Shown here: piece by piece, positions 1 to 37,152 of the stretch
Layout of the letters: the number at the start of each line of letters is the position of its first letter
Position numbering within the stretch: position 1 is the stretch's first letter
Assembly: GCF_018613315.1 (NCBI RefSeq)
Contig: NZ_JAGGQL010000017.1
Span: forward strand, 1-37,152
Length of the DNA stretch: 37,152 bases
Source: Bacillus sp. ISL-37
GTDB lineage: Bacteria; Bacillota; Bacilli; Bacillales; Cytobacillaceae
Direction of reading: 5' to 3'
Notes under the pieces: model-generated
The model's database searches: none
Seen by the model: the letters and a program-made list of their open reading frames with translations, nothing else
What the model was told of the DNA's origin: nothing
Translations under genes and position numbers: made by a program

Positions 1-14
1 GGACGCCGCCGGGC
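1..14 (+). rRNA. rrf: 5S ribosomal RNA, 3' end only
   Basis: The first 14 bases (GGACGCCGCCGGGC) match the 3' terminal strand of Bacillus 5S rRNA, which typically ends GUAGGACG-CGCC-RGC. The rest of the gene lies upstream of the window. A strong terminator follows within 10 bases, and in B. subtilis an rRNA operon lies directly upstream of csfB, so position, sequence and context agree. The exact mature 3' end is inferred from the family. Confidence 0.82.
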
Positions 15-20
15 ACACGA

Positions 21-49
21 AGAACAGCTGTAATGGCTGTTCTTTTTTT
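21..49 (+). terminator. Terminator of the upstream rRNA operon
   Basis: A perfect 8-bp stem AGAACAGC / GCTGTTCT (21-28 and 36-43) with a 7-base loop runs into a T7 tract (43-49). It immediately follows the 5S rRNA end and so ends the rrn transcript. Confidence 0.9.
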
Positions 50-107
50 GTGTAGAAAAAGTTATTTCTTTCTCCAAAGCTACACTAATTATTCGATTTA
101 TCAAGAT

Positions 108-220
108 GGTTGATATCTTTGGAAAAGTGGTCGATATATTCATGGATTTGGTCGATATATTGGTAAATCCGCCGATATATTTAAAAATGTGGTCGATAAA
201 ATTGAAAAATCGCCAATAAA
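108..220. repeat. Degenerate AT-rich array with ~20.5-bp period
   Basis: Related 10-mers begin at about 108, 129, 150, 170, 191 and 211: GGTTGATATC, GGTCGATATA (twice), CGCCGATATA, GGTCGATAAA and CGCCAATAAA. Spacing is 21, 21, 20, 21 and 20 bp, about two helical turns. An AAAGTGGTC motif also recurs near 124 and 299 and, inverted, near 240-249. No gene is seen between 50 and 489; apart from this array and the csfB promoter the stretch looks empty. Confidence 0.65.
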
Positions 221-489
221 CCGACAATTGATACTGATAGACCACTTTCTCGGCCCCTTTCATGTACAAATCATCTCAATTTATCATGAACTACCCCAAA
301 AAGTGGTCCCAATCTTATCCTCAATCTCCATCTAATGAAAAAAAACATGAGAGAACCCTTATTTTTCACCTCGCGACAGCTCAATCAAATAATAAACCAA
401 CCTAAATTGTTATAAGACATACAAGGAAACCGAAAGTCAATCATAAAATATAAAACAACTAAACTTTCTAAAATATTATTCGGAAAATT

Positions 490-519
490 GTATACAAAAA
501 AACGCTCCTGGCAACAATA
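490..519 (+). promoter_or_regulatory. Sigma-F promoter of csfB
   Basis: A -35 GTATA (490-494) and a -10 GGCAACAATA (510-519) are separated by 15 bp. The -10 fits the sigma-F pattern GGNNANANTR at every fixed position. csfB is a known sigma-F target in B. subtilis, which agrees with the site and its distance to the gene. Confidence 0.75.
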
Positions 520-539
520 GGTGTACGGAGGTGGAGAAT

Positions 540-743
540 TTGGGTTCGCTTTTAGCTAAAAATCAAATTGGGGAAACGTGTGTGATTTGCGAACAGACGA
601 AAAGTGCTGGCATACACCTGTATACTTCTTTTATATGCACAGACTGTGAGAGCATCATGATCAAGACAGATACGAGTGATCCTAAATATAAATATTACGT
701 AGAAAAGCTAAGGAAAGTAACGAAACCTGGCATTTACAGTTAA
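540..743 (+). CDS. csfB: Anti-sigma-G factor Gin (CsfB)
   Basis: Gin is a small zinc-binding anti-sigma factor made in the forespore and mother cell during sporulation; it holds sigma-G (and sigma-E) inactive until the right stage. The product is about 67 residues and carries the two cysteine pairs typical of the family, CVIC and CTDC, with GIHLYTSFIC between and TSDP near the C-terminus. The frame is open from GTG at 531, but that codon lies inside the Shine-Dalgarno GGAGGTGG (527-534), so the TTG at 540 is the likelier start. A sigma-F promoter precedes it and a terminator follows. xpaC and yaaN, which follow it in B. subtilis, are absent here. Identification rests on motif, size and synteny. 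Confidence 0.9.
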   Translation: MGSLLAKNQIGETCVICEQTKSAGIHLYTSFICTDCESIMIKTDTSDPKYKYYVEKLRKVTKPGIYS

Positions 744-770
744 AAGCTCATTTTGGGCTTTTATTTTTTT
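742..770 (+). terminator. Terminator after csfB
   Basis: AAAAGCTC (742-749) pairs with GGGCTTTT (755-762) around a 5-base loop, followed by a T-rich tract. It separates csfB from the yaaO-tmk transcript. Confidence 0.75.
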
Positions 771-826
771 TGCTAAAAAACAGTGTTAGAATAGATAGGT
801 GTGAATTTATATATATAGGTGAGACT

Positions 827-2257
827 ATGGATCAATCCAAAACACCCTTGTACTCTCAATTGGTTAGGCATATAAACGGAAGCCCTCTATCGTTTCATGT
901 ACCAGGTCACAAAAATGGGGCTTTTTTTCCAAGAGATGGACAGCCTTTTTTTAATCAAATTTTAAAATTGGATGCAACAGAAATAACGGGGTTGGACGAC
1001 CTTCATTCACCAGAGGGAGTTATTTTTGAAGCTGAAGAATTACTTAGGGATTTATATAAAACCGATAAAAGCTTTTTTTTAATAAATGGATCAACTGTCG
1101 GGAATCTTGCGATGATCATGGCAGCGATTAATGAAGATGATCTGGTGCTTGTCCAGCGCAATTCTCATAAATCCATCATGAATGCTATAAGACTCGCAAA
1201 AGCTAAGCCTGTATTCATCAGTCCTGAATTCATCGGAGAATACGGAGTAGCTGCAGGGGTAAGTATTGAAGGAGTTAAATCAGCAATCAGTCAGTATCCG
1301 AATGCAAAGGCACTTATCCTAACGTACCCTAATTATTACGGACTGACATATGATCTTAAAGCCATTATAGATTTAAGTCATGAGTATGGCATTCCTGTAT
1401 TGGTGGATGAGGCTCATGGAGTCCATTTTATCGCAGGGGATTATTTCCCCGCTTCTGCTGTTGAACTTGGGGCCGATATTGTCGTACAGTCTGCGCATAA
1501 GACATTGCCAGCCATGACAATGGGAGCTTTCCTTCATTATCAGACGGATCGTGTATCACTCAGCAAGCTTAAATTCTATTTGCAAGCTCTACAGTCAAGC
1601 AGTCCTTCGTATCCATTGATGGCTTCCCTTGATTTGGCACGCCTTTATCTGGGTACTTATAGCAAGGACGATATTTCATACCTCAAGGAGGAAATAGAGA
1701 AGTTCAAGAAAAACCTGCAGACATTAGGAGCTATTCGCATTTTGCAGCTTGATGACCCATTGAAGTTAACCATCCAGTCAAATGGTGCCTGGTCTGGTTT
1801 CGAGCTGCAATCAAAACTCGAATCGAAAGGGATCTTCACGGAGCTTGCAGACCCTTATAATGTTCTGCTCGTTCTTCCTTTATTGAAGGGTGGCATGAAG
1901 CATCGCTTGCAAGAAGCAGCTGAAAAGATTGCCGAGGTTGTAAGTGCTATGCCTGATGGAAAAAATAAACCTGAATCAAGGGTCGTTCATAAAACCATTT
2001 CAACTTTAGAAGTCAGTTATAAAGAAATGGAGCTGCAGGAGACTGAGTATGTCCTACTGAAGGACGCTACAGGTAGGGTAAGTGCGGAGCAAATCATTCC
2101 GTATCCGCCGGGAATTCCACTTTGTCTACCGGGGGAAGTTGTGACAAAAGATGATATTAATACGATTTTATTTTTAAAAGGAAAAGAAGCGAAAATCCAG
2201 GGCGGGGAATATTTGCATGCTGGTAAAATAAAAGTGTTTAAGAGTTGGAGGCTTTAA
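827..2257 (+). CDS. yaaO: Orn/Lys/Arg decarboxylase family protein (YaaO)
   Basis: A fold-type I, PLP-dependent basic amino acid decarboxylase-like protein of 476 residues, about the size of B. subtilis YaaO (480). Visible features from the N-terminus: HVPGHKNG (residues 24-31), the cofactor-binding NGSTVGN (about 87-93), the aspartate motif LVDEAHG (D194) and the Schiff-base lysine in [10 protein letters not shown] (K225). The substrate is not known for this subgroup. The open frame extends upstream to a TTG at 770, but ATG 827 has the Shine-Dalgarno AGGTGAGA (816-823) and starts at the family-typical MDQSKTPLY. The stop is two bases before tmk, so the two genes are translationally close and almost certainly co-transcribed. 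Confidence 0.92.
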
Positions 2258-2259
2258 AA

Positions 2260-2892
2260 TTGGAAAAAGGAATATTTATTACGATAGAAGGTCCGGATGG
2301 TTCTGGAAAGACAACAATCCTTCAAATGCTAACTCAAAATCTTGAAAGAGAAGGATACGCAGTGGTGGCCACACGTGAGCCTGGAGGGATTGAGATTGCC
2401 GAACAAATCAGGAAAGTTATCCTTGATCCGGGAAATACAGCGATGGACCCACGTACGGAAGCACTTTTATACGCCGCGGCGAGAAGGCAGCATCTTTCTG
2501 AAAAGGTGAAGCCTGCTTTAAAGGCAGGGAAAGTCGTTTTATGTGACCGTTTTGTTGATAGCTCCCTTGCCTACCAGGGACATGCTCGTGGCCTGGGTAT
2601 TGATGAGGTCTACTCAATCAACGAATTTGCGATTGAAAATATGATGCCAGCGATGACTCTATACTTTGATGTTGCGCCGGAGATTGGGCTGGAAAGGATC
2701 AATAAAAACAAGGGACGCGAGGTCAATCGACTGGATATGGAGAAGCTGGAATTTCACCAAAAAGTCCGAGAAGGCTATATGATTATTGCCGAGAGGTTCC
2801 CTGACAGGATTGCCAAAATCGATGCTTCAAAGGAATTAGATGCAGTGTATAAACAAGCTGAAGCTAAAATTAAAGAGCTACTGAATAGTTAA
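2260..2892 (+). CDS. tmk: Thymidylate kinase
   Basis: Phosphorylates dTMP to dTDP with ATP, an essential step in dTTP synthesis in the cytoplasm. The 210-residue product (B. subtilis 212) shows the P-loop GPDGSGKTT (11-19), the dTMP-binding TREPGG (38-43) and DRF motif [13 protein letters not shown] (from residue 95), and an arginine-containing LID segment GREVNRLD. The start is TTG at 2260, placed 8 bases after the Shine-Dalgarno GGAGG (2247-2251); the longer frame from 2245 begins within that signal. It follows yaaO directly and ends at a strong terminator. Confidence 0.97.
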
Positions 2893-2902
2893 TATCCAGA
2901 AC

Positions 2903-2935
2903 AACAAGCCTTGGTTTCGATCAGGCTTGTTTTTT
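2903..2935 (+). terminator. Terminator after tmk
   Basis: Perfect 9-bp stem AACAAGCCT / AGGCTTGTT (2903-2911, 2923-2931) followed by six Ts. Confidence 0.92.
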
Positions 2936-2959
2936 ACATGGGAATTTTCCAGTTTGCGA

Positions 2960-3070
2960 ATATGAAAATGGATTAAGCGAGTGAACAAGGTAAGTTACGG
3001 ATAAAAGATTATTTTCACGAATAAAGCACTAGAATTTGCAAATAAAACCACTGGATATACAGATAAGTGA
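2960..3070. repeat. Degenerate ATAAA array with ~20.5-bp period
   Basis: ATAAA-like words preceded by CG or CA recur at about 2961, 2982, 3001, 3021, 3042 and 3063, for example CGGATAAA, CGAATAAA, GCAAATAAA and CAGATAAG. Intervals are 21, 19, 20, 21 and 21 bp. It occupies most of the tmk-darA gap and has the same phase as the arrays at 108-220 and 15834-15945, with different words. No gene is seen. Confidence 0.55.
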
Positions 3071-3128
3071 ATTTTGGCTGGAAGGCAATGGAATTTTACG
3101 TTTATATCATGTCTTGTCACATGAATCC

Positions 3129-3137
3129 TGTTATAAT
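3129..3137 (+). promoter_or_regulatory. Candidate extended -10 promoter for darA
   Basis: TGTTATAAT (3129-3137) is a perfect extended -10 (TGnTATAAT). TTGTCA at 3114-3119 is only 12 bp upstream, too close for a normal -35. Transcription would start near 3144, giving a leader of about 115 bases before darA. Confidence 0.55.
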
Positions 3138-3255
3138 AAACATACAAATGTAACGGAGTGAAAAAACACTTTTTCGTCTGGGTTGTTGCTTTTTTGAACC
3201 AAATTGCATTTTGGCCATGAAAGCGTAACGCCTGCGAATTAACCTAGGGGGATAA

Positions 3256-3588
<333 letters not shown>

Positions 3589-3616
3589 CGGGAAGTACCC
3601 GGAGGTTTAGCAAGAG

Positions 3617-4057
3617 ATGAAGATTAATCAGGATATGCGCCTTAACATAGATAAAGTCCGCCAGGATCAAAAGCAACAGCCTGGGGGCGGAATCAAGTTC
3701 AATGAACTTGTGCAGAAACAGGAACATAAAATGCAGTTTGGACAGCTGCAGCAATTAATGAAAGAAGTCGAGTCTGCTGGTGAGAGGCTTGCCCGGTCTA
3801 GGACGTTCAAGGACCTGGCCAAGTTCAAGACACTGGTTAAGCAATTCGTAAAAGAAACAGTCAACTTTGGAATGGAGCTAAAGCACTCGCATAGCTGGAA
3901 CCAATATGGCGAAGGCAGGTCACTGAAGCTTGTAGAAACAATTGATGAAAAGCTCGTGGAGTTGACAGAAGAGTTGATGGATAATAAAGATGGACAGATT
4001 GATATTCTCGGCAGAGTCGGGGAAATCAAAGGACTGTTGATCAATTTATATACGTAA
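3617..4057 (+). CDS. yaaR: YaaR family protein (DUF327)
   Basis: A 146-residue, charged, mostly helical protein of the YaaR/DUF327 family, of unknown function. It has no signal peptide or membrane segment. The C-terminal part, with NFGMELKHSHSWNQYGEGRS and the following KLVETIDEKLVEL, is the most family-like. Start ATG 3617 is preceded by GGAGG (3601-3605). It lies between darA (28 bases upstream) and holB (13 bases downstream) and is probably co-transcribed with both. Assignment rests on synteny and sequence similarity recalled from B. subtilis. Confidence 0.88.
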   Translation: MKINQDMRLNIDKVRQDQKQQPGGGIKFNELVQKQEHKMQFGQLQQLMKEVESAGERLARSRTFKDLAKFKTLVKQFVKETVNFGMELKHSHSWNQYGEGRSLKLVETIDEKLVELTEELMDNKDGQIDILGRVGEIKGLLINLYT

Positions 4058-4070
4058 GTGAGTGATCGCA

Positions 4071-5078
4071 TTGGCAAAGACGTGGGACGAGCTGGGGAGA
4101 CTTCAGCCGAATGTTTTGAAAATGATTAAAAACAGCATCCTGAAAAATCGAATAGCCCATGCGTATTTATTTGAAGGAATGAGGGGTACTGGCAAAAAGG
4201 AGATTAGTATTCTTCTTGCCAAGAGCATCAATTGCCAGGCTCCGGTCGATGGCTATAAGCCTTGTGAAACCTGCTTGAACTGCAAAAGGATCAACCATGG
4301 CAACCATCCGGATATCCATCTTGTCGAGCCGGATGGCCTGTCGATCAAGAAAGGGCAGATCCATCAGCTCCAGGGGGAGTTTTCAAAAACAGGTGTAGAG
4401 TCAAAGAATAAGCTTTACACGATTGTGCATGCCGATCGGATGACGACAAATGCGGCGAACAGTCTGCTGAAATTCCTTGAGGAACCGCATGCGGGAACTG
4501 TTGCCGTATTGATCACTGAGCAGGCACAGCAAATGCTGCCGACGATTTTATCGAGATGCCAATTGATCAATTTCACTCCGTTATCTCCTAAAAATATGGC
4601 AGAACAACTGATAGCCAATGGGATACAGCCGCACATGGCACCGCTATTGGCTCAGCTAACCAATAATTTGGAAGAAGCTTTAGAGATAAGTAATGATGAT
4701 TGGTTTGCACAAGCACAAAAAATAGTGTTAAAATTATATGAAGTGCTGAAAAAGAATTCACTTGAAGCTATGGTCGCGCTTCAAGAGAACTGGTTTATGC
4801 ACTTTAAAGAGAAAGAACAAATCGATCGTGGTTTGGATTTATTACTTCTTATTTTTAAGGATTTATTATACATTCAGCTTGGCAAGAAAGACCAGGTTGT
4901 TTATCTAAACGAAAGCTCACGTTTAGAACAATTTGCACTACAGACATCCGGACGGCGTCTTACCGAACAAATGGCAGCCATTCTGGAGGCGAAGAGGAAG
5001 CTGCATGCCAATATGAATCCCCAGCTGCTAATGGAAGAGCTGGTGTTAAAATTGCAGGAGGGATCTACACTTGTATGA
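4071..5078 (+). CDS. holB: DNA polymerase III subunit delta'
   Basis: Subunit of the clamp loader that places the beta clamp on DNA at the replication fork. The 335-residue protein has a Walker A-like GMRGTGKK (36-43), four cysteines at 55, 65, 68 and 71 that form the zinc module of the clamp-loader AAA+ fold, LLKFLEEP (132-139), and the SRC sensor motif ILSRCQ (161-163). The open frame begins at GTG 4062, but TTG 4071 gives the family-like N-terminus MAKTW and follows the weak Shine-Dalgarno GAGTGAT (4060-4066), so it is preferred. The last 8 bases overlap ricT. Confidence 0.95.
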   Translation: MAKTWDELGRLQPNVLKMIKNSILKNRIAHAYLFEGMRGTGKKEISILLAKSINCQAPVDGYKPCETCLNCKRINHGNHPDIHLVEPDGLSIKKGQIHQLQGEFSKTGVESKNKLYTIVHADRMTTNAANSLLKFLEEPHAGTVAVLITEQAQQMLPTILSRCQLINFTPLSPKNMAEQLIANGIQPHMAPLLAQLTNNLEEALEISNDDWFAQAQKIVLKLYEVLKKNSLEAMVALQENWFMHFKEKEQIDRGLDLLLLIFKDLLYIQLGKKDQVVYLNESSRLEQFALQTSGRRLTEQMAAILEAKRKLHANMNPQLLMEELVLKLQEGSTLV

Positions 5079-5901
5079 TGTAGTAGGTGTCCGCTTCAAG
5101 AAAGCGGGGAAGATTTATTATTTTGATCCCGGCGATCTCTCAATTCAAAAGGACGAATTCATCATTGTCGAAACTGTAAGGGGCGTTGAGTACGGAAGAG
5201 TGGTTACTCCCCGTAAGCAGGTCGGCGAGAAGGATGTTGTCCTGCCTCTGAAAAAGGTAGTCAGAATTGCAGATCAGAAGGATCGTCTTATTGTCGAGGA
5301 AAACAAAACAGCTGCAAAGGAAGCGTACGATGTTTGCAGTGATAAAGTGAATGAACATCAGCTTGATATGAAGCTTGTTGATGTTGAATATACATTTGAC
5401 CGCAATAAAGTCATTTTCTACTTCACGGCTGATGGCCGCGTCGATTTCCGGGAATTGGTCAAGGACTTGGCCTCGATTTTTCGGACAAGGATTGAACTGC
5501 GCCAAATTGGTGTCAGGGATGAAGCGAAAATGCTTGGCGGGATAGGACCATGCGGCAGAATGCTTTGCTGTTCAACGTTCCTAGGGGACTTTGATCCAGT
5601 TTCAATCAAGATGGCCAAGGATCAAAACCTCTCGCTTAACCCAACGAAAATTTCCGGCCTTTGCGGCAGGCTCATGTGCTGTTTGAAATATGAGAACGAC
5701 GAATATGAATCAGCGAAAGAGCAGCTGCCTGACCTGGGTGAAATGATTGTTACACCTGATGGTACCGGTAAGGTTGTCGGGTTGAACATCCTGGAACGAG
5801 TCATGAAAGTCGATATACCTGGCCAGGAACGTGTGCTGGAATATACACTTGAGGAAATACAGGAAGCAGGAGCTGTATCGTTGCAATCATCCACAGATTA
5901 A
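5071..5901 (+). CDS. ricT: RicT (YaaT), PSP1-domain subunit of the RicAFT (Y) complex
   Basis: RicT forms the RicA-RicF-RicT complex, an iron-sulfur-carrying specificity factor for RNase Y; it affects mRNA maturation, competence, biofilm formation and sporulation. The 276 residues include a PSP1 domain and two near-identical cysteine motifs, GPCGRMLCC (Cys 161, 166, 167) and GLCGRLMCC (Cys 198, 203, 204), which supply the cluster ligands. The core of about residues 100-210 appears almost identical to B. subtilis YaaT. The TTG start at 5071 follows GGAGGG (5057-5062), and the gene overlaps the holB end by 8 bases, indicating translational coupling. Confidence 0.96.
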
Positions 5902-5914
5902 TGAGGTGGAACAG

Positions 5915-6286
5915 GTGGATAAAAAAGATATCTTTGACTCAGTAAGTAATATGGAATCGCAGATTGGTGATTTATACCGTCAGCTTGGTGAGTTAAAACA
6001 GCATTTGGCAGAAGTTCTGGAAGAGAATAATGCATTAAAGCTGGAAAATGAGCATATAAGACGCCGTCTGGATCAAACCATAGGTAAAAAAGATCCAACC
6101 ATTAAGAAAAGCGATAAGGAAAACAGCAATCAGGCCCAGGGTGATAAAAACGTAGTCGACATCGGTGAAGGCTACGATAACCTTGCCCGTCTGTACCAGG
6201 AAGGCTTCCATATCTGCAACCTGCATTTCGGAAGCCCACGCAAAGAAGATTGTCTGTTCTGTCTATCCTTTCTTAATAAAAAATAA
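5915..6286 (+). CDS. yabA: Replication initiation control protein YabA
   Basis: YabA binds DnaA and the beta clamp DnaN and limits firing of the chromosomal origin. The 123-residue product (B. subtilis 119) has an N-terminal leucine-zipper coiled coil (about residues 1-55), a polar linker, and a C-terminal zinc-binding domain with HICNLH (99-104) and CLFC (113-116). The open frame extends back to 5831 inside ricT, but GTG 5915 is set 5 bases after GAGGTGG (5903-5909) and begins MDKKDIFD as in the family. It ends in a terminator whose U-tract carries an inserted element. Confidence 0.96.
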
Positions 6287-6291
6287 TTGGC

Positions 6292-6320
6292 AGCCTTCCT
6301 TAATAGGGAAGGCTATTTTT
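6292..6320 (+). terminator. Terminator after yabA
   Basis: AGCCTTCC (6292-6299) pairs with GGAAGGCT (6307-6314), followed by ATTTTT. The U-tract is part of the target duplication of the element at 6326. Confidence 0.88.
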
Positions 6321-6325
6321 ATAAT

Positions 6326-6458
6326 GCTCTTTTCTTAAACTGATCAGCATTTACATACTATTTACACCTGCTCGATTTGGACGCATCTTCGAAAAGAGCC
6401 CACTAAGAATGCTGATATCTATATATGACCGAAAAGGAACAACCAATGCGAAACACCC
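6326..6458 (-). mobile_element. MITE-like element, subfamily B, short copy
   Basis: A 133-bp non-coding element. Its ends read inward as GCTCTTTTCTTAAAC and GGGTGTTTCGCATTGGTTGT, matching the ends of the other five copies. A perfect 9-bp direct repeat TTTTATAAT flanks it (6317-6325 and 6459-6467), evidence of transposition. The internal words TTCGAAAAGAGCC and CTAAGAATGC match the reverse complement of the copies at 9341 and 34292. It sits in the U-tract of the yabA terminator. No open frame or transposase is seen. Confidence 0.82.
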
Positions 6459-6521
6459 TTTTATAATTAGAAATTTACAGGGTCATAACCTTTGAACATA
6501 TGTGTATGGAGGAAATATCTA

Positions 6522-7265
6522 ATGGTTAACTTACGGGAAGATGAACGATTGGATTATTTATTAGCAGAGGATTTAAGGATCATCCAGAGCCCGAATGTAT
6601 TTTCATTTTCGCTGGATGCTGTCCTGCTTGCGAGGTTTGTCTGGGTGCCGATCCAAAAAGGCAGGATTGTCGACCTTTGCAGCGGCAATGGTGTGATTCC
6701 ATTATTTTTAAGCGCGAGGACAAAGGGAAGTATTACGGGTGTGGAAATTCAGGAGCGGCTGTACGATATGGCTGTCCGCAGTATTGATTATAATAATCTT
6801 GAAGATCGATTACATATGATTCATGGTGATCTAAAGGATGCGCCCAAAGAGCTTGGCTACGAGAAGTATGATGTCGTAACATGCAATCCTCCTTATTTTC
6901 CTACACCTTCGAAGGAAGAAATTAATCTGAATGAACATTTGGCCATTGCGCGCCACGAGATACTCTGCACACTTGAGGATGCGATTAAATCATCGAGCCA
7001 GCTTGTAAAGCAGGGTGGGAAGGTTGCCTTTGTCCACCGTCCAGGCAGGTTGATCGATATCATCGAGATCATGAGAAAATACCGGCTTGAGCCTAAGCGA
7101 ATCCAGTTTGTATATCCAAAGGCCGGGAAGGAAGCGAATACGCTTTTGGTAGAGGCGATTAAGGATGGAAGCCCTGATCTTAAAATTCTTGAGCCATTGA
7201 CGGTGTATGATGAAAATAATGAGTATACTCCAGTTATTAAAGAGATGTTATATGGAAGCAAATAA
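6522..7265 (+). CDS. trmN6: tRNA1(Val) A37 N6-methyltransferase (YabB)
   Basis: A class I SAM-dependent methyltransferase of 247 residues, the same length as B. subtilis YabB. It shows the SAM-binding motif I DLCSGNG (51-57), the acidic motif II GVEIQ, and the N6-adenine catalytic motif NPPY (122-125), which marks an exocyclic amino methylase. The specific tRNA target is inferred from TrmN6 of E. coli. Start ATG 6522 follows GGAGG (6508-6512); the longer frame from 6492 has no ribosome-binding site. The next gene is rsmI; yazA, a GIY-YIG protein found between them in B. subtilis, is missing. Confidence 0.9.
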
Positions 7266-7288
7266 GCGCATAGAAACGGGTGATATAC

Positions 7289-8170
7289 ATGCAACAACAG
7301 AAAAGCTTTGAACGGGAGCATGAAAAAGGGATTCTTTATCTTGTGCCAACTCCTATTGGGAACCTTGAGGACATGACATTCAGGGCGATCAGGATCATGA
7401 AGGAGGCCGATTTGATTGCGGCGGAGGATACGAGGAACACGAAAAAGCTATGTAATTATTTTGAAATTGAAACGCCAGTGACCAGCTATCATGAACATAA
7501 CAAGGAAAGCAGCGGACATAAATTGATTGAAAAGATCAAGGAGGGAGCAAAAGTCGCGCTTGTCAGCGATGCCGGAATGCCGACCATCTCTGATCCAGGT
7601 ACAGAACTGGTGGCCGAAGCAATCGCTGAGGGACTGACTGTCGTACCGCTTCCAGGGGCGAATGCTGCCTTGACAGCTTTGATTGCTTCTGGCATACTTC
7701 CTCAACCTTTCTATTATTATGGATTCCTCCAGAGAGGAAAAAAGGATAAGAAGAAGGAACTTGAGCTGCTGGTGAAGCAAACTGCAACGATTGTCCTTTA
7801 TGAATCTCCCCACCGTTTGAAGGAAACGCTATCGGTGATGCTTGAAGGTCTCGGTGACCGCAAAATCGTCCTTTGCCGTGAACTGACGAAGAAATATGAG
7901 GAGTTCCTAAGGGGAACGATTTCTGAAGCATTGGCATGGGCAGAGGCAGAAGAAGTCCGAGGGGAATTTGTATTAATCATTGAAGGAGCTTCACCGGATT
8001 CCATTTTCGAAGAAGAGAACCATTGGTGGGAAAATTTAAGCCTGGATGAGCATGTCGAACATTATATTTCCAATGAACAAATGAACTCTAAGGAAGCAAT
8101 CAAGCAAACAGCCAAAGATAGAGGTATGCAAAAGCGAGAGGTATACCAGGCGTATCATATTAAAGAATAG
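7289..8170 (+). CDS. rsmI: 16S rRNA (cytidine-1402-2'-O)-methyltransferase RsmI
   Basis: Methylates the 2'-O of C1402 in the decoding centre of 16S rRNA, using SAM. The 293-residue protein has the tetrapyrrole-methylase fold: VPTPIGNLEDMT (19-30), AAEDTRNT (44-51), the SAM-contacting LVSDAGMPTISDPG (91-104) and PLPGANAALTA. The C-terminal helical region fits the RsmI family. The open frame begins at GTG 7280, but that codon lies in the Shine-Dalgarno GGGTGAT (7277-7283), so ATG 7289 is used. It follows trmN6 by 23 bases. Convergent abrB shares a hairpin region downstream. Confidence 0.96.
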   Translation: MQQQKSFEREHEKGILYLVPTPIGNLEDMTFRAIRIMKEADLIAAEDTRNTKKLCNYFEIETPVTSYHEHNKESSGHKLIEKIKEGAKVALVSDAGMPTISDPGTELVAEAIAEGLTVVPLPGANAALTALIASGILPQPFYYYGFLQRGKKDKKKELELLVKQTATIVLYESPHRLKETLSVMLEGLGDRKIVLCRELTKKYEEFLRGTISEALAWAEAEEVRGEFVLIIEGASPDSIFEEENHWWENLSLDEHVEHYISNEQMNSKEAIKQTAKDRGMQKREVYQAYHIKE

Positions 8171-8187
8171 TGCAGAAACAGCACATA

Positions 8188-8218
8188 TAAAAAAGGCCGT
8201 GGAATTTTCCACGGCCTT
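8188..8218 (-). terminator. Terminator of abrB (hairpin shared with rsmI 3' side)
   Basis: A perfect 10-bp stem AAGGCCGTGG / CCACGGCCTT (8193-8202, 8209-8218) has a run of As on its left. Read on the minus strand this is a strong terminator with a U-tract. On the plus strand it has no proper U-tract, so rsmI termination there is less certain. Confidence 0.9.
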
Positions 8219-8229
8219 GAGTATTAGAT

Positions 8230-8517
8230 TTATGCTTTTACAGGTTCGAAGTTTCCCTGGATTTCTTGAAGAAGCTGTTCAGCACCTTCACGGCTAAGGA
8301 TCAGCTTGCCGCCTGCCAATGTGATGTTGTTGTCAGAAACTTCACCAGTGATGTGGCAAGTCATGTTTGGCTTGTACTTCTTAAGGATGATGCGATCATC
8401 ATCAACATAAATTTCCAAAGCATCCTTTTCTGCGATGCCAAGAGTCCTTCTAAGTTCGATTGGAATTACCACACGGCCAAGCTCATCAACTTTACGTACG
8501 ATACCAGTAGATTTCAT
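8230..8517 (-). CDS. abrB: Transition state regulator AbrB
   Basis: A global DNA-binding repressor of post-exponential genes (sporulation, biofilm, antimicrobials). The 95-residue product has the N-terminal swapped-hairpin AbrB domain, MKSTGIVRKVDELGRVVIP, with the conserved R and the GI-E-K-DALEIYVDDDRI stretch, and a C-terminal multimerisation region with the single conserved Cys (C54). The minus-strand ATG is at 8517-8515, behind GAGAGGAGATAG. A sigma-A promoter and tandem Spo0A boxes lie in front of it, so Spo0A-P is expected to repress it as in B. subtilis. SpoVT at 30392 shares its N-terminal domain. Confidence 0.97.
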   Translation of the reverse strand: MKSTGIVRKVDELGRVVIPIELRRTLGIAEKDALEIYVDDDRIILKKYKPNMTCHITGEVSDNNITLAGGKLILSREGAEQLLQEIQGNFEPVKA

Positions 8518-8553
8518 AGTAAACTATCTCCTCTCATTTTCCCTTATATTAAG

Positions 8554-8570
8554 TTCGTCATTTTTCGACA
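8554..8570 (-). promoter_or_regulatory. Tandem Spo0A boxes in the abrB leader
   Basis: TTCGTCA (8554-8560) and TTCGACA (8564-8570), that is TGTCGAA and TGACGAA on the abrB strand, are 10 bp apart. They lie about +13 to +29 from the expected abrB start, the same arrangement as the repressor site of B. subtilis abrB. Confidence 0.85.
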
Positions 8571-8589
8571 TTTTTCTCTTATTGGTTTT

Positions 8590-8618
8590 ATAATACCAGC
8601 GATTCCAATAACCGTCAA
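8590..8618 (-). promoter_or_regulatory. Sigma-A promoter of abrB
   Basis: On the minus strand: -35 TTGACG (8618-8613), 17-bp spacer ending TGG, and -10 TATTAT (8595-8590), so an extended -10 is also present. Confidence 0.85.
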
Positions 8619-8781
8619 TTATTTTATTTTTCTTCTATTAACATATTTTAACACAACGAGAAAACCTTTTCATATCAAGGGTTATGAGTGAAAATAGCAA
8701 GAGGGTTCAAGGAATGGTGCGGTTTTCCTTAGTAGAGGATTTACAAAAATTATTATTGGGAGAATAGTAAATGGAGCACGA

Positions 8782-8830
8782 TTCGACAAAATTCTACAAA
8801 TTGATTCGACAAAATGTCACAAATTCGACA
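8782..8830. promoter_or_regulatory. Cluster of Spo0A boxes between abrB and metS
   Basis: TTCGACA occurs perfectly at 8782, 8805 and 8824, with a one-mismatch TTCTACA at 8792 and a weaker TGTCACA at 8815. The five words belong to ten-base units (ATTCGACAAA and variants) about 10, 13, 10 and 9 bp apart, on one face of the helix. The cluster is about 160 bp upstream of the abrB promoter, so it may serve another transcript; see findings. Confidence 0.7.
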
Positions 8831-8941
8831 AACTCTTGATGGCATGTACTTTATTTTGTACACAGGTATATTCTCTTAATGGATTTGGTTATGATTTTAT
8901 TATGTGATGATCCATCTTTTACTCTTTAAAAATCGGTTATT

Positions 8942-8975
8942 AAGCTCCTGCCAAAAAATAAGGCGGGGCTTTTTT
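8942..8975 (+). terminator. Orphan terminator between abrB and metS
   Basis: AGCTCCTGCC (8943-8952) pairs with GGCGGGGCT (8962-8970), nine pairs with one bulge, followed by TTTTTT. No gene ends just upstream, so it implies a short plus-strand RNA or a remnant. Confidence 0.72.
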
Positions 8976-8980
8976 GATAA

Positions 8981-9163
8981 GGCTCTTTTCTCAAACTTTG
9001 TTGCTATTTGACTAAAAAATAGGATTTAACGACCTATTTTTCTTCGTAAAGTTACTCTTTTGTGAGAAAAGAGCGTGCAAACTTAATACCGACCGGCAAA
9101 ATGTCCTTATATTACGTTAAAATCGGCTTTAGGATTTTAACAACAATCTTTACGAAAACAGCC
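8981..9163 (+). mobile_element. MITE-like element, subfamily A
   Basis: A 183-bp non-coding element with imperfect terminal inverted repeats: left GGCTCTTTTCTCAAACTTTG, right (inward) GGCTGTTTTCGTAAAGATTG. It contains an internal inverted copy of the end (GAGAAAAGAGC, about 9064-9074) and a perfect 9-bp hairpin GTTAAAATC / GATTTTAAC (9116-9124, 9133-9141). Flanks TTTGATAA and TTTGTTAA match 7 of 8, consistent with an 8-bp target duplication. It lies directly after the orphan terminator. The copy at 36827 has the same length. Confidence 0.8.
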
Positions 9164-9340
9164 TTTGTTAAAGTTATATAAAGGCATAGTCCACATTAAA
9201 TTCTCTACTGACAAAATTCGTAAACTATATAGGGAGAATGTCCGTAGTGGAAGATTTTTTTTATAAATAATTATGATTTTCCTAATTGAGTAAAATGAGA
9301 TTGTCGAAACCATTAATAATGGGCCTTTGTTTTACATTAA

Positions 9341-9512
9341 GCTGTTTTCGCACTAAGTGTTGCTTTTCGAACACATACAGTTATCCGCATTCTTAGAGGT
9401 TTCGGGCTCTTTTCGATGATGCTTCCGGATCAAATTTGCGTCAATCATCGTAAAAACCCAGAAGCCGGTTTTTACTTTGGGTGTAAAAGCAACAAAGTTT
9501 ACGAAAAGAACG
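9341..9512 (+). mobile_element. MITE-like element, subfamily B
   Basis: A 172-bp non-coding element with a perfect 8-bp target duplication TACATTAA (9333-9340, 9513-9520). Ends read inward GCTGTTTTCGCACTAAG and CGTTCTTTTCGTAAACTTTG. The interior (CGAACACATACAG, ATTCTTAGAGGTT, CCCAGAAGCCGGTTTTTACT) is shared with the copy at 34292. It occupies the region just upstream of the metS promoter. Confidence 0.85.
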
Positions 9513-9546
9513 TACATTAAAGTGTTATGAATCCTAGGGCGTTAGC

Positions 9547-9555
9547 TGGTATAAT
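9547..9555 (+). promoter_or_regulatory. Extended -10 promoter of metS
   Basis: TGGTATAAT (9547-9555) is a perfect extended -10; the -35 is poor (TTATGA at 9525, spacer 19). No T-box or S-box is recognisable upstream of metS. Confidence 0.6.
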
Positions 9556-9586
9556 AACTACTATTAGAATGAACTAGCAGTTTTAG

Positions 9587-11554
<1,968 letters not shown>

Positions 11555-11564
11555 ATTCAAAATG

Positions 11565-11606
11565 AAAACCTGGAAATGTTTCATGTGTAACATTTTCAGG
11601 TTTTTT
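11565..11606 (+). terminator. Terminator after metS
   Basis: Long stem: AAAACCTG and AAATGTT (11565-11580) pair with AACATTT and CAGGTTTT (11589-11604) with one bulge region; T tract to 11606. Confidence 0.9.
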
Positions 11607-11672
11607 GTGTTAAAAAAGCAATTTTTCTTAAAGAGTGATTTATGATAGTAAGAGAGTTAGATAGCAAGCACT

Positions 11673-11693
11673 CCCGACGATTGTCGGGTTTTT
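11673..11693 (+). terminator. Orphan terminator between metS and tatD
   Basis: Compact 6-bp GC-rich stem CCCGAC / GTCGGG with loop GATT and TTTTT (11689-11693). It lies about 65 bases past the metS terminator with no gene in between; perhaps a back-up terminator or the end of a short RNA. Confidence 0.75.
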
Positions 11694-11789
11694 ATGAAAA
11701 CAGTTGCAAAAATTTGACCTTTACAATGAAAAAAAGTTATGATATCGACACATCTTTATCACAATAATAAGGACATCGCAGTAATTCTA

Positions 11790-11818
11790 TTCAACCTTTT
11801 GTCAGGTATGGTTAGAAT
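11790..11818 (+). promoter_or_regulatory. Candidate promoter of tatD
   Basis: -35 TTCAAC (11790-11795), 17-bp spacer, -10 TAGAAT (11813-11818), about 36 bases before the tatD start. A second candidate, TTGACC (11714) with TATGAT (11738) at 18 bp, lies upstream. Confidence 0.5.
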
Positions 11819-11853
11819 GAAACTGCAGGGCAATGCTGCAAAGGAGTTTTGAC

Positions 11854-12621
11854 ATGCTTTTTGATACACACGTGCACTTAAACGCAGAACAATTCAATGA
11901 GGATCTCCAGGAGGTCATTGACCGCGCAATTGCTGAAGGTGTTACGAATATGGTGGTTGTCGGGTTCGATGAAATAACGATTAAAAAAGCACTAGAGCTC
12001 GCCGAAAGCTATGACTTTCTTTATGCGAGTGTAGGGTGGCATCCAGTCGATGCAATCGATATGACCCAGGATCATCTGGATTGGCTGAAAGAATTGGCAG
12101 GCAATCCGAAGGTCGTGGCACTTGGGGAAATGGGTCTTGATTATTATTGGGACAAGTCACCGAAGGAAATCCAGAAAGAGGTCTTCCGCAAACAAATCAG
12201 ACTGGCAAAAGAAGTGCAACTTCCTATTATCATACATAATCGTGATGCAACAGCAGACATAGTAGAGATTTTAAAGGAAGAGAATGCCGGGGAAGTGGGC
12301 GGAATCATGCACTGTTTCAGCGGCAGCGTGGAAACCGCTCTTGAATGCATTGAAATGAATTTCTTAATTTCGCTTGGCGGGCCTGTTACCTTTAAAAATG
12401 CAAAAAAACCGAAGGAAGTGGCGGTGGAAATCCCATTAGACCGTCTATTGGTCGAAACAGACTGCCCATACCTGACTCCGCATCCATATCGCGGAAAAAG
12501 AAATGAACCAGCCTATGTAAAATTGGTAGCCGAACAAATTGCAGAACTGAAAGGGTTAACTCTTGAGGAAGTGGCAGAAGAAACAGCCAAAAATGCAAAA
12601 AAATTATTCGGCATAAAGTGA
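11854..12621 (+). CDS. tatD: TatD family metal-dependent DNase (YabD)
   Basis: TatD-type hydrolase of the amidohydrolase superfamily, a 3'-to-5' DNase in characterised members. The product is 255 residues, as in B. subtilis. Metal ligands visible along the chain: THVHL (H6, H8), GEMGLDYYWD (catalytic Glu), IIIHNRDA, IMHCFSGS and the aspartate in VETDCPYLTPHPYRGKRNEP (written without interruption here only to residue 20). Start ATG 11854 follows AAAGGAG (11841-11847); the longer frame from 11833 lacks a Shine-Dalgarno. The cell role is probably DNA processing or repair. Confidence 0.94.
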   Translation: MLFDTHVHLNAEQFNEDLQEVIDRAIAEGVTNMVVVGFDEITIKKALELAESYDFLYASVGWHPVDAIDMTQDHLDWLKELAGNPKVVALGEMGLDYYWDKSPKEIQKEVFRKQIRLAKEVQLPIIIHNRDATADIVEILKEENAGEVGGIMHCFSGSVETALECIEMNFLISLGGPVTFKNAKKPKEVAVEIPLDRLLVETDCPYLTPHPYRGKRNEPAYVKLVAEQIAELKGLTLEEVAEETAKNAKKLFGIK

Positions 12622-12787
12622 TAAGGAATGTTGTCGATTTTTCAACAAGGTTGTCCAAACTTTTTATGTTTCTAAGAAGTTCTACATGTCTCACTTGCGA
12701 CATAGGATAACCGTGTCGATAACTCTTGCTTTTCTTTTTATGGAGCATCTTGCATAATAGGGACTACGCTTGGCAAGGGTGTCTGGG

Positions 12788-12817
12788 TTGACAAGTCGGC
12801 AACAATATCTTTATAAT
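12788..12817 (+). promoter_or_regulatory. Sigma-A promoter of yabE
   Basis: Consensus -35 TTGACA (12788-12793) and -10 TATAAT (12812-12817) with an 18-bp spacer, just ahead of the ribosome-binding site. Confidence 0.85.
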
Positions 12818-12846
12818 CACTCCGAGAAGAGGAGGCGTTTTTCATC

Positions 12847-14043
12847 GTGATTAATAGTATGAAAAACCTGTTTTCCAAGACTTTGAGTAAGAAGAAACTA
12901 GTGATTTTTTCTGCTAGTTTCCTAGTTTTTGCTGCTGCTCTTGGGTTCTTCATGTACGAAGGGTCCAAAAATACAGTCGCATTGACGCTGGATGGCGAAG
13001 AAAGAGTCATTAAAACACACGCAAATACTATCCAAGATATATTTAATGATCTCAATATTTCATTGCGCTCAGAGGATTATTTATCGCTGGCGGCAAACAC
13101 GGAGGTTAAAAACAACCTATCGATCGTGTGGAAGCCGGCAAGACAGGTAGAGCTAATACAAGATCAGGAAAAGAAAACGTATTGGACAGCAGCCGATACT
13201 GTAGAGGAATTCCTGAAAGAACAGAATATCGCTATAAATGAACACGACAAGTTAAACCAAAACCCAGACGCTAAACTAAAGCAAGATATGAAGATTGCCA
13301 TTCAAAGAGCTTTCCCGCTCAAGGTTGTAGTAGGCGGAAAAGAGCAAGATGTTTGGTCGACTTCGACTACGGTCGCTGACTTTTTATCACAGCAAGGAAT
13401 CACACTGAACGAAATGGACCGTGTTGAGCCTGCATTAAAGCAGAACGTCACTAAAGATGCCGTGATTAATGTCATTCGAGTTGAAAAAGTCACCGATGTA
13501 GTGGAAGAACCAATTAGCTATGCAGTCATTACGAAAAATGACAGCAAACTGGAAAAAGGGAAACAGAAAGTCGTAACAGAAGGCCAGGAAGGCTTGCTTT
13601 CAAAGGAATATGAAGTAATCCTTGAAAATGGCAAAGAAGTATCAAGAAAACTGGTCAGTGAAAAGAAATTGAAAGAAAAACAGGATAAAGTCGTGGCAAT
13701 GGGAACGAAGGTCATCGTAGCTCAAGTATCACGTGGCTCAAGTGAACCTGCAGGGAAGGAATTTTATGTTTCTTCCACAGCGTATACCGCTAACTGTAAC
13801 GGCTGCTCCGGCTACACGGCAACTGGTATCAATCTGAGGGCAAACCCTAACATTAAGGTCATTGCAGTAGATCCAAGAGTTATTCCTTTAGGAACAAAAG
13901 TATATGTTGAAGGATATGGCTATGCAATAGCTGCCGATAAAGGATCAGCTATCAAAGGCAATAAGATCGATGTCTTTTTCGCGTCAAAGTCGGATGCATA
14001 CCGCTGGGGCCGAAAGAAAGTCAAAATCAAAATCCTAAATTAA
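12847..14043 (+). CDS. yabE: YabE, cell-wall protein with G5 and 3D domains (Rpf/Sps family)
   Basis: A 398-residue cell-envelope protein. The N-terminus has a basic stretch and one membrane segment (about 18-37). Three DUF348 repeats follow (about 43-83, 101-142, 158-197), then a G5 domain (about 212-288), and a C-terminal 3D domain (306-398) with the three aspartates in AVDPRVIP, AADKGSA and NKIDVFF; that domain resembles the lytic transglycosylase fold. It probably cleaves or remodels peptidoglycan. GTG 12847 is 11 bases from GGAGG (12831-12835). B. subtilis YabE (437 aa) is repressed by an ECF-sigma-driven antisense RNA, and a matching antisense promoter is present downstream here. Confidence 0.93.
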   Translation: MINSMKNLFSKTLSKKKLVIFSASFLVFAAALGFFMYEGSKNTVALTLDGEERVIKTHANTIQDIFNDLNISLRSEDYLSLAANTEVKNNLSIVWKPARQVELIQDQEKKTYWTAADTVEEFLKEQNIAINEHDKLNQNPDAKLKQDMKIAIQRAFPLKVVVGGKEQDVWSTSTTVADFLSQQGITLNEMDRVEPALKQNVTKDAVINVIRVEKVTDVVEEPISYAVITKNDSKLEKGKQKVVTEGQEGLLSKEYEVILENGKEVSRKLVSEKKLKEKQDKVVAMGTKVIVAQVSRGSSEPAGKEFYVSSTAYTANCNGCSGYTATGINLRANPNIKVIAVDPRVIPLGTKVYVEGYGYAIAADKGSAIKGNKIDVFFASKSDAYRWGRKKVKIKILN

Positions 14044-14051
14044 TTTCATGG

Positions 14052-14080
14052 ATGCAGGGGAACCTTTCCTCTGCATTTTT
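14052..14080 (+). terminator. Terminator after yabE
   Basis: Nine-pair stem ATGCAGGGG / CCTCTGCAT (14052-14060, 14068-14076) with one G-T pair, followed by TTTTT. It has no U-tract on the minus strand, so it would not stop the antisense transcript. Confidence 0.88.
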
Positions 14081-14118
14081 GTTTTTTCATTTTACGTTTA
14101 AGGTATAATAAGAAAAGT

Positions 14119-14153
14119 GCAAGCGACTCGAGGGTCTAGGTGCTGGAGCTGAA
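14119..14153 (-). repeat. GC-rich dispersed repeat, copy D (partial)
   Basis: AGCGACTCGAGGG, TCTAGG and TGCTGGAGCTG (14122-14151) read, on the minus strand, as CAGCTCCAGCACCTAGACCC plus CTCGAGTCGCTT, the left half of the element whose right half appears at 18041, 23801 and 31060. Surrounding DNA (14081-14226) shows no gene. Confidence 0.55.
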
Positions 14154-14226
14154 CACAAATTACATACCAAAGTTATAATTTAACTTAAGAAAAGCGTAAT
14201 GTATTAAAAACTTTCACACCTATATA

Positions 14227-14252
14227 GACGATTATATTTCAAAAATGTTTCA
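14227..14252 (-). promoter_or_regulatory. ECF-sigma type promoter antisense to yabE
   Basis: On the minus strand: -35 TGAAAC (14252-14247), exactly 16 bp, then -10 CGTC (14230-14227), an exact match to the ECF sigma (X/W/M class) consensus. It points toward the 3' end of yabE, 184 bases away. B. subtilis has a cis-antisense yabE RNA from an ECF promoter in this same gap. Confidence 0.75.
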
Positions 14253-14258
14253 TTTATT

Positions 14259-14281
14259 TCAAAGAAAATGTTTTTCTTTGA
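14259..14281. other. Perfect 10-bp palindrome upstream of rnmV
   Basis: TCAAAGAAAA / TTTTCTTTGA with a TGT loop, followed by an AT-rich run. It lies between the antisense promoter and rnmV; it could be a weak terminator or a protein-binding site. No clear sigma-A promoter for rnmV was found. Confidence 0.5.
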
Positions 14282-14349
14282 TAAATTTTTTATTCAACGA
14301 ATCTAACGCTGTTTAAATAAATTGGCGTATGCATATTAACGGAGGAACC

Positions 14350-15781
<1,432 letters not shown>

Positions 15782-15811
15782 AGTCCGGATATTTTTTCCG
15801 GGCTTTTTTTT
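15782..15811 (+). terminator. Terminator after rsmA
   Basis: AGTCCGG / CCGGGCT (15782-15788, 15798-15804), one G-T pair, then T8. Confidence 0.9.
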
Positions 15812-15833
15812 ACATTTAGGAAATGATACGGGG

Positions 15834-15945
15834 ATTAAGGAATATAATTTATTTTTCAGGAATAAACCTTCACGTTTCAGCAATATATCATGGATTTAAG
15901 GAAAATATCATCCGATATCAAGAAATTAACCAGTAAAATCAAGAA
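15834..15945. repeat. Third degenerate AT-rich phased array
   Basis: Words of the type GGATTAAGG, GGAATAAAC, GCAATATATC, GGATTTAAGG, CCGATATCAAG and CAGTAAAATC recur. The A/T cores are at about 15834, 15862, 15883, 15894, 15915 and 15934, with intervals mostly near 21 or 10-11 bp. This is weaker than the arrays at 108 and 2960. No gene is seen in 15812-16075 apart from the yabG promoter. Confidence 0.4.
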
Positions 15946-15994
15946 AATCCTGCCCCATGAACCAGTATGGCAGCCCGCCAGAGTCCCAAAAAGC

Positions 15995-16022
15995 ACATGT
16001 CTATGGGTATCTGCATATTTTA
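15995..16022 (+). promoter_or_regulatory. Sigma-K promoter of yabG
   Basis: -35 AC (15995-15996), 17-bp spacer, -10 CATATTTTA (16014-16022), which fits CATANNNTA exactly. yabG is a sigma-K gene in B. subtilis. Confidence 0.7.
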
Positions 16023-16075
16023 TGTAAGAATACCACTTAGCGCAGCCTGTGTGCGGGGCAATTGGAGTGAGGATT

Positions 16076-16954
16076 ATGAATATTAACCTCATGGATATCG
16101 TCGGCAGGGTTTCGCATCAATGCGATATTATGTTCCGGGTTATCGATATCAGAGAGAAACATGGCAAAAAAATCGCGATATTATACGGTGAGGATTTCCG
16201 ATTGATTGCGGATGCGCCCTATGAAGATTTAATTAAAATAGATCCGAGTATGCGCATGAGGCTGACAAAGGAATTCCGCTCACTTGAAGAACAGTCATAT
16301 AAGCTATTCAGGCAGGATGTGGATCTGTTACAGCAAAAACAGGAATATGAAACTACTGAGGGATACAGCAAGTCATATAACTACTTTCAGATGCCTGGGA
16401 AGGTGCTCCATATTGATGGAGATCCGAACTACTTAAAAAAGTGCCTGACACTATATGAGAAAGTAGGAGTCCCTGTTTATGGATTCCATTGCAATGAAAA
16501 AGAAATGCCGGATAAAGTCGGATCGCTGATTGATTACTATCGGCCCGATATATTGGTCATTACCGGGCACGATGCCTATTCCAAGTCCAAGGGAACGATG
16601 GACGACCTGAATGCATATCGTCATTCCAAGCATTTTGTCCAGGCCGTAAGAGAGGCCAGAAAGAAAGTTCCGCATCTGGACCAACTGGTCATATTTGCTG
16701 GAGCGTGCCAATCCCATTTTGAATCGTTGATCCACGCTGGAGCCAATTTTGCCAGTTCCCCGTCAAGAGTCAATATCCATGCTCTTGACCCAGTCTATAT
16801 TGTTGCTAAAATCAGCTTTACGCCCTTCATGGAACGCATAAACGTATGGGATGTATTGCGAAATACATTAACGGGAGATAAGGGCCTTGGCGGTATAGAA
16901 ACCAAGGGGGTATTAAGGACAGGAATGCCATATAATAAAAATTCGTCGGACTGA
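16076..16954 (+). CDS. yabG: Sporulation-specific protease YabG
   Basis: YabG processes spore-coat and related proteins in the mother cell late in sporulation. The 292-residue product (B. subtilis 290) keeps the family features: N-terminal DIVGRVSHQCDIMFRVIDI, ILYGEDFRLIADAPYEDL, ITGHDAYSKSKG (about 164-175) and FAGACQSHFESL, the last two probably carrying active-site His and Cys residues. No signal peptide is seen. ATG 16076 follows GGAGTGAGG (16064-16072); the frame from 16049 has no ribosome-binding site. The sigma-K promoter upstream matches its expected timing. Confidence 0.93.
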   Translation: MNINLMDIVGRVSHQCDIMFRVIDIREKHGKKIAILYGEDFRLIADAPYEDLIKIDPSMRMRLTKEFRSLEEQSYKLFRQDVDLLQQKQEYETTEGYSKSYNYFQMPGKVLHIDGDPNYLKKCLTLYEKVGVPVYGFHCNEKEMPDKVGSLIDYYRPDILVITGHDAYSKSKGTMDDLNAYRHSKHFVQAVREARKKVPHLDQLVIFAGACQSHFESLIHAGANFASSPSRVNIHALDPVYIVAKISFTPFMERINVWDVLRNTLTGDKGLGGIETKGVLRTGMPYNKNSSD

Positions 16955-16979
16955 ATAAAATACGGTCCGGCGTTTTTTT
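16944..16979 (+). terminator. Terminator after yabG
   Basis: CGTCGGAC (16944-16951, overlapping the stop codon) pairs with GTCCGGCG (16965-16972); T7 follows. Confidence 0.9.
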
Positions 16980-17060
16980 ATTTTTTGGTACATATTTTAA
17001 CGCATTAAAGGCTACTCTAAAATTGTTGAAATTTAGAAGAAAAAGAAGACCGAAATATAT

Positions 17061-17130
17061 TGACTTTTAAATTTAAGTACTGTTATAATTTATGTTTTTG
17101 TTTGACTAATTAGTGTCATCGTGTTATACT
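17061..17130 (+). promoter_or_regulatory. Tandem sigma-A promoters of veg
   Basis: Distal: TTGACT (17061-17066), 18 bp, TGTTATAAT ending 17090. Proximal: TTGACT (17102-17107), 17 bp, TGTTATACT ending 17130. Both have an extended -10. The pair parallels the two strong veg promoters known in B. subtilis and predicts high expression. Confidence 0.88.
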
Positions 17131-17151
17131 TTACACAGTGAGGTGGACCGA

Positions 17152-17415
17152 ATGCCAAAAACATTATCGGATATCAAAAAAGCGCTTGATTCAAACTTAG
17201 GAAAAAGACTCATGCTAAAGGCCAACGGAGGACGGAGAAAGACGATTGAACGTTCTGGCGTGTTAGCGGAAACTTATCCTTCTGTTTTCGTCATCGAGCT
17301 TGACCAGGATGAAAATGCTTTTGAACGTGTTTCGTACAGCTACGCAGATGTTTTAACTGAAACAGTGGAAATTACCTTCTTTGAAGATACAACAGGATCA
17401 ATAGCTTTGAGCTAA
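17152..17415 (+). CDS. veg: Veg protein
   Basis: An 87-residue protein conserved in Bacilli, strongly expressed in growing cells. In B. subtilis Veg promotes biofilm-gene expression by opposing SinR; the mechanism is not settled. The sequence begins [20 protein letters not shown], with a basic [11 protein letters not shown] segment and an SH3-like beta-rich C-terminal part ending in [13 protein letters not shown] 17152 follows GAGGTGG (17140-17146); the longer frame from 17113 runs through the promoter and is rejected. It is monocistronic between tandem promoters and a terminator. Confidence 0.96.
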
Positions 17416-17438
17416 TTTTTTGGCTCAATGCAGTACAG

Positions 17439-17470
17439 GCAGTCAACTCTCGGGTTAGCTGCTTTTTATT
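17439..17470 (+). terminator. Terminator after veg
   Basis: GCAGTCAAC / GTTAGCTGC (17439-17447, 17454-17462) with one mismatch, followed by TTTTTATTTT. Confidence 0.8.
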
Positions 17471-17508
17471 TTGCCCAAATTTACTTAATAGAAGGATAAA
17501 TAAGGAGC

Positions 17509-17538
17509 ACATGAAAACCTCTTTTTTCAAAAATACTA
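17509..17538 (+). promoter_or_regulatory. Candidate sigma-G promoter of sspF
   Basis: ACATG (17509-17513, 4 of 5 to GNATR), 18 bp, AATACTA (17532-17538, 6 of 7 to CATNNTA). Forespore expression is expected for a small acid-soluble spore protein. Confidence 0.45.
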
Positions 17539-17571
17539 AGGTAACCGTGGTGGTGAAAGGAGATGGTCGTA

Positions 17572-17751
17572 ATGGGCAGAAGAAGAGGGATTATGTCTGA
17601 AAGGTTGAAGGAAGAGCTTGCGAAAGAACTTGGCTTCTATGATGTCGTCCAGAATGAAGGATGGGGCGGGATAAAGGCCAAGGACGCAGGTAACATGGTG
17701 AAGCGAGCGATTGAGCTGGCCGAACAGCAGCTTGCGAACCAGAACCGCTGA
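17572..17751 (+). CDS. sspF: Small acid-soluble spore protein SspF
   Basis: A 59-residue alpha/beta-type-related SASP (B. subtilis SspF 61) that binds spore DNA. It begins [20 protein letters not shown] and contains the SASP hallmarks [22 protein letters not shown] and the helix [12 protein letters not shown]. The frame is open from ATG 17563, but the Shine-Dalgarno AAGGAG (17557-17562) is right next to that codon and 9 bases from ATG 17572, which also gives the family N-terminus. It is followed by a strong terminator. Confidence 0.95.
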
Positions 17752-17827
17752 CCCAGATGAAAATTCTTTAGAGACTGCCACACAGCTGCTTTTCGCAGTT
17801 GCCAATAAAATTCAGATCCATCGCGGT

Positions 17828-17852
17828 GCCGGGGCTATTGCTCCGGCTTTTT
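17828..17852 (+). terminator. Terminator after sspF
   Basis: GCCGGGGC / GCTCCGGC (17828-17835, 17840-17847) around TATT, then T5. The following 160 bases (17853-18016) show no feature. Confidence 0.92.
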
Positions 17853-18016
17853 GCATGGATAGAAACCGAGGGCAACTTCCATGTATCCTTCTGCAATTCT
17901 AATTCTTTGTGAAATTACTGTATTCGCGATTACGCAAATGATAAAATAAAGGAATGTTTCTTGCAGAGGAGTCTTGCTTATTTTACTCAGAGAGTATGGT
18001 TTTAACTTAGAAAATT

Positions 18017-18066
18017 GTCCAGCTCCATCGACTCGAGGGGCTGACCAAGGCGCTTGCGCTTTTCTT
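18017..18066 (+). repeat. GC-rich dispersed repeat, copy B
   Basis: Starts GTCCAGCTCCA, continues CGACTCGAGGGG, and ends with the 20-mer CTGACCAAGGCGCTTGCGCT (18041-18060) found identically at 23801 and 31060. It lies directly before a candidate extended -10 (TGGTAAAAT, 18076-18084) for ispE; its TTGCGC (18054) could act as a poor -35 at 19 bp. Confidence 0.75.
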
Positions 18067-18122
18067 TTCTTTTTGTGGTAAAATAGGACAAAATGTGGAA
18101 TTCGTTAAAGTAGGTGGAGGTT

Positions 18123-18992
18123 GTGAAGGTTTTAGTGAAGGCGCCAGCAAAAATCAATTTGTCCCTTGATGTTTTGCACAAACGTCCGGACGGTTACCAT
18201 GAGGTGGAAATGGTCATGACGACGATTGATTTGGCTGATCGCATTGAACTTAGTTTACTAGAAGAAGACAGGATTGTTATCCATTCCCATAATCGGTTTG
18301 TACCTGATGATCAGCGGAATCTTGCTTACCAGGCAGCGCATCTGTTGAAGGAGAGGTTCCAGGTTAAGCAAGGTGTGATTATCGGGATTGAGAAGACTAT
18401 TCCGGTGGCAGCAGGGCTTGCTGGCGGCAGCAGTGATGCAGCGGCAACGTTAAGAGGCTTGAATAAGCTGTGGAAGCTTGGTCTGTCATTGGACGAGCTG
18501 GCTGTGCTCGGTGCTGAAATTGGCTCAGACGTTTCTTTCTGTGTTTACGGAGGAACTGCCCTTGCAACGGGCAGAGGGGAAATTATCGAACAACTGCCGG
18601 CACCGCCAACATGCTGGATTGTTTTGGCGAAGCCATTTATCGGTGTATCGACCGCAGAAGTATATCGCCGCCTTAATGTAGAGAAGGTTCAGCATCCGCC
18701 TACAAAGCAAATGATATCCGCGATTGAAAATGGAGATTTCAATGGAGTCTGCAACAGTGTCGGAAATGTTTTGGAAGATGTGACGCTTTCGCTTTATCCT
18801 GAGGTAGCGCAAATCAAAGACCAAATGAAGAGGTTTGGTGCTGACGCCGTTTTGATGAGCGGAAGCGGACCGACAGTATTTAGCCTTGTGGCTCATGATT
18901 CGCGGATGCATCGCATTTATAACGGCCTACGAGGGTTCTGTGACCAAGTATTTGCAGTGAGAATGCTTGGAGAGCGCCACACTCTTGATTAA
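18123..18992 (+). CDS. ispE: 4-diphosphocytidyl-2-C-methyl-D-erythritol kinase
   Basis: GHMP kinase of the MEP isoprenoid pathway: phosphorylates CDP-ME at the 2-hydroxyl with ATP. The 289-residue product, as in B. subtilis, shows the catalytic-site [12 protein letters not shown] (6-17), the ATP-binding [15 protein letters not shown] (94-108), GSDVSFC (catalytic Asp about 136) and the third GHMP motif MSGSGPTVF near the C-terminus. The frame is open from GTG 18114, but that GTG lies within AGGTGG (18112-18117); GTG 18123 follows it and gives [10 protein letters not shown], so it is preferred. Confidence 0.95.
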
Positions 18993-19034
18993 ATCCGTAT
19001 AATGGTGGTATATTAACCTTAAATATTCGGATTT
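18985..19034 (+). promoter_or_regulatory. purR promoter with paired PurBoxes
   Basis: -35 TTGATT (18985-18990), 18 bp, extended -10 TGGTATATT (19006-19014). Two sites resembling the B. subtilis PurBox (AWWWCCGAACWWT) flank the -10: AAATCCGTATAAT (18991-19003, 11 of 13) and, inverted, 19022-19034 (12 of 13, core TTCGGATTT). They are inverted with an 18-bp gap, as in PurR control regions, so purR is probably autoregulated. Confidence 0.7.
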
Positions 19035-19047
19035 TGGAGGTTCTTGA

Positions 19048-19872
19048 ATGAAATTTCGACGCAGCGAGCGTTTGATCGATATGACGACTTATTTACTGGA
19101 ACATCCGCGCCAATTGGTACCGTTAACCTATTTTGCCGAGAAGTATGGTTCAGCAAAGTCCTCAATCAGTGAAGATCTCGGAATCATCAAAGAAACATTT
19201 GAACAGCGGGGAATCGGTGTCCTGCAGACCGTGCCAGGCGCAGCCGGCGGAGTCAAGTTCCACGTTCATGTCAGTGAGGAAAAAGCACGGAAGGCAATTG
19301 ATGAACTGTGTACTATTATGGCAAGTCCTGACCGGTTGCTGCCAGGCGGCTACCTTTTCATGAACGATATCCTCGGCAATCCAGCGATTGTGCAGGAAGT
19401 GGGGAGGCTGCTCGCTTCTGCTTTTGCAGAAAAGGATATTGAGGTTGTCATGACCGTGGCGACAAAAGGAATACCAATTGCGTATGCAGTCGCAAGCCAA
19501 TTGAATGTACCTGTTGTGATTGTCAGAAGGGATAGCAAAGTGACAGAAGGGTCGACGGTCAGTATCAACTACGTTTCAGGCTCATCAAAAAGAATCCAGA
19601 CAATGGTGTTATCAAAGCGCAGCCTTGCAGAGGGATCAAAGGTACTGATTGTCGATGACTTCATGAAGGCGGGCGGTACCGTTAATGGCATGATTAACTT
19701 GCTTGAAGAGTTTAATGCGGAGTTAGCGGGTATAGCGGTTCTGGTTGAATCGGAGAATATTGAAGAAAGGCTTGTCGATGAATATCTTTCACTCGTCCGC
19801 CTTTCAGATGTAGACGTAAAAGAACGAAATATTACCGTGAGTGAAGGAAATTACTTCGCTCGCAGAGAATAG
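19048..19872 (+). CDS. purR: Purine operon repressor PurR (PRPP-responsive)
   Basis: Represses purine synthesis genes; PRPP binding relieves repression. The 274-residue protein has an N-terminal winged helix (about 1-74; FRRSERLIDMTTYLLEHP, then SAKSSISEDLGIIKETF) and a phosphoribosyltransferase-fold effector domain with the PRPP motif VLIVDDFMKAGGTVNG (199-214). Start ATG 19048 is preceded by GGAGG (19037-19041). It is followed after 32 bases by ridA, which in B. subtilis (YabJ) is needed for full PurR control. PurBoxes overlap its promoter. Confidence 0.97.
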   Translation: MKFRRSERLIDMTTYLLEHPRQLVPLTYFAEKYGSAKSSISEDLGIIKETFEQRGIGVLQTVPGAAGGVKFHVHVSEEKARKAIDELCTIMASPDRLLPGGYLFMNDILGNPAIVQEVGRLLASAFAEKDIEVVMTVATKGIPIAYAVASQLNVPVVIVRRDSKVTEGSTVSINYVSGSSKRIQTMVLSKRSLAEGSKVLIVDDFMKAGGTVNGMINLLEEFNAELAGIAVLVESENIEERLVDEYLSLVRLSDVDVKERNITVSEGNYFARRE

Positions 19873-19904
19873 TTGTTCAAATAACAAATTGATGAGGTGA
19901 CAAT

Positions 19905-20279
19905 ATGAATATTGTACAAACTTCAAACGCGCCTGCCGCAATCGGTCCATATTCGCAAGGTGTGGTTGTGAACAATCTTTTCTACAGCTCTGGCCAGATT
20001 CCTTTGACTCCAAAGGGTGTTATGGTAGAAGGGGATATCCAGGCACAGACTCATCAGGTATTCAAAAACTTGAAAGCTGTACTTGAGGCTGCGGGAGCAT
20101 CACTTGAAACAGTCGTAAAAGCAACTGTCTTCATCAAAAATATGGATGAATTCGCTCAGTTGAATGAAGTATATGCAGAGTATTTCCATACACATAAACC
20201 AGCTCGCTCAACTGTAGAGGTAGCAAGACTGCCAAAGGACGCACTGGTGGAAATCGAAGTAGTAGCGCTCGTTAAATAA
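19905..20279 (+). CDS. ridA: RidA family reactive intermediate deaminase (YabJ)
   Basis: Hydrolyses reactive enamine/imine intermediates formed by PLP enzymes, protecting other enzymes. The 124-residue protein shows [20 protein letters not shown], the substrate-binding arginine in [13 protein letters not shown], and the C-terminal [13 protein letters not shown] 19905 follows GAGGTGA (19894-19900). It is probably co-transcribed with purR. Its stop codon lies inside the terminator hairpin. Confidence 0.95.
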
Positions 20280-20293
20280 CGGGCGTTTTTTTT
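20266..20293 (+). terminator. Terminator after purR-ridA
   Basis: CGCTCGTT / AACGGGCG (20266-20273, 20278-20285), one G-T pair, then T8. The stem includes the last ridA codons. Confidence 0.85.
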
Positions 20294-20338
20294 ATTGTTG
20301 AAAGAGCGAGATCAAACATTCGGAAGGTGCTGAATAAA

Positions 20339-20581
20339 TCACAAGAAGGGGTAACATGTTCCCGTTGAAGAAGAAAACAAGGTCTGACGGTCACAAGCAG
20401 GTCCGACATGTGCCCGTGAAGGGAGAAAAAGTGGTCTGACGGTCACAAGAAGGCCTAGCATGTGCCCGTAGAAGAAGGAAAAAGTGGTCTGACGGTCACA
20501 AGAAGGTCCAATATGCACCCATTTAGGGAGAAAATCGGTTATAAGAAGTCGCATTATGTCCTCATCATGGGAGAAAGGCGG
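20339..20581. repeat. Tandem array, ~52-bp period (array 2)
   Basis: Units start TCACAAG at 20339, 20391, 20443 and 20496, with TTATAAG at 20539; lengths are 52, 52, 53, 43 and about 43. Shared words are ACATGTGCCCGT, GGGAGAAAAAGT and GGTCTGACGG. The last two units lack the GTGGTCTGAC segment. There is no open reading frame. This array fills much of the gap between ridA and spoVG. Confidence 0.88.
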
Positions 20582-20676
20582 AAAAGCAGAACATAAAAAG
20601 TTTTTCCTGTATAAGATTTGAAGAAAGATTAAGAAATAAATAACTTTCTAGAAATTTTTTTCTATGCGTCAATAGC

Positions 20677-20703
20677 CAAAAAAGCCTATTTTATAGGTTT
20701 TTT
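20677..20703 (+). terminator. Orphan terminator-like hairpin upstream of spoVG
   Basis: CCTAT / ATAGG (20685-20689, 20693-20697) with flanking A6 and T6 extends the pairing. No gene ends nearby; it may block transcription entering spoVG from the repeat region. Confidence 0.5.
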
Positions 20704-20779
20704 AACCGTAAAAAGGCTTTCAAAATGGAAATGTTCATAAATTCGCCCTATTTTTTCAAAAAAATTTTCTTGTAAAAGA

Positions 20780-20804
20780 AGGAGATTTGATTTCAACGTG
20801 GAAT
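20780..20804 (+). promoter_or_regulatory. Sigma-H promoter of spoVG
   Basis: AGGAGATTT (from 20780) and GTGGAAT (20798-20804) are spaced 21 bases from AGGA to GAAT, close to the 22 of the classical B. subtilis spoVG sigma-H promoter. Confidence 0.7.
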
Positions 20805-20847
20805 TATTTAACTAGAATTTTATCTATTTGTAAAGGTGGTGAACAGA

Positions 20848-21138
20848 ATGGAAGTAACTGACGTAAGATTACGCCGCGTTAATACAGATGGACGGATGAG
20901 AGCGATCGCTTCCATCACGCTTGACAACGAGTTTGTTGTCCATGATATCAGGGTGATTGATGGAAACAACGGCCTATTTGTTGCAATGCCAAGTAAACGC
21001 ACTCCTGATGGCGAGTTCCGTGATATCGCGCATCCGATCAATTCGGGTACACGTGGAAAGATCCAGGATGCTGTATTGGCAGAGTACCACCGTTTAGGTG
21101 AATTAGAAGTTGAATTCGAAGAAGCTGGCGCTTCCTAG
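20848..21138 (+). CDS. spoVG: Septation/regulatory protein SpoVG
   Basis: A 96-residue nucleic-acid-binding regulator, originally found through its effect on sporulation septation. It starts [20 protein letters not shown] and has [20 protein letters not shown] and [20 protein letters not shown]. The frame is open from 20836, but ATG 20848 follows AGGTGGTGA (20834-20842). The sigma-H promoter upstream matches its known control; AbrB also represses it in B. subtilis, and abrB is in this window. Confidence 0.97.
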
Positions 21139-21159
21139 AATATATAAGTGTATAACATC

Positions 21160-21191
21160 AAGAGCCTGCTGCATAAGTTAGGCTCTTTTTT
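21160..21191 (+). terminator. Terminator after spoVG
   Basis: AAGAGCCT / AGGCTCTT (21160-21167, 21180-21187) and a T6 tract. Confidence 0.9.
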
Positions 21192-21312
21192 ATTTCCCCG
21201 GTTCGTCCCCAATTAAACCTCTTTTAAGTATATCTTTTAAAATTTTTTATTGTTTTTTTATGAAATACTCCCCTACCTAAACTGACAAATAATTGTACTT
21301 GTTCTTCTATTC

Positions 21313-21341
21313 TTGAAATGGCCGGCTATTTAAGATATATT
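21313..21341 (+). promoter_or_regulatory. Sigma-A promoter of glmU-prs
   Basis: TTGAAA (21313-21318), 17 bp, TATATT (21336-21341), about 36 bases before the glmU start. Confidence 0.7.
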
Positions 21342-21361
21342 CGTAATGGATAAAAAGGTAA

Positions 21362-22750
<1,389 letters not shown>

Positions 22751-22768
22751 GAGTCTTGGAGGTCCATA

Positions 22769-23725
22769 ATGTCAAACCAGTATCTTGATCCAAATTTGAA
22801 GGTTTTTTCACTTAACTCAAATGTTGAACTTGCCCAGGAAATCGCGAAGGTAATTGGAGTAGAGCTAGGTAAATGCTCTGTATCCCAGTTCAGCGACGGA
22901 GAAATCCAGATCAACATTGAAGAAAGCATCCGTGGCTGCGATGTGTATGTCATCCAGTCGACTAGCTCTCCAGTAAATGAGAACATCATGGAATTGCTGA
23001 TCATGATCGATGCCTTGAAGCGTGCATCAGCTAAAACAATCAATATTGTTATGCCTTATTACGGTTATGCAAGACAGGACCGTAAAGCACGCGCACGTGA
23101 GCCAATCACGGCTAAGCTTGTGGCGAACCTGCTCGAGACAGCTGGCGCAACTCGCGTGATTACGCTTGACCTTCACGCTCCGCAAATCCAGGGATTCTTT
23201 GATATTCCAATCGACCACTTGATGGGAGTGCCAATCCTTGCTGACCACTTCAAGAGCAAGGAATTGAATGGAGATGTTGTCATTGTATCTCCTGACCATG
23301 GCGGTGTTACACGTGCAAGAAAGATGGCCGAAAGATTGAAAGCACCGATTGCGATCATCGATAAGCGTCGTCCAAAGCCGAATGTTGCTGAAGTTATGAA
23401 CATCGTTGGTAATATTGAAGGCAAGGTTGCCATTTTGATTGACGATATTATTGACACTGCAGGTACGATTACATTGGCTGCAAATGCGTTAGTTGAAAAT
23501 GGGGCACTCGAAGTATACGCATGCTGTACACACCCTGTATTATCAGGTCCTGCAATTGAGCGTATTGAAAACTCCAAGATTAAAGAACTGGTTGTGACAA
23601 ACTCAATCGCGCTTGCGGAAGAAAAGCGCGTTGACAAGATCCATCTACTGTCTGTTGCTCCATTGATTGGGGAAGCGATTATCCGCGTCCACGAAGAGCA
23701 ATCTGTCAGCACACTTTTTGATTGA
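22769..23725 (+). CDS. prs: Ribose-phosphate pyrophosphokinase
   Basis: Makes PRPP from ribose 5-phosphate and ATP; PRPP feeds nucleotide, His and Trp synthesis and is the effector of PurR, encoded nearby. The 318-residue class I enzyme shows the N-terminal [18 protein letters not shown], the catalytic flexible loop [37 protein letters not shown] and the PRPP loop [16 protein letters not shown] 22769 follows GGAGG (22759-22763). The hairpin after the gene lacks a U-tract, so read-through to ctc is plausible, as in B. subtilis. Confidence 0.98.
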
Positions 23726-23742
23726 TTTTAATATGGAATAAC

Positions 23743-23764
23743 AGGCTTGCCATTAGGCAAGCCT
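23743..23764 (+). terminator. Strong hairpin after prs without U-tract
   Basis: Perfect AGGCTTGCC / GGCAAGCCT (23743-23751, 23756-23764) with loop ATTA. The following ACTCCTGTTT is a poor U-tract, so it may stabilise the mRNA 3' end or terminate weakly. Confidence 0.55.
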
Positions 23765-23792
23765 ACTCCTGTTTCTGATTGCTTTTATATAC

Positions 23793-23825
23793 GAGCTGGG
23801 CTGACCAAGGCGCTTGCGCTTTTTT
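23793..23825 (+). repeat. GC-rich dispersed repeat, copy C (partial)
   Basis: Contains GAGCTGGG and the shared 20-mer CTGACCAAGGCGCTTGCGCT (23801-23820) followed by T5. The left part seen in copies A and D is missing. Confidence 0.72.
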
Positions 23826-23851
23826 CATGCCTTACCGTAGAAGAGGCTGAG

Positions 23852-24381
23852 GCTGTCAAGAAAAGCAGGTTATTGTGACAGGTTTCAAGGATACGGGGTC
23901 AAAGCTGTCAAGAAAAGCAGGTTATTGTGAAAGGTTTCATGAAAACAGGGCCAAAGCTGTCAAGAAAAGCAGGTTATTGTGACAGGTTTCAAGGATACGG
24001 GGTCAAAGCCGTCAAGAAAAGCAGGTTATTGTGACAGGTTTCATGAAAACAGGGCCAAAGCTGTCAAGAAAAGCAGGTTATTGTGACAGGTTTCAAGGAT
24101 ACGGGGTCAAAGCTGTCAAGAAAAGCTTGTTATTGTAACAGGTTTCAAGGAAACAGGGCCAAAGCTGTCAAGAAAAGCTCGTTATTGTGACAGGTTTCAA
24201 GGAAACAGGGCCAAAGCTGTCAAGAAAAGCTCGTTATTGTGACAGGTTTCAAGGAAATAGGGTCAAAGCTGTCAAGAAAAGCTAGTTATTGTGACAGGTT
24301 TCAAGGAGATAGAGTCAAATCTGTCAAGAAAAGCCAATTATTGTGACAGTTTCAAGGGAACGGGGTCAAAGTTGTCAAGAA
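23852..24381. repeat. Tandem array, 52-bp unit, ten copies (array 1)
   Basis: Units begin at 23852, 23904, 23956, 24008, 24060, 24112, 24164, 24216, 24268 and 24320, with a stub at 24371. Nine units are exactly 52 bp and one is 51. Each contains the inverted repeat CTGTCA ... TGACAG (17 bases apart). Units 1-4 alternate between two types (AAGGATACGGGGTC and ATGAAAACAGGGCC endings), a 104-bp higher-order repeat; units 6-10 drift toward ctc. There is no open frame across it. The remaining gap sequence (24382-24466) shows nothing. Confidence 0.95.
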
Positions 24382-24466
24382 CCTATAGCAATTTCCCGCG
24401 GAGAGCGAAAGTGCCTGGAATGAAACTCAACAGCCATGTTTAATAGAGCCTCTAAAAAAGTAGAAC

Positions 24467-24492
24467 GTTTAGACCTTCCTGTTTTGGGGCAT
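24467..24492 (+). promoter_or_regulatory. Sigma-B promoter of ctc
   Basis: GTTTAG (24467-24472), 14 bp, GGGCAT (24487-24492); one mismatch in each hexamer to GTTTAA and GGGWAW. ctc is a classical sigma-B gene. Confidence 0.72.
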
Positions 24493-24537
24493 TTTTTATA
24501 TAGACAAGTACTTACGAAATAGGAAGGGGACAAAATC

Positions 24538-25167
24538 ATGAGTGCAGTATTGAAAGCAACTGAGCGCACAGGTACTCAACGTTCTACCTTAAGGAAATTA
24601 CGCCAGGAGGGCAATATTCCAGCAGTTGTCTATGGAAGGACTACTGATAGTAAGTCGATTTATGTTGACAGCATCGAGTTTGTGAAGACTATTCGCGAAA
24701 ATGGGCGAAATGGCGTCATTTCTCTTGATGTGGGCGGAAGCCAGCATAGCGTCATGCTGACTGATTACCAGGAAGACCACATCAAGAATGAGATTCTCCA
24801 TGCTGATTTCCTTGTTGTCGATAAAAGCTCGAAGGTACATGCAAGCGTCCGAGTAAACCTCGTGGGCGATGCTGCAGGTGTCAAGGATGGGGGCGTACTT
24901 CAGCAACCGATCCACGAAGTGAATATTACATCGACTCCAGGCAATATCCCTGAGTCAATTGATGTAGATATCACAAACCTGCAAGTTAATGAGAACCTGA
25001 CACTTGCTGATATCAAAACAGGAAGTTACGAAATTAATGATGACGAAAGTACGGTCGTCGTTTCAATCCTTCCTCCTAAAGTGGAAGAAGAAATCAATTC
25101 TGGAGAAGAACAAGAACCAGGAGAGCCTGAAAATGAAGAAGGAAGAGAAACTAAAGCGAGCGAATAA
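24538..25167 (+). CDS. ctc: 50S ribosomal protein L25/general stress protein Ctc
   Basis: Binds 5S rRNA in the large subunit; in B. subtilis it is made under stress and joins the ribosome. The 209-residue protein has the L25 N-terminal domain (MSAVLKATERTG ... RKLRQEGNIPAVVYG, HADFLVVD) and the TL5/CTC beta-rich C-terminal domain (VRVNLVGDA, then IHEVNITSTPGNIPESIDVD). A Glu-rich tail follows residue about 180. ATG 24538 follows AGGAAGGGG (24522-24530). The sigma-B site upstream supports the stress role. Confidence 0.96.
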   Translation: MSAVLKATERTGTQRSTLRKLRQEGNIPAVVYGRTTDSKSIYVDSIEFVKTIRENGRNGVISLDVGGSQHSVMLTDYQEDHIKNEILHADFLVVDKSSKVHASVRVNLVGDAAGVKDGGVLQQPIHEVNITSTPGNIPESIDVDITNLQVNENLTLADIKTGSYEINDDESTVVVSILPPKVEEEINSGEEQEPGEPENEEGRETKASE

Positions 25168-25179
25168 TAAAGCAGCAGT

Positions 25180-25209
25180 AGACGTAGCCTGAAAAGGGTT
25201 ACGTCTTTT
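25180..25209 (+). terminator. Terminator after ctc
   Basis: AGACGTA / TACGTCT with inner CC/GG pairing (25180-25206), then TTTT. Confidence 0.8.
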
Positions 25210-25315
25210 GCAGTTTTCGTGTACATTAGAAATAGAAATTCTTTCTGGTTTTCCCTGAATCAAGGGGAATTAGCGATTGAATGAGATGATATGCGTTTGT
25301 TTAGGGGTGTGGAAA

Positions 25316-25876
25316 GTGAAGTTATTTGTTGGACTTGGTAATCCAGGAAGGCAATATGATAAAACAAGGCACAATATCGGGTTTGAAGTCATTGATGAGT
25401 TATCAAAACGGTGGAATATCCCATTGGATCAGGCAAAGCATAAAGGCTTATATGGAAAGGGATTTGTTGGTGGGGAAAAGGTTATCCTGCTTAAGCCTTT
25501 AACCTATATGAACCTTTCTGGTGAATCAATCAGGGCCATTATGGATTTTTATGATATGGATCTTGAGGATTTAGTCGTAATCTATGATGACCTCGATATG
25601 CCGACGGGCAGAATCCGATTGCGCCAAAAAGGCAGTGCTGGCGGCCATAATGGCATTAAGTCGACGATTGCCCATACTGGAACACAGGAATTCAAGCGAA
25701 TCAGGGTAGGTATCAGCCGCCCCACAAATGGAATGGCGATCACGGATTGGGTTCTTGGACGTTTTACAGCGGAAGAAAACGAACAGATGGCTGAAGCTGT
25801 AATGAAGTCTGCCGATGCTTGTGAAGAATGGATGAAAAAGCCTTTCTTAGAAGTTATGAATACATTTAATCAATAG
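25316..25876 (+). CDS. pth: Peptidyl-tRNA hydrolase (SpoVC)
   Basis: Releases peptide from prematurely dropped peptidyl-tRNA. The 186-residue protein (B. subtilis 188) shows [20 protein letters not shown] (Asn10-equivalent and catalytic His), [11 protein letters not shown], the catalytic Asp in [10 protein letters not shown] and [11 protein letters not shown]. The frame extends to an ATG at 25277, but GTG 25316 is 6 bases after AGGGGTG (25303-25309) and matches the family N-terminus. rqcP, also used on stalled peptidyl-tRNA, is in the same window. Confidence 0.97.
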
Positions 25877-25963
25877 AAGATTTTATTAAAGATGGCGAAA
25901 TAAACATGCCAATCTTTTGATCAAGTAATATAATGTAAAAAAAGAATCATACAATAGGCTAAG

Positions 25964-25993
25964 TGCATAAGTTCCTGCCAAAGGGTCAATAAT
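25964..25993 (+). promoter_or_regulatory. Candidate sigma-F promoter of fin
   Basis: GCATA (25964-25968), 15 bp, GGTCAATAAT (25984-25993). The -35 and spacing are good; the -10 misses two preferred positions. fin is a sigma-F target in B. subtilis. Confidence 0.45.
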
Positions 25994-26022
25994 GATAATG
26001 ACTTAATTTGGGAGGGACGGGC

Positions 26023-26253
26023 ATGGCTATACACTATCATTGCCGTCATTGCGGCACGAAGATGGGCTCACTGGACAGATTGTCTGTCCACAGTGAAAGT
26101 TTAGGGCTGCATAAGCTGACCGAGGAAGAGCGCCAGGAGATGGTTTCTTACGCAGGAAATGGTGACATCAATATAAAATCGATCTGTGAAGACTGTCAAG
26201 AAGCCCTGGAACGCAACCCAGACTTCCACCAGCATGACTACCTAATTCACTGA
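26023..26253 (+). CDS. fin: Anti-sigma-F factor Fin
   Basis: Inhibits sigma-F in the forespore to help the switch to sigma-G. The 76-residue product, identical in length to B. subtilis Fin (YabK), has a zinc ribbon with CRHC (Cys 7, 10) and CEDC, and a helix KLTEEERQEMVSY. ATG 26023 follows GGGAGGGAC (26010-26018). Together with csfB and spoVT it gives this window three regulators of the sigma-F to sigma-G sequence. A perfect-stem terminator follows. Confidence 0.95.
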   Translation: MAIHYHCRHCGTKMGSLDRLSVHSESLGLHKLTEEERQEMVSYAGNGDINIKSICEDCQEALERNPDFHQHDYLIH

Positions 26254-26256
26254 CAA

Positions 26257-26285
26257 GCTTTGGATTCCTCATCCAAAGCATTTTT
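26257..26285 (+). terminator. Terminator after fin
   Basis: Perfect 9-bp stem GCTTTGGAT / ATCCAAAGC (26257-26265, 26271-26279), then ATTTTT. Confidence 0.92.
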
Positions 26286-26314
26286 CTGTTTGTATATTGG
26301 CCATTATTATTAAA

Positions 26315-26465
26315 GGTTGTTTTCGTAAAGATTGTTGTTAAAATCCTAAAGCCGATTTTAACGTGAAAAAATCTATTTTGTAGTTCGGTATTAAGTGTGC
26401 AAGCTCTTTTCTCTTAATAATTTTTAATTTTGTAAACAATAGCAACAAAGTTTGAGAAAAGAGCC
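26315..26465 (-). mobile_element. MITE-like element, subfamily A, internal deletion
   Basis: A 151-bp reverse-oriented copy of the 8981 and 36827 elements. Ends read inward GGTTGTTTTCGTAAAGATTG and GGCTCTTTTCTCAAACTTTG. It keeps the hairpin GTTAAAATC / GATTTTAAC and the CGGTATTAAG word, but lacks about 30 bp near the centre. Flanks TTATTAAA and TTTTAAAA match 6 of 8. It occupies the mfd upstream region, ending 48 bases before the start codon. Confidence 0.78.
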
Positions 26466-26513
26466 TTTTAAAAGTAAAGATTAGCATTTTTTTATAGAGA
26501 GGGAGAGGTTTGG

Positions 26514-29500
26514 ATGCAGGGGCTGAAAGCTCTATTTAGTCATCAGGATAATGTCCAATCTGTTATATCCGGAATGGATGCGGGGCTTAGGGAACAGCTT
26601 GTCGCAGGCCTGTCTGGTTCGGCGAGGACGGTCTTTTTAGCCGCGATTTACGAACAGACGAAGCGCCCCGTCCTGATCGTCACACATAATTTATTGCAAG
26701 CGCAAAAACTATATGATGATCTTGTTAATTTAATAGGGGAAAATGATGTTTATCTTTACCCGGCAAATGAATTGATTGCCGCTGAAATAAGTATTTCAAG
26801 CCCTGAGCTGAAGGCACAGAGGATAGAAGCTCTGAATCATTGGAGCAAAAAGAAGACAGGTATTGTGATTGTCCCGATGGCTGGCCTTAGGAAGCTGCTG
26901 CCGCCAAAGGATCTATGGTCGAAATTCCAGATGACATTCAAGCTTGGTGAAGAGATTGATCTCGAATCGGTTCTTAACCGGTTTGTCAGCATGGGCTATG
27001 TTAGGGCGGAAATGGTTTCCGCTCCTGGTGAATTCAGTCTCCGCGGCGGGATTATCGACATTTATCCGCTGACATCGGCAGATCCAATCAGGATTGAGCT
27101 GTTTGATGCTGAGGTTGACTCAATCAGGACTTTCTCTCTTGAGGACCAGCGTTCGAAGGAAAAAATGAAGACAGTAGCAATTGGGCCGGCGACAGAAAAC
27201 CCAATCGAGAATGAACAGCTGGACCGACTGATCGCGGGGCTGGAAAAAGGGCTCTCAGGCAGTTTGAAGAAGCTTAAGGATGATAAAGCGAAGACGCTGA
27301 TGTCGCAAAATGTGGGCTATGAATTGGAACAGCTCCGCAATGGGCAAAAACCTGATCAAGTTTTCAAGTACTTATCCATAGCGTATGAAAAGCCTCAAAG
27401 TTTAATAGATTACTTGCCGTCTAATGGTTTCCTGTTCGTCGATGAAATAAGCAGGGTTCAGGAGATGAATGAGTCTCTTAGCAAGGAAGAAGCTGAATGG
27501 TATACGAGTCTCCTCGGTGAAGGGCAGATCATCCATGACCTGAAGATTTCACACCAGCTGCCTGACTTGATGAGTAAAGCCGGAAAGCCAATTGTGTATC
27601 TATCTTTATTTTTAAGGCATGTTCCAAACACGAGTCCGCAAAACATCATCAATATTTCATGCAAGCAGATGCAGAATTTCCATGGTCAGATGCATGTGCT
27701 TAAAGGCGAAGTCGACCGCTGGCGCAAAGGAAACTATGCGGTTATTTTCCTTGGTCCGGACGCCGAAAGAGTCAAAAAGCTCGAGCGTGTTCTTGAAGAC
27801 TATGAAATCGATGCAGTAAAAATGAACAGCAAGCAGGAATTGCTGCCGGGAAAAGTTCAGATTATCCAGGGCAGCCTGAATACGGGCTTTGAATTCCCAA
27901 TCCAGAAGATCGCTGTGATTACGGAAGAGGAACTCTTCAATAAAAAAACAAAGAAGCCTGCGAGAAGACAAAAGCTGTCGAATGCAGAGCGGATCAAGAG
28001 TTATTCTGAGCTTAAGATTGGCGATTATGTCGTCCATGTAAACCATGGGATTGGGAAATACTTGGGCATCGAAACGCTCGTGATCAATGGCGTCCATAAG
28101 GATTATCTCCATATCCGCTACCACGGAACGGATAAGCTTTACGTCCCCGTCGAGCAGATTGACCTTGTCCAAAAATACGTCGGCTCAGAAGGTAAAGAAC
28201 CTAAGGTGTATAAGCTCGGCGGCAGCGATTGGAAACGGGTAAAGAGCAAGGTCCAATCCTCTGTCCAGGATATCGCAGACGATCTGATCAAGCTTTACGC
28301 AGAGCGTGAGGCAAGCATCGGGCACGCTTTCTCTCCTGATGGCGAGATGCAGCGCGACTTTGAATCTTCATTCCCATATCAGGAAACTGAAGACCAGGTT
28401 CGTTCAATCCATGAAATCAAGCTTGATATGGAACGTGAACGCCCGATGGATCGCCTGCTGTGCGGGGATGTCGGCTATGGCAAAACAGAGGTGGCAATCA
28501 GGGCTGCCTTCAAGGCGATTGCTGATGGAAAGCAGGTAGCCTTCCTTGTGCCAACGACCATCCTTGCGCAGCAGCACTATGAGACCCTAAGGGAAAGGTT
28601 TCAGGACTTCCCGATTAACATTGGTTTGTTGAGCAGGTTCCGTACCCGCAAGCAGCAAACGGAGACGATTAAGGGACTGAAGGCTGGAAGTGTTGATATT
28701 GTTGTTGGAACCCACAGGCTGTTATCAAAGGAAATCACCTACAACGACCTTGGCCTGCTGATCATAGATGAAGAGCAACGCTTTGGAGTAACGCATAAGG
28801 AAAAAATCAAGCAGCTTAAGACAAATGTTGATGTCCTGACTTTGACGGCGACGCCAATTCCAAGAACGCTGCACATGTCGATGCTAGGCGTCAGGGATTT
28901 ATCAGTCATCGAAACGCCGCCTGAAAACCGGTTTCCTGTCCAGACATATGTCATGGAATACAACGGGGGACTTGTCCGCGAGTCGATTGAACGAGAGCTT
29001 GCCAGGGACGGACAAGTATACTTCCTTTATAACCGTGTTGAGGATATCGAACGGAAGGCTGAAGAGATTTCCATGCTTGTGCCTGATGCACGTGTCACTT
29101 TTGCACACGGCCGCATGACCGAAAATGAACTGGAATCTGTCATGCTTGGTTTCCTTGAAGGAGAATATGATGTCCTGGTCAGCACGACGATCATTGAGAC
29201 AGGTGTGGATATTCCAAATGTAAATACACTGATTGTTTACGATGCAGATAAAATGGGTCTTTCCCAGCTTTATCAGCTAAGAGGACGGGTTGGACGCTCA
29301 AACAGGGTGGCCTACGCCTACTTCACATACCGAAAAGATAAGATTCTGACTGAAGTGGCGGAAAAACGCCTGCAGGCAATAAAAGAATTCACTGAGCTGG
29401 GCTCTGGTTTTAAGATCGCGATGCGCGACCTGTCAATCCGTGGTGCCGGTAATTTGCTCGGTGCCCAGCAGCATGGCTTTATCGACTCAGTCGGTTTTGA

Positions 29501-30050
29501 TCTGTATTCACAGATGCTCAAGGAAGCAATTGAGGAGCGAAAGCCTGAAAAGGATCAAGTGCGCAAGCCTTCGATTGAAATCGATCTTGAACTTGATGCA
29601 TATATACCTGATAGCTACATTTCTGATGGACACCAGAAAATCGAGATGTATAAGCGTTTCCGTGGTATAGAGACATTGAAGGATATCGATGAATTGAAAG
29701 AGGAAATTACCGACAGGTTCGGGGATTACCCTGCAGAGGTGGACACCCAATTTAAGGTAGCGGAACTTAAGGTGTATGCAATCACCGCAGGTGTGGAAAC
29801 AATTAAACAGGCTAAGCAGGATGTAACGATTCTTTTAACAGAGGATGGAAGCAGCAGAATTGATGGACAGAAGGTGTTCAAGCTAAGCAGCCAATATAGG
29901 AATGCAGTCGGGCTTGGAATGGATGGCAAAAAACTGAAAATGGTTGTCCACACGAAAGGCATGAAAAACGACCGCTGGTTCGAAATCACTTTCGAGATGA
30001 TTAAGGGACTTCACGACTCCCAAAAAGAACAGGAAAATACAGTATCGTAA
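26514..30050 (+). CDS. mfd: Transcription-repair coupling factor Mfd
   Basis: Removes RNA polymerase stalled at DNA lesions and recruits UvrA for nucleotide excision repair. The 1178-residue protein (B. subtilis 1177) contains the UvrB-like N-terminal domain, with YPANELIAAEI (about 80-90) and GEFSLRGGIIDIYP, the RNA polymerase-interacting domain (about 490-560; KIGDYVVHVNHGIGKYLG), then RecG-like translocase motifs: Walker A GDVGYGKTE (about 651), DEEQRFG (about 752), TLTATPIPRTL, and QLRGRVGRS. The C-terminal TRCF domain is complete. ATG 26514 follows GGGAGAGG (26501-26508). Confidence 0.98.
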   Translation: MQGLKALFSHQDNVQSVISGMDAGLREQLVAGLSGSARTVFLAAIYEQTKRPVLIVTHNLLQAQKLYDDLVNLIGENDVYLYPANELIAAEISISSPELKAQRIEALNHWSKKKTGIVIVPMAGLRKLLPPKDLWSKFQMTFKLGEEIDLESVLNRFVSMGYVRAEMVSAPGEFSLRGGIIDIYPLTSADPIRIELFDAEVDSIRTFSLEDQRSKEKMKTVAIGPATENPIENEQLDRLIAGLEKGLSGSLKKLKDDKAKTLMSQNVGYELEQLRNGQKPDQVFKYLSIAYEKPQSLIDYLPSNGFLFVDEISRVQEMNESLSKEEAEWYTSLLGEGQIIHDLKISHQLPDLMSKAGKPIVYLSLFLRHVPNTSPQNIINISCKQMQNFHGQMHVLKGEVDRWRKGNYAVIFLGPDAERVKKLERVLEDYEIDAVKMNSKQELLPGKVQIIQGSLNTGFEFPIQKIAVITEEELFNKKTKKPARRQKLSNAERIKSYSELKIGDYVVHVNHGIGKYLGIETLVINGVHKDYLHIRYHGTDKLYVPVEQIDLVQKYVGSEGKEPKVYKLGGSDWKRVKSKVQSSVQDIADDLIKLYAEREASIGHAFSPDGEMQRDFESSFPYQETEDQVRSIHEIKLDMERERPMDRLLCGDVGYGKTEVAIRAAFKAIADGKQVAFLVPTTILAQQHYETLRERFQDFPINIGLLSRFRTRKQQTETIKGLKAGSVDIVVGTHRLLSKEITYNDLGLLIIDEEQRFGVTHKEKIKQLKTNVDVLTLTATPIPRTLHMSMLGVRDLSVIETPPENRFPVQTYVMEYNGGLVRESIERELARDGQVYFLYNRVEDIERKAEEISMLVPDARVTFAHGRMTENELESVMLGFLEGEYDVLVSTTIIETGVDIPNVNTLIVYDADKMGLSQLYQLRGRVGRSNRVAYAYFTYRKDKILTEVAEKRLQAIKEFTELGSGFKIAMRDLSIRGAGNLLGAQQHGFIDSVGFDLYSQMLKEAIEERKPEKDQVRKPSIEIDLELDAYIPDSYISDGHQKIEMYKRFRGIETLKDIDELKEEITDRFGDYPAEVDTQFKVAELKVYAITAGVETIKQAKQDVTILLTEDGSSRIDGQKVFKLSSQYRNAVGLGMDGKKLKMVVHTKGMKNDRWFEITFEMIKGLHDSQKEQENTVS

Positions 30051-30203
30051 CCACATGGAAATAATTTGTAATCTAAATGTAAAATGATAAGGTGTTTCAA
30101 AAAAGATAGACAAGGGTAATTTTTGTGTGTACGCAATTATTAGCTGGAAGGTTTATCCGTTTTTGGCACCTTTATCACTTCAAAGAAAATAATAATGAGA
30201 AGT

Positions 30204-30232
30204 GTATAGAACTTTCCATATGAAAGATACTA
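30204..30232 (+). promoter_or_regulatory. Sigma-G promoter of spoVT
   Basis: GTATA (30204-30208), 17 bp, GATACTA (30226-30232, one mismatch to CATNNTA). The leader to spoVT would be about 150 bases. Elsewhere in the 340-base mfd-spoVT gap nothing else is seen. Confidence 0.65.
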
Positions 30233-30391
30233 AGTTCAAATCTTGGTAAGGTTGATTAATAAAGGCAGTATCATTATCGAAAGCTCATTTCGTAAACTTT
30301 CGACAAATGATTATTTCCAGAAAGTAAAAGTTAACGCGAAAACAACCTTATCTAAAAAAATAATCATCAGATGAAAGTGAGGCAACGTTGG

Positions 30392-30928
30392 ATGAAAGCA
30401 ACTGGTATTGTTCGTCGAATCGATGATTTAGGTCGTGTCGTAATTCCTAAAGAAATTAGAAGAACACTTCGTATTCGTGAAGGAGATCCACTCGAAATCT
30501 TTGTGGACCGTGATGGTGAAGTCATTTTAAAGAAGTATTCGCCAATAAGTGAGCTAGGCGATTTTGCGAAGGAGTATGCAGAAGCGCTGTATGATAGCTT
30601 AGGCAACCCGGTATTGATTTGCGATAGAGATACTTATATCGCATTGGCAGGAGGTTCCAAGAAGGACTACTTGAATAAAAACATCAGTGAACTTGTTGAA
30701 AAGACGATGGAAGACCGTAGTTCGTCCCTTGTGAACCAGCAGTCTAACATCGCTCTCGTTGAGGGAAATGAAGAACCTGTATCTGCTTATACAATCGGGC
30801 CAATCATTGCAAACGGAGATCCAATCGGGGCAGTAATTATCTTCTCTAAAGAAGGATCATTGGGTGACGTGGAACAAAAAGCTGTTGAAACAGCTGCAGG
30901 CTTCCTGGCAAGACAGATGGAGCAATAA
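30392..30928 (+). CDS. spoVT: Stage V sporulation protein T
   Basis: AbrB-family transcription factor that tunes sigma-G genes in the forespore. The 178 residues comprise the N-terminal AbrB DNA-binding domain, MKATGIVRRIDDLGRVVIPK with EIFVDRDGEVILKKY (1-50), a short linker, and a C-terminal GAF-like domain (about 56-178). ATG 30392 is 10 bases after GTGAGG (30376-30381); the upstream ATG 30371 has no ribosome-binding site. A sigma-G promoter lies upstream. Confidence 0.97.
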   Translation: MKATGIVRRIDDLGRVVIPKEIRRTLRIREGDPLEIFVDRDGEVILKKYSPISELGDFAKEYAEALYDSLGNPVLICDRDTYIALAGGSKKDYLNKNISELVEKTMEDRSSSLVNQQSNIALVEGNEEPVSAYTIGPIIANGDPIGAVIIFSKEGSLGDVEQKAVETAAGFLARQMEQ

Positions 30929-30969
30929 TCAAGATTCCTGATTTTTACCGATTTATAATCTTACCTAAA

Positions 30970-30996
30970 AGGGCAGCTGACAAAGCTGCCTCTTTT
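30970..30996 (+). terminator. Terminator after spoVT
   Basis: GGCAGC / GCTGCC (30972-30977, 30985-30990), extended by AAAAG / CTTTT with a bulge. Confidence 0.85.
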
Positions 30997-31034
30997 CGTG
31001 TTTTAGAACTTTAAGCACCTTCCGGGAAGAATAG

Positions 31035-31084
31035 TGTCCAACTCCAGCGCTTGTCAGGTCTGACCAAGGCGCTTGCGCTTTTCT
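31035..31084 (+). repeat. GC-rich dispersed repeat, copy A (most complete)
   Basis: GTCCAACTCCAGCGCTTGTC then the 20-mer CTGACCAAGGCGCTTGCGCT (31060-31079) and TTTTC. The halves CAGCGCTTGTCAG (31045-31057) and CTGACCAAGGCGCTTG (31060-31075) form a long hairpin with two bulges, so the copy may act as a terminator-like structure. Confidence 0.75.
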
Positions 31085-31089
31085 ATGTT

Positions 31090-31157
31090 ACATCAATCTA
31101 ACAAATTGATGTTACCTGTCACGCTTGGGGCAGACGCTTTTACCCTTGTGATATAAT
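31090..31157 (+). promoter_or_regulatory. yabM promoter region with palindrome
   Basis: Perfect 8-bp inverted repeat ACATCAAT / ATTGATGT (31090-31097, 31105-31112; 7-base gap), about 36 bp before an extended -10 TGATATAAT (31149-31157). No good -35 is seen. The palindrome could be an operator; its regulator is unknown. Confidence 0.5.
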
Positions 31158-31192
31158 ACGGTTGAAAATGAAAAATTGGAAGGAGATGGGCG

Positions 31193-32797
31193 ATGAAGCC
31201 CGTTGCAGATTCAAAGGAACTGATGAAGGGAGCCATGATCCTGACTATGGCAGCCCTCGTTACAAAAATTTTAAGCGCAGTTTACCGTGTCCCGTTTCAA
31301 AATATTGTCGGGGACATTGGTTTTTATATTTATCAGCAGGTTTATCCCTTTTTTGGGATTGTCATGGTTTTATCTACATATGGTTTTCCAGTTGTGATAT
31401 CCAAGCTTTATACGGAGCAGCAGGCTGCAGGGAATACTGGCAGGGCGGATAGGCTTTTGGCTATTTCACTTGTTTTCCTTAGCATGGTTGGAGTACTGTT
31501 CTTTTTGTTTTTCTATTTTGGTTCTGGATGGATTGCCGGAAAAATCGGTGACCCTGAACTAAAGCCATTATTCATGGTCGTCTCCGTGCCATTCCTGATC
31601 TTCCCGTTCACCTCTGTGTTCAGGGGATACTTCCAGGGAAAGGGAAACATGGTTCCGACTGCGATATCCCAGGTTTCTGAACAATTCATCCGTGTTGCGA
31701 CCATTCTGATTTTGTCAGCGGTCCTGGTACAGCAAGGCTTCTCTCTTTATATCACTGGTGCCGGGGCTGTGTTCGGGTCAATAACCGGCGGAGTCATTTC
31801 CGTTTTCATTCTCGGCTTTTTCTATCAGAAAAATGGAGGAGCTAATCCCTTAACGCGTTTTCATATTAGGGATCTATTTAAGGACGCAGCCTGGGTCGTA
31901 AAAGCACTGATCATTCAGGGATTTGCGATCAGCATTAGTGGGATGCTGTTAATATTGCTACAGTTGGCAGATTCATTGAATATGTATGCCTCCTTGCTGG
32001 CAACGGGACTGACGGCAGAGGAAGCAAAATCGGCCAAAGGCATTTTTGACCGAGGGCAGCCGCTCATCCAGCTTGGAACAGTTGTCGCCACCTCGATGTC
32101 ATTAAGCCTTGTACCGGCGATTTCTGGTGACAAATCAAGTAATCGGCGGGAAAAAGTCCTTCCCAAAGTTAGGCTTGCTCTTCAGACAAGCCTGATATTT
32201 GGCGCTGCGGCGGCGGTTGGCTTATACAGCATCATCGTTCCAGCAAATATCATGCTGTTTGAGAATGCAAATGGATCCGATGTTCTTGGACTACTCAGCC
32301 TGATGATTTTATTTGGCTCTGTCATCCTGACGATTATGAGCATTTTACAGGGGCTTGATAAGTCCATTTTTCCGGCTGCGGTCATTCTCGCGGGATTTGT
32401 ATTGAAATACATATTAAATCTATTGCTCATCCCTATTGCCGGAACAATGGGTGCAGCTATTGCCACATTGGCTGCGATGCTGGCTGTCATGTTGATCCTG
32501 ATTTATAAACTAAGAAGTGAGCTGGGGCAGCCTGTCCTATCGCTTGTTTTTATAACGAAAATATTGTTTTCCTCGGCAGTGATGGCTGTCGTTTTGCGAT
32601 TATTTTTATTTATAACGGATTTCGGATATGGCTATATTGAACCAGACAGGCTCGGAGCTGTATTTCAGGCATTAAGCTCAGTGGCCGTGGGAGCACTAGT
32701 TTACTTTTTTATTTTGATAAAAACCAGGGCTTTGACTGAAGAAGAACTAGTAACTTTGCCATTTGGCAGCAGAATTGTCCAGTTGTTCTCTAAATAG
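31193..32797 (+). CDS. yabM: MOP-superfamily polysaccharide/lipid flippase YabM (SpoVB-like)
   Basis: An integral membrane protein of 534 residues, similar in size and pattern to SpoVB, of the MATE/PST branch of the MOP superfamily, which flips lipid-linked sugars across the membrane. The N-terminus KGAMILTMAALVTKILSAVY and GFYIYQQVYPFF is typical; about 12-14 hydrophobic segments run to the C-terminus. The substrate is not known for YabM. ATG 31193 follows AAGGAGATGG (31179-31188). yabN begins 25 bases downstream in the same operon. Confidence 0.92.
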   Translation: MKPVADSKELMKGAMILTMAALVTKILSAVYRVPFQNIVGDIGFYIYQQVYPFFGIVMVLSTYGFPVVISKLYTEQQAAGNTGRADRLLAISLVFLSMVGVLFFLFFYFGSGWIAGKIGDPELKPLFMVVSVPFLIFPFTSVFRGYFQGKGNMVPTAISQVSEQFIRVATILILSAVLVQQGFSLYITGAGAVFGSITGGVISVFILGFFYQKNGGANPLTRFHIRDLFKDAAWVVKALIIQGFAISISGMLLILLQLADSLNMYASLLATGLTAEEAKSAKGIFDRGQPLIQLGTVVATSMSLSLVPAISGDKSSNRREKVLPKVRLALQTSLIFGAAAAVGLYSIIVPANIMLFENANGSDVLGLLSLMILFGSVILTIMSILQGLDKSIFPAAVILAGFVLKYILNLLLIPIAGTMGAAIATLAAMLAVMLILIYKLRSELGQPVLSLVFITKILFSSAVMAVVLRLFLFITDFGYGYIEPDRLGAVFQALSSVAVGALVYFFILIKTRALTEEELVTLPFGSRIVQLFSK

Positions 32798-32821
32798 AGC
32801 CTTGAAGGAGGAAGTGTGGAT

Positions 32822-34285
32822 ATGACAAATAAAATATTGATCATCGGACTGGGAGCGGGTGACCTTGACCAGCTGCCGCTTGGTGTATATAAAAAGCTGA
32901 AGCAGGAGAAAAACCTGTATTTGCGGACAAAGGAGCATTCGGTAGTCGCCGAGCTCGAGAAGGAAGGATTGCAGTTTCAATCCTTCGATGACGTATATGA
33001 AAAACATGACCAGTTTTCGGATGTTTACGAAGAGATAACAGAGATTTTGCTTGCAGAAGCAGAAAAAGCGCATGTAACCTATGCGGTTCCTGGACATCCT
33101 TTGATTGCCGAGCGAACCGTGCAGCTCCTGCTCGAACGAGGGCCAAAGCGGGATACAGAAATTGAAATTGGCGGCGGTCAGAGCTTCCTGGATGCCATGT
33201 TCCAGTCACTGGCGATTGATCCGATCGAAGGTTTTCAACTGCTTGACGGCACCGCACTGTCAAAAGAAGATTTACTTCTAAAGAGCCACACAATTATCGG
33301 ACAGGTCTATGACGCGTTCGTTGCATCTGACGTCAAGCTGACGCTTATGGAAAAATTGCCAGATGATTATGAGGTATACATCGTGACTGCTGCCGGAAGC
33401 AGTGAGGAAGTCATTAAAAAAGTTCCATTATATGAACTCGACAGGGAGATGGAGCTAAGTAATTTGACATCTGTTTATGTTCCACCTGTTGAAAATGAGC
33501 AAATTTTATACAAGGATTTTCTGAAGCTGCGTGGAATTATATCAGAACTGCGCGGTCCGAATGGCTGTCCTTGGGATAAGAAGCAGACTCATCAAACATT
33601 AAAAAAGTATTTGATTGAAGAATCGTATGAATTACTAGAGGCGATTGATAACGATGATATCGATCATATGATTGAAGAGTTGGGGGATGTGCTGCTTCAA
33701 GTCATGCTGCATGCGCAGATTGGTGAGGATGAGGGCTATTTTACCATCGATGATGTCATTGAAGGCCTGTCTGCAAAAATGGTCCGCAGGCATCCTCATG
33801 TGTTCGGGGACAAAACAGCTGAAAATGAAGCTGAGGTCTTGAAAAACTGGCAGGAGATCAAGGAGCAGGAAAAGGGCGGTGCCGTAAAATCGATGCTGGA
33901 GGGAGCCGGCAAAGGGCTTCCGAATCTGCTTAAGGCATATGAGTTGCAAAAGGAAGCCGCTAAAGTAGGGTTCGACTGGAAGACTGTGGCCCCGATCCTT
34001 GATAAGGTAAAGGAAGAAATTGAAGAGCTTTCCGAAGAAATCACTACAAATGGCATTCAGGAAGATATCCAGTTGGAGTACGGGGACCTATTGTTCGCGC
34101 TCGTCAACTTCGCAAGGCATTATGACATCAATCCTGAAGAGGCACTAAACAAGGCCAACCGGAAGTTCATGCGCCGCTTTGCCTATATCGAACAAAAAGC
34201 AGCAGAGAATGGCCGAAGTGTCGATGATTACACATTGGATGAATTGGATGCTTTCTGGGAGGAAGCGAAAACACAAGGTTTATAG
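32822..34285 (+). CDS. yabN: Tetrapyrrole methylase-like / MazG NTP pyrophosphohydrolase fusion (YabN)
   Basis: A 487-residue two-domain protein. Residues 1 to about 220 are a tetrapyrrole methylase (SAM-binding) fold with IIGLGAGDLDQLPLG (7-21) and YAVPGHPLIAERTV. From about 235, GPNGCPWDKKQTHQTLKKY starts MazG domain 1, with the metal motifs EESYELLEAI and EELGDVLLQVMLH; domain 2 contains EEIEELSEEI and EYGDLLFALVNFARH. It probably hydrolyses non-canonical NTPs. GTG 32816 (4 bases from AAGGAGG) is an equally possible start; ATG 32822 is chosen because it is ATG and gives MTNKILIIGLG. Confidence 0.93.
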   Translation: MTNKILIIGLGAGDLDQLPLGVYKKLKQEKNLYLRTKEHSVVAELEKEGLQFQSFDDVYEKHDQFSDVYEEITEILLAEAEKAHVTYAVPGHPLIAERTVQLLLERGPKRDTEIEIGGGQSFLDAMFQSLAIDPIEGFQLLDGTALSKEDLLLKSHTIIGQVYDAFVASDVKLTLMEKLPDDYEVYIVTAAGSSEEVIKKVPLYELDREMELSNLTSVYVPPVENEQILYKDFLKLRGIISELRGPNGCPWDKKQTHQTLKKYLIEESYELLEAIDNDDIDHMIEELGDVLLQVMLHAQIGEDEGYFTIDDVIEGLSAKMVRRHPHVFGDKTAENEAEVLKNWQEIKEQEKGGAVKSMLEGAGKGLPNLLKAYELQKEAAKVGFDWKTVAPILDKVKEEIEELSEEITTNGIQEDIQLEYGDLLFALVNFARHYDINPEEALNKANRKFMRRFAYIEQKAAENGRSVDDYTLDELDAFWEEAKTQGL

Positions 34286-34291
34286 GTAAAA

Positions 34292-34462
34292 GGCTGTTTT
34301 CGCATTGATTGTTGTTTTTCGAACACATACAGTAACGTATTCTTAGAGGTTGCGGTTCTTTTCGAAGATGCTACCTAAATGAAGATGCGTCAGTATTCGC
34401 AAAAACCCAGAAGCCGGTTTTTACTTTGAGTCTGGAAGCAACAAATTTTACGAAAAGAGCGC
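34292..34462 (+). mobile_element. MITE-like element, subfamily B, inside the yabN-rqcP operon
   Basis: A 171-bp copy, close to the element at 9341. Ends read inward GGCTGTTTTCGCATTGATTG and GCGCTCTTTTCGTAAAATTT. Flanks AGGTAAAA and AGGTAAAT (34284-34291, 34463-34470) match 7 of 8. It starts 6 bases after the yabN stop and ends 41 bases before rqcP. Confidence 0.82.
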
Positions 34463-34502
34463 AGGTAAATCAAACCAATAAGGAAAAAGGGGTTTAAATA
34501 CA

Positions 34503-34775
34503 ATGAGGCTGGATAAATTCTTAAAGGTATCAAGATTGATCAAAAGAAGAACATTGGCGAAGGAAGTATCCGACCAGGGGAGAATTTCAGTCAATGGTGT
34601 GCCTGCGAAAGCAAGTACGAATGTAAAAGCAGGTGATGAACTGGCGATCCGGTTCGGACAAAAGGTTGTTTCCGTGAAAATCGAAAGGATCCAGGAAACT
34701 TCACGCAAGGATGAGGCTGCAGAAATGTACACAATCCTTGGGGAAGAGCGAATTCCTGGAGATGATGATGAGTAA
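34503..34775 (+). CDS. rqcP: RNA-binding protein RqcP (S4 domain)
   Basis: A ribosome-quality-control factor: acts with RqcH to add C-terminal alanine tails to stalled peptides on the 50S subunit. The 90-residue protein is almost entirely an S4/Hsp15-type RNA-binding domain: MRLDKFLKVSRLIKRRTLAK, DQGRISVNGVPAKAS and VKAGDELAIRFG. ATG 34503 is behind AAAGGGG (34487-34493). In B. subtilis it lies directly after yabN; here an inserted element separates them, but order and direction are kept. Confidence 0.95.
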   Translation: MRLDKFLKVSRLIKRRTLAKEVSDQGRISVNGVPAKASTNVKAGDELAIRFGQKVVSVKIERIQETSRKDEAAEMYTILGEERIPGDDDE

Positions 34776-34778
34776 GCT

Positions 34779-34798
34779 AAGCTTCCTGTGAAGGCTTG
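34779..34798 (+). terminator. Weak hairpin after rqcP
   Basis: AAGCTTC / GAAGGCTT with a one-base bulge and no good U-tract; a possible weak terminator. No convincing sigma-E promoter for yabP could be read in 34799-34850. Confidence 0.3.
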
Positions 34799-34862
34799 TT
34801 CTATTCTCCCTTATCCAATCATAAACATGTACAAAAGTGCATTATGATTGTGAGGGGTAATG

Positions 34863-35165
34863 ATGAGCCAATATTATGAAACGAACCAGACAAAAAGTAA
34901 TTTGCCAGACCACGATTTAGTGATGAGAGGCAGACGGACACTTGAGATTACGGGAGTAAAGCAAGTTGAAAGCTTCGACAATGAAGAGTTTTTACTAGAG
35001 ACTGTCATGGGATTCCTTGCGATCAAGGGCCAGAACCTCCAGATGAAAAACCTGGATGTCGACAAAGGCATTGTATCGATCAAGGGGAAAATCTTCGACC
35101 TGGTCTATCTTGATGACCAGCATGGGGAGAAAGCTAAAGGCTTCTTTAGCAAGTTATTCCGATGA
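34863..35165 (+). CDS. yabP: Sporulation protein YabP
   Basis: A 100-residue protein (as in B. subtilis) of the YabP/YqfC family, needed for spore cortex/coat formation in the mother cell. It contains the family features HDLVMRGRRTLEITGVKQVE, SFDNEEFLLET and GFLAIKGQNLQMKNLDVDKG (20-mer). Of two adjacent ATGs (34860, 34863), the second is 5 bases after GAGGGG (34852-34857) and is preferred. Its end overlaps yabQ by 4 bases (ATGA), so the two are coupled. Confidence 0.94.
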   Translation: MSQYYETNQTKSNLPDHDLVMRGRRTLEITGVKQVESFDNEEFLLETVMGFLAIKGQNLQMKNLDVDKGIVSIKGKIFDLVYLDDQHGEKAKGFFSKLFR

Positions 35166-35797
35166 CATTGTCGACCCAATTTTTGACGATGCTCGCCATG
35201 ATTGGGATGGGCAGCTTATTCGGAGCTTCACTTGATACCCATAATCGTTTTCTGAAAAGGTCAAAACGAAAGTCGTGGATTGTCTTTATCAATGACATTT
35301 TGTTTTGGGTGTTCCAGGGTCTGTCGATATTTTATGTCTTATTTTCAGTGAATATGGGAGAATTGCGTTTTTATATCTTCCTGGCATTGTTATGCGGCTT
35401 TGCAGCGTACCAGAGTCTTTTTAAAAATATGTACCTTAAGTTGCTTGAGCGGGCCATTGCCATCACCATCAACGTGTATGTGTTTATCGTGAAGGCGATC
35501 AGGATGCTTGTGATTAGGCCGCTCCAGTTTCTGGCTGCCACCGCCTTATCACTATTGCTTTTGACGGGAAGAGGCCTTTACGCTCTAGGAAAATGGCTTC
35601 TTGCCGTTTTACTATGGCTGTTAAACACTTTCATTTGGAAACCAGTTAAGATTATATTCTTACTTTTTTGGAAACTTTTGCCGAAAACAGTTAAAAAAAG
35701 CGTCGAGAAGTTATATAATAAATTGGCAGGATTTCTAAATATAGTAAAGAATTATTCTACTAAGCCGATAAAATGGATAAAGAACTTTAAAAAATAA
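35162..35797 (+). CDS. yabQ: Spore cortex membrane protein YabQ
   Basis: A 211-residue mother-cell membrane protein needed for cortex formation in B. subtilis. Hydrophobic segments are at about 5-22 (FLTMLAMIGMGSLFGASL), 40-62, 70-86, 96-112 and 120-160; a highly basic C-terminal tail (KTVKKSVEKL ... KPIKWIKNFKK) lies probably in the cytoplasm. The start ATG overlaps the yabP stop. It is in the operon yabP-yabQ-divIC. Confidence 0.93.
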   Translation: MTLSTQFLTMLAMIGMGSLFGASLDTHNRFLKRSKRKSWIVFINDILFWVFQGLSIFYVLFSVNMGELRFYIFLALLCGFAAYQSLFKNMYLKLLERAIAITINVYVFIVKAIRMLVIRPLQFLAATALSLLLLTGRGLYALGKWLLAVLLWLLNTFIWKPVKIIFLLFWKLLPKTVKKSVEKLYNKLAGFLNIVKNYSTKPIKWIKNFKK

Positions 35798-35819
35798 ATT
35801 AAAAGGAGGACTGCGGGGA

Positions 35820-36218
35820 ATGGGTGTCATCAGGAAAAAGAACATAGCCAGGATTGAAAATCAATATGTACAGCAGCGTGAAAAAGCAGGTATTGCAGAA
35901 TCCAGAAAGCGAAAACTGCTTTTCAGGCGCCTCGCAGTCTTTGCTCTCTTCGCATCGGTCATCTCTTATTTGATGATCTCAACGTACATTTCACAGTCTT
36001 CAGCCCTCGAAAAGAAGCAGGTGGAAAAGGAACAGCTTGAACAAAAATTAGCAAGCCTTCAAAAAAAGCAGGAGATTCTGGATGAGGAAATCGTCAAATT
36101 AAACGATGATGAATACATAGCAAAGCTTGCCCGCAAGGAATATTTTCTGTCCGAAAAGAATGAAATCATCTTCAACCTTCCCAAAGAGAAAAAGGACTCC
36201 CAAGATTCGCCTTATTGA
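35820..36218 (+). CDS. divIC: Cell division protein DivIC (FtsB-like)
   Basis: A bitopic membrane protein of the division septum that works with FtsL and DivIB. The 132 residues consist of a basic cytoplasmic N-terminus (1-38), one membrane segment LAVFALFASVISYLMIST (39-56), a coiled coil (about 60-100; ALEKKQVEKEQLEQKLASLQ) and a conserved C-terminal LARKEYFLSEKNEIIF. ATG 35820 is 12 bases from AAAGGAGG (35800-35807), a long but acceptable spacing. The yabR promoter overlaps its stop codon. Confidence 0.95.
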   Translation: MGVIRKKNIARIENQYVQQREKAGIAESRKRKLLFRRLAVFALFASVISYLMISTYISQSSALEKKQVEKEQLEQKLASLQKKQEILDEEIVKLNDDEYIAKLARKEYFLSEKNEIIFNLPKEKKDSQDSPY

Positions 36219-36244
36219 CACTCTTTTTTGATATTCTGTATAAT
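36215..36244 (+). promoter_or_regulatory. Sigma-A promoter of yabR
   Basis: TTGACA (36215-36220), 18 bp, TATAAT (36239-36244); a second TATAAT starts at 36244. The -35 overlaps the divIC stop, so yabR can be expressed apart from the operon. Confidence 0.85.
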
Positions 36245-36292
36245 ATAATGTAAGTTTGATTTTTTATATCTTTAAGGAGGCAAAACTTTTTT

Positions 36293-36745
36293 ATGTCAAT
36301 CGAAGTAGGCAGCAAGCTACAGGGAAAGGTAACAGGTATTACAAATTTCGGGGCGTTTGTGGAACTGCCGGGAGGCTCAACTGGACTGGTTCATATCAGT
36401 GAGGTTGCAGACAACTATGTAAAAGACATTAATGACCACCTCAAAGTGGGCGACCAGGTTGAAGTAAAGGTTATCAATGTTGAAAAAGACGGTAAAATCG
36501 GTTTATCTATCAAGAAGGCTGTTGATAGACCAGAACGACCTGCAAGACCAGAAAGATCTGAATCAAGACCTTACTCACAGCGTCCACGCGGCGGCGGCGG
36601 CAGAGGAAACGACAACCGCAATGCCCGTCCGGAAAATTTCGAATCAAAAATGGCGAAATTTTTGAAGGACAGCGAAGACCGCCTGTCCACTCTTAAACGC
36701 GCTACCGAATCTAAGCGCGGCGGAAGAGGAGCTAGAAGAGGGTAA
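36293..36745 (+). CDS. yabR: S1 RNA-binding domain protein YabR
   Basis: A 150-residue protein with an S1 domain at residues 1-75 (VGSKLQGKVTGITNFGAFVE, GSTGLVHISEVADNYV, VGDQVEVKVINVEKDGKIGL) and a C-terminal tail rich in Arg, Pro and Gly (RGGGGRGNDNRNARPENFES, GGRGARRG), suited to RNA binding. It resembles general stress protein 13 family members; the exact role is unknown. ATG 36293 is 12 bases from AAGGAGG (36274-36280). In B. subtilis the next gene region contains spoIIE, outside this window. Confidence 0.93.
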   Translation: MSIEVGSKLQGKVTGITNFGAFVELPGGSTGLVHISEVADNYVKDINDHLKVGDQVEVKVINVEKDGKIGLSIKKAVDRPERPARPERSESRPYSQRPRGGGGRGNDNRNARPENFESKMAKFLKDSEDRLSTLKRATESKRGGRGARRG

Positions 36746-36791
36746 CTTGCTGCTAAGTGAATATATATAATAGCAGGAATCATGCTATACC

Positions 36792-36822
36792 AAGACAAGT
36801 CTTTTAAAGGGCTTGTCTTTTT
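36792..36822 (+). terminator. Terminator after yabR
   Basis: AAGACAAG / CTTGTCTT (36792-36799, 36812-36819) followed by a T run that is part of the next element's target duplication. Confidence 0.88.
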
Positions 36823-36826
36823 GTTT

Positions 36827-37009
36827 GGCTCTTTTCTCAGACTTTGTTGCTATTGACTACAAAATAGGATTAAATGACCTATGTTTCTTCATAAAATTAA
36901 AGATTATTAGGAGAAAAGAGCTTGCACACTTAATACCGAACTACAAAATAGGTTTTTTCACGTTAAAATCGGCTATAGGATTTTAACAACAATCTTTACG
37001 AAAACAGCC
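36827..37009 (+). mobile_element. MITE-like element, subfamily A
   Basis: A 183-bp element, the same length as the copy at 8981 and closely similar throughout. Ends read inward GGCTCTTTTCTCAGACTTTG and GGCTGTTTTCGTAAAGATTG. Perfect 8-bp target duplication TTTTGTTT (36819-36826, 37010-37017), though it is T-rich. It lies in the U-tract of the yabR terminator. Confidence 0.82.
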
Positions 37010-37034
37010 TTTTGTTTTGTTTAGGGGTCCATTG

Positions 37035-37152
37035 CCCGAAAAATGGTGAGGAAGTGAATTTTGGTAAAAGGAGAGTCGTTGCGTTACTCGAAAAACAGCG
37101 AGAGAGTAAATTTGGGTAAAACAGAGTGTCTGCAATGCCCGAAAATGCACAA
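37035..37152. repeat. Tandem array, ~52-bp period (array 3), cut by the window end
   Basis: Units start CCCGAAAAATG (37035), CTCGAAAAACAG (37087) and CCCGAAAATG (37138), intervals 52 and 51. Shared inner words are GAGAGTAAATTTGGGTAAAA versus GGAAGTGAATTTTGGTAAAA. The array continues past the end of the window. Confidence 0.7.

Follow-up and report, generated by a model that had tools for sequence, protein, structure and literature searches.

Insertion sequences (IS) of the IS1595 family, reportedly described by Siguier, Gagnevin and Chandler in 2009, leave an 8-bp target duplication. According to PMC9208149, IS1595 copies are over-represented between genes running in the same direction. Here we report that six short repeats in the 37-kb window (the whole stretch of DNA that was analysed, 37,152 nucleotides) belong to a MITE family that is new but of a known kind, and we identify its partner IS as a member of the IS1595 family.

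All six copies named in the preliminary description lie where it placed them and carry the shared ends (Table 1). When flanks were compared by the best 8-bp match, with a 1-bp shift of the boundary allowed, the target duplications of the six matched at 6–8 of 8 bp, and the three perfect and two 7-of-8 duplications that had been reported were recovered. The reported duplication length of 8–9 bp holds at 8 bp; the 9-bp repeat at 6326 is probably an 8-bp duplication plus an extra base, which may be a chance match or an eroded terminal G. Consistent with the initial reading, the window contains no transposase among its reading frames of at least 70 amino acids, and the copies themselves span only 133–183 bp.

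Table 1. Repeat copies and terminator-like hairpins in the window, with target-site duplications (TSD).
Feature	Position	Strand	Description	TSD (matching bp)
MITE subfamily B copy	6326..6458	-	133 bp, degraded	TTTATAAT (8/8; 6318-6325 / 6460-6467)
MITE subfamily A copy	8981..9163	+	183 bp	TTTGATAA/TTTGTTAA (7/8)
MITE subfamily B copy	9341..9512	+	172 bp	TACATTAA (8/8)
MITE subfamily A copy	26315..26465	-	151 bp, internal deletion of ~33 bp	TTATTAAA/TTTTAAAA (6/8)
MITE subfamily B copy	34292..34462	+	171 bp	AGGTAAAA/AGGTAAAT (7/8)
MITE subfamily A copy	36827..37009	+	183 bp	TTTTGTTT (8/8)
Intrinsic-terminator-like hairpin	6292..6314	+	AGCCTTCC..GGAAGGCT then ATTTTTAT; -13.8 kcal/mol; just upstream of 6326	
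Intrinsic-terminator-like hairpin	8942..8971	+	then TTTTGATA; -14.0 kcal/mol; just upstream of 8981	
Intrinsic-terminator-like hairpin	36792..36819	+	then TTTGTTTT; -13.5 kcal/mol; just upstream of 36827	

The six copies are a sample of a much larger family. With up to three mismatches allowed, the end motif GGCTSTTTTCGNAAANWTTGTTG matched the window's genome 108 + 106 times, compared with 0 + 1 times for the reversed pattern used as control; with 214 ends against one, the ends are therefore not due to chance, and halving that count gives an estimate of roughly a hundred copies. Subfamily A has at least 41 matches genome-wide (40 of 133 candidates were scored) and subfamily B has 16, many of them partial; the family is matched in 18 of the 21 genomes of the genus. 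Among 42 family-A rows, the target duplication is 8/8 in 20 and 7/8 in 11, whereas randomly re-paired flanks reached these values in 0.4% and 4.3% of cases. Removing three rows left 39 copies of 151–186 bp (19 at 8/8 and 11 at 7/8). Inverted ends, 8-bp duplications, high copy number and the missing transposase together support the MITE-like nature originally proposed. The division into two subfamilies also holds, but not the claim that only the ends are shared: a related 26-nt palindrome (73–77% alike) and an internal end-like GCTCTTTTC copy occur in both. Because the palindromes are not collinear, common descent of the two interiors is left unsupported.

Comparison with related species (genomes given by our own handles) revealed the polymorphism of position and length expected of mobile DNA. 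The insertion at 6326 is also found in G005, and no end motif occurs there in the other nine of the ten relatives. In alignments with G005, G012 and G018, the position of the 8981 copy holds no element, and G004 has unrelated sequence there. At 9341, the site is empty with a single TACATTAA in G005, G018 and G004, and is occupied by an A-type element in G012. As both are missing from G005, the insertions at 8981 and 9341 are fairly recent. The copy at 26315 is common to G012, which has the same deletion, and G015, in which it is full length; in the relatives covered here (without G005 and G004), the site is empty in G018, G006, G003, G017, G019 and G008. The copy at 34292 is missing in G012, G018 and G006; G015 has a related, eroded element at that site, and G003, G017, G019 and G008 show end-like matches with 3–6 mismatches. 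Finally, the intergenic region around 36827 measures 264 bp here and 73 bp in G018, G006 and G019, a difference of exactly 183 + 8 bp (74 bp in G012, and 536 bp without end motifs in G003). Orthologous sites thus exist without the element, and three of them are shorter by the element plus 8 bp, to within a base, which indicates that the element transposes; target duplications and empty orthologous sites, both features of MITEs, occur together.

Beyond chromosomes, MITE A had no match in phage records and the exact end pattern had none in viral contigs, and three plasmid records were matched. One of these, Paenibacillus polymyxa pSC2, led to IS1595: its 623-bp element has matching ends and contains a fragment of a reading frame, which we take, by eye, to be IS1595-like, Pfam having given no confirmation. 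As the preliminary description anticipated, the clade does contain an IS with matching ends, and it is of the IS1595 family. Two IS1595-type loci found with PF12762, L050 and L052, are bounded by the MITE ends and by perfect 8-bp duplications (TTCATTTA and TTAATTTA, respectively). The L052 transposase scored 67.9 bits against PF12762 (cut-off 27) and, used as a query, returned 79 named loci. Both ends and a 7–8/8 duplication are present at 49 of 81 IS1595-type loci in Bacillales (8/8 in 44), with ends accepted at up to 6 mismatches of 23 and 46 of the 49 having no more than 3; L149 and L151 are a single orthologous insertion, so 48 of the 49 are independent. On the NCBIfam IS1595 model NF033547 (cut-off 75), the probe transposase scored 213.5 bits and a second transposase 209 bits. 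The partner IS therefore combines the transposase type and the 8-bp duplication of the family, and the MITEs share their terminal inverted repeats with an autonomous element.

G052 has both full-length A-like MITEs (73–76%) and an IS, L052, that is bounded by these ends and has an open frame of 346 codons. In the sister species G018, G010 and G020, IS1595 persists as broken remnants whose ends come close to the motif. Against a partnership with IS1595, no IS1595 transposase was recognisable in the window's genome, G005 or G012, even though the insertions at 8981 and 9341 are fairly recent. MITE and IS seldom share more than ~25–40 bp of homologous sequence at their ends, which leaves unsupported the idea that the MITEs arose from any single IS by deletion. 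A further point against is that positions 13–15 of the IS left end read ATA in 35 of 49 elements, whereas AAACTT and AAAGAT are the most frequent forms at MITE A ends. The left end of MITE A may be equivalent to the IS right end (CTTTGTTG type); AAAGAT is present at the right end of 13 of the 49 IS.

MITE and IS insertions also share a target motif, roughly TYT-TTWWWWAA-ARA, in which T-Y-T and A-R-A flank the duplicated 8 bp; the correlation between their target-site profiles is 0.85, or 0.79 when the IS is reversed. Insertions at the T-tract of an intrinsic terminator account for 17 of 39 MITE sites (122 of 600 matched controls) and 21 of 49 IS sites (70 of 600), the controls being AT-matched, noncoding and likewise T-tract-bearing. 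In relatives, 17 of 30 insertions lie at such a tract. About half of the insertions have no detectable terminator. MITE A is biased in orientation, at 15:2 in its own genome and 12:6 in relatives (the latter not significant alone).

This clustering could reflect target preference or selection, and the data do not separate the two. Purifying selection alone, acting on random transposition over AT-rich intergenic T-tracts so that the least harmful copies survive, falls only just short of being probable. It accords with the hairpin-free half of the sites, with an insertion register set by T-tract positions, with the prior filtering of old copies and with a lax T-tract test that all 39 MITE and 49 IS sites pass. 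Against it, the enrichment persists relative to AT-matched T-tract controls and recurs in relatives, although selection could yield the same, and plain survival does not obviously predict the orientation bias. Homing of the IS1595 group and its MITEs to terminators is a possibility that we put forward tentatively: acting by itself or together with the termination complex, the transposase would pick the T-tract behind a hairpin, with a preferred orientation for MITE A, and the duplication would regenerate the tract, making insertions near-neutral and allowing about a hundred copies. That the repeats are instead structured RNAs or regulators such as attenuators, retained for function, is highly improbable: two conserved hairpins occur in the consensus, and for one copy per subfamily the fold is more stable than that of most shuffled sequences (z = -2.6 and -1.8), but the terminal inverted repeats explain much of the fold, no Rfam family matched the repeats up to E = 1 (the one match, to a Yersinia sRNA and well under the gathering score, lies inside a coding region), and target duplications, empty sites and between-species polymorphism contradict this reading. 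ISL3-family mobilisation, proposed in the preliminary description from GGCTCTT ends and 8-bp duplications, both of which are similar in ISL3 elements, is rejected as having next to no probability: a search of the window's genome with PF01610 found nothing, these ends do not surround the transposase at any of 30 ISL3 loci examined in relatives (of 38 matches listed; several cut at a contig edge), and the probe transposase scores 18.9 bits on the NCBIfam ISL3 model (cut-off 180).

We therefore favour, with high confidence, a joint account that draws on computed results: shared ends, duplications, empty sites, the shared motif, enrichment at terminator-like hairpins, absence of a recognisable transposase and sister-species remnants. 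The six elements would be non-autonomous relatives (MITEs) of IS1595-family IS widespread in Bacillales, whose transposase would recognise the ~23-bp ends in trans and insert them into an AT-rich TYT-TTWWWWAA-ARA target, duplicating the central 8 bp. Terminator T-tracts supply such targets; the duplication would leave a T-tract beside the hairpin, so that an insertion there would do almost no harm. The family presumably amplified to roughly a hundred copies in the window's genome before the transposase gene was lost.

Titles, the openings of abstracts and parts of PMC6807381, PMC9208149 and PMC10969869 describe neither IS1595-derived MITEs in Bacillales nor terminator targeting by IS1595, which is weak evidence of absence; the main text of PMC10969869 does not contain the terms IS1595, Bacillus or Bacillaceae. 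With the family assignment corrected, a high-copy repeat of this genus can be paired with a known kind of autonomous element, and annotators and intergenic comparisons in Bacillales can mask and explain it. Our data also suggest that terminators can serve as landing sites for a DDE transposon, whose target duplication would keep them intact. Group IIC introns likewise land just behind intrinsic terminators, but they are retroelements, whereas the elements here are of the DDE-transposase type with target duplications. Like the prokaryotic MITEs reviewed in PMC10969869, the repeats are short, non-coding, intergenic and high in copy number, with inverted ends and target duplications. They match the IS1595-family elements identified here in their ends, AT-rich 8-bp duplication and target motif, but differ from them in being under 200 bp, in lacking a transposase and in having no recognised IS1595 gene in the same genome.

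All six MITE copies claimed for the window in the preliminary description are present as stated, in two subfamilies, A and B; no transposase was seen among reading frames of at least 70 amino acids, again as claimed, and the window contains no tRNA. Across the window's genome we found at least 41 matches to family A (40 of 133 first-look candidates were scored) and 16 to family B, partial ones counted, and the end motif occurs at 214 places, compared with 1 for a reversed-pattern control. The 184-bp A consensus is conserved at both ends, in an inverted internal copy of the left end (positions ~83–95) and in a palindrome close to the right end; subfamily B has an end-like internal copy and a related palindrome, placed elsewhere than in A. 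Our guess is that these internal features offer extra transposase binding. The 39 A copies have a mean identity of 92.9% to the consensus, from which we judge that subfamily A multiplied neither very recently nor in the distant past. At E ≤ 0.001, MITE A matched 46 of 101 genomes, many weakly, including 18 of 21 in the genus (G014 weakly), with the window's own genome counted in both; among the matches listed, full-length copies at 72–76% extend to a small number of other genera in the same family and to G098, a genome from another family of the order.

Repeats in the window, and clustered family-A matches
Feature	Coordinates	Remarks
Subfamily A copy	8981 (start)	~183 bp
Subfamily A copy	26315 (start)	~183-bp type with ~33-bp internal deletion
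Subfamily A copy	36827 (start)	~183 bp
Subfamily B copy	6326 (start)	
Subfamily B copy	9341 (start)	
Subfamily B copy	34292 (start)	
Tandem array	20339–20534	52-bp period; unit sequences differ among the three arrays
Tandem array	23852–24381	52-bp period; ~ten copies
Tandem array	37033–37145	52-bp period
Dispersed repeat, terminal GGGCTGACCAAGGCGCTTGCGCTTTTCT	18009–18065	
Dispersed repeat, terminal GGGCTGACCAAGGCGCTTGCGCTTTTCT	23769–23825	
Dispersed repeat, terminal GGGCTGACCAAGGCGCTTGCGCTTTTCT	31028–31084	
L186	G000:C55 202303–202675	two A copies head to tail, adjacent or ~22 bp apart
Cluster	G003:C22 96724–97171	three matches, resembling the L186 pair

Target-site duplications and empty sites show that the family transposes. 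Flanking 8-bp duplications were perfect in 20 of 42 family-A entries and matched at 7/8 in 11, compared with 0.4% and 4.3%, respectively, when flanks were re-paired at random; duplications of 7–8/8 flank 26 of the 30 independent copies from relatives. The preliminary description had proposed looking for position or length polymorphism, and comparison with syntenic DNA of ten relatives revealed empty orthologous sites at several insertions (anchors were missing in G005 and G004 at three sites and in G015, G017 and G008 at 36827). At 36827, the intergenic interval of the window measures 264 bp, versus 73 bp in G018, G006 and G019 (a difference of 183 + 8), 74 bp in G012, and 536 bp, lacking end motifs, in G003. 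At 26315 it is 263 bp versus 104 bp in five relatives and 103 bp in G006 (151 + 8), and at 34292 it is 217 bp versus 39 bp in G018 and G006 (171 + 8 within a base). The 34292 copy may be older, given an eroded related element at this site in G015 and end-like matches in G003, G017, G019 and G008. At 9341 (window side 9333–9520), the window carries a B element, G012 an A-type element, and G005, G018 and G004 only a single TACATTAA, which suggests that the site was probably hit twice or that interiors were exchanged through the ends. The 8981 and 9341 copies are missing from G005, whose metG is 97% identical to that of the window; some insertions are therefore fairly recent. In G004, the 8981 region is occupied by a stretch similar to the GGGCTGACCAAGGCGCTTGCGCTTTTCT-ending dispersed repeat.

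The ISL3-type mobilisation first guessed fails. PF01610, the profile used to look for ISL3, matched 13 of 41 genomes but not the window's, and none of 30 fetched ISL3 loci, some cut at contig edges, was demonstrably bounded by MITE ends; on these results ISL3 is rejected as mobiliser, and the partner transposase described below (L052) misses the ISL3 NCBIfam model. The first lead to that partner was a 623-bp element with matching ends on a Paenibacillus plasmid. PF12762 (DDE_Tnp_IS1595) matched 29 of 101 genomes, the window's own not among them. Of 30 such loci fetched, four are bounded by MITE ends, with 8-bp duplications perfect in L050 and L052 and imperfect in L056 and L069; L051, L065, L068, L070, L072 and L073 have a single good end, and L054, L058–L061, L064 and L066, among others, have no MITE-like end. 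Other ends (GGCTCTGTTAAA..., for example in L215) flank some of the more divergent IS1595 genes; this suggests that ends track the transposase subgroup. The L052 transposase passes NCBIfam NF033547 (213.5 bits; cut-off 75). Scanning genome contigs with the L052 transposase gave 189 relatives; the best 80 correspond to 79 different named loci, whose titles place almost all of them in Bacillales (Rossellomorea aquimaris TF-12 among them). With L050 and L052 added, 49 elements among 81 loci had both ends and a 7–8/8 duplication (8/8 in 44), 48 being independent as two share an orthologous insertion; IS elements with matching ends, which the preliminary description had proposed seeking in the clade, are thus of the IS1595 family. 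L056, L069 and L052 have extra open frames of 92–142 codons beside the transposase, possibly passenger genes. A 223-bp element in G068 (L041, 479–701) has similar ends (2–3 mismatches) and a different, GC-rich interior, and lies directly behind a hairpin judged by eye to be terminator-like.

Within the genus, the L052 protein matched 9 of 21 genomes, some very weakly, and neither the window's genome nor G005 or G012. Fragments 74% identical and containing a stop codon occur in G013 and G018, and a C-terminal remnant at 65% in G010 and G020; the open genes of G019 are only 41–42% identical, and the one examined, L215, has ends differing from those of the MITE. Near-motif ends adjoin the remnants in G018, G010, G020 and G016. 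From these remnants and nearby ends, we infer that an IS1595 transposase once moved through the genus and then degenerated, or else is repeatedly gained and lost.

MITE and IS also share a target. Profiles of 36 MITE A and 49 IS sites, aligned on the duplicated 8 bp, correlate at r = 0.85 (0.79 with IS reversed), partly owing to the AT-richness common to both. The common profile has T-Y-T ahead, a change from T-rich to A-rich across and A-R-A behind; its specific part is T/A at −3, −1, +8 and +10 and Y/R at −2 and +9.

Of the six insertions in the window, three begin at a hairpin's T-tract and three do not. A hairpin with T-tract lies within 30 nt of 22 of 39 A copies in the window's genome and 23 of 49 IS elements, compared with a background of 14.6% across 6178 bp of intergenic DNA in the window, where we picked the genes from the reading-frame list; hairpin ends are most frequent within ±6 nt of where the duplication begins. 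A first control using all noncoding T-tracts, in which insertion sites had more chances than controls, gave 17/39 versus 44/385 for MITE and 21/49 versus 151/1717 for IS. With identically tested, AT-matched controls required to have a T-tract, the association was 17/39 versus 122/600 for MITE A (p = 0.0013) and 21/49 versus 70/600 for IS (p = 2e-7; 20/48 and p = 7e-7 without the duplicate orthologue), the controls being blurred by a simple terminator caller and by noncoding DNA set by reading-frame length rather than annotation. In relatives, 17 of 30 independent MITE copies were at terminators, set against own-genome controls. The terminator lies on the left side of MITE A in 15 cases versus 2 on the right in the window's genome, and in 12 versus 6 in relatives; for IS, the bias is not strong (14 on the right-end side versus 8 on the left). 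The association could reflect either targeting or survival.

Taken together, these repeats form a true MITE family whose partner is of the IS1595 type, ordinary in kind; the surprising part is the association with terminators, common to full IS elements of many species.
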